Positions 1 to 64,000 of a stretch of 64,000 nucleotides of DNA are shown here, piece by piece (the first letter of the stretch is position 1; each line of letters begins with the position of its first letter). Source of the DNA: Sugiyamaella lignohabitans. Its lineage: Eukaryota; Ascomycota; Dipodascomycetes; Dipodascales; Trichomonascaceae. The notes under the pieces are model-generated. The model was given only the letters and a program-made list of their open reading frames with translations, searched no databases and had not been told where the DNA came from. The stretch is taken from assembly GCF_001640025.1 (NCBI RefSeq), contig NC_031673.1, positions 434,001 to 498,000 of the forward strand. The letters are read 5' to 3'. The position numbers were made by a program, and so were the translations under genes.

Positions 1-95
1 TGAGGATGGTTCTTATGGGTAATTTTTGGGAGTATCTTAACGAAATAAAAGCAAAATTTAAACTAACGATGAATAGCAACAAAAAGTAACTTACG

Positions 96-3000
96 ATGAT
101 GTCCTCAGTGAATTACAACCAGCCAATTCACAGTAGAGGTCCTTCTTTGGACAAGTATTCCGGGATGACCAACAGCCACAGCAATAGCAACCTATACGGT
201 GCTAATGGCAATGGTAATCCCAATACTAGCCCGAATCCAACAGATGGGTCAATACATACTACACGATCGTCAACTGATGATGTGAGTATTGATGACACCA
301 TTGCGAGTTATCATCACACTTTTTGTCAATTTACTGGACATTATAACGGTATCTGGGACGGATCTCGTGGCGATGGAAATGGTGGACCGAGTGCACCAGG
401 ATCGAAGGCTCGTCAGAAGCTTGAAAAACTCTCTAAAGTACACTTTTCCGAGTTGTCTACAGATGTATATGATGAACTTGTGAGACGAGTTGATCCTCTT
501 CCACATGAAACCGAGTTTTTGGCTCCACGAGATAATATTCATAGAAAAAGAAACCAAGCCCGTCAAAAACTAGCTATGCTGTCGCCATCTCGGTTTAACG
601 ACTTAGCTTCTGATATTCTGTATGAGATTGAAAGAAGGTATCCCAACTTACGAGCCAACCCTCCTGCAGACAGACCATCAATTAGCGATCCAAACGATCC
701 CAATAGTGCTAAAGAATCACCAGCATTGGGGTCGACTTCTCAATCGCCATATTTGACTACCCGTCGATTTAGTAATGCCTCAGCTGTCTCGAATGCCACC
801 AGTCGATATACTTCTGAAGACTACCATCTCAGAGACTCTGTAATGCCACCAAGAAACTCGAGTCTGAATACCCTGGGTATTTCTAGTCCCGCTGCAACTC
901 CACCTATGCCCTCAGAATCCGCTTTCACCCATCAACATAATGCATCAATTGTTCCTCCTCTCCAGGAAGAAGTATCGATTCCACCTTCTAACCGATCTGC
1001 CCCATTGGCTCAACCCATAAAATCTACCACGATTATCCCCACTAAATCAACTTTAGTGGAAGAAGACGATGATGACGACGAAGAAGGTTTTGAAGATACA
1101 ATTGATGCGGATGATGAGGCTGATGAGAGCGCTGGTATAGCTAACAACAGCACTTTCTCGTCAAACGGCTCGGTACGAAACAGTAAACGTCTTTCAATGC
1201 TGACGCCGTTAAGTGATATCGAGGAAGAAGCCGATGCTGCAAGACTAGCTGCTGTTGCAGCTGCTGCAAATGGTGGCGTAACTGGTGATAGAGGTGTTCA
1301 CGATGTTGCTGAAGACGAAATAACCCGGGGAGGATCTTATGGAAATGAACAAGATTCTGCCGGTGGAATAGAAGAAGGCGAAGAGTCTGATGACGAGTCT
1401 GTGTCAGCCAAGCTCAGAGATCGTGATGAGCAGATTCAAATGCTTGTTGCAGAAGGTTCACGAATGGATGAAACAATAAACAACCTCGAGTCACGACTTC
1501 AAGAATCTGAGACTGTGAAAACAACTCTCGAGGAAGAAAATAACCGACTTCACGATATGGTTGGTGAATTAGAAGAGCAACGACAGAAAGCGGTTGACGA
1601 AAAAGAGAGTATCCAAAAGCGGTTGGAGGCTCTTGAACAAGAAGTAGAGGAGTCGAAAGCCGCTATTGCTGCTCATGAAGCCACTATTAATTCACATAAA
1701 GAAACAATCGATAAACTGGGTGATGAGAAGAAACAGTCTGAGGACGAGCTGTCTCGTGCAACGGGCCTTCTCACTCAGTTACGTGAGGAGCATGCTAACG
1801 ATTCGGATTTGCAACAAGCCAATGCAAGACATGTCGAGACAATTGCCGGACATGAAACGACTATTGATAATCTTCAGCGTGAATTAGATTCCACCAAGGA
1901 GACCCATTCAAGAGAGATTGATGACCTAAAACAGCAACATGAAAGTCAAATTGCAGAACTTACCACCAGCCATTCGACTCTAAAAGATCAAGTTGACTCT
2001 CATGCCAATGAGAAAGAAGAACTCACAAAGAGACATCAACAAGAACTGGATGAACTTGTGAACTCGCACTCAATGGCCATTCAACAATACAAAACAGAAG
2101 CAGAAGAGCACAAGGCTAACCTTGTACTGTTACAAGAGTCCCACAGTGCCTTGGAACAAGAACACAACAATATCAAAGACCGTCACGCAGAATCCTTATC
2201 TAAACAGAACGAGTATGCTGAGAGCTCTGCTACCCTTAGCAACGATTATTTGTTGCTACAAAACAAGCTGACTGAACACGAGACTGTAAGTTCTTACTAA
2301 CACATACCACCAGCAAAGACAAACGCAAGTAACTAACTTATTTAACAGACTATAACATCTCTTAGACAGCAGTTAGATTCAAAATCCATTCCCAGTCCTT
2401 CGAGTTCTAAGAATGAAGACCTACAAACTCAATATGACGAGTTGTTGAAAGACCACGCCAAATTGCAAGAGGAATTGGACGAGCAGCAAAAGATTACTGA
2501 GCAAGTTCGACAAGAAGCCAAAGAGTTCTTGCTAGAAATGAGAACGCTGGCAGAAAACCAGCGTAATCTTGAACCTGCTGAAAAGATGGCTGAGCAAATA
2601 CATGCATTAAAAGTGGAAGTACAAGAGTGGAAATCGCGATACTCGAGAGCTAAAGGACTGGTACGAAACTTGAGAAACTCTGCTTATGGAGGTAACTCAG
2701 TGTTTGCCACACCTGACGTGGGTCTGAGCAATGATAGCCCATATATCAGTACTGAAGGCAGAGTTCGCGATCTCAGTGTGACCAAGTTCCAAGTCGCAGT
2801 TGACGAGTTCCTTACGAAATCTCGATTGGGTACCACCGATCTCCTTGACAATCTTCACAACGTTGTTGTTGCTACAAGACATATTACACAAGATCTCAAT
2901 GGACCAGATGATGCTTCACCAGTTTCTGAAAAGATTGAAACAGAGCTTGCTCAATGTGCCACTTTGGTCTCTAAAACTGCCAACCAGCTGATCTCGACTA

Positions 3001-3770
3001 CCCGTAATCACCGTATCTCTGGTGGAATGGCCCCAATATCGATTCTCGATGCTGTAACTTCTGACCTTTCCTTTGCTGTGATCGAGCTTATCAAGGTCGC
3101 AAAGGTCAGACGAACCAACAACCGTGATAATAGAGGATCAGCCAGCTTCAGTCCCAAGGAAATTGACGTTTCAAAAGCTTCTCGCTTCAGTGGTAACTCA
3201 GTCACCTCACCTGCTGACATGCACCCGGCTGTGACCCCTACTGAAGACATTCACATGGAGCGATCCGACCCACGAAGATATGCCAGTACCAGCAACCAGT
3301 TCTCGACCACCAACTTCAACATCGAAGATCCCGATAACACAATTTCAGAGTTGCAAGGATATTTGGAGGAGCAGACGGCGACCGCCATCGATTCTATTCA
3401 ATCGCTGCTCACGGCTATCAAGGACGGATCGAGTTTGTACGTTCTCCGGCACAACATGCTCGATATCATCAAGCTCGTGGACATCACTGTCGTTGCCACC
3501 AGCACGTCAATGAAGCAGACTAAGAACTGGCTCCTCAAAGACAAGGGTTCTTACATCCTGGAGAACCTCCGCGACTGTTCACAGCGTATGGCCCAACTGC
3601 AAGAAGAGACTAAAAACATCGACGGTGACTCGAACCCCGACCGACAAGTCAAGCAGCGACTGGCGGGCATTGCTTTCGACATGGCCAAGTTCACCAAAGA
3701 GCTGGTCAAGACCGTCGAAGAGGTCAGTCTTACCTCGGAGATCAACCACATTGACAACCAGCTGAGATAA
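96..3770 (+). CDS. SPA2: Spa2-like polarisome scaffold protein (two exons)
   Basis: Exons are 96..2285 and 2349..3770, giving about 1203 aa. The 63-nt intron has a GTAAGT donor, a CTAAC branch site and AG 11 nt later, and both exons join in phase 0; reading through meets a stop at once. Two Spa2-homology repeats, each starting ARQKL, lie at about residues 105-131 and 155-181. An Asp/Glu-rich tract follows near 325-350, then a long coiled coil at about 430-880, then a helical C-terminal region. In known yeasts Spa2 sits at sites of polarised growth and binds Bni1, Pea2 and cell-integrity MAPK kinases. The order of repeats then coiled coil fits Spa2/Sph1. The start is the first of two adjacent ATGs; only 95 bp of upstream sequence is in the window. 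A GC hairpin arm begins 59 nt past the stop. Confidence 0.9.
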
Positions 3771-3829
3771 GACCCGCGAACCCTGTAATATAGTAATGAG
3801 ATATGTGATTGTACTATTCCGTCGTACAC

Positions 3830-3952
3830 GCCTCCGGCGGCCGGGCTCCGCCCGGACCTGGTTTTGCTCGCTTCGCGAGCCAGGTCTGGAAGTACAAGAA
3901 AGCTCGCGAAGCGAGCACAACCAGGTCCGGGCGGAGCCCGGCCGCCGGAGGC
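3830..3952. repeat. GC-rich inverted repeat, two 51-bp arms
   Basis: Left arm 3830..3880 and right arm 3902..3952 are near-perfect reverse complements around a 21-bp centre. Both arms use the CCGGGC-loop-GCCCGG stem variant in place of the usual CTGGGGC-loop-GCCCCAG. It lies between the convergent Spa2 and amidase genes, 59 and 58 nt past their stops. Confidence 0.95.
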
Positions 3953-4010
3953 ATGCCACAGCACGAAGCCAATTGAAGACATTTATTATATTAAATACGG
4001 GCCGTGGACA

Positions 4011-5675
4011 CTAGGAGTTTCGCTGGACGTAGACTACGCCAGATTTGTGGAGAGCGTCTTCAACGACCTCCATGGCTTTGATTACCTTTTCTTCTTCCAG
4101 ACGCTGGCCAACCACTTGGACTCCGACTGGGAGGCCGTGCATTTTTGTGGCGTCGTAGTTGTCATAGGCACCCTTGGCAATGCGGTTGAGTTTGTTCGGG
4201 TTGAAACCAGGTGGCAGCTGGTCTTTTTCTTTGTCAACTCTGGTGACTGGCAGGACACCGGCCGAATAGTCTAGCAGGTTAAACATGAATGTGTAGCCAC
4301 AGGACGAGATGGATTCGTAGAGACCCTTATGAGGCAGAGCAGGTGTAGCATTGGGTACAGTTAGCAGGATGTCGATTCCTGACTCCTTCCAGGCTTCGAA
4401 GAATTCCAATTTGTATTGCTCACGTTCAGCTACGAGATCCCATCTCTCGGTAATGGTCTTCTCATTCCAGTCACGCACCATATAGGCCCATACGGGGTCA
4501 CGATAGATATATTGCAGGATCCAGGCGTAGATTTTCTTGACAAAACGAGGAAGTCTTTGAGCGAAGAGCATTCGTCCGACACCGGCATCATTGTTCTCGC
4601 CCCAAAGCTGGCCACGAGTAGCGATTCTACCAGCATCAGAGCACAACAATTGAGAGGCAATACGGAGACAACGAAGTGGGTCGGGAGCATCAAACTTCAC
4701 AATCGAATGGCCTTGTTTTTCTAAAGCATCAATAGTGAGGTCAAGAGCACGGGCACAGGCAGGTGAGGGAGTCACAACACCGTCGTCATAAATAACACCA
4801 ACTTTGAGCTTAGCTGGAAGGTCAACTTTACGCCATGGAATTGGGTGAACGCTATAATCGTACTCCCAGGGCTTCATGTCAATAATTGTCTTGAGGAAGA
4901 ATCCAAGATCAGGAAGTGATCTGGTCATGGGTGAGTAGACAGCTGGGATACCTTCTTGGCCGGCCATAGACGTGGTGTTGCCAATTTTAGGAAATCTGCC
5001 AGTCGAGCATTTCAAACTGTAAATACCAGAGAAGTGAGCAGGAACCCGAACAGATCCGGCAACATCAGTACCTACACCCAACCTCGAACCGCCGTAAGCA
5101 AGTAATGCTGCTTCACCTCCAGTCGATCCACCAGGAGCATAATCCTTATGATAAGGATTACTAGTAACTCCCCAGACATCGTTATATGATTCAAAAGAGA
5201 GTAATGTGAAGGGAACATTGGTTTTCAGCATAGGTACAGCACCTGCATCTTTAAGAAGTTTCACAATTGGAGCATCCTTAACTGCTGGTTTGAATGAACG
5301 GGAGCTGTATCCAATACACGAATCATACCCAGTCACATTAATGGTATCCTTAAAGGTAATAGGGAAACCTGCCAATGGTCCTTTTGTATTTGCATGTTCG
5401 GCCCATTTCTCTGAATCCTTGATAAATATTTCAGTGATGGCATTAAGCTCTGGCTGCGACTCGAGAGCTCTTTTTCCATATGCCCGTAGAACTGAGATAG
5501 GTTTAATCTCACCAGCTTGAACTTTGGCAATTACTTTAGAAGCTTCTTGGGATAGAATTGATTTTTCTTCTTCTGTCAATGGCTCTTTATATTCAGGAAG
5601 ATCATTGATTCTATCTTCTCTTTCTTTCTGCTTAGCAGCTACTGTTTTCTTATGAAGAAAGTATGAAAATACCAT
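4011..5675 (-). CDS. Amidase-signature family hydrolase
   Basis: The 554-aa product is a fungal amidase-signature enzyme (acetamidase / fatty-acid amide hydrolase type), which hydrolyses a carboxylic amide to acid and ammonia or amine. The Ser-cisSer-Lys triad is complete: Lys109 in TFKDT, Ser184 in PGGSTGGE and nucleophile Ser208 in DVAGSVRVPA. The spacings of 75 and 24 residues match those known for FAAH. Length is typical of fungal AmdS/Amd2 proteins. The first ~20 residues are mildly hydrophobic then basic, so membrane association is possible but not shown. The start is the only sensible ATG. It converges on Spa2 and shares the GC inverted repeat with it. The substrate cannot be told from sequence. 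Confidence 0.88.
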   Translation of the reverse strand: MVFSYFLHKKTVAAKQKEREDRINDLPEYKEPLTEEEKSILSQEASKVIAKVQAGEIKPISVLRAYGKRALESQPELNAITEIFIKDSEKWAEHANTKGPLAGFPITFKDTINVTGYDSCIGYSSRSFKPAVKDAPIVKLLKDAGAVPMLKTNVPFTLLSFESYNDVWGVTSNPYHKDYAPGGSTGGEAALLAYGGSRLGVGTDVAGSVRVPAHFSGIYSLKCSTGRFPKIGNTTSMAGQEGIPAVYSPMTRSLPDLGFFLKTIIDMKPWEYDYSVHPIPWRKVDLPAKLKVGVIYDDGVVTPSPACARALDLTIDALEKQGHSIVKFDAPDPLRCLRIASQLLCSDAGRIATRGQLWGENNDAGVGRMLFAQRLPRFVKKIYAWILQYIYRDPVWAYMVRDWNEKTITERWDLVAEREQYKLEFFEAWKESGIDILLTVPNATPALPHKGLYESISSCGYTFMFNLLDYSAGVLPVTRVDKEKDQLPPGFNPNKLNRIAKGAYDNYDATKMHGLPVGVQVVGQRLEEEKVIKAMEVVEDALHKSGVVYVQRNS

Positions 5676-6643
5676 CTTTACCAGACCCGACTATCGATTA
5701 ATCCTAATCAATTCTTATCGATTTTCTTTTGGTGATCTATTATTATTAATTTTTGACCTGTTCGGATAAAAGGTATAAAAATAGATACCAATGACCAAAA
5801 TATCAATAACTCAAAGCCAATATAATCACAATAGTAGATCAAGAGAATTGATATATAGATCAGAATCTAAATGTAGAATTGGGAAACTGTTGTATATTTA
5901 TACCCCCACAATGACGGAAATAGGCGGGGATGCGATATGCAGGTCTCGCTTATACTAGCTGTTAACTGATAAGGGCCATAAATGCATAAGATAACCGCTT
6001 GTAATAGATGACTATGAGACTGAACAACCGGATGCACCCGACATTAGTGAAATATAGGTACCAGGTTCATTACTTTTCATTATGTAAAGGGAAAATGTGA
6101 TCTCTAAAGTGGATACTTCACGAATATTCAGCAGATAATGCCTGTTCGGGGTTAACACTAGCCGACTTGAGTAATTGGTATCACCAGCTCGATCTAGATT
6201 ATCTATGGCTCAAATTAGATTAAATCCGAAACGCAGCCTGTACGCGAAACCAATGCACCATCTGAAATCTTGATTCAATTGTTTTCCATTAACAACACAC
6301 AATTGATACGAATTTTAGTTATTAGTACTCTCTTCTCATTTATTTCACTCGTCGGATACAGTTGAAATGCCGACCACGATAAATCGGCCACTTGCAATTG
6401 CCGTACCATGCACTACCCCGCTGTCTCTTAACGTATACTGAAACCCCACTGGCTATCAGTTAACGTATACTGAAATATTTCACGTCTCGGTCGACGCCTT
6501 GAGACATTCGGTTTGACTAGTCTTGAGAATTTTATTTTATTTAAATTTAGTACATCTGCCAAGTTTGTGCTGGGTTTCACAATTGATTAACAATTCACTA
6601 ATTGATTAAGTCATTTCCTCGGGTATTAAATATTAGTTCGCAG
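5676..6643. other. Divergent intergenic region, amidase / trimethyllysine dioxygenase
   Basis: An AT-rich 968-bp spacer between divergent genes, so it should hold both promoters. A TATAAAAA box lies at 5774..5781 on the plus strand. The only strong internal structure is the 16-bp direct repeat listed at 6428. No coding potential is seen. Confidence 0.6.
6428..6475. repeat. Direct repeat TTAACGTATACTGAAA, two copies
   Basis: Exact 16-bp copies lie at 6428..6443 and 6460..6475, 32 bp apart (about three helical turns), roughly 170-215 bp upstream of the dioxygenase ATG. Spacing and position suit a paired regulator site; the factor is unknown. Confidence 0.6.
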
Positions 6644-8029
6644 ATGACTGTTCCAACTGTTCACTTTGATGCCGAGAAGGTATCAGTTACTTGGAAAGAC
6701 GGAGTGACATCTAAATAGTAAGTGATTTGTGATTTTTTTGGAATCCTGGAAACTGAAGTAAGATGAGCTAAGGATTTTTTCAAATACTGGGGAATTCGGA
6801 GCACTAACACAATTCTAGTCACAACATCTGGTTGAGGGATACCTGCCAGTGTAAAGAACACTTTCACCCAATTACCAAGCAACGTCTTCAAAACACCTTT
6901 GCAGTGAGTATTTTCAACCTCGTCAACTCGTTCAATAGCAAGTTGTATGGAATATTTTCTAACTGGAATTAATAGATCCCCGAAGATGTTCATGCCAAGG
7001 ATGCGAAATTTACTGGTGATGCTGTTGATGTGACCTGGGAGTATGACGGTCATGTCAGCTCATACCCTGTTGAATGGCTGAAACTTCATTCATATGATCC
7101 AGTCTTGGTCAAAGAGAAAACTGCCAAAATTGAAAGAATTCTCTGGACACCCAAGGACATGGAAAAGTCTCTGCCCACTGTAGATTTCAACGAAGTCATG
7201 AAATCGGACGAGGCCGTTGCTGACTGGACCAAGAAAATCGTAAGTAATACCAATTCTACTGCGCAGTTTATTCCGAGTATGTTATCTAACATTTCAGTAT
7301 GTTCATGGCTTTTGTATGATCGACAATGTTCCAGTGAATCCAAAGGACACCGAGAAACTGGTCGAACGTATTTCATACATTCATCACACACACTACGGAG
7401 GATTCTGGGATTTCACTGCTGATCTCGCTATGAACGATACTGCCTATACCAATCTGTATCTTGCATCTCACACAGACGGTACCTACTGGTCCAACACCCC
7501 TGGTCTCCAACTGTTCCATTTACTCCACCACGACGGCCGCGGTGGAGAGACCATGCTAACTGACAGTTTCAAGGCTGCTCAAGAACTGAAAAAGCAGTCC
7601 CCCGAATCATATGACTTCTTATCTAGGACCTTGATCCCCGCACACAGTGCCGGTGAAGAAGCTGTCTGTATCACTCCTATCTCACCACAGCCTGTTTTCA
7701 CACACGACCTGCAAAATAAAGATGAGCTTGTTCAGGTCCGCTGGAACAACGACGACAGGTCGACAATGGATCAATGGAAAGACCCCAACGACGTTGTAAA
7801 GTTTTACAAGGCGATCCGTCTGTGGAAAAAGATCCTCGAACAGCATGAGATCGTCGTCAAACTCGTACCTGGCAGATGTCTTATTTTCGACAACTGGCGT
7901 GTTCTTCACGGCCGTATGGGCTTTGACGGCTCCCGCAGAATGTGTGGAGCCTATGTCAACCGTGACGACTTCATTTCCCGACTCCGCCTGCTCAATCTCG
8001 GGAGGGAAGAGGTGCTACGGTCTCTGTAG
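6644..8029 (+). CDS. Trimethyllysine dioxygenase (carnitine biosynthesis), four exons
   Basis: Exons 6644..6717, 6819..6903, 6976..7239 and 7298..8029 give 384 aa. All three introns have GTAAGT/GTGAGT donors and CTAAC 7-12 nt before AG, and all joins keep frame. The protein aligns along its length with TMLH/gamma-butyrobetaine hydroxylase: a short N-terminal domain with WLRD, then a TauD-type 2-oxoglutarate/Fe(II) fold. Iron ligands are His199 and Asp201 (HTDGTY) and about His345 (VLHGR); the 2-oxoglutarate arginine lies in GSRRMCG. ERISYI followed by DTAYT is closer to TMLH than to the butyrobetaine enzyme. It would hydroxylate trimethyllysine in the first carnitine step. The N-terminal beta domain has CQCKEHFH, which may replace the zinc site. 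A GC arm begins one base after the stop. Confidence 0.88.
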
Positions 8030-8030
8030 T

Positions 8031-8192
8031 GCCTCCGGCGGCTGGGGCGCTGCCCCAGACCCCGTTGCTCCTCTCGCCGTGCTCGAGTCGAGCTCCGGTG
8101 AATCTAAACAAAATATATATTGCCAATGACCGGGAATAAGCTCGCGAAGCGAGCACAACGGGGTCTGGGGCAGCGCCCCAGCCGCCGGAGGC
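8031..8192. repeat. GC-rich inverted repeat, two arms
   Basis: The left arm starts one base after the dioxygenase stop; the right arm ends at 8192. Outer parts match as reverse complements, but the inner stems differ (CTCTCGCCGTGCTCGAG left, CTCGCGAAGCGAG right). The spacer is AT-rich. Confidence 0.95.
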
Positions 8193-8507
8193 ATCGCTCA
8201 CCCCACCACGTACCCTAACCCGTAATCACGGAAACGGGAAATTTCAGGGGAAGCCCACCTCGATTTTGTTTTTCAGTAAATTAAAAAAAAGTTTCGTAAG
8301 TTAGAAAGCCGTCTTTTAAATTCATATGTTTTATTCATTTTACACTCTGCAAATCAAGTCATTAATTCATCTGATCTAGTTCGTCTAGTTCTCCCCTACT
8401 AGCTCTCAGCTTGGTAGAGGTCACCAGCTGGAGAACACACAGGACAGGTTACAATCAAAGAGACCTACCTATGTACTGTTGGTATGGCCCTTGACCTCCA
8501 ACAAGCT
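8193..8507. other. Intergenic, convergent 3' ends
   Basis: AT-rich spacer between the GC inverted repeat and the gluconokinase stop. No gene, repeat or hairpin of note was seen. Confidence 0.5.
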
Positions 8508-9330
8508 CTATTTTAAAAAGGCGTTCACCTTCTTGACTACCTCACCGGCAATAAAAGTTGGGTCCTGGTCGACGGTCGACATGGGGATAGAGAAACCACC
8601 GTTCTCGAGGAGCTCCTCATCTTTTGGCACTTGCATTAAAGCAGCCTGACTAGCAACCATGTTTGTGCCCATGTAGTGGTTCTTGCGAGCACCGACACGG
8701 GCTACGAGCACCTCCTCGGGAGCCCACATAAATGCAATAACGATGCGGGTTCCGGGGAGAACCTTGGATTTGAGGAACTCTCTATATTTAGGGGTCAGAG
8801 CGGAACAAGCAGCCACAGCGATATAGGTCGACTCGTTTCCAGCAGCAGCCCGGCTCGAAGTGGCAGCTACATCAGCCAACCAATCCCATCTATCGTCATC
8901 TGTCAAGGGAATACCATTCGACATCTTTTCAATATTCTGTTGAATTGTTAGCACCAAAACACCGAGTTATTACCATACATCCGTTCTCATGGTTCAGAGA
9001 GTTCAAATCCGCATTTTCAGCACATCGAGTACCTCAAGCATTACGCGACCCAATGATTTGAGACTGGAGGAATCCGGTGAAAAGTTAAAAAACAAAACCA
9101 CTTATCATTCGAGCATTAACAGCAAAACTCACTACAAATCTAACTGTAAACACAGGACACCAAAGAGTACAACTTACAGCAGGGGGATGAAGACTGTCGC
9201 CCTCGATAAACGGGGCTTTGGCTGCGTTGGCAAGAAGCTGCCCGACGGTGGACTTTCCAGTACCAGCTGGACCACCAACGATAATCACGAGGGGATGTTC
9301 TTTGTCGGCAACCAGCGATCCAATACTCAT
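8508..9330 (-). CDS. Gluconokinase (GntK family), two exons
   Basis: Exons 9178..9330 and 8508..8936 join in phase 0 across a 241-nt intron with a GTAAGT donor and CTAAC 10 nt before AG. The product is 193 aa, the usual size for thermoresistant-type gluconokinases. The P-loop GGPAGTGKST is at residues 19-28, followed by the diagnostic EGDSLHPPA, NIEKMSNG and PLTDDDR. CSAL and a GARKNH/Q-rich lid segment follow. It phosphorylates D-gluconate to 6-phosphogluconate in the cytosol, feeding the pentose phosphate pathway. The intron splits the HPPA-NIEKM block, so it is well defined. The ATG at 9330 is chosen because it gives the standard N-terminus; in-frame sequence upstream lacks an ATG. Confidence 0.92.
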
Positions 9331-9553
9331 GATTCCTATTACTTTTAATATTATATTTTTTCCAACTGAAGCGATAGAACTCAACAAATATCGCGGGAGG
9401 ATCTAATGTGACTCTGAAATTTCCCGACTACCGGATCAATTGGGGGTGGTCGTGTGCGGCAGAAGCACGGGAGTGGGGGTTGAGATGCGCGGATCGACGA
9501 CCTCGAGATCCTCCTCAACGAAATTCTGGGGGTCATTTTTCCACCTCCAGACT

Positions 9554-9708
9554 GCCTCCGGCGGCCGGGCTCTGCCCGGACCCGTTGTGCTCGCTCCGCG
9601 AGCGGCTTGGACCCTGGTGGACCCTGCATCTGACCAAGTGTCAGGGATCGACTCGAGCGGAGCGAGAGGAGCAACGGGGTCTGGGGCAGAGCCCCAGCCG
9701 CCGGAGGC
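9554..9708. repeat. GC-rich inverted repeat with mismatched arms
   Basis: The left arm carries the CCGGGC/GCCCGG stem variant with CTCGCTCCGCGAG; the right arm carries CTGGGGC/GCCCCAG with ACTCGAGCGGAGCGAG. The pair is therefore built of two different subtypes. The right arm lies 82 nt past the mL57 stop. Confidence 0.93.
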
Positions 9709-9790
9709 AGTCCGATACCGCTAATTCTGATACTAAATCACGTATTTATACTATTTACAGAGCACGAGGAGGTTCCACAGCTATTATGTA

Positions 9791-10552
9791 CTAAGGACGA
9801 GGGGCATAAACTTTTTCCGAGACCGATATCAACGAGTATGGACCGCTAAGCAGCTTCTCAGAGATAAATTTTCTGGCCTTGGGCTCGCCATGGCGAAGGA
9901 GAATGGCGCCAATCAATGCATGGATGGAGCGGGCAAACACAGACTGTTCTCCAGTGAACTTGGCGTCGAGTTCCTGGCCCGTACTGGTGTTCTCGGAGAT
10001 CCTCTTCTTCCAGAAGATATTTTTGTGAATGCCGGTTTTTTTGCACACTTCGTGAAGAGCCACTGAGCTCGACAGCACTTCAATTGGTTGTGGAGATATG
10101 TCGAAGTTGTGTTTATTAATGGCATGTGGATTGTCGTTGGTTTGAGATACTGCGTAGTGACTGGCTTGTAACCTTAAAAATTCCTTGCCTAAAATAGCCA
10201 GTTTCTCATTATATGGCTTTTTTCCGTGGGCAAAACTTTTATGTGTAATGGTTTGTAGAATAACGGGATCTGGTAGGGAATATTCTTCGCCAAGAAAGGT
10301 TTTGGCATCCTTGAGTGTGTCTTCGTTACCGGGATATGTCACCCCATTGACTGTCAAGTACTCTTCTTCGTTCTTTTTGAGACCCCGGGCTCTTACTACA
10401 CCGTCTTTCGTGTACACAAGAGTACGTACTTGCTGTGTTTGTTGTGACTTGAATGCTAATTGACCATGGCTGATGCCGGCTGATTCTCCCACGACCAGCC
10501 TTCCAAGAGGTTGAAATGGCCTCAAACTACGAGGAATCTGTCGTAAGTACAT
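9791..10552 (-). CDS. MRPL15: Mitochondrial large-subunit ribosomal protein mL57
   Basis: The 253-aa protein begins with an Arg-rich mitochondrial presequence of about 45 residues. The middle and end carry an RNase III-like fold: TYPGNEDTLKDA, DPVILQTITHKSFAHG, and a helical segment with RSIHALIGAILLRHG. In yeast mL57 (Mrpl15) this fold has lost the catalytic acidic residues and is structural in the mitoribosome; the E-x3-D nuclease signature is not seen here either. The ATG at 10552 is used because the longer frame begins with TTG. A GC arm in sense orientation starts 82 nt past the stop. Confidence 0.85.
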   Translation of the reverse strand: MYLRQIPRSLRPFQPLGRLVVGESAGISHGQLAFKSQQTQQVRTLVYTKDGVVRARGLKKNEEEYLTVNGVTYPGNEDTLKDAKTFLGEEYSLPDPVILQTITHKSFAHGKKPYNEKLAILGKEFLRLQASHYAVSQTNDNPHAINKHNFDISPQPIEVLSSSVALHEVCKKTGIHKNIFWKKRISENTSTGQELDAKFTGEQSVFARSIHALIGAILLRHGEPKARKFISEKLLSGPYSLISVSEKVYAPRP

Positions 10553-11058
10553 TCCAAAATGCAAATAAATAAAAGCTGTGGCGGGCTACCCGGTATTAAT
10601 CCCCTCGACTGGCTATCGAATTTCAGGCAATTGATCTTGTGAGTGGATGGCGTCTGAGTTGGAATTTTTCACTTCACATGCACCCTTGCCCATCATCAAA
10701 ATAGGGTGCTTATGCGATCCTCCTCCCTGCTCACATGTTCGAGGGTGGGTCTGCCTCCGGCAGCTGGGGCTCTGCCCCAGACCCCGTGGCTCCTGCTTCG
10801 CAGGAGATATTTTCGCTCGGAATTGTTTTAAACTGATTTAAATGGGATGTAATAGCAAAAGGTGTGGAGTGAAGTGTGAAAAATAAAGGAAAAAGTTGGT
10901 CTGCAGAATCGCTATCTTTTAATTTTAAGGGTTTGGTTCCTATTACGGCCTGATAAGAAAAAATATTGTTTCCAGAGTTTCACTGCATTTATCGACGTAC
11001 AAAATATTTCGCTAGAAGTTCATATCCAAATATTAACTTGTAGTGGAAATTGGTAAAG
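10553..11058. other. Divergent promoter region, mL57 / ROK1
   Basis: A 506-bp spacer between divergent starts. It holds one single GC arm (10753..10808) and otherwise AT-rich sequence with no coding potential. Confidence 0.5.
10753..10808 (+). repeat. Single GC-rich hairpin arm
   Basis: One arm in plus orientation: GCCTCCGGCAG, the CTGGGGC-TCT-GCCCCAG hairpin, ACCCCGTGG and the CTCCTGCTTCGCAGGAG hairpin. No partner arm lies nearby. It sits in a divergent promoter region rather than at a gene end. Confidence 0.9.
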
Positions 11059-12798
11059 ATGGATATCTTTAAACTACTCTCGAGAGGAGCGACTATTCAG
11101 AGAAATGGCAAGCATCAGAAGGATTTAGAACTGTTTAATCCAAATGCTACTGCTGCCAAGGAAGTGGCAGCAGGCTCTGATTCGGTAGATCTGAAGATTG
11201 CAAAGGAAATTGATTTTTTCAAAAACGCATCCAAGGCTGATAAAAAGGCCAAAAAGGTGTCTAGTGAGACCAATAATAAAGATAAAAAGGTGAAACAAAG
11301 TAACAAAAATGTCATTGATAATAGAAATGACGAGGATGACGAGGAGGATGACGCTGTTAGTGTACCACTCTCTATTACTTCTCCAGAAGAGGCCAGTGTT
11401 CAACGTAAAAAGTTCAAGATCAAGACCACGGGTGACGATATTCCTCTTCCAATTGGCTCGTTTGAAGATTTGACGACGAGATTCCAATTACATCGCCATT
11501 TATTGCGTAATCTCGAGCAACAGAATTTCTCATCACCTACAGCGATTCAGTCCGAGTCAATTCCCATTCTTCTTCATGGAAGAGATCTTATTGCCTGTGC
11601 TCCAACTGGTTCAGGTAAAACATTAGCATTTAGTATTCCTTTGGTCCAATCTCTTAAAGAGCACAAAACAACCGGTATAAGGTGCCTGATAGTATCTCCT
11701 ACTAAAGAGCTGGCTACTCAAATCTACAATGAAGTCGTTAAGCTCTCAAGAGGTCGTGATCTCAATATTTGCATTTTAACAAAAGCAGCTGCTGCTAAAT
11801 TCAGAAATGACGCTTTATCGAGACAGAAATTCGATATTCTCATCACCACTCCTCTGCGTTTAGTGGATGCTGTCAAATCTGAAATCATCGACTTGTCTCA
11901 TGTTCAACACTTAGTACTCGATGAAGCTGATAAGCTATTTGAACAAGGCTTCTTAGAACAGACTGACGATATTTTGGCTGCCTGTTCCAATCCAAGATTA
12001 CAAAAAGCTCTCTTTTCAGCCACTATTCCATCTGGTGTAGAAGAGATGGCCAAGACTATAATGCACTCACCTATTCGTATCATTGTTGGTCATAAGGAAG
12101 GTGCATCGCATGATATTGACCAGAAGCTAGTATATGCTGGAAACGAGCAAGGTAAACTTATTGCCATCAGACAAATGATTACTGGTGGTGAGGTAGTACC
12201 GCCAGTTATCATCTTCGTACAGTCGATTCAGCGTGCCAAAGCATTATTCCATGAGTTACTATATGACAAAGTCAATGTTGATGCTATTCATGGTGAACGT
12301 ACACAAAATCAAAGAGACAAAGTAATTGAAAGATTCAAGCAAGGTGAGATCTGGGTTTTGATCTGTACTGATGTTTTGTCAAGAGGTATTGATTTCCGAG
12401 GGGTGAATCTTGTTATTAACTACGATGTACCACAATCCTCACAGTCGTATGTGCACAGAATTGGTCGTACTGGTCGTGCTGGACGTGCTGGTAAAGCAGT
12501 GACTTTCTTCACAAAGGACGACCACGACGCTGTGAAGAATGTCGTCAATGTCATGAAACAAAGTGGCTGCGATGTTGGTGATTGGATGCTCAAGATGAAG
12601 AAAATCACCAAAAACGACAAGAAGCAACTGAAGAAGAAACCTGTGGAGAGAACCGAGATTTCCACTGTTCCATCTGTCATCCGTCAAAAGCGTAAGCAGC
12701 GGCGAGATATGGTTGAAGCTTCCAAAAAGCGAAAGCTTCACAGTACAGATGATGGTCCTGCCTCAGCCGAGCAATCCTCTGATGAAGCATCTGATTAG
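11059..12798 (+). CDS. ROK1: DEAD-box ATP-dependent RNA helicase Rok1
   Basis: The 579-aa protein has a charged N-terminal extension of about 125 residues, then a full DEAD-box core: Q motif near 155-165, Walker A APTGSGKT at 181-188, PTKELA, DEAD at about 288-291, SAT, and [10 protein letters not shown]. The C-terminus is basic. The start [11 protein letters not shown] and the [11 protein letters not shown] lead-in are typical of Rok1, the nucleolar helicase needed for 18S rRNA processing and snR30 release. The ATG at 11059 is preferred to an in-frame TTG three codons upstream. No intron is needed. Confidence 0.94.
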
Positions 12799-13043
12799 TT
12801 CTATTTAAGAGTTTCTCATAAGCACCTGTTCTCAGTTCTAAAGCGCTCCTCCATGGTTCTTGCTATTCAAAAGATCCCCTTTGGAGTACCAACATCCTGC
12901 ATGGACCCTAGCAAACAGCTCCAGGGGCCAGTTATCCCATGGTCATAAATAACCGCAAAAGTTCTATAATAATAGTCTTTATAATATATATTTAGCATCA
13001 ACTTTATACAAACAAACTTTTCAGTCAATTACATGCCCATGCT

Positions 13044-13526
13044 CTAGTGCTCAGCGGCATGTTCAGCCTCCTCCTCGACGTGGTGGTGAGGGTAGCCAAA
13101 GACATTTCTTCTGCCAATAATCTCACCCAATGCGAAAAGACCAGCAAATTGAACGAGGTAAGCACCACCGGCAACAACTTGTTGTCTAGAGACACCAGTC
13201 ACAGTGTCGACAAGCTGGGCAGGAGAGTTGGCAAAATGCTTAGATTGAGTGAGGATTTGTTGCCAAAGGTTCTTGTAGACAGATTGGAATTGGGTTCCAG
13301 ATGGGGGAGAAAGACCCTCCTTGACATAGATGTGCTTACCGAGCTCAGCAACAACCTTGGCCCAGTAGATGGAGCAGTTAACAAAGCCAGCAGCCTTGCT
13401 AGTGATGGTGCTGACAGCCGAGGAAGCCTTGGAAACAGCACTGGAAGCCTGGCTGGCAGTCGAGTTATAACGAACCGAACGACGAGCGATAAGTCTCGAG
13501 TTGTTAAGGAGTTGATTGCGGAGCAT
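13044..13526 (-). CDS. ATP20: Mitochondrial F1Fo ATP synthase subunit g
   Basis: The 160-aa product starts with a basic, Ser-rich presequence (about residues 1-45), followed by the subunit g region with YWAKVVAELGKHIYVKEGLSPP and a C-terminal membrane helix (about 120-140) holding GAYLVQFAGLFALGEIIGRR, which contains a GxxxG-like GLFALGEIIG. Subunit g sits in the inner membrane at the dimer interface and helps shape cristae. The His/Glu-rich tail is unusual but short. Length is slightly above that of S. cerevisiae because of the presequence. Confidence 0.9.
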   Translation of the reverse strand: MLRNQLLNNSRLIARRSVRYNSTASQASSAVSKASSAVSTITSKAAGFVNCSIYWAKVVAELGKHIYVKEGLSPPSGTQFQSVYKNLWQQILTQSKHFANSPAQLVDTVTGVSRQQVVAGGAYLVQFAGLFALGEIIGRRNVFGYPHHHVEEEAEHAAEH

Positions 13527-14977
13527 TTTTAGCGTATAAATATAGTTGTGCTTTTCCGGCTCGGTATATCAGTCCACAGCTACAAGGAGAGCTGCCAAAA
13601 TTTCCCGGTCAAAATACTGAAATTTCACTATTCAGCCGTGTCCCACGAAAGTTGATTCTCCAATCAGATGCGACCTTATCATCGATCGCCTGCAATGCTG
13701 TATAGCTGCATGTCAGATCACTATCACCAGAAGCGATATCAAAATTAACTATAGTCTGCTATGGGTCTGAGAGATGTAAAGAAATTCCAGTGCTCTAACG
13801 CTTTTATCGAGCATCCCTTTTGTTTTGAACTGTACGTAGAACTTGGTGTAAGAGCCTTGTTATTAATTTCAGATTTTGCTAATTATGTATGCTAATTCAT
13901 TTTCATATATATTTTCCACTAAGAACATACATAACGAATAAGGTTATCCGAGTAGAGGTATTTAAATTTAAATAAATTATAAAATTTCTTTCAGCAATGA
14001 CTATATTATAGTTTTACTTTTAGAAGAGACTCATTTAGGGCTGAAAATAATTCTCTCAGGGTGGAGTAGCTTTCAAACAATTTGAAAGAGAGCACCTTGT
14101 TTTTGTTATTTGATAAGGAACCAACTCTATGCTCTCAGATTCCTTCAAGAATTGCAGAACTCATGAAGTTAAGCATACATTCACAGGGAATACATATTGT
14201 TACTAATAAATATTTGAAGGTGGGTATCGATTTGCTTATAAATCTTTAACAACTTTTTTTATGTTCGCTAGCAGGGCCGAGTTTAAAGAAGTTAGATATT
14301 TTGAGACCTCTGCTGATATCCTTTGCTTTAAGAAAGTTCACCTTCGTAGATGGATTATACAGGTCTTATCAAATAAAGTACACCACTACCCGAAGAGAAT
14401 AAACTGAGAAATGATGATAAAGGAGAACCTCCATAATGCGCGCTTATTTCATATTTTCTCCAACTCTGTGCTCATATGTACTGCCTTCTTGCACTGACTG
14501 ATATTTTTGAATTACTTGATATACTTGATATTAAAAAAACAAGATTTGCAAGCTCAACGGTGGCAGTCGGGATCAGCATCAGTCCCTGCATATGCAAGTG
14601 TAATATATATGATCAATTGTTATCTCCACACAGAACAATCGAGTAATAGTGCTAGATCAGCGGCAGGGGTAATCTCACCTCCAAATAAACAATATATCTC
14701 TACATCAAGTCCGGCAGAGACACCTGAGCATGCATTCAACCAGTCATAGCAGTCTTTCGATCAGAAATCACGCAATTAGGTCTGCATATCACGCATAAGC
14801 ATACCCCGGAATTACTGGACTTGCAGGACGAAATGTTGTAATTTACAAAAACCGAGCAATTAGCGCCAAATTATCCGTTTCGGTACTATACCTGTCTACA
14901 AGAGTTCAGGCTTGAAGGAATAATATAAATAAATATTGAACCCCAAACTATAAAATTAATTAGACAAGCTTATAAAA
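13527..14977. other. Gene-poor AT-rich stretch
   Basis: A 1.45-kb region between ATP20 (minus) and the 2OG oxygenase (plus). I see only short open frames with no recognisable domain, no CTAAC-bounded exon and no GC arm. It must contain the promoters of both flanking genes. Confidence 0.5.
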
Positions 14978-16198
14978 ATGACTTTTCAGGTTGATCCTAT
15001 CAAAGATGCTCAATATAATATTCATCCTTTCACTCATGTCCACGAAACTTCTGATAAGACTCTAGATTATGTTGATCTGGTTGCTATCGACCTGTCTAAA
15101 TATACAGATACGCCAGAAGGGCAAGAATCTCGGAGGGCTCTTGCGAAACAGCTTCACAATGCCCTCAGTACTTATGGCTTTTTTTATGTCACTGGCCATG
15201 GAATAGAGAAAGAAAGAATAGACCATCTATATTCTGTTGCACAGAGCATTCTGGAACTACCTGATGAGATCAAGTATAAGCACCTTGCGGGTGCGCTCAG
15301 ATCAGACGACGAAGATCGATCTGTCTCGTTAGGAGCAGAAAGAGGTGGTGGATTCAAGCCACGACAATACTGGGCTATGAAAAACGGCGTTCGTGACCAA
15401 ATTGAACATTACAATTTTCTGGATCTACTCCATGATAAACTCATGACCGAACAAAATCATCCTGAAATTGCCAAAGCATACCTTGAGGAAGTTGCTGAAT
15501 ATTACAGACTATTGCATCACACTGTTTTAAAAAAAATTACAGTTCTCTGTGACATTATTCTGGAAATTCCTGAAGGTACCATCTGGGAGAAAAATTTTAA
15601 AGTGGTTCCTGAAGATAGAGACGCATCAGGGAGTGGATTTGGTAGGTTTATGATGTACCACGGAATGTCACCAGAAGATGAAGCAAAAACAGACGATACT
15701 TGGTTAAGAGGACATTCTGATAGTACTGCATTCACATTTATTACTTCACAACCAATGGCCTCTTTACAAATTAGAGACTATTATACAGGTAAATGGAGAT
15801 ATATTCCATACCTTCCAAATGCCTTTGTGGTAAATATTGGAGATGCAATGGAGTTCATTACTGGAGGATATTTCAAGTCGACTATTCACAGAGTTGTTAA
15901 ACCTCCTGCTGATCAATTGTATAACCGTCGTTTAGGATTGATTTATTTTTCAAAACCTTCAGCAAAATCCGTCATTGATCCTGAGGCAGTTAATTCTCCA
16001 CTTCTTGAGAGATTAGGATATACAAAACCTGAGGAATGGGACAGAATAGAGTACGCCAAGTGGGATGACGAAAAGGGCCGACTATTTGGTCGTAAAGATC
16101 TAAATAATACTCAAACTGACGAGCCATTACCTGTAAAATTATATGGAAGATATGCTGAGAGATGGCATCAGGCCAGCGGGCCAAAGGTTTTCACTTGA
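14978..16198 (+). CDS. 2-oxoglutarate/Fe(II) oxygenase, isopenicillin-N-synthase-like
   Basis: The 406-aa protein has a DIOX_N-type N-terminal domain (VAIDLSKY, YGFFYVTGHGI at about 65-76) and a C-terminal 2OG-FeII domain. Iron ligands are His246, Asp248 and His304, and Arg318 is the likely 2-oxoglutarate contact. The family oxidises small molecules. The substrate is not predictable. It lies 378 bp upstream of a flavin monooxygenase on the same strand; such pairing suggests, but does not prove, a shared pathway. Its AT-rich coding sequence and long flanking spacers differ from the housekeeping genes around it. Confidence 0.85.
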   Translation: MTFQVDPIKDAQYNIHPFTHVHETSDKTLDYVDLVAIDLSKYTDTPEGQESRRALAKQLHNALSTYGFFYVTGHGIEKERIDHLYSVAQSILELPDEIKYKHLAGALRSDDEDRSVSLGAERGGGFKPRQYWAMKNGVRDQIEHYNFLDLLHDKLMTEQNHPEIAKAYLEEVAEYYRLLHHTVLKKITVLCDIILEIPEGTIWEKNFKVVPEDRDASGSGFGRFMMYHGMSPEDEAKTDDTWLRGHSDSTAFTFITSQPMASLQIRDYYTGKWRYIPYLPNAFVVNIGDAMEFITGGYFKSTIHRVVKPPADQLYNRRLGLIYFSKPSAKSVIDPEAVNSPLLERLGYTKPEEWDRIEYAKWDDEKGRLFGRKDLNNTQTDEPLPVKLYGRYAERWHQASGPKVFT

Positions 16199-16576
16199 TG
16201 GTTCGTAACGAAATAGACCATTGATATAAAATATGAAATATAGTTATTGATTTGCATACACCAAAAAAGTAATTTGGTCTGATGTAAGGTCCACATTTGT
16301 AAATAGCAGATCAAATGTGCATCTACATTTTGAAAATAAAAACAAAAATAAAACAAGACTGTTTTCGAAAATGAATCAAAGCTACATGGCGAGAAATAGT
16401 TAAAATGAAACACATTCCGGAATGACGACATAGACAGAACAGTATCGCGTAAACTCAGGTGAGCACCGTGATATTTATGTACATGCAGAGATCGGCCACG
16501 ATTTTGCATAGATATCAATTATATAAAACCGACATGACTGGCTTGAGTTCACGGCACCACTTCGGTCGCTACTATT
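16199..16576. other. Intergenic between the two oxygenase genes
   Basis: 378 bp, AT-rich; holds the terminator of the 2OG oxygenase and the promoter of the monooxygenase. No repeat or gene seen. Confidence 0.5.
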
Positions 16577-18274
16577 ATGAATGTCAAAAGAATAGCCATT
16601 ATTGGAGCAGGACCCGCTGGTGCAGCAGGCCTAGATTCTTTTCTCTCCCATGGATTTACAGATATCCGAGTTTTCGAGAGAAGGCCTTTGCCAGGTGGGA
16701 CCTGGGTCGGCGACACTGAACTTGGATTCGCATCAAATACTGGCAATACAGTACCCCCAATAGATGACGAAGTAGGCGATGTTCCGGTTGAAATACCACC
16801 CGAAGCAGCCAGTGCTACAGAAGAAAGCCCGTATGTTAGAAAGGCGACAATTAAAGCTCGGAGGTTTGACGAGCCAACATTATATTCTCAGCTTGAAACT
16901 AATATCCTTCCTGAATTGATGTCCTTTAAAAGAAGAAGCATGCCAAAAAACTTACTATCTAATTCGGTATCAAAATACGAAAATGAAGATGTCTTCAGAT
17001 CATACAAGACTATTCAGGAATATGTGGGCGAATTTTTCACTGGCGAAAATGAAAAATATGTATCTTACAATACAAGCGTAGAACAAGCTGAGCAGCCAGA
17101 TGGACCGGGAACTAAGTGGGTGCTAACGCTTAAACGACAAAATGGCCAGAATAATAACGAAGAATGGTGGACGGAAGAGTTCGACGGTGTTTATGCGGCC
17201 TCTGGTCGGTACAATGTACCTAGAGTTTCTCACATAAATGGCCTAGACGAAGTCGCAAAAGCTGTACCCCAGGGAGTCATTGAGCATACTAAATGGTTTC
17301 GAGGTGCTGAAAGCTACAAGGGAAAAAAGGTTTTAATTGTCGGAGCCTCGGTTAGTACTACTGATATTATCCAGCTTGTTAAAGAGACAGCTCAGCTTCC
17401 GCTGTATCTATCCGTTCGTCATGTAGCCCCAGCGTATAGAGCTGGATTCGAACAACCTTTTGTGGATGGCCGGGGATCTATTACAAGCGTTTCCCTCAAT
17501 GAAAGCGGAAAGTCCATAGATGTCATCTTTGAAGACGGTTCTACAGTCACTAATATTGAGAAGCTTGTGCTAGCCACTGGTTACAACTTTTCATATCCTT
17601 ATCTCGAAAAATATACTCAGAAATTTGGAGGCATTGTCCGTAATAATGTACTGCACAATGTGTTCTTGACTACTTGGTGGTCGGAAGACCCAACTTTAGT
17701 ACTCCCAGGAGTTTTCACCGAAGGCATTAACTTTCGGTGCATGGAAACACAGGCCATGGCGACAGCAGCATTATGGTCAGGCTTCCCTGGATCTGGATTT
17801 CCATCTAAAGAAATATGTGTTCAATGGGAAGCAGACCGAAGAAAATTCAAGACACCAGCTCAGTGGCATTTTTGGTTCCCTCATTTTGATAATATTATAG
17901 AGGCTATTGCCAAAGTAGGAGGTGGGTATAAAGCACTCTGTGAATTTGCCGGCATAACTAGTAGTGATCTTAAAACCTTCGTTCCTGTTTACGAGAAAGG
18001 CATTGCATTCAAATGTTTGTTTTTCACCAAGGTCGCCAATGAATACATGCTGAAACACCCTAAAACTCTCCAGCAATACAACCAGACAGTGGCCCTGTTA
18101 AAAACTAAAACCGTCGAACCAGACCCAACTGCGGCCGAAGCTGATCACGAACTATTCAAGAGACTCTTTGTCAACTGGTCAGGTGGTCGTGGAGAGCCGA
18201 AAATCCCCTCTAAGATCCAAACTACCGAATTGTCAGAGAAAACTCCAGTGGTAACTGAAGTCGCTGTTAAATAA
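16577..18274 (+). CDS. Flavin-containing monooxygenase-like protein
   Basis: The 565-aa protein has an FAD Rossmann motif GAGPAG at residues 10-15, followed by FERRPLPGGTWV, typical of FMOs. A second nucleotide-binding motif, VLIVGASVSTTD, is at about 251-262, preceded by IEHTKWFRG, a diverged form of the FMO identity motif. ATGYNFSYPYL lies near 337-347. It probably uses NADPH and O2 to oxygenate a nucleophilic N, S or C atom in a small molecule. It follows the 2OG oxygenase on the same strand. The C-terminal ~45 residues are variable. Substrate unknown. A single GC arm lies 43 nt past the stop. Confidence 0.85.
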   Translation: MNVKRIAIIGAGPAGAAGLDSFLSHGFTDIRVFERRPLPGGTWVGDTELGFASNTGNTVPPIDDEVGDVPVEIPPEAASATEESPYVRKATIKARRFDEPTLYSQLETNILPELMSFKRRSMPKNLLSNSVSKYENEDVFRSYKTIQEYVGEFFTGENEKYVSYNTSVEQAEQPDGPGTKWVLTLKRQNGQNNNEEWWTEEFDGVYAASGRYNVPRVSHINGLDEVAKAVPQGVIEHTKWFRGAESYKGKKVLIVGASVSTTDIIQLVKETAQLPLYLSVRHVAPAYRAGFEQPFVDGRGSITSVSLNESGKSIDVIFEDGSTVTNIEKLVLATGYNFSYPYLEKYTQKFGGIVRNNVLHNVFLTTWWSEDPTLVLPGVFTEGINFRCMETQAMATAALWSGFPGSGFPSKEICVQWEADRRKFKTPAQWHFWFPHFDNIIEAIAKVGGGYKALCEFAGITSSDLKTFVPVYEKGIAFKCLFFTKVANEYMLKHPKTLQQYNQTVALLKTKTVEPDPTAAEADHELFKRLFVNWSGGRGEPKIPSKIQTTELSEKTPVVTEVAVK

Positions 18275-18317
18275 TTATACATTTGTTGCATTTTCTAGCA
18301 TTTTCTGCGGTCGCCAT

Positions 18318-18371
18318 GCCTCCAGCGGCTGGGGCTTTGCCCCAGACCCCTTGGCTCCTGCTTAGCAGGAG
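18318..18371 (+). repeat. Single GC-rich hairpin arm
   Basis: Plus-orientation arm with GCCTCCAGCGG, loop TTT in the main stem, and a decayed inner stem CTCCTGCTTAGCAGGAG. It is 43 nt past the monooxygenase stop, in sense orientation. Confidence 0.9.
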
Positions 18372-18485
18372 ATTTCTAGGAAAACACCCCTAAAACATTT
18401 TTTTAAAGGAATAAAGACAGAGTCAGAGGCTGCCGATTTCCCTGCATAAACATATGCAGGTTCTGATAAGGGCTAGGGCCCACTT

Positions 18486-18536
18486 GCAATTTAAAAAATT
18501 GCGATCTGCACTCGGCCTTTTTTTTTTTTTTTTTTT
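18486..18536. repeat. AT palindrome followed by a 19-T run
   Basis: GCAATTTAAAAAATTGC (18486..18502) is an inverted repeat; a run of 19 T follows at 18518..18536, about 190 bp before the DUS1 start. The T run may act as a nucleosome-excluding promoter element. Confidence 0.6.
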
Positions 18537-18727
18537 CGAATCAATAAAACTCATTTTGGTCCCTGCCGCAACCTACATATACCTCGTACACCCGAGAACT
18601 AGACGCGAAAATTAAGTCTGTGACTTGCTGCTCAAAGCAGATAAATATTTTTGGCCCATTCAAACTGTCTTCTGTCACAAGAATAGTCAAACCACTTGCA
18701 GGCTTAAGCCGAAATTTAATTCCGAAA

Positions 18728-20086
18728 ATGACTGTATCACAGGCTGCTACCCCTGAGCCAGAAGTGGTCACCAAAACGGCCGCTCCTGTTAAAACTGTTG
18801 TTGAAAGACCCTCGGAGTTCACTGTTGAAAATAAACTCACTGGTAGAGACCTTCTCAAGAGTGTTGGATTTCCAAAGACTATTGTTGCTCCTATGGTAGA
18901 TCAGAGCGAGCTTGCTTGGAGACTGATATCTCGTAAATACGGAGCTGATCTATGCTACACTCCTATGTTCCATGCCAGACTATTTGGAGAAGATAAGCGA
19001 TACCGTGAGGACCAGTTTGGTCCTTTAGATGGAGATGCTAATGTCGACAGACCTCTTATCGTCCAGTTCTGTGCAAATGATCCCGAAGAGTTATTAAAGG
19101 CTGCCAAGTATGTCGTTGGTAGATGTGATGCCGTTGATCTCAACCTTGGTTGTCCTCAAGGAATCGCAAAAAAAGGAAAATACGGTGCTTTTTTAATGGA
19201 AGATTGGGATCTCATCTATAGACTCATCAATATCCTGCATACTAAGTTAGAGATTCCAGTGACTGCCAAGATTCGAATTTACGAAACCAAGGAAAAGACT
19301 CTTGAATATGCCAAAATGGTCCTCAGTGCCGGAGCCCAGTTTCTCACTGTCCATGGCAGAACCAGAGAGATGAAGGGTCAGCTTACTGGCCTCGCTGATT
19401 GGTCCTATATTCGTTATGTTAGAGATAACCTGCCACCAGATACCGTCATCTTTGCCAACGGCAATGTTCTTTATTCTGAGGATATTGATAGAAGTTTAGA
19501 GGCCACTAAAGCCGATGCTGTCATGTCTGCCGAGAGTAACCTATACAATCCAGGAGTATTCAATGTGAATAAGCCCGGAATCGACGACCAATTCCCACGT
19601 GTTGATAAACTTCTTCGAGAGTATTTTGAAACCGCGAAATCCACCCCTGGCAATGCTTCACAAACATCTATGAAATCGCATTTCTTCAAAGTCCTGCAAT
19701 CGTTCCTGCCTAAACATCTCAACATCCGTAATGCTATTGGTCCCATCCGCAAGGGCCAGTACGACCAGTTTGAAGACGTTGTCAAGCAAGTTGAGGAGAT
19801 TGTCGAGGGAATCTACGAAAAAGTGAATAAAGGAGAACTGGAAGACAAAGTCATTACACTCCCAGACGGGTACAAGTCAGTCCCATACTGGCGATGTCAG
19901 CCATATTTCCGAGTCGTTAACGGAGTCCTCAGCAACGGCAAACGCAAAGCAGACGTCGACCCAGAAGCCGCTCAACGAAAGAAAGAGGCCAAGCTCGAAA
20001 AAGAAAAGGCCGCTGCTGCCCTAGCTTCTCTGTCATCTGACGGTCCTCAGCCAACTGGCGACGAGGCTCCTGAACCCTCAAACTAG
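18728..20086 (+). CDS. DUS1: tRNA-dihydrouridine synthase Dus1
   Basis: The 452-aa protein has a short Thr/Pro-rich N-terminus, then the flavin TIM barrel starting at VAPMVDQSELAWR. Catalytic Cys142 is in the DLNLGCPQGIAKKG block typical of Dus1, and VHGRTREMKG and ANGNVLY are FMN/tRNA-contacting motifs. Dus1 reduces U16/U17 in cytoplasmic tRNAs using NADPH. The C-terminal tail (about 395-452) is Lys/Glu-rich. ATG 18728 is chosen; the longer frame opens with GTG. A GC arm lies 46 nt past the stop. Confidence 0.9.
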   Translation: MTVSQAATPEPEVVTKTAAPVKTVVERPSEFTVENKLTGRDLLKSVGFPKTIVAPMVDQSELAWRLISRKYGADLCYTPMFHARLFGEDKRYREDQFGPLDGDANVDRPLIVQFCANDPEELLKAAKYVVGRCDAVDLNLGCPQGIAKKGKYGAFLMEDWDLIYRLINILHTKLEIPVTAKIRIYETKEKTLEYAKMVLSAGAQFLTVHGRTREMKGQLTGLADWSYIRYVRDNLPPDTVIFANGNVLYSEDIDRSLEATKADAVMSAESNLYNPGVFNVNKPGIDDQFPRVDKLLREYFETAKSTPGNASQTSMKSHFFKVLQSFLPKHLNIRNAIGPIRKGQYDQFEDVVKQVEEIVEGIYEKVNKGELEDKVITLPDGYKSVPYWRCQPYFRVVNGVLSNGKRKADVDPEAAQRKKEAKLEKEKAAAALASLSSDGPQPTGDEAPEPSN

Positions 20087-20132
20087 CATATTAATTTATT
20101 ACCTTCGCATTAGAACTTTTACAGGGAGAGGT

Positions 20133-20289
20133 GCCTCCGGCGGCTGGGGCTCTGCCCCAGACCCCGTCGCTCCTCTCGCTTCGCTCGAGTCGGACATCGG
20201 GCATCCAACGTTAAACAGATATAAGGGGGGCCAGCGGAACGAGCGAAGCGAGCCACGGGGTCTGGGGCAGAGCCCCAGCCGCCGGAGGC
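20133..20289. repeat. GC-rich inverted repeat, two arms
   Basis: It lies between convergent DUS1 and BET5, 46 and 43 nt past their stops. The left inner stem is of the CTCTCGCTTCGCTCGAGT type; the right is GAGCGAAGCGAG. The spacer is about 40 bp. Confidence 0.95.
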
Positions 20290-20332
20290 AGACCAGGTGT
20301 CCCAAATAGTTTGTTATTTACAATAAATTAGT

Positions 20333-21187
20333 CTATTCAAACCCGGCCAGCGAGGTGATGAAAGCATCGAGCCCAAGCATGAACAGCTCGTTGTTGACGC
20401 CTTCTCCGCCCGGGTGCTCTATAGGGCTTAGTGGGCTGCAATCGTGGTTAGATTTTTCAACTTGAAAGGCAGATGATTTGGGTACTTACTTCTTAACAAC
20501 GTATTCGACGTAAAGCGTGGTGTAGATTTCGTTGAGGACAGGTCTCATGTTGTCGACTTTGGGGTCGGTGATAAGGACAAATTTGATATTCGACGGAGGT
20601 TCAAAATAATGCAGTCGGTATTTGCTGGTGCGGAATGATATGAAAGAGTCCTGGTCGGTCAGCTTACGGACCATGCTTCTCATGGAGTAGATAACACCAA
20701 AAATCAGTTTGGCATCGTCAGCTTTGTTTCGAGGGGCCTGATTCTGCGTTGGTAACAGGTTGGCTTTTGGAGCACGATTAAACAGTTCATTTGGCGCAGG
20801 AATTGAGTTCGATATTCTTTTTGAAGGCGTGCTCCCACTTGGAACTGTATGCCATTCTCTTGAGTAAATGCATTCGGCTGGTGAGAGGTTAGTTCGAGCA
20901 TTTCAGTTGCGTTCAACGCAATTTCACCTTCGAAATTATCAGAAATTTAATCGTAAATTAAGAGAAAAAACAGGAAAAATTCAGGTACACAAGTGAGAAC
21001 GGAATAGACAGGAACAAACAAAAGTCAATTACTAAAAGTCGGCTCCTGAAGCATGAATTATAGTTTCAAGGCAAGAGCGTGTGTCAACAGCTTTGCTAAG
21101 GGACCATTTTTAAATTTCAGAATTACGATACATCACGATGCTGTACTTACCATGGCGGTCAAATAAATGAAAAGAATATATCGTCAT
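20333..21187 (-). CDS. BET5: TRAPP complex subunit Bet5 (TRAPPC1), three exons
   Basis: Exons 21151..21187, 20490..20877 and 20333..20435 give 175 aa in frame. Both introns have GTAAGT donors and CTAAC 10-11 nt before AG. The protein starts MTIYSFHLFDRHAECIYSRE, the longin-type start of Bet5/TRAPPC1, continues with DDAKLIFGVIYSMRSMVRKL, then TSKYRLHYFEPPSNIKFVL, and ends in LYVEYVVKNPLSP plus a helix. Bet5 is a core TRAPP subunit and part of the Ypt1 exchange factor in ER-Golgi transport. A Pro/Ser-rich insert of about 35 residues (about 25-60) replaces the shorter loop seen in other species. The gene is easy to miss because exon 1 encodes only 12 codons. Confidence 0.88.
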
Positions 21188-21673
21188 TGTGGAGGTTTGC
21201 AATTTCGATTAATGATGATGATGTTGTACAGAAGAGAATCCAGATGCCAATGTTGCAGATAATCAGGCATTTTGTTGATCTACCATGCCGCGCGTTAGAT
21301 ACACCATGATAGTCCTAATTATATTTAACTAAACTACAATTAATACCAGTGATATAAGCACATTTATTTTAATTAAATAAAATAAAATAAATATCTAGTT
21401 TGCAGTGATACCAGCAGTCTCCAGCTCTCCAGCAGGAAGTTTTTAAATAAAATCAATTTTTAAAATTGATACCATTGAACTAAGAAGGTTATTTTCAATT
21501 AAATAATATTAAATAAATAGATTTACATAGACTCACAGTATGACAACGTTGGGCTCTTCAAATTGAAGTTATACTAGTCGAGCCATACACTAGACTCCAG
21601 TAGTATTACTGGTCAAAGCCAGGTAGGTAGTCCTACTTCTCACAATGCATCGAGACGACAAGACTGGTCATAT
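21188..21673. other. Intergenic, AT-rich
   Basis: 486 bp between the BET5 start and the CWC15 stop (both minus). It contains AT-rich runs near 21360..21520; no gene or GC arm. Confidence 0.5.
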
Positions 21674-22630
21674 TTACTTGATGTACCTGTCCATGAATTT
21701 TTTATGAAAGTCTGATCTCAATAGATCATTGATAAGTTCCTTCTTCGGCTCAGACTGGTTAGCAGCCAGACTCGATGCTTGATTTTTAAAAACAGTATCT
21801 TCCATCCAGCTTCGCTTGACTGCAAACGAATCTTTACCATCCTTTGTGGCTGGGTTCATCAATGGATTTCCGTATGCAATTTCACGCTCTCGCTCTTCTT
21901 CAGCCTTTCGAGCAGCAATCTCTTCTAAACGTTGCTTTTCTAATGCCTTTTCTTTTTTAATCTTTTCTAGTTCTCTCATCAGCATGACAGTTTCGTCCTC
22001 TTCGTCATCATCGTCGTCATCGTCATCTTCATCTTCGTCATCATCGTCGTCTTCATCTTTTTCCTCATCATCGTCGTCGCCATCAGAATCACTATCAGCA
22101 TCGATATCCTTATATTTTTCGAGGATCCGACGTCTGTACTCCTCATCCTCATCTTCATTCCTCGCCTTACTGTCGTATCCATCTGTATCACCGACATCAC
22201 TATCTGACTCGTCTTCAGGAATATTTTCGTTATTCTTCTCTTCGTCTCCATTATGTAAACTATTACTAGTCTCATCTCCTTTCAAAAGAGGCACTGACTT
22301 AGATACACTTCCATCAGAGATCTCTCGTCGTTTTCGACTGCTCCCAACATCAGCAGCCTCCTCTTCTTCAGCATCGTACTCCACAAGTCCACGCTTTTTC
22401 CCATTACTCTGCTTTGACTCATTTTCAGCAAGTAAAAGCTCTCGTTTAAAATCTCTCTTCCCACCATCGGTTCCATGAGCATCAGCGTCAGCAGCACCAC
22501 CTTGGCCCCTTTTCCTGAACTTCAGTTGGGTATGTGCTGGCAGCATTCGCGTGTGCACAATCGACCCCGAGATCTGGGTATTCTTCTGACCCCTCGCAGG
22601 GTCAAACGTAGGTCTATGAGCCGTAGTCAT
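21674..22630 (-). CDS. CWC15: Pre-mRNA splicing factor Cwc15 (Cwf15)
   Basis: The 318-aa protein opens with [14 protein letters not shown], the invariant Cwc15 start, followed by [13 protein letters not shown]. It ends with a conserved block rich in [13 protein letters not shown] and [17 protein letters not shown]. Cwc15 belongs to the Prp19-associated (NTC) part of the active spliceosome. The centre is strongly expanded by acidic tracts (about 95-230), including a run of more than 25 Asp/Glu, making the protein longer than most homologues. It is encoded by one exon. The antisense strand is open only because of the acidic repeat. Confidence 0.9.
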
Positions 22631-22771
22631 TCTTTCTTTCGTCCAAACAAAACTTTACTTGAAGAGAAAGTGCAATGCGATTCATGTCGCTATCATTGCA
22701 TTTTGTCTATCACATAAAATCAAGTTGAAGCCGCATCCTGCAAGGGTCCTAACGGCGAGATCAGGGTCTCT

Positions 22772-22908
22772 GCCTCCGGCGGCTGGGGCCCTGCCCCAGA
22801 CCCCGTAGCTCCTCTCGCTTTGCTCGAGTCGTTTCCGTGGTCGGTCCTAGCCATCTCCTGTGAAGCAAGAGCTACGGGGTCTGGGGCAGCGCCCCAGCCG
22901 CCGGAGGC
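22772..22908. repeat. GC-rich inverted repeat, two arms
   Basis: Left arm loop CCT, right arm loop GCG (read on the plus strand CAGCGCC). It lies between the CWC15 start and an unresolved minus-strand gene whose open frame runs into the right arm and stops inside the element. Confidence 0.93.
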
Positions 22909-23546
22909 AATGACCCCCCCTTCCCTTCTTACGGACCCAACTGGTACTCTTCGACTTCACTGAAATGGTCTTGAGACTCGAGATTGGTCCGCGGCTGATG
23001 GTTGAAGACTGGCGTTCTGAGGTTGGCAGCAGGGACGGGTTGCTGATGCCGATGACTCGATCTGCAGCATCGTTCGAGAACAGCTTTTTCCGCGGAGCAA
23101 GGCCGCATTTCCGATGATGACTGGGCGTAGTCTTACAAAGACTAATCCAAACCATGCAAAATTCACCATCGAACAGTGACTAACAATCAGCCATGAGACC
23201 CAACTAAATAGTAGTTCGACCAAATTCCCCGCAGAACTCGGCACTCAGACTCCGATACCAGCAGCTTCGTTTCGCAAAAAAACCCCAATTTATCCCAATT
23301 CCCACGAAAATCTTCTGCGAAGCAGAAGCCACGGGGTCTGGGGCGGAGCCCCAGCCGCCGGAGGCAACAGCCCAACCCGAAGAGATACCAGTCCCCCTGA
23401 AAAGGTGTCTCACTAACTCGGTCACGTCGATTGGTGCCTGAGTAAGCGGCATGCAGAAGATGAGATAAAGATTTGACAACCTGCAGGTCAGCTCGCCGCA
23501 CATCGGTATATGTCGGCTGGCCACAAGTTTGTGCATATGGGTTCAT
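22847..23546 (-). CDS. Possible two-exon gene of unknown function
   Basis: I do not recognise this one. An ATG at 23546, preceded by a TATA-like AT block, opens a 43-codon exon (23418..23546) ending at a GTTAGT donor. A frame-compatible second exon could run from 23179 (after TTGTTAG) to 22847, giving about 153 aa. Exon 2 has basic, Ser-rich sequence such as HHRKCGLAPRKKLFSNDAADR and ISRGPISSLKTISVKSK. The branch site is not CTAAC, which weakens the model, and the last ~20 codons lie in the GC repeat. Alternatives are a third exon, a pseudogene, or no gene. The predicted intron contains a single GC arm. Confidence 0.3.
23312..23365 (-). repeat. Single GC-rich hairpin arm
   Basis: Minus-orientation arm with inner stem CTTCTGCGAAGCAGAAG, a compensated variant of CTCCTGC/GCAGGAG (both sides changed). 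It falls in the proposed intron of the unresolved gene at 22847..23546. Confidence 0.9.
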
Positions 23547-25023
23547 CCGTCATTAGGGAACTGATATAAATAAAAATAGAAATCCGGTCAGAAAAGGTTT
23601 GTAGAGGTAATCACGTTATTAGGTTGTTTTGTTCTTCAGTGAGAGAACTTGAAATTATCAGAACAAAAATAAACAATTTTCGGTGGTATTCGAATAAGCT
23701 TGCTGGTAGGTTTGAAAGACACATTTGTCAGTTATCTATCTCTGGATTGATTATTGCTATATCGGTGTGGTTTCGCCGAAAACTAGTGTTTCACAAATTA
23801 CATTTCCGTCAAGCGGGGTTTTTCATAATTTGAAACAAAAAGTATAAAATAAAAGGTAAATCGCTGATAAGAGAGCACGTTTTTCATTTTAAAGTTGGAT
23901 ATTCTATTACTGCGAAAACTGCTGTTTTCTAATTTCATATTTTGTGAGCTCGGATACTTGTCGGTCTCTCGACACTTTTATGACGCAGGTATCTATCACT
24001 GTCACTTTTAAAGTCGGATCCGAAACTGGTTTCAGTTATTTCGCGTTTAAAGACAACAGCATATTTGCGGCTGTGATATCAAGTTTACTCGGGTCGTATT
24101 TTGAGTAGCAACTTGATTTGGATAATTTTGGGGTAATAATTTGATTTGTTTATTATCAACATTTTTGCGAGATTTATTTTTGGTTTGTGAGTTGCGAACT
24201 TGGGTATTTACAATCTGCGACCGCATACGGCTATTAAAACGGTGCTCATATCGCTTGGACCGCAAAACAGCCGTCTATTTCAAACCGCATTTCTAGGTAT
24301 TGCATTAGGACTGCAACTATTTAATATTCACGAGCCCACAATCTCCTCTGTTTAGAAGAGTATTTGGATTATTACCAGGTGAAGAATAGTTGAATCGACA
24401 ACAGCAATAGAACAGCTGAAGAACAGAAGAGATATTGGTAAGTAAAGTTGGTGCCAAGGAGTCATATTTGTGTAAGAGTCTTTGAGGGATCATTTCGACT
24501 AAGTTGGTCGTGATCGTAGATGTCTGGCCTGATTCTGTTAGATATTTTTCTAGTTCAAGGGTTGTACGGGATTTGAATTAACAAAGTTGCTAGATAAAGA
24601 GAGAGGAATAGATTAGGCCGATTTTGATTGATATCTTGTTCGACCTTGAAACTTTGGATATCTCTTAGTTGCGCTAGAGTCATATGGTATGAACATTCCA
24701 GATCATCGATAGCTAGAATTATTAAAACAGGTGAGGGTGGTAAAAAAACAATCTTAAACGGTGTAGAATAAGAGCCACAGAAAAAAATTCGACGAAGAAG
24801 CATTTAATCACGAGAGCCACGCGAGCTAGAGTAGAAGCTGTTTTTAGAGAGCGAGATCGCGTGTGTCAGCAGATCTATAGTCAATTTTCGATCATAAACT
24901 AGAGATCTTATTAGATTGGTGTCGATTTTAAAACAAGAAACCAAAGAACTCGGTGTTTCAGTCAACTGGATACCGGGATCGATTTACACATTACTTTGAG
25001 TTGATTTTCGCATACATAGCATA
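23547..25023. other. Long gene-free upstream region of the NBP2-like gene
   Basis: 1.48 kb of AT-rich sequence with no frame longer than about 80 codons and no recognisable protein. It probably holds a long promoter or leader for the SH3 gene. No GC arm. Confidence 0.5.
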
Positions 25024-26070
25024 ATGGCGGCCAAACCACCATCTCCAATAGCATCGTCAGCATTCCAGTCCGGAGCCTCGCATGATATTTCCGTTCTTCA
25101 AGATGTATTATCGGGCGTTTCGCAACCGCATGATAGCAAAACTGACGTTGTGAGTGAAAACCTGGATAGCAAACATCAGCAGTTGGAACACACTGACAAC
25201 GATAGCCCTGAGAATAACTCAGATGTTGCGCATCAGAATGTTGATGCAAAGGGTTCAGTTGTATATCAGGATTTAGAAGAAATTCCTAATTTTCACTCTG
25301 CTCTTTCATACGCAACTGTGCGTGATTTTGCATATCCTGAGTTCCATCCATTGCATTACGGAGTGCCGGAATTTGAACAGGCTAGTGGTGAGACAGATGA
25401 CGACGAAGATTACGAACCTACTTACGAATATAACGATACTTACGATGCTAATGACCCACATTCACATTACTATAATGACAAATCGGCCGGTTTTGAAGAC
25501 GGGCCACCATGGCAACAAGACTCTGACTTGAATTCTCCAGTTATTAAATCGCATGAAGTGGGTGATAGAATCAGTAAAGAATATCAGTTTTCAGTAGCAT
25601 CTGCTGATGAAATACATGGAAGGGCAGTAGCATTATTTGACTTTACCCCTGAAAATGATAATGAGGCTCCATTACAAGAGGGCCAAATAGTGTGGATTTC
25701 ATATCGACATGGCCAAGGCTGGCTCGTTGCCGAAGATCCTGAGACTGGTGAAACAGGTTTAGTACCTGAAGAGTACGTTCAGCTGCTAAATAGTATTTCA
25801 TATGAGGAGGATATTCTTCAAGACAGCAGCGAACCAGCTATTTATCAAAGTCCTGAGTCAGATAGTGAAGGGTGGGTCGATGAAGCAGAGCCCGAAGGTG
25901 ACGCAGCAGAACCAGCAACGGAACCAGTAGTAAAATCAGCATCAGATACAGACTATACTGACCTGAAAAAAGGAATTAAAGATTTGTCTTTAAGGGAAAG
26001 TGAAGAACATGAACATAACCAAACTGAACCTGAAACCGCTGAGGTATATTCTCAGGTCCCGTCTGAGTAA
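25024..26070 (+). CDS. NBP2: Nbp2-like SH3 adaptor protein
   Basis: The 348-aa protein has an acidic, disordered N-terminus and one SH3 domain at about 200-260: ALFDFTPENDNEAPLQEGQ, then WISYRHGQGWLVAEDPETG and GLVPEEYVQLL. The domain, with its GQGWLVAED insert and LVPEEYV end, is characteristic of Nbp2/Skb5. In yeast Nbp2 links the Ptc1 phosphatase to Pbs2 and other MAPK-pathway kinases, damping HOG and cell-wall signalling. The tail is acidic. ATG 25024 is the first in frame. Orthology to NBP2 rests mainly on the SH3 domain. Confidence 0.8.
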   Translation: MAAKPPSPIASSAFQSGASHDISVLQDVLSGVSQPHDSKTDVVSENLDSKHQQLEHTDNDSPENNSDVAHQNVDAKGSVVYQDLEEIPNFHSALSYATVRDFAYPEFHPLHYGVPEFEQASGETDDDEDYEPTYEYNDTYDANDPHSHYYNDKSAGFEDGPPWQQDSDLNSPVIKSHEVGDRISKEYQFSVASADEIHGRAVALFDFTPENDNEAPLQEGQIVWISYRHGQGWLVAEDPETGETGLVPEEYVQLLNSISYEEDILQDSSEPAIYQSPESDSEGWVDEAEPEGDAAEPATEPVVKSASDTDYTDLKKGIKDLSLRESEEHEHNQTEPETAEVYSQVPSE

Positions 26071-26378
26071 AACCTGATTCCACACCCCCATAAGACCCTC
26101 AAATTTTATAATCAAATAGCAGTTTTAGCCTCTGCTTTAATTGTTCATATCTGTCAACCACCATTCAGTCGTGGTCAAAATATTTATCTTTGTCTCACGG
26201 TAGTAAATCTAACGTCGAGTCTCCTGTAATCTAATTAATATCGATGCAATTATATTCTACTAGTCTTGATTTCTATCTCGCTCGTACACTTCAAGTTTGG
26301 TACGGTACATTACACTATTCTAACATAATAATAATATTTATATTACAATCCACTGAAAATGGAACAGAGGAATAGCTT
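26071..26378. other. Convergent 3' spacer NBP2 / ACL4
   Basis: 308 bp, AT-rich, between two convergent stops. Unlike many convergent pairs here it has no GC arm. Nothing else seen. Confidence 0.5.
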
Positions 26379-27458
26379 TTAGAGTTCTTCATCACTATCC
26401 AGGTCTTTCAAGTCGACCTTGTCGTCGTCATCCTCCATATCTTCATCTTCCTCTTCACTACTACTGCTAAAGTCGTCATCGCCGACTTCCGGCAATGTGG
26501 TCAGAAGCTCTTGAACACTGCTTACAAGCTCGTCATCCACTTCAACATCCCCAGTATTGGTAAGATTTAATAGCAGGGTCCAAGCATCACGAGCTCCAGC
26601 AATGTGTCTAGCAGCGATTCTTGATTTTGACTCGGCATCTGGGCCATCTCTAATCTCCTTATACAGTTCATTATGAGCAAGACCATTCAAATAGAAAGAG
26701 TCCACTACCTGATCGTCCATAACATGAATACGTTTAGTGACATCTAGGACATACTGATGTTGACCCATTTCCATCATATTTTGAGCCAATCTAATCAAAG
26801 AAGGAAGTTCGTCTATACTGCCATCGCCAACCGCTTGGAAGAGTTGCCAAGATCTCTCTAAAGCTTCTCTAGCATCATCATTTCGTTGTTGACTAATACG
26901 AATAGAGCCCAACATACTCCAGGACTCTGGAATCTCTTCATCAAGTAACAGGGCCTCAGCAATTAACTTTTCACATTGCGACTCGGCCTCTGGCTCCATA
27001 CAAAGGTCTGTCATCCACACCTCGATCATACCGCAGAGAGCTTCATTAATTTTTTTATGGAGCAGCTTGACTTGAAACTGCATCTGTAAATCATTATCAC
27101 CATTAACTTTACTGCTACTGGCCGCCTTGTTATTGACTTCTGTTAATGCATTTCTGAGACCGTGAAGACCTTTCTCAAACCACTTCAGACCCGGTTCACC
27201 ACCACTGAGCTGACCCAGCCATAAAAACTTTTCCATGCCGCCTTTGGATCCATCAGGATCAAGTTCAGCACATTTACTGAAGCACTCAAAAGCATTTTTA
27301 GGGTCACCATTTTCCAAATAGGCCTCACCGATCAAATGTAGAGCTTCGAGTTTCACATCGTCGGAGCTCTGAGAGTCGAGAACAGGCAGCGCCAATTCCA
27401 AGCACTTGGCAGCCTCTGAGCTCTCCAAAAGTTTACGAGCTTGCTGTACTGTGTCCAT
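26379..27458 (-). CDS. ACL4: TPR chaperone Acl4 for ribosomal protein L4
   Basis: The 359-aa protein is built of TPR-like helix pairs: EALHLIGEAYLENGDPKNAFECFSKC at about 40-65, and later AEALLLDEEIPESWSMLGSIRISQQRNDDAREALERSW. It ends in a highly acidic tail. This layout matches Acl4, which captures nascent Rpl4 and delivers it to pre-60S particles; the acidic tail is typical of ribosomal protein chaperones. ATG 27458 (MDTVQQ) is the start; the open frame runs 44 codons upstream but begins with TTG and encodes an unlikely hydrophobic extension. A TCACGTGA site lies about 135 bp upstream. Confidence 0.85.
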   Translation of the reverse strand: MDTVQQARKLLESSEAAKCLELALPVLDSQSSDDVKLEALHLIGEAYLENGDPKNAFECFSKCAELDPDGSKGGMEKFLWLGQLSGGEPGLKWFEKGLHGLRNALTEVNNKAASSSKVNGDNDLQMQFQVKLLHKKINEALCGMIEVWMTDLCMEPEAESQCEKLIAEALLLDEEIPESWSMLGSIRISQQRNDDAREALERSWQLFQAVGDGSIDELPSLIRLAQNMMEMGQHQYVLDVTKRIHVMDDQVVDSFYLNGLAHNELYKEIRDGPDAESKSRIAARHIAGARDAWTLLLNLTNTGDVEVDDELVSSVQELLTTLPEVGDDDFSSSSEEEDEDMEDDDDKVDLKDLDSDEEL

Positions 27459-27593
27459 TATAGCAAAAAAACAAAAAGAAAGAACAAAAAAGAAAGCAAA
27501 AATAAATAAATAGTAGGATAGTTTACAAATTAATTTTCCAAACTCCCTGTCAAAATAAAAATTTATGCCGATCTCAACATCAAAGTACAAATG

Positions 27594-27601
27594 TCACGTG
27601 A
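27594..27601. promoter_or_regulatory. TCACGTGA palindrome (bHLH / Cbf1-type E-box)
   Basis: A perfect 8-bp palindrome 136 bp upstream of the ACL4 ATG. Cbf1-like bHLH factors bind RTCACGTG in yeasts, and in several non-Saccharomyces species they act at ribosomal protein genes; a role for ACL4 is inference. Confidence 0.5.
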
Positions 27602-27666
27602 TGGTGAAGCTCTGAGACACACCCGCAAACTTGACTCTCGAACACATTCCGTCATTCCAGAGGAAT

Positions 27667-27721
27667 CTCCTGCGAAGCAGGAGCAACCAGGGTCTGGGGC
27701 GGAGCCCCAGCCGCCGGAGGC
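27667..27721 (-). repeat. Single GC-rich hairpin arm
   Basis: Minus-orientation arm with the CTCCTGCGAAGCAGGAG inner stem, 30 nt past the RLF2 stop and in sense orientation to it. Confidence 0.92.
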
Positions 27722-27751
27722 AGGTGGGTCGGAAAAATAGAATAAATTAAA

Positions 27752-30247
27752 TTAGTTACCAGCTAAAAATGGCGATGCCTGCCGCGTCGTAGAAGTGGAG
27801 TTGGTTGTGGGGGCTGTGAGGATGCCGTATTTGTCGGCAAATGGAGGGTTAATGACCCAGCGTTTGTCGTTTTCTTTGGCACCCACACGTTTTGCACATG
27901 CCTTGATAGTGTCTCGAATAGTGGATTTCGATACCGAGTTAAACTCAATTTTGAGGGTCTCGACGAGAAGTGTCTGGTTTTTGTCACTACCCTGAATTTT
28001 CGTGAGGAAATCTCGTAGAAGGTGGTCAGGAATAAGTTTTGCAGGTGTTGCTGTGGCAGACGATGTTGGCGATGCGGTCGATGGTAGAGCAGTCCCAACA
28101 GCAGTAGCTTCAGCTGGCGAGGAGGCCCAATAGTCTTTGAATGGATCAATAGATGCATCACCTTTAAGGTCTATTAGAAGTGCTGTTTCCATGTGATCAA
28201 AAATATGAGGCTCAGTTCCGTCATTCCAGGCTACCAGAGATGCAAGAGGTCCAATAATGCGACGACGGTTGGTGTTGGTTGGTGAACCTTCATCGCTGCT
28301 ACTTGAGGGGGTCGGGGTATCAGACTCATCTTCCACAAACCCAGCCATTTCATTGTCATCGTCGTCAGACTCGCTTTCATCTTCTTCTCCAATATCCTCT
28401 CCAATTTCCTCGTCGCCTTCTTCATTATCATTTACCCAGTCATAGTCACTATCATAGTCATAATTGATAGATAGCAGTGAGTTCCCCAATTCGACACGAG
28501 TAGTGTCAGGTATTAAATCTGTGGTAGAGACGAGAGTTTCGGGGTTCGTGTCTTGAGGAGCTATAAATCTTTTCCAGGGCTGAATAACCATTATTCTAGG
28601 TGTTGGTTTCGAAAAGGTACCAACATATGGTGGTCGAATATTCTCTGCGAACTTGAGATGTCGTCTCGGCAGTTTATTTAGAAGCTCCATTACCCTTGAT
28701 TCAGTGAGTGAGCCCGTGTTCATGAGTTGAATAATCTCAACTGTTGTCTTATCAGGTGAGAAACCTCTCTGTTGCTTGTTCGTCTTCAAAAAGATGTCAA
28801 TATCTGTCGATGGTAATTCGTTACGAGCGCGTTTCTCAATCCAAGAATCACGAGCACACAGAGTGGTATCGACTTTGATGTGGAAGGGAAGGAATATTTC
28901 GTCAAAGGTACACGGAGAGGTATTTAAATCAGCTTTCGACTCCTCTGTGGAATTTTCACTGCCATTGCTACTGCTCTCAACAGAGGCAGTGGATTCGCTG
29001 GCAGTTGATTTAGTAGCATTCAAAGAAGAGTTATTGGAATCGTCAATTATAGAAGACGAGAAACTTCTAGCTTCTTTCGACTCTGATGATCCAGCTGGAG
29101 TTTCAGCAGACGTTGGCTTTTGCACTTTTTTGAAGAATCGATCCATTCGTAACTGCTTTCGTTCTTCTTTTAGTCGTGCTTGCTCTTTGGCTTCTTCTTT
29201 TAATCTTTTCTCTTCCTCCTTTTGACGTCTTTCTTCTTCTTTTGCCGCTTCTTTTAATCGCTTCTCCTCTTCTTTTTGTCGTTTCTCTTCTTCTTTGGCA
29301 GCTTCTTTCAAACGCTTCTCTTCTTCTTTTAGTCGTTTTTCCTCTTCTTTCTGCCTTTTCTTCTCTTCTTTTTCTTCCTCTCTTCTCTGCTTTTCAGCCA
29401 TTTTCTCAGCCATCTTCTCAGCTTTTTTCTGCTGTTCAGCTTCTAGCTTTGCTAGGCGTTCATTCTCCTTGTCCAAACGTTCCTGTTCACGTTCTTCTTT
29501 AGTTTTGCCAATCTTTTGTTTTTTGTTTGGCCGTTCGGGTGAGGGTGTGGATTCTCCATCTTGTATTGTTGAAACTGGGATCATGCCAGATGGTAGAAAT
29601 GGAGGAGAGACCATATTGGGCGGTAGCATATGAGGTGGGATCATTTGAGGTGGGATCATATTGAGTGGAATAGTAGTTGGCGGAATAGCATTAGGAGAAA
29701 TCATATTAGCAGGAACCATACCAGGAGGAATCATATTTGGAGGAATCATGCCAGAAGCCAGCATATTCGTAAATATCATATTGGGTGGAGGAACCATATT
29801 AGGGGTCATCCCTTGTACATTCATAGGTACATTGTTGGGCATCATGACGATATTTTGATTTGCACCAGTCCAGTTTACTGGAGAATCCGACTGAGTTACA
29901 GAGGGATTTGTTTTCTGTGATGGAAGCTCGCTCTGCTTTGACGTGTCAGGGGCAGATGTTGTCGAACTCTCCTTAGCCTTCACAGTTTTATCCTTTGATG
30001 AACGTTCATGAGTATTACTTTCGATATTCGAAAGTGAACTGTCTTGATTCTTTGATTGTGAATTTTTTATAGGAATACCACTATTTTCTTGACCCTGACC
30101 AATATCATTATCGCGGTCTCGTTTGCAAAGCTTAGTCTTCACAGTTTCAACAGGGTCCCGCGGAGTCGCGTTGTCTATCGATTTTCCTGACACAATATTT
30201 GTGTCCTTAGGGGACATGGGCCCCGTTTTAGCTTGCAAACTTAACAT
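27752..30247 (-). CDS. RLF2: Chromatin assembly factor 1 large subunit (Cac1/p150)
   Basis: The 831-aa protein has a disordered N-terminus with Pro/Met/Asn-rich imperfect repeats (about 135-225), then a Lys/Glu/Arg-rich KER coiled coil (about 245-360). A PIP-like PCNA motif, QLRMDRFF, is at about 364-371. The CAF1A core at about 530-600 includes RPPYVGTFSK and IQPWKRFI, followed by a long acidic patch (about 610-650). A C-terminal winged-helix segment (about 750-815) has LLRDFLTKIQGSDKNQTLLVETLK. CAF-1 deposits H3-H4 behind replication forks through PCNA. The domain order is exactly that of Cac1. One exon; ATG 30247. Confidence 0.93.
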   Translation of the reverse strand: MLSLQAKTGPMSPKDTNIVSGKSIDNATPRDPVETVKTKLCKRDRDNDIGQGQENSGIPIKNSQSKNQDSSLSNIESNTHERSSKDKTVKAKESSTTSAPDTSKQSELPSQKTNPSVTQSDSPVNWTGANQNIVMMPNNVPMNVQGMTPNMVPPPNMIFTNMLASGMIPPNMIPPGMVPANMISPNAIPPTTIPLNMIPPQMIPPHMLPPNMVSPPFLPSGMIPVSTIQDGESTPSPERPNKKQKIGKTKEEREQERLDKENERLAKLEAEQQKKAEKMAEKMAEKQRREEEKEEKKRQKEEEKRLKEEEKRLKEAAKEEEKRQKEEEKRLKEAAKEEERRQKEEEKRLKEEAKEQARLKEERKQLRMDRFFKKVQKPTSAETPAGSSESKEARSFSSSIIDDSNNSSLNATKSTASESTASVESSSNGSENSTEESKADLNTSPCTFDEIFLPFHIKVDTTLCARDSWIEKRARNELPSTDIDIFLKTNKQQRGFSPDKTTVEIIQLMNTGSLTESRVMELLNKLPRRHLKFAENIRPPYVGTFSKPTPRIMVIQPWKRFIAPQDTNPETLVSTTDLIPDTTRVELGNSLLSINYDYDSDYDWVNDNEEGDEEIGEDIGEEDESESDDDDNEMAGFVEDESDTPTPSSSSDEGSPTNTNRRRIIGPLASLVAWNDGTEPHIFDHMETALLIDLKGDASIDPFKDYWASSPAEATAVGTALPSTASPTSSATATPAKLIPDHLLRDFLTKIQGSDKNQTLLVETLKIEFNSVSKSTIRDTIKACAKRVGAKENDKRWVINPPFADKYGILTAPTTNSTSTTRQASPFLAGN

Positions 30248-30870
30248 TGAGCTCCGAATGTCGTATTTTTGTGTATATACAGAAATCCAATAGCCGTCAA
30301 GTACTCACAAGGAAGTAGTTCTACTCACTGTTGATCTTTGACTTGCATTGGCGCTTCATACGCGTCAGATAATTACGCGTTTTTAATTTAGGTCAAGGGT
30401 AGAAACATAGATAAGATAACGATTCGGTTCTTATCATACTTGAAAGTTTACATTTTATTTGGTGATGATTTATATTAGTACTTATAAAGTATTTTGGTGA
30501 TCACTACCTGCTGAGCAGATTTTAAATTTTTTTTTTTGGGTTTAAAAAGGCTTTTCGAATTAGACTACATATTTAACTTCGGGATTGCAATTGTAACGAA
30601 CCACACAGGTTTCTCGTGTGGAAGTTTGCATCGTGAAGTGATTCCAACTTGTAGATAACTGCGTTCAGTATTTTAATAATCCAGTATCTCAAAGCTCTAC
30701 AAAACTTGACGGAATGGGAACTGTTTACTTAACAGCACAATTTGGTATAGATTTGGCAGTCTTGCTGAACAACCCTAAAACTTAAGCCCTAGTGCACTTA
30801 GCTTAGTGTGTATACCCATTACATCGTCAGCATCCTGTTGCTACATAACAGGGCCACTGTCTGACAAATG
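30248..30870. other. Intergenic upstream of RLF2
   Basis: AT-rich 620 bp with the RLF2 promoter. No gene, repeat or clear signal; possibly it also contains the unrecognisable 5' part of the transporter pseudogene that follows. Confidence 0.4.
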
Positions 30871-30874
30871 CTGC

Positions 30875-31300
30875 TTGTGGATGGCACGAAGAAACGGAGG
30901 GGTTCACTTGAACCCGAATCTCGACTTTATGCTGCTATAGTAGTGCTTACCTTCCACCAGCCGGGTTGTGGATGTAGGGAATAGGAGCAGATCATGGGAT
31001 CCATGGCCAGCTGTAGACGTCGGATACGGGTTCTCCACTGTAGGGCCGGCTCTTGGCCACTTGCTTGCCTACACATACGCTATGGAAACTGCTACCCACG
31101 AATCAGAGGCGATTCCATGGTTACAGCTACCGTGATCAGAAATTTCATTGGCGGTTTTATATTTGCTTACGCCATAACCCCTTGGATTGACACCGACGGG
31201 TACCAGAGCACATTCATTATCCTTAGAGTCCTCATAATCGTTCTGGCTGACATATGTTGCAATTATCCAGTTCGGAAAGTCGCTACGGCGAAAGTAAGCC
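30875..31300 (+). pseudogene. Decayed MFS transporter (DHA1-like) C-terminal remnant
   Basis: Recognisable MFS blocks occur in order but in shifting frames: ARRNGGVHL near 30880; EPESRLYAAIVVL near 30910; LPPAGLWM then a stop, near 30955; VGYGFSTVGPALGHLLAYTYA near 31020-31080; then, in another frame, NCYPRIRGDSMVTATVIRN and FAYAITPWIDTDGYQSTFI to about 31230. Together these match the last transmembrane segments of fungal 12-TM drug transporters. At least two frameshifts and an internal stop are present, and I see no 5' half. It is therefore a pseudogene fragment. It converges on the gene at 31594, and the GC inverted repeat follows its end. Confidence 0.75.
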
Positions 31301-31363
31301 TTGTCCCATTAATCAAATATATCTCTAACACTCTGCTTCTGCGTTTAACTCCCTATGAGGTCT

Positions 31364-31554
31364 GCCTCCGGCGGCTGGGGCTGCGCCCCAGACCCCATTG
31401 CTCCTGCTTCGCAGGAGATTGCTTCGACCGTAGCGCTCAGCTGCTGCTGGCAATTGTTTTCACAGTCAAATACACTAGATTCACTCCACGGTCCAAGCAA
31501 CCTCCTGCGAAGCAGGAGCAACGGGGCTGGGGCGCAGCCCCAGCCGCCGGAGGC
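31364..31554. repeat. GC-rich inverted repeat, two arms
   Basis: Both arms carry a TGCGCCCC-type loop and the CTCCTGC/GCAGGAG inner stem. The spacer is about 80 bp, longer than most. The right arm lies 39 nt past the peptidase-like gene's stop; the left follows the MFS pseudogene. Confidence 0.95.
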
Positions 31555-31593
31555 AGACCCGGCAACTCGCTAAAAGAAATATGAATTACAAAA

Positions 31594-34080
31594 CTACTTG
31601 GAAACGAGAGCGTTGACTGAGGTGACGCTTGCGCGAATGATAGTAGCCCATTTGAGGATCGCGGAGGGGTCGCGAGCATCAATGGCCTCGGTGAGACCGG
31701 GGAGGAGGGCACCGGCGTAACCGGTGTTGATGCCAGGAGCGAAGACAACGTGCTTGAACCACGAACGGCCGTTATCAAGACCCTTGTCATAGGTAAAGAG
31801 CTGCTCGATTTGAGCCAGCTTGATGTTGGCAACCTTGATCTTGACTAATAAGATCAGTTTCTTGTAGCTGTAGAACCAGGCGTAGTCCTGAGTGAACTCC
31901 TCTTGGAGTCTCTCAGTATAGGCATCGTACTTTCTAGCTCTGGTCTTGAACTTGTCCACTTCCTTCCGAAGCTTCTCAAATGCCTTTCTAGCCTCCTTAT
32001 GTAGCTTTCTCTTAGGGTGTTTAGGCTTTCTGTGCTTGGGTCTGGTGAAGATTTGTTGAGCATCAACTTCAGTGTCAGAAACATCGGTTGAAGAGACAGG
32101 GTTGACAGATGCAAGAGCCGAGCTGTCAGCATTAGCAATAGCCACGGCCATATCAACACTCATCTCTTCAGAAAAGTCAAAATCAAAATCGTCGTCGTCG
32201 TCATATTCGTCATCGCCGTCGTCAAAGATCTCTTTAGGAAGCTGTGATTCGGTCTTCTCAAGATAGGTATCAAGAAGTTTGGCGTAGGAAGCAAGTTTGA
32301 ACGGGATGAGCTCTGTCTCGGAAAGAGTAAGGGTCAGAAGACCCCAGGCCTTGACCATGACACTGTGGTGAGCAAAGTCCTTGTCACCAAACTTGTCCAT
32401 CCAATAGAACGAATCGTAGTTCGAGTGGTATTGGTATACAGGGTCACCCTTGCCACCACCGAATCCAAAATCGACAGATGGAATGCCAAGATAGTCTTGG
32501 AATACAGTGTAGTCACTACCAGAACCAAGACTTGAAATGCGAGCACCGTTTTGAGAGTACCACAAGTCATACAAAGTACCGTTACCAGATGGAGCAGGCA
32601 CTTGTTTAGTGACATCTATAAGAACATTGTCCAGTAATGGGGATGCACTAGCACCAAATCTGCTTCCACTGAAAGCAACATCGACATTGAGGTAAGCAAT
32701 AACATGGTGCTGTAAGTATTCGGCATTGTCTTCACCCCATTCAGTAGATCCGAGCAAACCATACTCTTCACCATCCCAAGAACCCAAAATAATGGTTCTA
32801 GAAGGCTTCCAACCGATCTTCTTCAACTCACCAAAAGCCTTGGCAAGCTCAATCAGAGCAGCAGAACCAGAATTGGGGTCACCTGCTCCACCAGCAATCC
32901 ATGCATCACGATGGTTACCAATGACAATGGCTTCATCGCTAATAATACCTTCAATCTTTCCAATAACGTTATAAGTTGGTCTAATATCGTAATCTTGGTC
33001 ATTGTAAAGATTGACTTCGAGTGTAGAAGGACCAACGGAGTAGTCAAATTCGTCAGTGAGCTCACCGACCCAGTTCTCACCAAGATCAGATCCCTTAAGA
33101 CCCTTGCCATTGATAGCCTTGAGCAATGGCAAAGCATCCTCGTAACTGATAGGAATACTGGGGATACTAGGGATAGTGTCATATGGATCAACTCGCTTGG
33201 AATCAGGTTTACTAGCCCAACCAGGCGTAGTTGGATCACCAGGACCGAGCGACAAAAACTGAACACTGCCTCTTTGAACAGACGAGGGGTGACGAGCTGG
33301 ACCATTAGGGTATGCTTCGTAACCGTTCTTGATAGTAATTCCACCATCATCACCAGGATCAGAGTAAAGCAAGGCTCCAATAGCACCCAAATCTTGAGCA
33401 AACTTGACTTTCAAGCCACGGAAGATGCCGCCATATCTAGCAATGACAATCTTACCCTTGAAATCAACACCCTTGGCAATAAGTTGGTCATAGTCCTCTC
33501 TAGTGCCGTAATTGACATAAATAAGCTGACCAGTTACATTACCTGAAGCACTGTATCCATGGAAGGTAGGGACTCGGTCCTCACGGCTAGTAGTAGGATC
33601 TTCCTCAATAACCGCCTCTTCAAGACTGGCAGAGAATTGTACAGATCCATCTTCATTCAACAGCTTGACCGCATGGTCTCTAGGATAGTTCAAGTAGATA
33701 TCGTATGAAACAATCTCAGCAGGAATGCCATACTCTTCAAACTTATCTCTAGTCCACTCAACCAAGCCATAATTAGTACCGGCGAGATGAGGTTCCTGAG
33801 TATACTTATAACTCCAGTCACGAATGCTAGAAGCATTGACAGACTGAAATAACGTGCGTTTTACGTCTGCATCCGATACTTTAATCGAATGCAATCGGTT
33901 CCAATCCCTACTAATGGAAGTTCGAGGCAAGAAAATAACATTAAACACCGCCAAAAAGAACACTCCTAAAAGAGTGTAGCAGCCAAATCTCAAGCAACTG
34001 GCCCGTCTCTTACGGACTTTCAGCCCGTTCGGCCCGCGAATCAGCGATTGCGACTCTTCGTCCACACGTACAACCACCAT
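31594..34080 (-). CDS. M28 metallopeptidase / transferrin-receptor-like membrane protein (Vps70/Tre-type)
   Basis: The 828-aa type II membrane protein has a cytosolic basic N-terminus, one transmembrane helix (about 32-52), a protease-associated domain (about 150-300), the M28 peptidase domain (about 370-600) and a C-terminal dimerisation domain. Zinc ligands and catalytic residues of glutamate carboxypeptidase II are all present: His/Asp in GNHRDAWIAGGAGDPNSG (about 388-405), Glu pair in DGEEYGLLGS (about 434), Asp in NVDVAFSG (about 463) and His in YHSNYD (about 553). It could therefore be active, unlike transferrin receptor. Yeast homologues are vacuolar/endosomal (Vps70, Tre1/2). An acidic insert (about 640-660) is unusual. 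ATG 34080 is used; upstream frame begins with TTG. Confidence 0.87.
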   Translation of the reverse strand: MVVVRVDEESQSLIRGPNGLKVRKRRASCLRFGCYTLLGVFFLAVFNVIFLPRTSISRDWNRLHSIKVSDADVKRTLFQSVNASSIRDWSYKYTQEPHLAGTNYGLVEWTRDKFEEYGIPAEIVSYDIYLNYPRDHAVKLLNEDGSVQFSASLEEAVIEEDPTTSREDRVPTFHGYSASGNVTGQLIYVNYGTREDYDQLIAKGVDFKGKIVIARYGGIFRGLKVKFAQDLGAIGALLYSDPGDDGGITIKNGYEAYPNGPARHPSSVQRGSVQFLSLGPGDPTTPGWASKPDSKRVDPYDTIPSIPSIPISYEDALPLLKAINGKGLKGSDLGENWVGELTDEFDYSVGPSTLEVNLYNDQDYDIRPTYNVIGKIEGIISDEAIVIGNHRDAWIAGGAGDPNSGSAALIELAKAFGELKKIGWKPSRTIILGSWDGEEYGLLGSTEWGEDNAEYLQHHVIAYLNVDVAFSGSRFGASASPLLDNVLIDVTKQVPAPSGNGTLYDLWYSQNGARISSLGSGSDYTVFQDYLGIPSVDFGFGGGKGDPVYQYHSNYDSFYWMDKFGDKDFAHHSVMVKAWGLLTLTLSETELIPFKLASYAKLLDTYLEKTESQLPKEIFDDGDDEYDDDDDFDFDFSEEMSVDMAVAIANADSSALASVNPVSSTDVSDTEVDAQQIFTRPKHRKPKHPKRKLHKEARKAFEKLRKEVDKFKTRARKYDAYTERLQEEFTQDYAWFYSYKKLILLVKIKVANIKLAQIEQLFTYDKGLDNGRSWFKHVVFAPGINTGYAGALLPGLTEAIDARDPSAILKWATIIRASVTSVNALVSK

Positions 34081-34142
34081 TTTTACCTGGTGCCTTTTCT
34101 GCCAACACAAAAAAGTGGATTCACCTGAAGCTCGCCTTCGGC

Positions 34143-34150
34143 TATATATA
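34143..34150 (-). promoter_or_regulatory. TATA box candidate
   Basis: TATATATA lies 63 bp upstream of the ATG at 34080, in AT-poor surroundings, so it probably serves the M28 peptidase-like gene. Confidence 0.4.
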
Positions 34151-34269
34151 TGTCGTCTTGTGAACGGCGCCCCCTGTCGATTGTCTTATCAAGATGTTAG
34201 GGTTGCCGATTACGGAGTCCGCTGGACCCTGAGATCGGGGTTCTGATTCCGGGGATGATCAGGGGGTGT

Positions 34270-34405
34270 GCCTCCGGCGGCTGGGGCTCCGCCCCAGACC
34301 CCGTTGCTCCTGCTTCGCAGGAGATTGCTAGGACCGTGGACGGACCGACTCGAGCGGAGCGAGAGGAGCAGCGGGGTCTGGGGCGGAGCCCCAGCCGCCG
34401 GAGGC
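34270..34405. repeat. GC-rich inverted repeat, two arms
   Basis: The left inner stem is CTCCTGCTTCGCAGGAG, the right ACTCGAGCGGAGCGAG, so the arms are of different inner subtypes. The right arm lies 46 nt past the SLX4 stop. Confidence 0.95.
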
Positions 34406-34451
34406 AGGACCACGGTAAAAGAACCAAAAAATAATAAATAAAATAAATAAT

Positions 34452-37052
34452 TTAGACCTCGGTCTCAGAGGTCTGACTGGATGGCGTGTCTGAGTGAGTA
34501 GGGTCAGATGCTCGAGTACAGACTCCGCAGTGGTCGCACCAGGAGCGGACAAGTTCGAGGTCGAGGTCGATGGAGAGTGTTTGCTGCAGAAATCGTTGGA
34601 ACGATTCGAGTGGGAGTGGTTCGTAGAGAAGCATTTTAGTCCACCATGGTTTGGCCAGGGGGTTGGTCCTGATTTGTGTTGATATGCGTGTGAATAGTTT
34701 GGACCGCATGTCAGAGTCTGAGTTCGGCATGGATGTGGATGGTTGTGAGACAGCTGCGATGGAAGGGATATCGGTGGTATCCGTATGACAGCTTAATAGC
34801 AACTCGATCATGGCCTGACGACTTCTTCGTGGCTTGAATCCGTACTTGTCAACTGTCCGTCTCAACTCGTCCAGTGGCATCGCTTCGTAGATGGACTTGT
34901 AGTCGACATTCTCAGTACGAGGTGGCAGTTCATCAGCAGTTTTATCGGTCAGAGGAGTTGGATCAACGAAGTCCGTGGTTTGTGGTTCACTGTGAATATC
35001 TGTAATAGGAACATTGCTGTTTGCAGTATCATCTTGACTCCCAAAACTAGAGAATGTAGAGATAGATGATGATGGGATTGAGATAGGTTGGGAACATCTG
35101 TTAGGAGGGGAACCGGAAATAATGTCTTTATACGGTTCACCAACTGTCATGATATAAGGAGCATATTCGAGAAGGTTTTCACTATCAGCATATCCCGGCG
35201 ATTGAGGCACCTCGTCAACACTGTTAAATGAATAACTGTCATCAGTGCTGTTTGCAAGTCTATCAGAAATCTTATCTGGTTCCAGAGTAAGGCGTCTTGC
35301 CGAAGATATGCTGAGAGAAGCTCTGGGAGGAGACGAAGAGTGAAATTCATCAAACGTGTCAATTGAATTTAACTTGTCTGGTTTGGATGGTCCAGTTTCA
35401 TTATGAATCGGTGACGATGAAATTGTGATAATAGTTGCTGCTGATAATTGTCTAATTGGACTGTTACACAGTAGATTCGTAGGTCGTTGTTGGCTCAACA
35501 CTAGTGGAGACCCATAGTCATTCTCAGAATCGGAGATTTCATAGATCTCTACAAATGAATTTTTTTCTGTGTTACTGTCTTGTCGTTTGGAGCGAGGTAA
35601 AGATATAGCGTTTTGACTAGTCCTGTCATCACCGCTTCGAGATGCAACAAAAGGGTCAGATTGGGATCTCACTTCTGAATTGAGTAGTGGAGTCAGCACC
35701 CTTCTCGGATGCACATTTTTAGTAAGAACTTGTACACCGTCATCAAATTCAGCACGACTATTTGTGATACTCTTACCAGATCCAGAGACCAACGATCTAT
35801 TGGGCGTTAATACAGAAACTGCAGCTAGCTTACTTGAAGTAGATACTGCAATTTCAGGACTCTCATCAGAGTCTGTATCACCAGCCTCGGGCACTTCTTC
35901 ATCAAAAATGTTTTCCTTCTCACTTCGACTGTCCAACATTCGCATTTCCTGAGATAAGATATCCGATGGGATTCTCGATGCCAGATCAAACATAGTTAGA
36001 CTTTCGCTACCTCTTTTTTCTCTATTAAAAGAGGTACGATTTCTGACAGGTGATATTGTTTCAGCAGAATTGTTTCTCTGGCTGGAACAGTGTCTCTTCG
36101 GTTTTGGTGTGTCTGGGAATATTAATTTCAGTTGCTTGATATTCTGACAACCTTCTTCCACAGAAACAAGGAAGTCAGCAGGAATTTGGGGTTTAGGAAC
36201 CGCCTCTAACTGATATGATGGCTTAAGTCTTTTGCTCTGTCCGGAAGCTCTGTCTTGTTTTTCCTGATTCTGACGGTTTCTACGCAAAGCCCTGACTTTT
36301 CCTGGTTTTCCAGAAAGTAATCTAGCATTATCGTAGTCTGGATCGTTCAGTTGGATATCACAGCCAAAATTAAATGGTCTATTATTTGCACTGATGTCAT
36401 GTCGTGCTATAGTGCTACTTATACTAGCAGCCATTCTGTCATCTTGTTGACTTTTGTCGTTAGTCTCATTATAATAACTATTTTTGTTCTCGTCTTTATT
36501 GTCGTTATTTTCGCTACGGTCGTTATTGTTAATGTAATAGCCGTTAGAATCATTTCTTGTTATATCAATCCCATGATGAGATGGATCAACATTACCACGG
36601 TACTCATCAGGTACTGTTATAAGTGCAGACTTTTCAAAAATAGCGACCATTCGTTCATTAAGCGTAGCTGGCACTTTTTCTTTTGGTTTTCGTGTCTTTT
36701 TCACAACACTCTTTTTGCTGGTTTCAGAAGATTTAGTAGTAGCGCTCTTCTTTCGCTTCTTCTTCTTCTCCTTGGAAGCCTGCGGTGAGTGATTCACGGT
36801 CAGCTCTTTAGACACAGTAGTAGTTATAGTGACATGTTGGGCATCCAGAGTTTCGAGTTCGACAGCACTTGACACAAAAGAACCAGTCTTGGTAGTGGTA
36901 GTAGTGGTAGTAGTGATATTACTGACTGACCCTTCGAAGGCAAATTTGGAGATAGTCCTGGTCAACCTTGAATGAACAGGCGAGTTGTTGCTCAGCGAAT
37001 TTGGGGAGGAGGTGTCTATACCTGTACTGGACACAAGAACCACATCCTCCAT
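34452..37052 (-). CDS. SLX4: Structure-specific endonuclease scaffold Slx4
   Basis: The 866-aa protein is mostly disordered and Ser/Thr-rich, as Slx4 proteins are. Near the C-terminus a SAP domain (about 724-757) reads MPLDELRRTVDKYGFKPRR then AMIELLLSC. The last domain (about 795-850) has KPWWTKMLLYEPLPLESF and ELVRSWCDHCGVC, the conserved Slx1-binding CCD region. Slx4 activates Slx1 to cut branched DNA and coordinates repair of stalled forks. A Thr-rich run (about 48-60) and a Lys-rich basic stretch (about 93-125) are found near the N-terminus. Many SQ/TQ-like and SP sites suit kinase control. One exon; ATG 37052. Confidence 0.88.
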   Translation of the reverse strand: MEDVVLVSSTGIDTSSPNSLSNNSPVHSRLTRTISKFAFEGSVSNITTTTTTTTKTGSFVSSAVELETLDAQHVTITTTVSKELTVNHSPQASKEKKKKRKKSATTKSSETSKKSVVKKTRKPKEKVPATLNERMVAIFEKSALITVPDEYRGNVDPSHHGIDITRNDSNGYYINNNDRSENNDNKDENKNSYYNETNDKSQQDDRMAASISSTIARHDISANNRPFNFGCDIQLNDPDYDNARLLSGKPGKVRALRRNRQNQEKQDRASGQSKRLKPSYQLEAVPKPQIPADFLVSVEEGCQNIKQLKLIFPDTPKPKRHCSSQRNNSAETISPVRNRTSFNREKRGSESLTMFDLASRIPSDILSQEMRMLDSRSEKENIFDEEVPEAGDTDSDESPEIAVSTSSKLAAVSVLTPNRSLVSGSGKSITNSRAEFDDGVQVLTKNVHPRRVLTPLLNSEVRSQSDPFVASRSGDDRTSQNAISLPRSKRQDSNTEKNSFVEIYEISDSENDYGSPLVLSQQRPTNLLCNSPIRQLSAATIITISSSPIHNETGPSKPDKLNSIDTFDEFHSSSPPRASLSISSARRLTLEPDKISDRLANSTDDSYSFNSVDEVPQSPGYADSENLLEYAPYIMTVGEPYKDIISGSPPNRCSQPISIPSSSISTFSSFGSQDDTANSNVPITDIHSEPQTTDFVDPTPLTDKTADELPPRTENVDYKSIYEAMPLDELRRTVDKYGFKPRRSRQAMIELLLSCHTDTTDIPSIAAVSQPSTSMPNSDSDMRSKLFTRISTQIRTNPLAKPWWTKMLLYEPLPLESFQRFLQQTLSIDLDLELVRSWCDHCGVCTRASDPTHSDTPSSQTSETEV

Positions 37053-37510
37053 TCTGAAACTTCCATGGTCACAGCAAAAAAAATGAAACAGACGAGGAAC
37101 ATAGACTTCAGTGAAAACAAAAATATTAGTCGATCAACATCAACAGACTCTTATCAAACGCAAAAACACCGCGTTATGCACGAGCCATTATTGACATGAT
37201 ACTGCATTCAGATCCGTACTTGATACCACGAGATTTATATTGAATCTACACCGAAATCTTCAAAAACACTGAAACACATTAAATATCAACAAAAGCCGAA
37301 ACAACAACAAACACAAGATCCCATGTAAAATTACAGAATCTAGCAATTGCTTTCCATTTTACAACTTACAGCTGTAACCTCGAGCCACTGTACCCCAGAT
37401 TTATCGTACGACATAAACCCTGTCAAGTCCAGAATTCTCAGTCAACCAAGCTTCTTAGAAATAAATCAACAACCAAACCGTCGAAAAAAATAGTCTGACA
37501 GCCCGACGCC
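37053..37510. other. Intergenic upstream of SLX4
   Basis: About 460 bp, A-rich on the plus strand, with the SLX4 promoter. No gene seen. Confidence 0.5.
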
Positions 37511-37570
37511 CGACTCGAGCGAAGCGAGAGGAGCCACGGGGTCTGGGGCGAAGCCCCAGCCGCCGGAGGC
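37511..37570 (-). repeat. Single GC-rich hairpin arm
   Basis: Minus-orientation arm with the ACTCGAGCGAAGCGAGAG inner stem and loop CGA, 87 nt past the cyclophilin stop and in sense orientation to it. Confidence 0.92.
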
Positions 37571-37657
37571 AGACCACCACCCCGTAAAAGTAAATAACAC
37601 AACCTAGGTTCGTCAAATTGATATATAAAAGGTAAGCACTAACTAGAAACAAGTAGT

Positions 37658-38525
37658 TTAGACAGTACCGGAAGCGTCAATGACGAGCTTGGCACGGGTG
37701 GCACCGGAAGAAGAACCGAAGGTCTCGATCTTCTTAACGACATCGTAACCCTCGACAACCTCACCGAAGACAACGTGCTTGCCATCCAACCAAGGACAAG
37801 GAACGGTGGTGATGAAGAATTGAGAACCGTTGGTGTTGGGACCGGCATTGGCCATGGACAAAAGACCAGGACGGGTGTGCTTGGCTTGGAAGTTCTCATC
37901 AGCGAACTTGGCACCGTAGATCGACTTACCACCAGTACCGTTGTGGTTGGTGAAGTCACCACCTTGGAGCATGAACTCGGGGATAACTCTGTGGAAACCG
38001 GACTTGGCGTATCCGAATCCCTCAGAACCGGTGGCGAGCTCACGGAAGTTCTTGGCGGTCTTGGGGACAATCTGGGCCACTGTTAGCATTTGCCGGGTTT
38101 CTAGGGGTGAGTGGGGTATGCCTCCGGCGGCTGGGGCTCCGCCCCAGACCCTGGTTGCTCCTCTCGCTTCGCTCGAGTCGTTGCATCGACGGTTCGTAGC
38201 AAAAAACTCCTGCGAAGCAGGAGCAACCAGGGTCTGGGGCGGAGCCCCAGCCGCCGGAGGCACAGGTCCCCCAGCTAGAAAACACCACTTACGTCGTCGT
38301 AGAGCTTGAAAACAATACGGCCGAGGGGCTTGCCTGTTGGTTTGTTAGCAATTGAGGTCAATTGAGGTGTTGACGGGGCCCTGGAGGGCCGGGCGAGGGC
38401 AACTTACCGTCGGCAGAGGTGTCGAAGTAAACGTTAGAACCCATTTTTAAAGTTGAGGCAGAGAAGAATCGCTTGGCAGTGAAACTGGAACTATTAATCA
38501 AAGAAGGACGCAACGAATTGAGCAT
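37658..38525 (-). CDS. CPR1: Cyclophilin (peptidyl-prolyl isomerase) with mitochondrial and cytosolic starts, three exons
   Basis: Coding exons are 38408..38525 (from the upstream ATG) or 38408..38444 (from the inner ATG), then 38293..38333 and 37658..38071. Products are 190 and 163 aa. Both introns have a GTAAGT-type donor and CTAAC 10 nt before AG. The core is a complete cyclophilin [25 protein letters not shown], and [11 protein letters not shown], including Arg, Phe, Gln, Trp and His of the cyclosporin/proline site. The 27-residue extension ([20 protein letters not shown] then FSASTLK) is basic, acid-free and hydroxylated, a typical mitochondrial presequence. One gene may thus supply Cpr1-like and Cpr3-like proteins. 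Intron 2 contains a complete GC inverted repeat. Confidence 0.9.
38120..38261. repeat. GC-rich inverted repeat inside cyclophilin intron 2
   Basis: Both arms lie entirely within the 221-nt intron 38072..38292. Left inner stem CTCTCGCTTCGCTCGAGT, right CTCCTGCGAAGCAGGAG. Both arms carry the CCTGGTTGC junction variant. Confidence 0.95.
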
Positions 38526-38606
38526 CTGCTTTTTGATAAAAGATAGGAAAAAGACAAGAGAAAAAAAGAAAAAAGCAAGACAATTTTTCCTCGGGAGCAA
38601 ATCTAC

Positions 38607-38614
38607 TTTATATA
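38607..38614 (-). promoter_or_regulatory. CPR1: TATA box of the cyclophilin gene
   Basis: TATATAAA on the minus strand lies 82 bp upstream of the mitochondrial-form ATG and 163 bp upstream of the cytosolic ATG. Transcripts starting downstream of 38525 would yield only the cytosolic form. Confidence 0.5.
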
Positions 38615-38809
38615 TTTCTCCGCTGAGAAATGGAACGATGCAGAATAATGAGACGTGCGGCAGAAGCACCTTCAGGGCAGGGGGTCAATCAGGCAGCAAG
38701 CCCAGTACGGAAGGTACCGATATTGTGGGTAGGGGTCGCTTTTTCACAAGGGTCTCTCTCACCGACAGCTAACCACTCGAGCTAATTTTCGTCCAGGGGG
38801 GGGGTGTTT

Positions 38810-38949
38810 GCCTCCGGCGGCTGGGGCTCCGCCCCAGACCCTGGTTGCTCCTGCTTCGCAGGAGATTGTCCGGGATCCCCCGACGAAACCGACTCGAGCG
38901 AAGCGAGAGGAGCAGCGGGGTCTGGGGCGGAGCCCCAGCCGCCGGAGGC
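38810..38949. repeat. GC-rich inverted repeat, two arms
   Basis: The arms are flanked by a G-run on the left (GGGGGGGG) and a C-rich run on the right (CCCCCACCCCCC), so the flanks are also roughly complementary. It lies upstream of the cyclophilin gene. Confidence 0.95.
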
Positions 38950-39607
38950 AAACACCCCCACCCCCCAGCACCGCTAGCCAGGGCCAGTTGCTTGGTTCAT
39001 GATCGCGATTGGGTTCGATGGTTGGCCCGAGTGGGCTTTTTTTATGGTGACCCGAACGCGCCGTTGTCCTGGTGACGGGGGTGCGGGCGTGAGGCCGGGT
39101 AATCTGTCAGATTACAAACCATGACTAGAACGAAATAATGCCCTAATTCTCCTACATACGATATACGATATTGCCCTTGACAGACACCTGTAAAACAAGA
39201 AACATGCTGCTGCATGACATCGACCGGCAGCTACAGGAGCCTGCTGGCTGGCTCGCTGACATCGCCGTCTCAGCCACAAACGTGAAACAACCGCTGTTGC
39301 TGCTGCTGCTCGTAATAAATGCCACACACCCACCCCACCCCACTAATTTAATCTCCTATCGCCGCTTGCTGTCTGCCAGCATGCGATATGCGACCCCTGC
39401 TGCTCCTGCCATTGGCAATTGGACCCTGGCAATTAGTAAATTAATTCCACCTCTCGCACCCCCCTTCTCATCCCCCCTTCACTCGTGCTGGTCTAAGTTT
39501 GCTCTCGCCAACGCGCTAAAATGGAGTCCCTGCTAGTAAAGCAGGGTAACGGGTCTAGCTAAAATCAGAGTTTCTCGTCCGGCCGGGTAACTGGGGAGGG
39601 AGGACAT

Positions 39608-39744
39608 GCCTCCGGCGGCTGGGGCTCTGCCCCAGACCCCGTGGCTCCTCTCGCTACGCTCGAGTCGGTTACGTCGACAGTCCCAGCAGTCTCCTGCGAA
39701 GCAGGAGCTACGGGGTCTGGGGCAGAGCCCCAGCCGCCGGAGGC
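39608..39744. repeat. GC-rich inverted repeat, two arms
   Basis: The left inner stem is CTCTCGCTACGCTCGAGT, the right CTCCTGCGAAGCAGGAG. It is not close to any recognised gene end. Confidence 0.95.
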
Positions 39745-40161
39745 ACCCGGGTCATGCCAGCTTTGCTTTTTGTCTCGCTGGTCGCTAGATCGAGAACCTG
39801 AAAGCTCGCGTCGTCCGGGAAACCGTTTAACCTTCGTCGATCTGTCGCATAGTCTGTGTCCCCACGTCATCCGCTATCTTTTTTTATTATTTTTATACTA
39901 TGGTAGTAGTGTGATGCGGGGCTGCTGTACGGGGACGGCGTTGCGAGGTTGCAATTGGATGGAGGGGGTGTTTTGATTTTACTTGATTCTGGCTTGGCGT
40001 TTTCGAGGGGGGCTGTGAGTGGAGATGGGTGAACGGTTCTGGTGGTCCGTCCAGATTCTGCAGCGTGGATGTCAGGGTCCAGCTGCTCCTCCACGTGCCT
40101 GGTGTCGAATTCGTCGGTGCCGTGCTATGGAGTAATCTATCTATAGATTTAAGTTATCTGG

Positions 40162-40334
40162 CAGGTGTCCGCAGGTGTACGGCAGGTGACTATCAGGTCT
40201 CCAGCAGCTCCCCACCAGCTCTCCAGCAGATGTAGGTCAGGTCCCCTAGCAGGTGTCTGTCAGGTCTCTGGCAGGTCCCTAGCAGGTGTCTATAGTTCTG
40301 TAGCAGGTTTTTAGCAGGTTTTTAGCAGGTGTTG
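40162..40334 (+). repeat. CAGGT-rich array
   Basis: About twelve copies of CAGGT, half of them CAGGTG and several within AGCAGGTGTCT or AGCAGGTTTTT, occur in 173 bp at irregular 10-20 bp spacing. It may be a degenerate minisatellite or a clustered E-box (CANNTG) site. Confidence 0.7.
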
Positions 40335-40726
40335 GGCAATTTACTCTTGGTTTTGTCTCTCGCTGTCAGATTGCCAATGCATCAACTAACTGTGTACAGA
40401 GGTGGTGGAGTGAATGAACGAACCAATTGAATCTTGAAACCAGGAATTGGTCTGTTATTAAATAAATATGATATACAATGCTTGCTACTAAATTAAATTG
40501 TCCTGTGGTCTAAATTGTTGATTTCTGGCAGTCAGTCATCCCAGTTCTATAATATTCGCTTCTTGGAAACGTTTCTCTGGTGACTCAAATTCACTGTCCA
40601 TCTCACTCTTCCACTATCTTTCCCGCTCGTCTCTTTCTCCACCTGATCCCGTCTCACTCTCCTCATTAGTCTCACTCATCTCACGCTCTCACTGTCACGT
40701 TCTATTCATCGATCATACTTTATTAC

Positions 40727-40800
40727 CACTCTCTCTCTCACACTCTCTCTCTCACTCTCTCTCTCTCTCACACTCTCTCGCTCACTCTCACGCTCACTCT
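40727..40800. repeat. CT/ACTC microsatellite
   Basis: A 74-bp run of CACTCTCT units on the plus strand, with purine-only complement. Similar CT-rich sequence extends thinly upstream to about 40600. Confidence 0.85.
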
Positions 40801-40812
40801 GAATACCCATAG

Positions 40813-40818
40813 CACGTG
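40813..40818. promoter_or_regulatory. CACGTG box
   Basis: One of three CACGTG boxes around the thioredoxin-like gene (40092, 40813, 41415). The copy at 41415..41420, in GGTCACGTG context, lies 101 bp upstream of that gene's ATG and is the most likely functional one. Confidence 0.4.
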
Positions 40819-40984
40819 ACCAGTCAACTATCCAGCCAAGAAAGCCAAGACAGCCAAGACACCCTCAACACCCCCTAATCTCAACTCGAGTGAAGTGACA
40901 AGACAAAACAATCGGGTCCGAGTGGAGCCCAACTGACTCAGTCAACTATTTTGACCGGCCAGCCAACCGGATACCGACGAGCCC

Positions 40985-41314
40985 TTATGAGTACTCCTGG
41001 ACGAGATGGATAATAGCCGATCTTGCGACTCCAGAATTTCCTTCCTCCAGATGACCCAGCTTGGCACCGTCTTTGAATACCACAAAACTGGGAACCGAGT
41101 TGATACCAAACGTTGTTAACAATCCGGGAAGTTTGTTCACATCGATCTTGAACATCTGTATAGTAGCCAGTTCGTTGGCAATCTCCTCGATCACGGGCGT
41201 CATCAGCTCGCACTCGGCACTGGCATCGGCATAATAATAAACGATAGTCAGTCCGTGTCGGAAGTGTTCCACGTGGAACTCCAGTTCGGCTTTGTTCTCT
41301 ATTTTTTGCAACAT
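40985..41314 (-). CDS. Thioredoxin-fold protein with altered active site (SAEC)
   Basis: The 109-aa protein has the length and secondary-structure pattern of thioredoxin: TIVYYYADASAEC, TPVIEEIANEL, FKIDVNKLPGLLTTFGINSVPSFVVFKDG. The WCGPC site is replaced by residues 31-35 ASAEC, so the attacking cysteine is Ser32 and only Cys35 remains. The cis-proline (Pro75) is kept. A dithiol reductase activity is therefore unlikely; a redox-inactive, chaperone-like or monothiol role is possible. Nothing suggests frameshift or decay, because hydrophobic positions are conserved throughout. ATG 41314 is the only start. Its flanks are repeat-rich. Confidence 0.8.
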   Translation of the reverse strand: MLQKIENKAELEFHVEHFRHGLTIVYYYADASAECELMTPVIEEIANELATIQMFKIDVNKLPGLLTTFGINSVPSFVVFKDGAKLGHLEEGNSGVARSAIIHLVQEYS

Positions 41315-41467
41315 TCTTCTCTCTTTTTTTCTTACTTGTATAATTCTACGTTATCTCGCGTCCCACTGTTTATTTTTTTGTACTTTTCATCCAGATCCGC
41401 ATCTCCCGTCTGGTCACGTGTCTCGACTCAGGGGGGGCCGACTTTCTCCGGTGGGAGGAGGGGGTCT

Positions 41468-41517
41468 GCCTCCGGCGGCTGGGGCTCTGCCCCAGACCCC
41501 GTGGCTCGCTTCGCTCG
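41468..41517 (+). repeat. Single GC-rich hairpin arm
   Basis: Plus-orientation arm with inner stem GCTCGCTTCGCTCG, about 150 bp upstream of the thioredoxin-like ATG; no partner. Confidence 0.9.
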
Positions 41518-42451
41518 TTTTTCGGGGTGTTGGGCTGCTCGGTAGCAACGGGTTTGCTGGTTATTTTTTGGTTTGCTAGGTCTGATACACAACATCTTCG
41601 GCTGGTAAGTGAACCGACGTCTGGCTCAGTGTTCTCCAGGCTTAATCTCTCCCGTTCTGGGCAGAACTGTTGCACTTGGTAACACATCAAGGGTCTGCCA
41701 GATGGCTCTGCTAGTATTTTGAAGGAATTAATGTATATTTTATCCCCAAAAACCAGTGTAAAATATGTTATTCAATAGCAGTCTATACGTCTATTCCTTT
41801 GCATGATCTGCATATTCTCATGCACAATCTGGACCCTGATATTTTTCACCGTCAGCCAGCCCTATTTTATGTGTTACTGTCAAGCCTGTCAGTATATTCA
41901 GCTGTTTGTATAAGTAATATCGGACATTCTGGTTTGAATGAGGGTTTGTAAATGATAATTTCATAGCCAACCGTGTAAATGAGAGGTGAGTAATAATGGC
42001 TCTCAATCTGTAAGCTATTAACTTTGCGTACATGTACTTTCTATAACAGTAAGGAAATTGGATGAGAAGTTGGCTTTTCAGTCAAGATCTTTTTATTTGT
42101 TTTTTAAATGAAAAATCATCGGTGATTTTAGTCTAATTGGCCATTTAATTACTATAGATTAGAATATCATCAGATATCTTAGGAAAATTCGGTTCTTTAG
42201 CTGGGTTTTCAGCCATGTCAGCTATACGCAGTTTTCTACCAAAAGTCCACAGCACAGCTTGGACCCTAAACCTAGACGCTGTGAAGTGTCCAGTTGATGT
42301 TGATAAGCGACAGGCGGAGCGAGACAAAGTTCCATTCAGTTTGAAGTCCAGGTGTACTTTAGTGGATACAGCACATTGTGATTGGCAATTGCTGATATTT
42401 TGAACGCAGTTTCTGTACTCACACAGTTGAACAGGTAGTTCCAATCACAGC
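41518..42451. other. Divergent intergenic region, thioredoxin-like / ENT3
   Basis: About 930 bp of AT-rich sequence. It contains only short frames without family resemblance and should carry the ENT3 promoter. Confidence 0.5.
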
Positions 42452-44451
42452 ATGGATAATCTCAGGGACACTATTGCCAACATCTCTTTATACGATGTCA
42501 AGGCGTATGTCCGTAAAGCCCAAAATGGTGAGTTCACACCGACAATGAGAGCAATTTTGTGTGAATTCTTCGGTCCCAGCGAGCTGATTAAGTCTCTGAT
42601 GAGAAAACTGAGAAGAGAGAGGATGTTTTGAGGTTATAGTTGTATTTGAAGCTCGTCGGAGATATACTGGGAGGCTGTACATAAGTTGCTCAGCCAAGCA
42701 TATTTCACTTATATCAGTACTAACATTCTAAACAGTGGTTATGAACTACACGGAAATGGAAGCCAAGGTGCGAGAGGCCACCAACAACGAGCCATGGGGA
42801 GCCAGTAGCACTTTGATGCAGGAAATCGCCAATGGTACCAACTCATAGTAAGTTCACCAGTCGGGTCGGAACCGGCATTCAGGGATGGACTCCCATTCCC
42901 TGAAAACTAAGCTTTAACATCCTCAATTAAGTCTCTCAGAGTACGGGGTCTGAATTGTGTGTCAAAAAACACAAGAAACTGGATACCCCGACGCCCGACT
43001 CGAGCGAAGCGAGAGGAGCCACGGGGTCTGGGGCGGAGCCCCAGCCGCCGGAGGCAAGAACCCCGACCCTTCGATCACAGACTAACAATTGAAGCTCGCA
43101 ATTCCATGAGATTATGCCGATGATTTATAAGAGATTCACGGACAAGTCAGCTGAGGAGTGGAGACAGATATACAAGGCTTTGCAACTGCTTGAATTTTTG
43201 GTGAAGAACGGTTCAGAGAGGGTGGTGGACTACGCACGATCGCACTCGGCAGTTATTGATATGCTCAAGCATTTCCATTTTATTGACCAGAATGGCAAGG
43301 ACCAGGGAATCAACATTCGAAACCGAGCTAAGGAGTTGACGGCTTTGCTAAACGATGTTGAAAGAATCCGTACTGAGAGAAAAAAGGCTCGTTCTAACAA
43401 GGCCAAGTACTCTGGTATTGGCAACGATATTGAGGGAGACGAGGATTTTGGCGGTTTTGGTGGTACAGGCAAAAAGTATGGTGGTTTTGGTAGCGACAGC
43501 ATGGAGTTTGGTGGTGGATATAATGCCAATAAGGTTTATGGCGACGGTGGTGGGTTCAATGGTAGCAACTACGATGGACCCGGTTACTCTCGTGGAGCAG
43601 GAGCTGGTGATGATGACGAGTTTGAGGAGTATGAAGTGGGTGGTGGATATAACGATGATAGCAGTGGAAGTGCTGGCAGTACTAGTGGATCCCGTAATAA
43701 GGGCAAGACAGCAGCATCGAGTTCGTCGAGAACCAAGACGACAAGTTCTTCGTCTGCAGCAGCTCCAGCTCCAGTAGCTGATTTCATCTCTTTTGATGAC
43801 GATGTTGCCCCTCCTGCTGCTACTGGCGCCTCTAGTTCAGCAGCAGCTGAGGATGACGACGATTTTGACGATTTCCAAAGCGCTACTCCTGTTGCCGGTG
43901 CCAGTTCTAACACTAAGACCACTGGCGGCGGCTCGTCAACTAAAGCCGATTTATTAGATCTCTTTTCACAACCCTCAACCGCATCATCATTCCAATCACA
44001 ACCTCTACAACAACAGCAACAATTTTCAAGCTTCACCTCGTCTCCAGGTCTGCCAACTCAATTATCCAGTACACCATCAGTTGTATCTCCTAGTGCCTTT
44101 TCCACTACATCGACAATTGGCAGCAACAGCACTGGCTTTCCCGGCTTTTCATCCACACCCTCGACTCCTTCTATCGGTGCTGGTTCGGGTCTAGGCAACA
44201 GTAGTACTGGCAAACCAGCTGCTAAAAAGGCCAACGACGCATTTGGCGACCTGTGGTCAAGTGCCAGCAAGACAAAGAAGTCGTCAGCCAAGACCGAGCC
44301 AACCAGTCTCGCTGCCTTGGCCCACGAGAACGCCCAAAAAAGCATGTGGGGAGGTGCTCCTGCCTCGTCTTCGTCTCCCAGCCAGCCTCAGCCCCAGTCC
44401 CAGCAACCCAGCTCCAGCTCCGGCCAGATCGACGACCTCCTCTCCTTCTAA
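42452..44451 (+). CDS. ENT3: Epsin-like adaptor Ent3, three exons
   Basis: Exons 42452..42527, 42736..42847 and 43095..44451 give 514 aa in frame; introns have GTGAGT/GTAAGT donors and CTAAC 8-11 nt before AG. The ENTH domain spans about 1-155: MDNLRDTIANISLYDVKAYV, then VVMNYTEMEAKVREATNNEP, then EEWRQIYKALQLLEFLVKNG and DQGINIRNRAKEL. The start NISLYDxKxYxRKAQN is specific to the Ent3/epsinR type. The Gly-rich, then Ser-rich tail has a gamma-ear-like DFDDFQ motif (about 253) and ends in DDLLSF, a clathrin-box-like sequence. Ent3 binds PI(3,5)P2 and recruits Gga/AP-1 for Golgi-endosome transport. The last intron carries a GC arm. Confidence 0.92.
42997..43055 (-). repeat. Single GC-rich hairpin arm inside ENT3 intron 2
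   Basis: Minus-orientation arm, antisense to ENT3, wholly inside the intron 42848..43094. It is nearly identical over its length to the arm at 37511..37570, including the preceding ACGCCCGACTCGAG. Confidence 0.92.
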
Positions 44452-44509
44452 ACAACATTTATCTCTAGTTACCTAACGTAACATGCTAAATTATATTTTT
44501 TCCCGTCGT

Positions 44510-44654
44510 GCCTCCGGCGGCTGGGGCTTTGCCCCAGACCCCGTAGCTCGCTTCGCTCGTTACTAAGGCCCCCTCGAGCTATTTCTGTGGTGAGGGTCGA
44601 GCTTCGAGCGAAGCGAGCAACAGGGTCTGGGGCAGAGCCCCAGCCGCCGGAGGC
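44510..44654. repeat. GC-rich inverted repeat, two arms
   Basis: It lies between the convergent ENT3 and RWD genes, 58 and 24 nt past their stops. Inner stems are short (GCTCGCTTCGCTCG and CGAGCGAAGCGAGC). Confidence 0.95.
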
Positions 44655-44678
44655 AGTCGGGCCGGTAGAAAATCCTAT

Positions 44679-45569
44679 TTATACTGCTAGGTTCTCTACA
44701 GAGGATGCTAATTGGTCAGGCTCGGCAGGAGTGTCGTCGTCTTCGTCCTCGTCCTTGTTGAGTCCCTTTTCGAAGATCTCTTTGCCGGTGAGCTTGTGCT
44801 TGGGTTTGTTGGCATCTTCTTTGTTGTCGAGACCGAGTTCGGCCCGGAACTTGAGTCGCCATGCTTTGAATGATTCTGGGGTCACAGGCGTGCCCCTGAA
44901 CTTGGCCTGCTCTTTTTCTTCTTGCTCAAAAATTAGCTTCTCTCTCTGCTTTTCTTTGATTTTGATCTTCTTCTCAACCAGCTCTTCTGCTTGGTCTTTC
45001 AGTAAACTTGCTAGCGTAAATATACTTGGAAGCCCGATATTTTCCTCGGCATTTTCCTCCAACACCTTTCTCAAATCCACCAAATCTGCATTAGTGAACT
45101 CGATGCTATCTCCTTGAGTCTCATCTATTCCGTCTTCATATTCCTCTTCATCACTCCCGTCATATCCTTCATCGTCTTCTCCTGATGCATTTACATATGA
45201 ACCGTCGCTATTGTCGACGTCCAATACTGGAACAACCTGAGGGTAGTCATCTGGATACTCGACTTCTAATATCAGGAACTTCGTGGGTGTTGTGTCCAGT
45301 TTAATATGGATATTATATTTGTTTTCACTCAGGACTAAACAGTTAGTTTCACGTTCAATTCCAAAGTTCCCCAAAAGCGAGTGCCAACAACAGTTTGCAA
45401 TAATAAAGTGTGGGACTGCTAGATCAAACGAGACCAGTAAAAATTCAACTGACAGCACCCAGGCAGATGGCAGGCTATTGGCTTACAAGTAACACTTACT
45501 TTCCAGCTCATCAGGATAAATTGACCGCAGAACATCAATTTCCTGTTCCTGCTCTTCTTTATTATCCAT
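44679..45569 (-). CDS. GIR2: RWD-domain protein, Gir2-like, two exons
   Basis: Exons 45500..45569 and 44679..45334 give 241 aa. The intron has a GTAAGT donor and CTAAC 7 nt before TAG, joining to DELEILSENKYNIHI in frame. The RWD domain (about 1-120) starts MDNKEEQEQEIDVLRSIYPD, has YPDDYPQVVPVLDV, and is interrupted by an acidic loop as in Gir2. A helical C-terminal half contains AEELVEKKIKIKEKQREK and TPVTPESFKAWRLKF. In yeast Gir2 binds Rbg2 and Gcn1 and modulates translation and Gcn2 signalling. Exon 1 is small and would be lost in a simple frame scan. The human homologue is RWDD1, so a DFRP2/RWDD1 label is equally apt. Confidence 0.85.
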
Positions 45570-46188
45570 CTTTGATGCTTTGTTATTATGAATCTAGTAT
45601 AAAATCAATGAACTCGAAATGCTGGAGTTGTGATCTGAAATTTGGATCTTCTCAAGCTGTATGGGTTGGGGTAAAGCAAGATGTAGAAGTTCGACCGAAG
45701 GTGTGGTTGAATAACTGATAACAGGAAGCAAAAAACACCATTTAATTTTTTATTATTACTATAAATTCTTTATCAGAATTGTTGAGATGCCGGCAAACTG
45801 TCTACTGGGTATTTGAATATTCTCTAGCGTTCTTACTCTTGTTTCCAGTCTTAAATAATACTGCAATATTGGAGTTGCACTTTTGTCATATTAATGACAA
45901 TCGCTCCTAACATCATCGAATTATTAACATATTTAAAATTAGAATTATAATTTAAATTATTGAATTACTTTAGTGACCTCTTAAGAGGAGCTCAGTTTCC
46001 ATTCCACCCGAACGGCCCTTATCATACAGCTGCGATATTTTAAAGTTACCCTCCTTGTACAAAATTTAAAGCCGGGTAATAACCAGTCGTCCACATTTTT
46101 ATCAGGGCATGAATGGGAATATAATATTACTGGCATTCTCCTTGACATAAAATTTATTTTTTGTTAAACATTGTAGCAGGACTCGACA
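45570..46188. other. Divergent promoter region, RWD gene / NET1-like
   Basis: 619 bp, AT-rich, between divergent starts. No GC arm, gene or strong motif was found. Confidence 0.5.
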
Positions 46189-48804
46189 ATGATCAGACTA
46201 CAAGTCAGAATCATACCTGCTAGTCAGGCTGATAATGAAGTATCCTCACGGGTTAGTAGACCATCGAATTTTGGACCTAGCTCCTATCATTTGCAAAGCT
46301 CGACGCCAAATGCCTCAGTGAAATCCTTTTCAAATAATGATGACGATACTTATGGATTTCTTCATTTGGTCACTCCATCTGAGCTGTTGAAAACTGTTCG
46401 AGACAGTATCGTTAACAGATTTGCAAAAATTTATCCGGAAGAGGGTCCTTTATTTATCGAGCGTCTTCAAGACTCGTCAGGACTGGATTTAGACCCTGAT
46501 TACAAGGTTGGTGATGTATTTGCTGACCGTGACGACCTTTTTGTTATATTACAAGAACCAGTTACAAGAAACGATATCTTACAATCCAACGTCTCGGTTG
46601 CCGATGAGCCATCACTCAAGCGACGCGCTGAAGATGACAGTAATAGTAGCATTGTCCTGCGTCCTACCAAATCTCGTAAACGCAAGAGTTCTATTTGGAT
46701 GACTCCTTCAAATAATGCTGCTGACATTTCGTCATTATCACACACTCCGGTGCCTGTTCTTTCTAGCGGTACTCCGGCGTCACACTTGAATGTTGCACCA
46801 CAACTTTCAGAGTCAAATGGCTCGCCTCGTGTTAGACGTCGGCCCTCTTTGGACTTAATGGCCAAACCTTCTGCTGCTGAAATCCCTGATTCTGACGTAG
46901 ATGAGGAAGCTCATGAAGGAAATCTCAGCTTACCTCCACCATCGAATGAGGCATATGCCAATGCTGACCCTCTTAAACCAGTTTCTCCTAGCGCCAACCT
47001 GAATGGCTCCAAGAATATACTGAATTTGGAGAGTGACAAGGTACAATTGCTCCCTCCAACACCAGCCAAGAAATCTCCTATAGCTGGTAAGAAACGGGCA
47101 CCTCAATCTGAACTACAGTTGACACCTGAAATTACTGTCAAGGCAGCCGAACAGGCTGAAGCTGTTCTAGAGGTAGCTTCAAGTCAACCAAGCCAGGATG
47201 AGGCAAGTATCACGCAAGAGTCAGATGACAAAATTGAAACTGGATTACAGCCAATTGCTGGAACCCCTACCGGCAGCCAGCCAAAAGCTAAACGTCAAAG
47301 AGCCAAAGCCACAGAGAAGAAAATTCAAGACACTCTCATTAATGCTACAGAGACAAAGGGTGTAGAAGTTTCTCCTATTAGTGGTCTCACTCGAAAAGAA
47401 CAGGCTCAAGAAGCAAAACGTCTCAGAGAAGAGGCCAAGAAGCTCAAACAGCTCGAAGCTCAAAAGAAAAAAGAAGAGCAGCTAAAGAAGAAGGAGCTTC
47501 AAGCCCAGAGAAAAAGGGAACTGGAAGCCCAAAAATCAGCTAAAGCAGCAGAGTTGAGAGAATTGCAAAGGAAAAAGGCTCTTGAAGAACTTGAAAAGCT
47601 TGGCGAGGAGAATAGACGTAAAAGGGAAGAAGAGAGGTTGAAACAGCAAGAGCAGCAACAACGGGAGCAAAAGGACGAAACAAATCCTAGTCAAGATGAT
47701 ATAATCGAGACTGAAAATTCAGACGACGGTGCCAAGGGCAAGAAACGACCTTCTGCTGAGACTTTACGACGAAACCAACAGCGTTTGGAGGCCAATCGAA
47801 AAAGTATGGAGAAGTTCCACAATGCTGTTAATAGTCTAGAAAAGGATGCTGATGGTTCAGCTGCTGTTCCTGAGGCCAGCGTAGAACCACCAACCCAGTC
47901 AGAGGAACCACCTAAGAGGAAAAGAGGTAGACCACCCAAGAAGAAGGTAGAAGTTCAACCAGAGACTGTGAAACCTGTCTCGCCTGTGAAGCCAGATGTA
48001 GTTCCAACTGCTGCCAAGATAAATGGTTCTCAAGGGTCTACGAATGACAAACAGGAGAACAAGCAAGAGGAACCTAATGATAACGAGGAGGATGACGATG
48101 AGCAAGAAGAGGGGCAAAAAATAAAACCAGTGACTAATCAGCGATCTCAAGGTAATACAGCAGCTCGCTATGCTCAAAGACTACTTCGTGACGATTCTAA
48201 TTCAGATTCATCGAGTGCGGATGAATTATCTGACGGAGACTCTGACTTATCAGATAGCCCGGCCCCGGTAAAGAGGCCCCGTATTGTTCCTACACCTTCA
48301 TCTGCAAAACTAGTAACAGCAAATGGAAATGGACGAGCTACTGGTTCTCAATCGCAGGCTTCACCAGCTCCAAACCCTGTTCGCACCACTATGCCTCAAC
48401 CGCACCCCAGTGCCGTTAGAACCTCCTCTGCTACCCCCAGTAGTCCAAATCCAGCTCCACAGACAAGGCTCACTGGTCTCAACTTGTTGAGTTCTTTGGC
48501 TTCACAAGCGATTCCTGACGTTCGGGAGAGAGTCACTGGAGTCCTGCCAGTTGCACCAAAGGTCAATTCTAAACCCAGTCAGCCTAAAGAAGATACTGAC
48601 TCAGATTCGAATTCGGATTCGGACTCGGATTCTGACTCGGATTCAAATTCCGACTCTGACGCAGAGTCAGATGGTGAGGAAACCAATGGAATCCCTCTCT
48701 CCAAGATGGCAAGCAAGACTAAGCAGCCTAAAAAGAAGAAGAGAAACACTGGTTTTATGGGTCTCATGAAAGATGCTTTTGCTGGCAGTGTGAAGTCCCG
48801 TTGA
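46189..48804 (+). CDS. Net1/Tof2-like nucleolar protein
   Basis: The 871-aa protein begins with a folded domain (about 1-125) containing HLVTPSELLKTVRDSIVNRF and SSGLDLDPDYKVGDVF, which matches the N-terminal region shared by Net1 (Cfi1) and Tof2. The rest is disordered: a Lys/Glu/Arg helical segment (about 400-500), an AT-hook-like KRKRGRPPKKK (about 575), an acidic patch, a long Ser-Asp repeat (about 805-830) and a Lys-rich end GFMGLMKDAF. In S. cerevisiae Net1 anchors Sir2 and Cdc14 at rDNA and promotes Pol I. Lineages outside the whole-genome-duplication group are expected to have one Net1/Tof2 gene. The call rests mainly on the N-terminus. Confidence 0.68.
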   Translation: MIRLQVRIIPASQADNEVSSRVSRPSNFGPSSYHLQSSTPNASVKSFSNNDDDTYGFLHLVTPSELLKTVRDSIVNRFAKIYPEEGPLFIERLQDSSGLDLDPDYKVGDVFADRDDLFVILQEPVTRNDILQSNVSVADEPSLKRRAEDDSNSSIVLRPTKSRKRKSSIWMTPSNNAADISSLSHTPVPVLSSGTPASHLNVAPQLSESNGSPRVRRRPSLDLMAKPSAAEIPDSDVDEEAHEGNLSLPPPSNEAYANADPLKPVSPSANLNGSKNILNLESDKVQLLPPTPAKKSPIAGKKRAPQSELQLTPEITVKAAEQAEAVLEVASSQPSQDEASITQESDDKIETGLQPIAGTPTGSQPKAKRQRAKATEKKIQDTLINATETKGVEVSPISGLTRKEQAQEAKRLREEAKKLKQLEAQKKKEEQLKKKELQAQRKRELEAQKSAKAAELRELQRKKALEELEKLGEENRRKREEERLKQQEQQQREQKDETNPSQDDIIETENSDDGAKGKKRPSAETLRRNQQRLEANRKSMEKFHNAVNSLEKDADGSAAVPEASVEPPTQSEEPPKRKRGRPPKKKVEVQPETVKPVSPVKPDVVPTAAKINGSQGSTNDKQENKQEEPNDNEEDDDEQEEGQKIKPVTNQRSQGNTAARYAQRLLRDDSNSDSSSADELSDGDSDLSDSPAPVKRPRIVPTPSSAKLVTANGNGRATGSQSQASPAPNPVRTTMPQPHPSAVRTSSATPSSPNPAPQTRLTGLNLLSSLASQAIPDVRERVTGVLPVAPKVNSKPSQPKEDTDSDSNSDSDSDSDSDSNSDSDAESDGEETNGIPLSKMASKTKQPKKKKRNTGFMGLMKDAFAGSVKSR

Positions 48805-49228
48805 TGTGGAATAAATGTATTAATATTTGATGATAAAGTTTATAACAGCTAATAATAATGACTATTTAATTTTTACAAACAACTCAGATGCCTAGTGAAT
48901 TCCTATCCCTCATTGCAAAAATATCAAATCCGATACTAGGTGTGACGACTCGAGCGTAGCGAGAGGAGCAACGGCGTCTGGGGCAGAGCCCCAGCCGCCG
49001 GAGGCAGAATGGACAACAGAATATTCATTCGAGATAGGACTTAAAAGCCGGGTAACAGGCAAACGCGAAATGTTCGCCATATGGTACTTCCTAAAACGGA
49101 TAATTAAATGAAACGCGAAAATCGCAGATGATCGGCGTGTATGCCAGTTTCTATTTAGCTTTGCATATTTCTTAACATTTATTGTGTCTCCTCTTACCCA
49201 CACTACAAACAATTTCATAAACAAAACA
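48805..49228. other. Intergenic, NET1-like to MCM4
   Basis: 424 bp between tandem plus-strand genes. It contains one GC arm (48947..49005) and the MCM4 promoter. Nothing else noted. Confidence 0.5.
48947..49005 (-). repeat. Single GC-rich hairpin arm
   Basis: Minus-orientation arm with ACTCGAGCGTAGCGAG and an ACGGCGTC variant of the ACGGGGTC junction. It is antisense to both flanking genes and 142 nt from the nearest stop. Confidence 0.9.
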
Positions 49229-51949
49229 ATGGCTTCTTCTCCGCCAGCACCTGGAGACTCGTCTCCTTTATTTTTCAATTCCGTCACCTCGTCCTCTCCT
49301 ATTAGAGCACGGGCTTCTCAGGATGACGGTGCCCTTTCTGAAAGAGCTGGAAGATTACGAATTGAGGATGTATCGTCACCTCTTGGCTACCCTTCGTCTG
49401 AAAGAGACCATACACTTTACAGCGCGTCAAGAAATGGTCGTAGTTCTCATTTCTCGGAGACTGATAATATCTCTGCTGATAATCATCATCGTTCGTATAA
49501 CAGGAGAGGAGACATTTTTTCGTCAGATCTGACACCTTCTCGGAGAATGCTAGTTTCATCAGACGGCCATGCTCCAAGTGATAGCGGATTGTTTACTCTC
49601 TCTGCTCGTGGTAGTGATGTGTCTGAAACAGGTAATCCTGGAGATCCAGTTCGTCTCATTTGGGGTACCAATGTTAGTATCGCAGAGACTATGAACTCGT
49701 TCAGATCGTTTTTGCAGTCTTTCAAGAGTAAATACAGAATGATGCACGACGATATTCCAATTGGTCCTGGTGAGGGTGAAGATTTGGTTTACGTGAACAT
49801 GATGAACCAAATGCGTATTTTAGGTTCGGCCAATTTGAATTTGGATGCGCAAAACTTACTAGCCTATCCTGCTACTCACAAGCTATATTACCAACTTATC
49901 AATTATCCATATGAGCTTGTTCCTATTATGGATCAGGTTATCAAAGACTGTATGGTGACTCTGGTCACGACAACAACTAATGGTGGTACTGTCGATGCCA
50001 AGGAATTGGAGGCTACTGAAATGAGAAATTATAAAGTCCGTCCTTTCGGTATTGATAATAAGCGAGGAATGAGAGACCTGAATCCTGGTGATATTGACAA
50101 GCTTGTCACTGTCAAAGGATTGGTGTTAAGAGCAACTCCTGTCATTCCTGATATGAAGGAAGCCTTTTTCAAGTGTATTGTGTGTAGTCACACAGTCGTG
50201 GTTGAAATTGATCGTGGAACCATTACTGAACCCACGAAATGTCCTCGACCAGTGTGTGGCCGTACAAACTCTATGCAGATTGTTCACAATCGTTGTTTAT
50301 TTGCTGATAAGCAAGTGATTCGTTTACAAGAAACTCCAGATATTACACCAGATGGCCAAACCCCGCACTCGATTTCTCTCTGTGTTTATGATGAGTTGGT
50401 CGATATCTGCAAAGCTGGTGATCGAGTTGAAGTCACTGGTATTTTCAGATCAGTCCCGGTTAGAATCAATCCCCGTCAACGTACTTTGAAGAGTCTTTTC
50501 AAAACATATGTCGATATTCTTCATGTACAAAAAGTTGACAAAAAACGTATGGGAATTGATGTAACCACAAATCTCGAAGCGGAAGTGGCGGAACAACAGC
50601 AGGCTGATGTTGAGGAAACAAGAAAAATTACCGAAGATGATATTGCTAAGATTAAGGAAGTCGCCGCTAGAGATGATCTTTACGATTTACTGGCCCGATC
50701 TCTTGCCCCCAGCATTTACGAGCAAGATGATGTCAAGAAAGGAATATTACTACAACTTTTCGGTGGAAGTAATAAAACTTTTGAAAAGGGTGGTTCACCA
50801 AGATACCGTGGCGATATCAATATTCTTCTTTGTGGTGATCCTTCTACGTCCAAGTCACAAATGTTGCAATATGTTCACAAGATTGCTCCTCGTGGTATTT
50901 ACACATCAGGTAAAGGTTCATCAGCAGTCGGTTTGACAGCTTATGTGACGCGGGATATCGAAACTAAACAGCTGGTACTGGAAAGTGGTGCTCTAGTCCT
51001 TTCCGATGGTGGTATTTGTTGTATCGATGAGTTTGATAAAATGTCCGATGCTACTAGATCAGTTTTGCACGAAGTTATGGAACAACAAACCATTTCCATT
51101 GCTAAAGCTGGTATCATCACCACTTTGAACGCTCGTACCTCTATTCTCGCCTCGGCAAATCCTATCGGATCTAAATATGACGTCAAGTTGTCGGTACCTC
51201 AAAATATTGATCTCCCGCCCTCTTTACTTTCTCGTTTCGATCTGGTCTACTTGATGATTGATAAAATTGATGCTCAAGCTGACAGACACCTTGCTAACCA
51301 CTTGACAAGAATGTATGCTGAGGATGTTCCAGAGAATGCTGCTACTAGTGAGATTCTTCCTGTGGAGTTCTTGACATTGTACATTTCATATGCTAAGAAC
51401 TTGCAACCTCAGATTACCCCCGAAGCCAAGGATGAACTTGTTAAGGCTTATGTAGCAATGAGAAAGCTCGGTGAGGATTCCCGTACTGCTGAAAAACGTA
51501 TCACTGCTACCACTCGTCAACTGGAAAGTATGATTCGACTATCAGAGGCGCACGCTAAAATGAGACTTTCTGAAGTGGTAACTGCTGATGATGTTTTGGA
51601 AGCCGTTCGTTTGATTAGAAGTGCTATCAAGGAGTATGCTATGGATCCAATTACGGGAACGATTGATATGGACCTTGTTCAAACTGGTACTTCTTCAGCT
51701 CAAAGAAGACTTCGCGTCGACTTGAAAGAGAACTTGCTCTCCATCATGGACACTGCAATTGCTCGAACCGGTTCTGGAGGTACTCTGAGATATGACGAGC
51801 TTGTCAGATTGGTCGCTGATATTATTCCTACCAGAGTAGAAAATCTGGAACTTGGAAACGCTCTTCGTTCTCTTGAACAAGAGGGTAAAATTGTAATGAC
51901 TGGCTCAAATACTAGACGGACAATCCGAAGAGTGACTGGCTTGGTCTAA
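49229..51949 (+). CDS. MCM4: Replicative helicase subunit Mcm4
   Basis: The 906-aa protein has a long Ser/Arg-rich N-terminal tail with many SP sites (targets for CDK and DDK in known Mcm4), then the MCM OB/zinc domain with C-x2-C near 315-318 and C-x4-C near 337-342. The AAA+ core follows: Walker A GDPSTSKSQ (about 535), Walker B CIDEFDKM (about 598) and the arginine finger SRFDLVY (about 668). A C-terminal winged-helix domain ends the protein. IYTSGKGSSAVGLTAYV and the tail make it Mcm4 rather than another paralogue. ATG 49229 is used; an in-frame GTG lies 15 codons upstream. Single exon. Confidence 0.96.
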   Translation: MASSPPAPGDSSPLFFNSVTSSSPIRARASQDDGALSERAGRLRIEDVSSPLGYPSSERDHTLYSASRNGRSSHFSETDNISADNHHRSYNRRGDIFSSDLTPSRRMLVSSDGHAPSDSGLFTLSARGSDVSETGNPGDPVRLIWGTNVSIAETMNSFRSFLQSFKSKYRMMHDDIPIGPGEGEDLVYVNMMNQMRILGSANLNLDAQNLLAYPATHKLYYQLINYPYELVPIMDQVIKDCMVTLVTTTTNGGTVDAKELEATEMRNYKVRPFGIDNKRGMRDLNPGDIDKLVTVKGLVLRATPVIPDMKEAFFKCIVCSHTVVVEIDRGTITEPTKCPRPVCGRTNSMQIVHNRCLFADKQVIRLQETPDITPDGQTPHSISLCVYDELVDICKAGDRVEVTGIFRSVPVRINPRQRTLKSLFKTYVDILHVQKVDKKRMGIDVTTNLEAEVAEQQQADVEETRKITEDDIAKIKEVAARDDLYDLLARSLAPSIYEQDDVKKGILLQLFGGSNKTFEKGGSPRYRGDINILLCGDPSTSKSQMLQYVHKIAPRGIYTSGKGSSAVGLTAYVTRDIETKQLVLESGALVLSDGGICCIDEFDKMSDATRSVLHEVMEQQTISIAKAGIITTLNARTSILASANPIGSKYDVKLSVPQNIDLPPSLLSRFDLVYLMIDKIDAQADRHLANHLTRMYAEDVPENAATSEILPVEFLTLYISYAKNLQPQITPEAKDELVKAYVAMRKLGEDSRTAEKRITATTRQLESMIRLSEAHAKMRLSEVVTADDVLEAVRLIRSAIKEYAMDPITGTIDMDLVQTGTSSAQRRLRVDLKENLLSIMDTAIARTGSGGTLRYDELVRLVADIIPTRVENLELGNALRSLEQEGKIVMTGSNTRRTIRRVTGLV

Positions 51950-52059
51950 GTTAATGTGGTGTACGATTGTTGATATTTATAAATATAACTAATAATGATA
52001 GATATGTTTCTGCAAAACATGAAGGGCATTAATAATTTAAAGGGCTATATACAGTATAT

Positions 52060-54579
52060 TTACAAGTGGATGGAACGTCGTCGAAGCGATTCACAGAATT
52101 CTAATGCATCGTTCACAAAGGACTTGACTTCTGATTTGGAGACACTTTCGCTACCGTCAGGAAAGTCAAGAACCAGATTTGCTTCTATACGTCGGCCGCC
52201 AAACCCACCAGACTCAAGTGACGATAGTTGCAGAATATGGCCCTTGAATCCAAGGTCGATTTGCCTTCTGTAGCACATAGACTGGTAAAGATAGGTTACA
52301 TCGTCTTCAAACCCAGGCATCTTCAGCTTCAGTTCATTTGGAACGTAGATTTTTTTATTACCAGAGATGCCCAATTGAGCACGACTGAGAAACTGATTAA
52401 CTCCTTCTTGCTCATTATGATCCAAGAAGTTTGCGCTGGTAGCCGAAAATTTGATGTCAGTTTCATAATCTGGCAGAGACAAATATGAGTTCGCCTCATG
52501 GTCGGCAGACACTAATCTCAAAGAGTCTAAATCACATTCATCGGAGTTTTCTTTAAGTTCAAACCACATTTCAACAGGCGGTAGCTTTTGGAGTTTGTCC
52601 GAATCCTTCAAGTGAAATGGAGATGGAATGAATTTAATCTGCACTAATCTCATGTTATCATCATCCAAGAGACCCCTAGTACCTTCAACAGGAACAAGGC
52701 TATCATCCTCTGTAGAAGGAACCGAATCAGTAAGTAGCTTCGCATTGCTAAGAAGTTTGTTCCAGGCACTAGATGTGGCAGTTGTTGACCCAGAGTCTGG
52801 AGATGGTTTGGGTGGTGGTGGAGGTTTAGAGGGATCATGATAGATCTCATTATGATATAAAGAAAGCTCTGAGCATCTCTGGAAAACAAAGGGAACATTG
52901 GACAAAAAAGTGCGCTGAACATCTCCAGCTAAGTAAGATGGATCGGCTGCACTCTTCGCATTACTTTCAGATGGTGCTTCATGCAAAAGGTACCCAAAGG
53001 TGGCAGTGAATGTCAACTGATTATTAGAATCTTCCTGCTCAAGATTTTTCAAAAGTATATTGGAGACTGAATCTTCGTAAGAATCTTTAAGAGTACTGGG
53101 CTGGGGTGCAACTTTATTAATCTTTCCTTGAGCTAGCACTATATTCTTTGGTTGAGATCCCAAGTTTCTTAGTCTTTCAAAGGAAGAAAATGGTTGTTTT
53201 GATCGAACTTTCTTCCATCGTTTCCAAATGCGAGATCGTTCATTCCAGGCCAGGGCGTCATCATCAATAATACGGCTTAGCGATCTGGGCGTAAAGTTCG
53301 AATCTTCGTATATATAATTGGAAATAGATTTAGGCGTAAAACCAGAGGAATGTAAAATCAATCGTCGAGCATGTTCAGCATGGTCCTTCGATTTCGAAGA
53401 AGCCACCAACATTTTTTCGGATTGCTGATATCTTAAATAAGTATCAGAAAGCCTTTGGATCTGATCCAGTGGAATATCATTGATAGATGCAAAGGGTTCA
53501 AGACATGAAAAGTCAATGTCATTATCTTGGATGCTTTGTAGAGTCTTGTGAAGAGATGCCATGATCCAATTGCAGGTATCGGCTGTGGCACGAACAATAA
53601 TCTTTTGCTCGTCACCAAGAATAACGATACTAGCCCCAGATTTTGTCCAAGAACGAGGAAGTTTACTATTTTGTGACACAATAATGAATAGCTCTCTTCT
53701 TGTTAACTGAAATGTTCTTTCAATAATGACGTCAGATGATTCACTGACGGATTGACTGGCTGACACTCGCCATAAAGAAAGGAGAATTGTATTAATCAAT
53801 TGAGCTTTTGTACCAGAGGATCGCAGAGTCGAGTTGGATTTCTCGCGAATATATTCTCGGAGTTGGGGTACAGCAAAACTTCTTTTGAGATCAATGACTA
53901 ACTGGTCGTATCTTTTCGGTGATAATAACGAAGCAGATGGCTTCATTCTGTCGATATTGGCTATAGCTGTGCCTATAGGCACACTAGAAGTGAATACAAG
54001 TAATTGCTTTCTCTGTTCATCTAAGTCGTCTACTTTGATATCTCTAGAGAAATTCGTTTTTGGTCGTCTATGCTTTGGGATAACTCGAGATGACCTGGCT
54101 CCGAGAATAATATACTCTTGAGGTGGAGGTGGTAACTTCTTGCCCCGAGTTTTGGATGCAGCAAGTGAATGAGAATTACCTGTCACATTTTCAGTAGTCT
54201 CAGAGCCACTGAATTTCGTTTCACTCTGGCTGTCGACAGTAGAAGTATTGCTTCCAGCAGCAGAATCAATAGTTGTAGAGCTAGATCCAGCAGTGTCTGC
54301 AGCAGCAGCAGGGGTGGAATCTTTCTGATTTAATAAAGGGCTCTTTTTTAAACTACTGATGTCATCAACAGCGATTCCTTTCATGCCTTCCTTGCTAGAC
54401 AATAGCTCATTCTTAGTATCTCCCAAATTATCAGAACCAGGCCCAGAATTCCACCTTATACCATATCCGTAGGTTGTACAGCTATTGATGATATTGCCTG
54501 CTTTTGAAAGCACCCCTACAGATCCTCTTTTTGGCAAAAGACATATGGCCCTTCCAGCCCTCCCCCCAAATGATAACAT
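52060..54579 (-). CDS. SLS1: Mitochondrial inner-membrane expression factor Sls1
   Basis: The 839-aa protein opens with a basic mitochondrial presequence (about 1-45). A low-complexity Ser/Thr segment follows, then KHRRPKTNFSRDIKVDDLDE and a helical SAP-like/N-domain region (YDQLVIDLKRSFAVPQLREY, KAQLINTILLSLW). A KH-like region (about 290-370) has RRELFIIVSQNSKLPRSW and KIIVRATADTCNWI. The C-terminal third is a large conserved domain of unknown fold. This pattern fits fungal Sls1, which couples mitochondrial transcription (through Nam1/Rpo41) to membrane-bound translation. The identification rests on overall layout and the KH-like block. The gene diverges from RRN5 with only 263 bp between starts. 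Confidence 0.78.
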   Translation of the reverse strand: MLSFGGRAGRAICLLPKRGSVGVLSKAGNIINSCTTYGYGIRWNSGPGSDNLGDTKNELLSSKEGMKGIAVDDISSLKKSPLLNQKDSTPAAAADTAGSSSTTIDSAAGSNTSTVDSQSETKFSGSETTENVTGNSHSLAASKTRGKKLPPPPQEYIILGARSSRVIPKHRRPKTNFSRDIKVDDLDEQRKQLLVFTSSVPIGTAIANIDRMKPSASLLSPKRYDQLVIDLKRSFAVPQLREYIREKSNSTLRSSGTKAQLINTILLSLWRVSASQSVSESSDVIIERTFQLTRRELFIIVSQNSKLPRSWTKSGASIVILGDEQKIIVRATADTCNWIMASLHKTLQSIQDNDIDFSCLEPFASINDIPLDQIQRLSDTYLRYQQSEKMLVASSKSKDHAEHARRLILHSSGFTPKSISNYIYEDSNFTPRSLSRIIDDDALAWNERSRIWKRWKKVRSKQPFSSFERLRNLGSQPKNIVLAQGKINKVAPQPSTLKDSYEDSVSNILLKNLEQEDSNNQLTFTATFGYLLHEAPSESNAKSAADPSYLAGDVQRTFLSNVPFVFQRCSELSLYHNEIYHDPSKPPPPPKPSPDSGSTTATSSAWNKLLSNAKLLTDSVPSTEDDSLVPVEGTRGLLDDDNMRLVQIKFIPSPFHLKDSDKLQKLPPVEMWFELKENSDECDLDSLRLVSADHEANSYLSLPDYETDIKFSATSANFLDHNEQEGVNQFLSRAQLGISGNKKIYVPNELKLKMPGFEDDVTYLYQSMCYRRQIDLGFKGHILQLSSLESGGFGGRRIEANLVLDFPDGSESVSKSEVKSFVNDALEFCESLRRRSIHL

Positions 54580-54842
54580 CCCGAGAAATCAAGTTCCTGG
54601 AGAGTGCTAGCTGACCGAAGTGAGTCTGGCTTGTGAATATAGTGGTATAGTATGGTCGAAGCACGGCTACAAAAAATTCACTGCGAAAAGATCATGACGA
54701 TCAACATGAGAAGCTTTTATGCAGGGCATATACGGCTAGTTCAAGGTTAAATTTATTGTCAGTCAGTCGTCTTTTAAATATCCAGGAGTACCGTACAAGT
54801 ATTCTTGGATGACGTCTTTCTCACACTCTTTTCAACTTATTT

Positions 54843-56696
54843 ATGCCGCCAAAGAGGAAGTCATTGCCTGACATCAGCAATGAGGGTCCTAGCCAGAAGA
54901 AGTTGTTTTTGCAGGCAGATTATAGAATAAAGTACGGGAAACCACAGCTCGAGAAATATGTTGCTCAATTTAATAAGGAAGTTGTAGAATTTCTGACTGG
55001 TATCGACACAAGTGACTCTGGAGAACAAGTAGATTTTGTTTCTGAGAAAGATAATGATGCTGGTACCGAAGAACCACTGGTGGATGACGTTTCGGAGAGA
55101 ACAGAGCCTGCTATTAATGGGTCAGAGGCAGTTACCAGCAAATCCGAGGTAGTTACCAACATATTAGAGGTGGATAGCGATTCTGAACACTCCACAAATG
55201 GGGTGTTAAATCGAGTCGATGAGTGTTCTTCTTCAGAAGACAGTATTGGCATTGATGAGACAGACCTTGAACCAAGCGAGGACGACTACAGATGTGGAAC
55301 GATCTGGTCAGAAGAGGAAAAGGAAAGGTTTTTTACGGCTTTGGGGCGAAAATCTTGCCACGATATGGCTGCTATATCTAGGGCTGTTGGAACAAAGACT
55401 CTCATCGAGTGCGAAGCATATTACAACCTCCTTAAATCATGCTATGAATATCTGAAACGAAGAAAGCCGCTACTTAGCAAAACTCTGCAGCGAGAAATAT
55501 TCGTTTCATACGAGGATTTGCCATATTCTTATGAAATGACGGAGTCATGGGACTCGGTTGAAAACAAATATGCCAATGCTGTAATTGACGCTATAGCGGA
55601 TATGGAGGTTGAAAAACAGAACCAGCAGCAAGAAACGACTAATGATCAGAATGGCACCACAGAACACACAAATTCGGAGCCTTTACTGTTAAAATTAGAT
55701 ACTGATACCTCTTCACAGCACCCGATAGATACCACCTTGATCAACGGTTCATCTCACGAGCATCCAAACACCGGTACCCTGCAGGGTGTCGGGTCTGAGA
55801 TCTCAGTTTCCAATGTAGCTTCATCTGATTATAAAGTATCTGCTACTAGGACAGCTACTACTGTAGCCACCAATGTAGTCCCTCGTAAGACCCTATTTGC
55901 GAAAAGGAGTGGAATGTGCGCAAAAGCATCTTCTCAACTGCTAAATATACCTGAAGCTGTGAAATTTGCCAACATGTTTTTCAGGCAGAGCCAAAAAAAT
56001 CTGGGACATATGTACCATCATGGTGGCCGTGGTCAAAAGAAAAGCCATTTTTATTTGGAAGACATTTCACAAGAAGCAGTCGATTATCTTGAGAATATTA
56101 TAAAATCTCAGACAAGATTAATATTGGGCAGATATATTTGGAGTGCCGAAGACTATGATCCCAGCGACGAGGAACATCGTAATAAAGCTTTCTATGAAAA
56201 TTTGGTCCATGCCATGGGTTACATTACACGGGTGAACAAGCACCTCCAGGAAAGGTATCCGAGAGCTACATTTTGGAAAGCTATTTCTGATTTTAATGGT
56301 GTTGAAATAGATACTTACAACACCCCTCCGCTACAAAAAAATCCCGCAGATGAGTACCGGTTTCACTTTGGTGTAGAGCCTAAACATCAAAATCGGTTCC
56401 CGTTCGGACTCAAACAACAATTCCAACCATACGAGCATTTGGCTTACAGCCAACCTACCATTGACGTAGAGGACTCATACAGCCCTCAACAGCGGAGATT
56501 TTTCCAACAGGTTTTAGAAGCAGCACAAGAAGTGGCACAACGCCGCCCAGAAGATTCAACGTCACCATCTGATATCGTCAAATCTAGCAACACAGACGAC
56601 GACATTGACAGATATCTTGATCTTGTTGAGATCGACATATCACGGCACGAAGAAAAACGGCTCCTGGTATGGTTTAATGGAGCCGAGGCTACTTAG
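54843..56696 (+). CDS. RRN5: RNA polymerase I upstream activating factor subunit Rrn5
   Basis: The 617-aa protein has the motif LEKYVAQFNKEVVEFLTG near 35-53, the Rrn5 signature that resembles a histone-fold lead. A SANT/Myb-like domain follows at about 155-210: GTIWSEEEKERFFTALGRKS and LIECEAYYNLLKSCYEY, with SYEMTESWDSVENKYANAV after it. Between are acidic linkers. Rrn5 pairs with Uaf30, Rrn9, Rrn10 and H3/H4 in UAF to activate rDNA promoters. The C-terminal half (about 370-560) is conserved-looking but unassigned. One exon. A single GC arm lies 55 nt past the stop. S. cerevisiae Rrn5 is shorter (about 360 aa), so the extra C-terminal length is notable. Confidence 0.8.
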   Translation: MPPKRKSLPDISNEGPSQKKLFLQADYRIKYGKPQLEKYVAQFNKEVVEFLTGIDTSDSGEQVDFVSEKDNDAGTEEPLVDDVSERTEPAINGSEAVTSKSEVVTNILEVDSDSEHSTNGVLNRVDECSSSEDSIGIDETDLEPSEDDYRCGTIWSEEEKERFFTALGRKSCHDMAAISRAVGTKTLIECEAYYNLLKSCYEYLKRRKPLLSKTLQREIFVSYEDLPYSYEMTESWDSVENKYANAVIDAIADMEVEKQNQQQETTNDQNGTTEHTNSEPLLLKLDTDTSSQHPIDTTLINGSSHEHPNTGTLQGVGSEISVSNVASSDYKVSATRTATTVATNVVPRKTLFAKRSGMCAKASSQLLNIPEAVKFANMFFRQSQKNLGHMYHHGGRGQKKSHFYLEDISQEAVDYLENIIKSQTRLILGRYIWSAEDYDPSDEEHRNKAFYENLVHAMGYITRVNKHLQERYPRATFWKAISDFNGVEIDTYNTPPLQKNPADEYRFHFGVEPKHQNRFPFGLKQQFQPYEHLAYSQPTIDVEDSYSPQQRRFFQQVLEAAQEVAQRRPEDSTSPSDIVKSSNTDDDIDRYLDLVEIDISRHEEKRLLVWFNGAEAT

Positions 56697-56751
56697 CATT
56701 TGCATTATTTATTTACTTTGCATTATCATTATATTTTTCAGAAATCACTTT

Positions 56752-56810
56752 GCCTCCGGCGGCTGGGGCTCCGCCCCAGACCCCGTTGCTCCTCTCGCTT
56801 CGCTCGAGTC
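56752..56810 (+). repeat. Single GC-rich hairpin arm
   Basis: Plus-orientation arm with the CTCTCGCTTCGCTCGAGTC inner stem, 55 nt past the RRN5 stop and in sense orientation to it. No partner follows. Confidence 0.92.
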
Positions 56811-58506
56811 GAGCGTCTACCCTCAGGAAAATCTACACACCGAGCAAAGAGATTCAGGGACGAAATATATCGTTATAGTGTCTTGTAAAATTGGGTTAGA
56901 TTTACTGATAAAGTATCAGAGATCTGTTAGAGTTTGACAGGTCGATTCTAAAGAAAGTTTCGGTTAGTGTCAGCTTGGCCACTGTTATTGGATTTAGAGT
57001 TAAATCAATTGTTATTTTTCGTAGTACTTTCTGTAAGCGATTAATCTCATGAATTTATTCTATAAGGCGCACAAATACGGAACACATGCTGGTCCAAATT
57101 TCTAGATTGAAATATTTTGATTAACCAGGGCTGATATTTCAAAATAAAAAAAAGACAAAAATAGCGATCTTAAAAAAGCATCACTGAATGGTGCAAACTG
57201 CTATTTTTACACTGTTCTTGCTTGGTTTGTGTTGTGAACTATGTTCACATATGTGGAGCACATTGCATATTAAACGAAGAGGCTGGCTTGCAGGCGCAGC
57301 GTCATGAAGTACATCAGTGCAGACTTTTATTCAGGTGGCAGACCGTTCTAAATATCTGATGTAAATAAAGTTTTACATGGTTACATATGGACTAGTTTTC
57401 CAGCATCCAACGGGTGGAGATTATGGCCACCAGTCTCAAGCTTATAATGCAATGGTTGTTGTTCATAAGGTTAGCGGATTTATTCTCCGATGATGCCGAG
57501 ACACTGTCAATTGGCGAAAATAATATTCTACCAGCCACACATCAAGTAAACTTAGATAAACCTGTGATCAACCAAAAGTTCACACGAGGTTCACATTTCA
57601 TATTTCACAAAATGATTATATTTTTATTACACAGCTCTTTGCTAAAGTTGAACGTAGGGGGAGATATTTTATAATAACAGACATGGCAATGGATCAGTTC
57701 TCAATATAAAAACACCTTTTTCGACAAATGCTATATAATACACTATCTTTTAAAACGTGAAATGCTTAAATCATCTGATAGCAGTATGACTAGTAGCTCC
57801 GCCACGCACCCCTGAAGTTTCTATAATTGTATATGGAGCTTGGAATGGAAAAAGATCAGCCATTTATTCCTGCAAGCTGCTACATATAACTGTACAGCAG
57901 CACGGGCCTTATCTCTTTAAGTCCATAAAAAGCAAAGAAGATAGCATCGTGAATCTAAAAATACATGCACCTTGTGACGAGAATAGTGCGTATATGTCTG
58001 GAGAGTCTCCAATCAGGAAATTAACGGCCAATATTGGAATAGTTGTGACAGTATACACCGGAATACGAGCGGGTGGAGAGACAAATATTATATCAGTCTT
58101 GCAGGGGGTTACGAAGCACATGCCAATACTATGCAGTCTAGAGCGCTTACTTTACGGGATGCCGTGGATGGGGTGAGTTCTAATGTAATGTAGGGTTTGA
58201 TCTGGTTATAGCTAGAGCTGGGGTATAGAGAGGAAGGTCCTACAAGATCTATATAAATAGACAATAATCAGGACTTGACATGTCACGACAGTTTTTTGCA
58301 GATTCCGTGCTAAACATAATCCCTGACATCGAACACAATTCAATTATAAATCCAGATCATTCCCCCCTGATTAGAGTATATCTATCGCTCTTAGCACTCG
58401 ACTCCAGCGAATTCGTATTTTCTCTCGTTTCACTTTGCCTTTGTGAATATCTCACTATCGCACATTGCACAATTGCAATAGTTCTCATTCACTAGCACAT
58501 TATTTA
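56811..58506. other. Long intergenic region upstream of the CRH gene
   Basis: About 1.7 kb, AT-rich. Short frames (for example 57414..57674) lack any family feature. The last few hundred bases should be the CRH promoter. No GC arm beyond 56810. Confidence 0.5.
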
Positions 58507-60135
58507 ATGACATTTACAATGGTTGGTAAACACTCATTTTTATCAGCAGTGGCTATCGCATTGATTTCGCCGACTGTAAATGCACAAACCTTCACTACCT
58601 GCAACCCGTTGAGCTCTAACGATTGTCCTGCCGATCCTGCACTTGGAGGTCCGCTATTTGTAGATTTCACTCAGGGTTCTTCCAATGACTTTTCTCCACT
58701 CACTGCTGCGTCAAAGATTTCGTATAATGATTTAGGAGTTGGTTTTACAGTTGCTCAGCAAGGAGATAATCCTACACTGGCTTCAAATGGTTACATCATG
58801 TTCGGTAGAATCGAGGTTGTTCTACAGGCGGCTCCTGGTCAAGGTATGGTTTCAAGTGTGATCCTACAAAGTGATGACTTAGATGAGATCGATATGGAGT
58901 GGATTGGAGGTGACAATACCCAATTCCAGTCGAATTACTTCTCAAAAGGTCAAACCACTACTTTCGATCGTGGAGAGTTTCACTCTGTTAACGATCCAGT
59001 GGGCTCTTTTCATAATTACACAGTCGACTGGACTGCCGACCAAACCACTTGGTATTTAGATGGTGCTCCAGTCAGGGTATTAGAGAGCAATGCTCCTGAA
59101 GGATATCCTCAGACTCCTATGAAACTACGTATGGGATCATGGGCGGGTGGTGACCCAAGTAACCCTCCTGGAACTATTGAGTGGGCAGGTGGTCCAACCA
59201 ATTATGCTGCTGGTCCTTTCACATTCTATGTCAAATCTGTTTACTACGTTGACTATTCAACTGGATCTGAGTATGTTTACGGAGATGAGAGTGGTTCGTG
59301 GCAATCTATTAAAGCTATTGGTGGTAGTGTCATAGGAAGTCCAGTATCTCCACCTGCCGTTAATGCATTAGCTGCCGTTGCTAGCAGTGCTGATCCCCCT
59401 TCAAGCCTACCTCCTGTTGCAAGTTCAACACCAGCTATGTCCAGTTCTGCTTCACCTCCACCTCCACCTCCTCCATCACCCACTCCTTCATCTTCCGCTA
59501 TACCATCAAGCTCAATTGAATCATCCCCCACAATTTTCAGTAGTTCTGTGGCTACTAGTACATTATCCAGCTCCAGTTCCATATTCAGTTCATCATCACC
59601 ACCACCTCCTCCTTCTACAAGTACCCCCAGTTCGAGCTCATTATTTACATCAAGCTCTTTACCACCCCCACCACCCCCTAGTACCACATCTACCACCTCA
59701 ACGCCATCGAGTTCCTCAGCACCTCCAAGCAGCTCGTCCACGACCTCAAGCACTACTTCTTCTATTGAATCATCAAGTTCGAGTTCTGTAGAACCATCTA
59801 CTACCTCGTCAAGCTCAACGCCGCCACCTCCACCCCCTCCTCCAACTACTACCTCAGCGATAAGATCCTCAAGCTTGACCTCGACTTCATCCACCACTTC
59901 CAGCACTACTTCTAGTACCACATCCACAACTACATCCTCCACTATCAGCACCACTTCTACTACCAGCATCAACACTACTACCTCGCTACCACCACCTCCA
60001 TCCACGTCTTCCAGTACAAGCGCATCTACAACTCCAAGTATCGTCCCTCCCAGCGAAGGAGCAGCATCACTGTCCAGCATCCCATCCTTTGTATCACTTA
60101 CGATCGTTATAATCTCGGTTATCTTGCATGTTTAA
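58507..60135 (+). CDS. CRH1: GPI-anchored cell-wall transglycosylase, Crh family (GH16)
   Basis: The 542-aa protein has a signal peptide (about 1-27, ending VNAQT), a GH16 beta-jelly-roll domain (about 45-260) with the catalytic motif DEIDMEWIG (about 125-133; both Glu and the Asp present), and WYLDGAPVRV. A long Ser/Thr/Pro-rich stalk follows (about 285-515), with at least six blocks of 5-8 prolines. The hydrophobic C-terminus is typical of a GPI signal. Crh enzymes link chitin to beta-glucan in the wall. No CBM18 chitin-binding module is seen, as in Crh1/Crr1 versus some Utr2 forms. ATG 58507 or the one at 58519 could start; both keep the signal peptide. Confidence 0.9.
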   Translation: MTFTMVGKHSFLSAVAIALISPTVNAQTFTTCNPLSSNDCPADPALGGPLFVDFTQGSSNDFSPLTAASKISYNDLGVGFTVAQQGDNPTLASNGYIMFGRIEVVLQAAPGQGMVSSVILQSDDLDEIDMEWIGGDNTQFQSNYFSKGQTTTFDRGEFHSVNDPVGSFHNYTVDWTADQTTWYLDGAPVRVLESNAPEGYPQTPMKLRMGSWAGGDPSNPPGTIEWAGGPTNYAAGPFTFYVKSVYYVDYSTGSEYVYGDESGSWQSIKAIGGSVIGSPVSPPAVNALAAVASSADPPSSLPPVASSTPAMSSSASPPPPPPPSPTPSSSAIPSSSIESSPTIFSSSVATSTLSSSSSIFSSSSPPPPPSTSTPSSSSLFTSSSLPPPPPPSTTSTTSTPSSSSAPPSSSSTTSSTTSSIESSSSSSVEPSTTSSSSTPPPPPPPPTTTSAIRSSSLTSTSSTTSSTTSSTTSTTTSSTISTTSTTSINTTTSLPPPPSTSSSTSASTTPSIVPPSEGAASLSSIPSFVSLTIVIISVILHV

Positions 60136-60343
60136 GTGTTTAAATCAAGTCATTGTCAATTTCAACAGATACAAATTATATCTCTGGAAAATTATTACTC
60201 TGCCGATTGTGCATGTCACGAATTAATGAATATGAATCTATAACACATTGTATTGTAGCAAACTACAATTTTAATAAATTACTCTTTTACTAGTCCTTCT
60301 GGAATAAATAGGTATAATATACATTGTCACCAGTCTAGCAAAA

Positions 60344-61246
60344 TCATGCACGCTTATCATTATTTCTCTTCCATGGAGGAACATACGCTCTAGAACCCCC
60401 TTTCTCAGAAGTAGTAGATGCAGGACTAGATCTTTCTGCATCTTTTGAAGTCGGTATTGTCCTTCCAGTTGGCTCGATGGATTTACTAGACCTGTTCTGT
60501 TCTTTTTCAGTTGTTTCCGGAGATAGCGAAGCTTTTGATTCTCTATCATTACTCTTTTCACTCGACTCAATGGATTTACTAGAGTCCTTCTGTTCTTTTT
60601 CGCTTGGTTTCTGGGATGTCGTCGGATTTAACTTTTTATCTTTGCTTCTACTGTTTCTAATCGGGTGACGCATTGATTTCGACTTCAACCCTATCGGTTC
60701 TTCTTCCGAAGCCAATTGACTACTTTCTGTCTTCGATTTCAAGTGCTTTGTAAATTCTGATCTAGTCTTAGACACCGTATCGTCTGGTCGGGAAGCACCA
60801 GAACGCTCTTTCAAACCGTTCTTCTTAGCAGTATCACTATCACTGCCTTCCACTCTCTTTTCATCCCGACTGGTCTTATCAGCTATAGAAACCTTGGACA
60901 AAGCATCAGCCAGGTCATCAGTCTGATCTGGCCCGCTTCTAGCATTATCTCTCTTATCAGCTGTTCTGTTGTCCTGTAGCGTCTTTGTGATCAATCCAAA
61001 AGCAGCACTTGGCCTGAACTGCGGTCTCGAGGCTCCACCAGGTCCTCCTGAACTGGCATTACCAGGACCTTCCGTTCTACGGGCACGAATAACGTACTTA
61101 GGGACGTCCTCTGCCGGCACAAACCCCGGCCTGATTTTGACGGTCTTCCTCACCGAACCATCGCTTCTAACAGAGCCACCCACGTACCTAGCCCCGTCCT
61201 CACCAACCTTAATACCACTGGGAGACTCAGGAGGCCTGTCGTTCAT
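60344..61246 (-). CDS. PYM-like protein (Mago-Y14 binding domain)
   Basis: The 300-aa protein has an N-terminal block (about 10-48) GARYVGGSVRSDGSVRK then KIRPGFVPAEDVPKYV, which matches the Mago-binding (WIBG) domain of PYM: a G/Y, SxRxDGxxRK, and PGFVPxEDV pattern. The rest is Ser/Lys/Glu-rich and disordered, containing three related SKSIE repeats (about 225-270). The C-terminus has RAYVPPWKR, a YVPPxxR motif seen in several RNA-associated proteins. PYM disassembles exon-junction complexes on translating ribosomes. Many yeasts have lost the EJC, so this gene suggests it persists here. Family assignment rests on the short N-terminal domain. ATG 61246. Confidence 0.7.
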   Translation of the reverse strand: MNDRPPESPSGIKVGEDGARYVGGSVRSDGSVRKTVKIRPGFVPAEDVPKYVIRARRTEGPGNASSGGPGGASRPQFRPSAAFGLITKTLQDNRTADKRDNARSGPDQTDDLADALSKVSIADKTSRDEKRVEGSDSDTAKKNGLKERSGASRPDDTVSKTRSEFTKHLKSKTESSQLASEEEPIGLKSKSMRHPIRNSRSKDKKLNPTTSQKPSEKEQKDSSKSIESSEKSNDRESKASLSPETTEKEQNRSSKSIEPTGRTIPTSKDAERSSPASTTSEKGGSRAYVPPWKRNNDKRA

Positions 61247-61425
61247 TGCCAAGCTAATTAGTCCCTCTGTCCACCCGGATCATAAAAACCAATGCAGAGA
61301 CGCAAGTGATCGGCGATAAAATATCATCGCCATCTCTATTCTTATACCGGTCACAACCTCGTACTCTGCCAACTTCCCCCTCCGATAAGCATTTTTGGTC
61401 CCTTTTTCACCCGGGAAGGGGGGTT

Positions 61426-61564
61426 GCCTCCGGCGGCTGGGGCTCCGCCCCAGACCCTGGTAGCTCCTGCTTCGCAGGAGTTTTTTTGCTGGGACGTGGA
61501 CGCCCGACTCGAGCGGAGCGAGAGGAGCAGCGGGGTCTGGGGCGGAGCCCCAGCCGCCGGAGGC
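61426..61564. repeat. GC-rich inverted repeat, two arms
   Basis: The left inner stem is CTCCTGCTTCGCAGGAG, the right ACTCGAGCGGAGCGAG. It lies about 180 bp upstream of the PYM-like ATG, in its probable leader or promoter. Confidence 0.95.
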
Positions 61565-62086
61565 AGAGCGTCCGTTTCCCCTAGAGTACTTCCTGCCAAA
61601 TCGAGATGGCGAAAATGTGTCGGTGAGGAGGGTGGCTGTTGTCGTGACGACTGGTGCGGTCGTTGCGGCAGCAGCCGTCTTTGTTATCTTATCACTGTGC
61701 ATGGGAGATGCAGGGGGGGATGCAGGCAGATAAAGGACCAATATATATAAGAGTAGTCGGGCGCAGAGGGAGATAGTTTATTGTGTTCGGCAGGCAATTT
61801 CAAAGGTAGGGGAAGAAGACAACGGGGTCATTTGAAAAATATATTTAAATAAATCAGAAGCGCCTAAAAACCTAAAGGGGAGAAGAGAAGCAAATAAACG
61901 GCAAACAAAGAACAGAACAGAACAGAACAGAACAGAATACATAGCGGCGTCAAACAAGTCAATAAAAACAGAACATTAGATAGCAAGCAAGTGAGTTGGT
62001 CGCCGTCGACCGGTAAATCACACAGTCCGGAGAAGGCATGGGTCTCTTGTCTCTTATAGCAGATGAGAAGCTGGCTGGTGAGATAG
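61565..62086. other. Intergenic, PYM-like / ASH1-like
   Basis: Contains a TATATATAAG box near 61741 and an AGAAC pentanucleotide repeat (61909..61937). A minus frame at 61600..61700 is Ala/Thr-rich and of uncertain value. No recognised gene. Confidence 0.5.
61909..61937. repeat. AGAAC pentanucleotide repeat
   Basis: Five and a half tandem copies of AGAAC on the plus strand, about 150 bp past the ASH1-like stop, so the minus-strand transcript would carry GUUCU repeats in its 3' region. Confidence 0.8.
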
Positions 62087-63916
62087 CTAGCCTCGGGGCA
62101 TAACTTCGACCTCATCTCCACACCACAGACACGAGTAGTGCAGCTGACCTCCTACTCGTACTGCTACCGATTTCATGGCAGCCCATTCGCCCTTGGCAGG
62201 AATACGGCCACATTTGGCAGAAAGACATCTGGCACCCGTCTTTTTATAGCGAAGACCACAGGAATTGCAGAGTTGTCCGGCACTGGCAGACCACGAGGGT
62301 CGCCAGCATGGCGACTGATCTGAACCACAAGAAATGCAGCGTCTCTTTATCGAGTTGGTGTATTGCTCGAGTGTTAATTGAGAATTGCTGTTTGCAGATA
62401 GCTGTGGTGATTCCGGCGGTGACGGTAGACGGGGATTGTGAATATGAGCATGATCATCTCGGTCATCGTCTTCTTGGCTTAACCCTGTGGGTCCGCCTAT
62501 CGTCGAGTGATTTGGTCGTGAGTATGGCTTGGTGTGTGAGGTAGCTGAGTAGGAAGCTCTACGAGCAGCTTTTTGTGGTCGATGATAAGACGATGAAGAG
62601 ACCGTTGGAACCGACATTGATAGCGAGCCAGATGATGTCGAGGATGCTGACGACGACGGGATTGATAAGGATGGAGATAAGTACTGGGTTGTCGGGCTCA
62701 TTGAGGAGGCCGTTGAAGTTCGATCGTGTGACGCTGATGAAGCGTATAGTGGTAGAATTGAGTTTGAAGAAGACACTTTTGAGAGACCTGCTTTGCCATA
62801 TATACTCGTTGTTGATAATGTGGCAGGTGGATAGGGTGGAGACGTCTCTTGAGAGCGACTTGATGGGGGTACTGAGTGTGAGGAAGAAGAGGATGTAGAT
62901 GTAGACGTCGTGTCACGATGGGAAGAACTTGAAGAGCTCGTCGAGGTGTGTGAGTGTGGTCGTGACGGGAAGTTTATAGGTGCTGTTGAGGGAAGTTTAT
63001 CGTGAATCCATGGGTATGAGATCTGAGATAATTCCTTGAGCTTTAATGGGTGGTTTTTCTTCATCCAGGCATCTAGCTGGGGTCGCCACGTCTCTCTTGG
63101 GGCTGTATCTGGATAAAGAAGTGATACAGTTGGCGGTGATAGGTGTGCCAAGCTTGTTGGAGTCAGTGGTGACGCCACGTGTGAGTATGACTTTGAGTCT
63201 TTTTGAGCGACACCTAAGCTTGTGGAAGGTGTATCTGTGATACTTGAGACTGACAGTGTCTCTTCATCGATGCTGCCGTCACTAGAAGACGAGGTTTTTG
63301 GTAGTTCTATAGAGACCACTGGTGAAGAGCTCTCTTCAGGCTGTAGGTTTGTTGGGAGAGAGTCTGTGTGTAAGGTTGAGTTCGAACCCGGTAGTGGTGC
63401 ATCAGTCGCACTTGAAAAGTATTCGTTGTGAGTAGACTCGTGTCCAGTAGATTTCGATGACTGATCAGATTGGCCCGTTGACGGGAAAAATGGGATCGGA
63501 GTCGAGGCAGTCGTCGATGACGACGATTGCGAAGTGAACACCGAGGTGGAAGATGGTGTAGAAGCAGCTGAAACAGAATTGACATTAGTGTCGTAACCAA
63601 TAGTCGCGGCGCCAGCACCAGTACTACTATCAGCTCCATTCACTACTTCATTGTCATTTGGGATTGAATCGTAATCTCGTTGATTAAGATCAGAGTCCGG
63701 AACGGTCCGGGCCAAGCCGGAACTTGTTCCGGAGCCCGATACCGAGCCCGATCCATTATTACTGTTATTACCAACAGAAGATACTGGTACCAAACCCGAG
63801 CTTCTTGGACTGGTGGTGTTGATAGCACCCCCTCGAAGAGACATGATTTCCGGAGATCTGTCCCGCATCAGCAGATCGGACGACCTAGGTGCCGGTAGGA
63901 CGAGAGACGAAACCAT
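62087..63916 (-). CDS. ASH1: Ash1-like GATA-type zinc-finger protein
   Basis: The 609-aa protein is Ser/Thr-rich for most of its length, with a GATA-type finger near the C-terminus (about 525-555): [19 protein letters not shown] then [18 protein letters not shown]. The loop is 19 residues. CWRPSWS and the following [15 protein letters not shown] block are the Ash1/Ecm23/Srd1 signature and not that of nitrogen GATA factors. In S. cerevisiae Ash1 represses HO in daughter cells and promotes filamentous growth; outside that clade a filamentation or developmental role is more likely. The conserved block before the finger ([18 protein letters not shown], about 280-297) is of unknown role. ATG 63916; upstream frame starts with GTG. 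Confidence 0.8.
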
Positions 63917-64000
63917 TGTGAACACAGTCTCTCAGTATATATATTCTTAAAACCAGGAAATGGCTAGAGCGTTCTTTTCGCACTGGCGATTTCAGAATCT

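Follow-up and report, generated by a model that had tools for sequence, protein, structure and literature searches.

A REP-like hairpin module lies past stop codons in a yeast chromosome and recurs in unrelated bacteria

Genes and repeat arms in the window

The window, a 64-kb stretch of the Sugiyamaella lignohabitans genome, carries protein-coding genes whose spacers contain copies of a short repeat with the core GCCTCCGGCGGC. Pfam agrees with most of the gene names (GIT1_C/VBS, Amidase, TauD, RNase III-like, FMO-like and Dus, further Cac1_C, M28, Slx4, Pro_isomerase, ENTH and RWD); RRN5 has no Pfam match in a scan of the window genes other than BET5. Contamination of the assembly was considered and rejected, as the arms sit between Pfam-confirmed yeast genes. 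Allowing up to one mismatch, the window holds 33 arms, stop-proximal or not, arranged as follows (facing pairs are given without strand):

3830..3952, facing pair in the convergent spacer of SPA2 (59 nt past the stop) and the amidase gene (58 nt), with a CCGGGC/GCCCGG stem variant
8031..8192, facing pair, plus-strand arm 1 nt past the stop of a TauD-type dioxygenase gene
9554..9708, facing pair, minus-strand arm 82 nt past the stop of an RNase III-like (mL57) gene
10753..10764, plus strand, solo arm in a divergent spacer, core with one mismatch
18318..18329, plus strand, solo sense arm 43 nt past an FMO-like stop, core GCCTCCAGCGGC with one mismatch
20133..20289, facing pair in the convergent spacer of DUS1 (46 nt) and BET5 (43 nt)
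22772..22908, facing pair of 137 bp without an assigned gene end
23354..23365, minus strand, solo arm core without an assigned gene end
27710..27721, minus strand, solo sense arm core 30 nt past the RLF2/CAC1 stop
31364..31554, facing pair, minus-strand arm 39 nt past an M28 peptidase-type stop
34270..34405, facing pair (136 bp) lying 46 nt after the SLX4 stop; the plus-strand arm is a 33-nt string also found in genome G260
37559..37570, minus strand, solo sense arm core 87 nt past a cyclophilin stop
38120..38261, facing pair in a long spacer for which no coding segments were called
38810..38949, facing pair
39608..39744, facing pair
41468..41479, plus strand, solo arm far from every called stop
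43044..43055, minus strand, solo arm upstream of ENT3, no called stop close by
44510..44654, facing pair in the convergent spacer of ENT3 (58 nt) and the RWD gene (24 nt)
48994..49005, minus strand, solo arm in antisense orientation and so an exception to the rule, 189 nt beyond the stop at 48804
56752..56763, plus strand, solo sense arm core 55 nt past the RRN5 stop
61426..61564, facing pair of 139 bp

The preliminary description had reported an arm in sense orientation past the stops of fourteen genes, and all fourteen distances and orientations are correct, 13 of them recomputed to the base and that of BET5 read off the sequence (TAG stop on the minus strand at 20335-20333, outer edge of the arm at 20289, hence 43 nt). 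Of these arms, which it described as beginning with GCCTCC, the FMO arm at 18318 differs from the core at one base. The four single arms it listed are all in sense orientation, with two coordinates, 27667 and 37511, to be replaced by the core positions 27710-27721 and 37559-37570. The two replaced coordinates seem to correspond to the inner sides of arms. The orientation rule it proposed for solo arms fails farther from a stop in the window, at the arm at 48994.

Sequence, copy number and predicted structure of the module

The core occurs 6232 times exactly in the S. lignohabitans genome, versus once for the reversed control, and GCCTCC alone is found 45 times in the window versus 22 expected. 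One unit comprises the core, a covarying hairpin and ACCC, and the usual arrangement is a facing pair of about 137 bp. We analyzed a yeast sample of 314 kb (2% of the genome) with 276 arms and 92 called gene ends; it contains 87 facing pairs at 90–290 nt with a peak spacing of 113–115, the facing arm ends measuring about 50 nt each. The base preceding the core is T in 262 of the 276 arms. Nearest copies have a median score of 0.92 of length, and the 68 compared within the sample include no identical pair, which gives no sign of a recent burst.

When one pair was folded, it reached −127.8 kcal/mol (z −15), and single arms exceeded the stability of shuffles by a modest margin (z 0.1 to −3.0). 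Of 237 yeast arms, 210 have a stem starting from C12 that extends over at least 7 bp; a stem of at least 8 bp is present in 67 of 98 bacterial arms at loci L056-L135 and 26 of 55 at loci L249-L293, the maximum among shuffled sequences being 6 bp. Distinct stems of at least 5 bp, some of them shortened forms of others, number 5 in yeast, 8 at L056-L135 and 21 at L249-L293. This covariation supports the predicted formation of the hairpin as RNA (or single strand). Among yeast arms found by their stem, the 11-nt core is exact in 211 of 236 and the loop is other than TCC in 81 of 236. The module would be built from an outer GCCTCC and an extended hairpin (CGGCGGC-stem-loop-stem'-ACCC), often with a second small hairpin; two facing modules would make up a unit of about 137 bp, similar to a REPIN and able to fold into one long hairpin, with solo modules also occurring.

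At the flanks of the 87 pairs, direct repeats of 2–8 nt show no excess over shuffles, as a target-site duplication would, while inverted flank symmetry is in small excess (9 of 87 pairs at 5 nt, compared with a mean of 2.6 and a maximum of 8 in shuffles). An Rfam RNA identity was rejected: nothing reached the gathering score, either in the window, with nine miRNA-type matches below it, or in nine bacterial loci, with ten miRNA-type matches and one sRNA below it.

In published text the 12-nt core turned up in 2 papers and five sub-strings in 28, all judged unrelated by title, and keyword searches gave no description of the element among the best matches listed; the original genome paper (Bellasio 2016) may already note the repeat. 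GCCTCC and GGAGGC are absent from the main texts of the RepRanger paper (PMC12306157) and the GTAG/CGTC repeat paper (PMC3733652), and such a repeat goes unmentioned in excerpts of papers on the Blastobotrys genome (PMC4022394), Trichomonascus (PMC13130702) and Sugiyamaella novakii (PMC12232646).

Placement and orientation at yeast gene ends

Gene ends in the sample were called by codon score, which leaves short or intron-rich genes such as BET5 out of the 92. The first arm within 150 nt is sense at 58 of these ends, antisense at 2 and absent at 32, extending the sense rule for gene ends beyond the window; random placement of the same units in non-coding DNA yields 9.3±2.9 sense and 6.1±2.4 antisense (500 trials). 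One third of gene ends thus lack such an arm, evidently managing without it. Solo arms, defined by the absence of a facing arm within 400 nt (79 arms; a next-neighbor rule at 90–290 nt gives 102), number 17 sense and 2 antisense within 150 nt of stops and 17 and 4 within 300 nt. Equal numbers of sense and antisense solo arms near stops, which would have spoken against the preliminary description, were therefore not found in this 2% of the genome. Its interpretation, under which the arms may act in 3'-end formation, stability or insulation or may insert preferentially at gene ends, is supported in part, for the gene-end rule, the sense orientation and the hairpin. An artefact of the palindromic pairs was rejected, as the bias persists in solo arms alone. 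The antisense solo arms lie 108, 113, 160 and 189 nt past stops.

For at least four of the 17 solo sense arms, namely 41500 (C1 sample) and 68908, 68988 and 234096 (C4 sample), the spacer also holds a facing arm more than 400 nt away; two of the 17 share one stop, and one has a second stop, at 160 nt, to which it lies antisense. That solo arms are pairs with decayed partners was also considered and rejected: among the 16 scoreable of the 17 stop-proximal arms, the search found one plausible remnant (A:175658), and two other raised scores (15 and 11) came from arms pointing the same way. As a control, the stretch at 800–1060 nt outscores the near stretch, owing to other elements located there.

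Arms are present in 17 of 23 convergent, 20 of 23 tandem and 9 of 18 divergent spacers. In tandem spacers of up to 1500 nt, the first sense arm lies 30–113 nt past the upstream stop in 16 of the 20 that bear arms. At the outer edge, stops outnumber starts 32:4 (1.9e-6), a ratio that does not compare sense with antisense. The interval between stop and arm has a G+C content of 0.40 and contains T-runs, turning G-rich in its last ~14 nt; its A+T content is no higher than that of the 50 nt following arm-less stops (G+C 0.36), and TAYRTA motifs are about equally frequent in the two (6.4 versus 5.4 per kb). No T-run was seen behind yeast arms.

Only 61 of the 276 arms are sense within 150 nt of a called stop. 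Most sampled arms are thus not near one, which means that retention must have other reasons besides function, with the caveat of incomplete gene calls. The core is exact in 55 of 61 arms near stops versus 189 of 215 elsewhere, which offers no hint that selection is stronger at gene ends, in a test weakened by the preselection of arms at ≤1 mismatch; among the same preselected arms it is exact in 174 of 197 in pairs versus 70 of 79 solos.

Bacterial counterparts, origin and comparison with known systems

In Acetobacteraceae, Sphingomonadales and a Desulfovibrio-type family the module recurs as a high-copy repeat of patchy distribution, and such a REP-like module in a yeast chromosome, common to unrelated bacteria, was unexpected. 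Ten of 16 bacterial genomes tried contain 29–323 copies (reversed control, 0–1). A match occurs in 26 of 59 genomes in the family of G012, with at least two in 18 of these; another family has many copies in 2 of 60 genomes, a third group no match in 99, and the class of G001 even one match in only 2 of 239 other genomes. The 33-nt string, present in 1336 copies in the yeast, is exactly identical in G260. Similar strings probably occur in other yeasts as well.

In bacterial carriers the module is found for the most part in the first 30 nt after the stop, and 18 sense versus 3 antisense stops were counted within 120 nt. Alphaproteobacterial solo arms gave 52 sense versus 26 antisense for stops within 100 nt (32:17 at 80 of 119 loci and 20:9 at the remaining 39), in a count that used the intact T-type stem as search pattern, so that some 'solo' arms have an uncounted variant partner, and that entered one 41-bp pair (L130) as two solo arms. 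Many solo arms at these loci lie between convergent stops, which makes the orientation only a bias there. Flanks of facing pairs and alphaproteobacterial stems were examined at the same 80 of the 119 loci; many pairs have A-rich and T-rich flanks (by eye, uncounted), and solo sense arms run into ACCCC. The Y1 transposase domain (PF01797) has no match in the yeast genome, where a RAYT was therefore rejected, and matches in only 1 of 11 bacterial carriers, several of them drafts or MAGs. Plasmid and phage records gave no blastn match to one 152-base element, and a spurious ORF through the element, used as a probe for other carriers, returned 23 candidates, none at E 0.01.

What was observed directly, from sequence and copy number to pairing, placement, orientation and sharing with bacteria, would be best explained by a REP-like element common to both domains and retained at gene ends as a putative sense 3'-end hairpin, a reading to which we give nearly an even chance. 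The module would have multiplied to about 6200 exact cores in the yeast by spreading as a selfish element, being retained mainly where its sense strand can act as a 3'-end hairpin. At a typical site, 30–70 nt past the stop and directly behind a poly(A)-signal-like region, RNA polymerase II would run into a hairpin-forming block of very high G+C content on reaching the cleavage site or shortly after it, and this block may favor pausing and 3'-end formation and separate convergent neighbors; in bacterial carriers the module may serve as a terminator or 3'-end protector. Selfish spread, the direction and route of transfer and the effect on termination are what we infer here. More tentatively, and at somewhat less than an even chance, one such hairpin could have crossed between bacteria and the yeast nucleus and reached thousands of copies with the same sense bias past stops in both domains, which would make it a 3'-end element working with both expression systems.

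A purely selfish element is less likely, though the most probable of the alternatives. Here some transposition or template-switch machinery would insert at single-stranded or R-looped transcription ends, with orientation set by transcription, insertions in genes and promoters purged, and no benefit to the host. The patchy spread (2/60, 26/59 and 0/99 genomes), the REPIN-like pairs and the position of most arms away from called stops with an equally exact core agree with it. However, a symmetrical pair has no orientation that could be fixed, solo arms that lack partner remnants require a separate sense-only insertion route, the machinery was not found (neither a Y1 transposase in yeast nor a target-site duplication), and the similarity of nearest copies indicates no recent burst.

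Convergence, with GC-rich gene-end hairpins arising repeatedly as terminators and the likeness of yeast and bacteria coincidental, appears improbable. Bacteria commonly carry inverted repeats past stops, and AT-rich ones lie near poly(A) sites in S. cerevisiae, according to portions of PMC13155455 and PMC6420913, respectively. Against it, core, stem start, ACCC tail and facing-pair layout are all the same while reversed controls give 0–1, the 33-nt identity already strains coincidence, and a match is nearly absent from the rest of G001's class. A cut-and-paste non-autonomous DNA transposon (MITE) with terminal inverted repeats would fit the facing ends and unit length; the flanking direct repeats at shuffled expectation, the solo arms and the compensatory change within arms make it very unlikely.

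Should the preferred reading of a retained 3'-end hairpin hold, with placement reflecting function, a hairpin repeat occupies a large share of yeast gene ends (58 of 92 sampled), offering a natural experiment on repeats turning into 3'-end signals; if placement reflects insertion, orientation provides a way of targeting transcription ends. In both cases, the near-identity of a REP-like repeat in bacteria and in a eukaryotic nucleus points to cross-domain transfer of non-coding elements.

Among known systems, yeast mitochondrial GC clusters are likewise short GC-rich palindromic repeats multiplying in spacers (PMC5499181, in part), whereas the arms described here are nuclear, placed at gene ends and shared with bacteria, a distinction made by description and not by sequence. 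Uptake signal sequences of Neisseria and Pasteurellaceae also have many exact short cores and facing-pair hairpins behind genes, with a link to terminators described in sections of PMC1852404; spread by biased DNA uptake, which the thousands of copies might suggest, is the least probable origin, since a covarying hairpin flanking the core in a ~137-bp unit, solo arms that obey orientation and carriers spanning yeast and distant bacteria are not features of such signals. Bidirectional intrinsic terminators of bacteria resemble the many alphaproteobacterial pairs with A- and T-rich flanks between convergent stops, but here a nearly fixed sequence is repeated hundreds of times and solo sense arms appear to continue into ACCCC instead of a T-run.

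The closest comparison is with REPINs, bacterial REP doublets associated with RAYT transposases and facing each other at spacings near 71 or 110 bp (PMC3116915 and PMC2817692, in extracts). Unlike these, the yeast element has the outer end GCCTCC (true by construction of the search) and not GT(A/G)G, with no GTAG head in the flank composition of 276 yeast arms; it lacks a Y1 transposase by PF01797 in yeast and in 10 of 11 carriers and, with its 6232 exact cores, sits in a eukaryotic nucleus, in sense orientation past stops. Its solo arms, which in a REPIN system would decay faster than doublets, seem as exact as the paired ones among arms preselected at ≤1 mismatch. The REPINs of those extracts, which occur in hundreds of copies, share with it a short conserved outer end next to a hairpin, extragenic location, compensatory changes, and facing doublets that form a long hairpin when folded, and the inverted doublet, preferred spacing and long hairpin are all present here (87 pairs, one of them folded).

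Placement at yeast gene ends

Arms, single copies of a REP-like module with a core starting with GCCTCC, a hairpin and an ACCC tail, were analyzed in a 314-kb sample of the yeast genome comprising 264 kb of contig C4, including the window at C4:434001-498000, and 50 kb of contig C1, in which codon scoring, with introns ignored, gave 92 gene ends. Considering the first arm within 150 nt downstream, 58 gene ends were followed by a sense arm, defined as one with its GCCTCC end first in the direction of transcription of the gene whose stop precedes it, 2 by an antisense arm and 32 by none. When we placed the same units randomly in non-coding DNA (500 trials), 9.3 ± 2.9 gene ends had a sense arm first (18 in the largest case) and 6.1 ± 2.4 an antisense arm. 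The gene-end placement and the orientation are thus confirmed and are not accounted for by random placement.

The preliminary description had listed 14 gene ends with a sense arm 1–87 nt past the stop. These distances proved correct, 13 being measured by script and that of BET5 read from the sequence, and most of the gene names are backed by Pfam. The proposed rule of sense orientation was borne out by solo arms, which have no facing arm within 400 nt: in the 314-kb sample, 17 sense versus 2 antisense solo arms lie within 150 nt past stops, and 17 versus 4 within 300 nt. Of the 17 sense solo arms, two follow a single stop, one lies antisense to another stop as well, and for at least four the spacer also contains a facing arm more than 400 nt away. 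Tandem spacers of up to 1500 nt contain arms in 20 of 23 cases, with the first sense arm located 30–113 nt past the upstream stop in 16; arms are present in 17 of 23 convergent versus 9 of 18 divergent spacers.

The stop-to-arm interval is mostly 30–70 nt long, with a G+C content of 0.40, and is G-rich shortly before the arm. Compared to the first 60 nt past armless stops, these intervals are richer in T-runs and AATAAA, with a similar density of TAYRTA. The sequence reads as if the arm started on the poly(A) site or immediately downstream of it. Most likely, the module is a REP-like element common to both domains and kept at gene ends as a putative sense 3′-end hairpin, in which case the action of the sense strand would account for retention of the element there. 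The main rival explanation is a purely insertional cause of the gene-end placement. The sequence findings themselves are secure, and the proposed function and transfer route between domains are inferred.

Copy number, layout and folding of the yeast arms

The yeast genome (15.93 Mb, four contigs) contains 3117 + 3115 copies of the exact core GCCTCCGGCGGC and 3546 + 3560 copies at up to one mismatch, the respective values for the reversed query, used as a chance control, being 1 + 0 and 20 + 19. Among 236 sampled arms picked by stem rather than by core, the 11-nt core was exact in 211, had one mismatch in 16 and more in 9, and the loop was other than TCC in 81. Most yeast arms have the full stem beginning at C12 (at least 7 bp in 210 of 237); the second base pair of this stem is T-A or C-G in both yeast and bacterial arms. 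Along C1:1-545740, forward-strand arms are very patchy, with 38 in 200–262 kb and none listed in 116–165, 262–291 and 328–366 kb. The G+C content is 0.51 in the arm-dense region C1:200001-250000 (loci L029–L033) versus 0.47 in the C4 sample. Between 38.1 and 43.1 kb, the window contains three facing pairs plus two solo arms and no called coding segment.

At up to one mismatch, the 314-kb sample contains 276 arms, with a facing partner no more than 400 nt away in 197 cases. Neighboring arms in the order + then − show a sharp spacing peak at 113–115 nt, and a smaller group of same-direction neighbors (n = 19) lies 42–109 nt apart. The flanks of the 87 facing pairs with 90–290 nt between cores show no surplus of direct repeats; in 9 of these pairs, inverted symmetry continues into the flanks for 5 nt or more, a number exceeding that in every one of 300 shuffles. 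The second hairpin (types a–d) often differs between the two arms of one pair. No identical copies were found among 68 pairs of up to 160 bp, in which the median nearest-neighbor score is 0.92 of the pair length. A T directly precedes the core in 262 of the 276 arms, and the bases from −4 to −14 are rich in G; the G-rich stretch ahead of many arms, often GGGGTCT, is complementary to the AGACCCC that follows the first hairpin. In many alphaproteobacterial arms, the flanks are A-rich instead.

In seven of eight folded single arms, the GG or GGCGG of the core pairs at least partly with the ACCC tail. GCCUCC is mostly unpaired in four of five folded yeast arms, paired with the G-rich flank in the fifth and paired elsewhere in all three folded bacterial arms; a free 5′ foot is therefore not established. 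Folding z-scores of single arms are modest, varying from 0.1 to −3.0, and an extreme value (−15) was obtained for one whole pair.

The module in bacteria and viral contigs

A pattern scan of bacterial genomes yielded at least 119 matching stretches (L056–L174). Most of those listed are annotated as Acetobacteraceae, Roseococcus, Sphingomonadales, Polymorphobacter or unplaced Alphaproteobacteria, and the remainder include chance matches inside genes, e.g. in Streptomyces. Facing pairs in the 80 loci read among those listed are mostly 109–130 bp long, with a few of 80–81 and one of 41 bp. Pairs of 123–128 bp also occur in five IMG/VR contigs classed as viral (L039, L041, L045, L048 and L053), so phages could be carriers of the module. 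The hairpin-tail pattern matched 12 of 16 genomes tried, with 29–323 copies in 10 of them and 0–1 in the control. Among relatives of individual bacterial genomes, single matches were found in 2 of 239 others in the class of G001; the family of G002 has many structured copies in 2 of 60 genomes and a single match in 7; the Desulfovibrio-type family of G012 has a match in 26 of 59, at least two in 18, with many different stems; and the module was found in none of 99 genomes in the class of G013. A 33-nt string of G260, another bacterial genome, has 659 + 677 copies in yeast (reversed control, 0). Desulfovibrio-type arms (L257, L261, L264, L269 and others) are often followed by further hairpins with ACCCC between them, a form not noticed in the alphaproteobacterial copies read.

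To locate arms relative to bacterial genes, we called ORFs from their length and third-position G+C. Among 46 intergenic solo arms of L056–L135, 32 have a stop and 4 a start within 100 nt of the outer edge, and 17 have a stop and 5 a start near the inner edge; the corresponding numbers for 25 arms of L136–L174 are 20, 2, 9 and 2. Sense versus antisense stops of solo arms across L056–L174, many of which sit between convergent genes, amount to 52:26 within 100 nt and 45:17 within 30 nt. Pairs from these loci (n = 48) have a stop at the outer edge in 34 cases and a start in 6. The Desulfovibrio-type loci L260–L293 (34 distinct arms, 27 outside ORFs) gave 18 sense stops, 3 antisense stops and 5 outer starts within 120 nt; a set mixing viral with Desulfovibrio-type loci, in which 18 of 29 arms lie outside ORFs and which shares 6 of those 34 arms, gave 10, 3 and 4.

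Comparison with known systems

REPINs (PMC3116915, PMC2817692) have in common with the module a conserved outer end, a hairpin, a facing doublet and compensatory change; unlike REPINs, the module has no GTAG head. A REPIN-type transposase for the module was not found in yeast or in 10 of 11 bacterial carriers, and the singlet decay expected of REPINs was not seen among yeast arms, which is a weak test. The nearest functional parallel is provided by uptake signal sequences doubling as terminators, which likewise combine an exact core with facing pairs at gene ends (PMC1852404).
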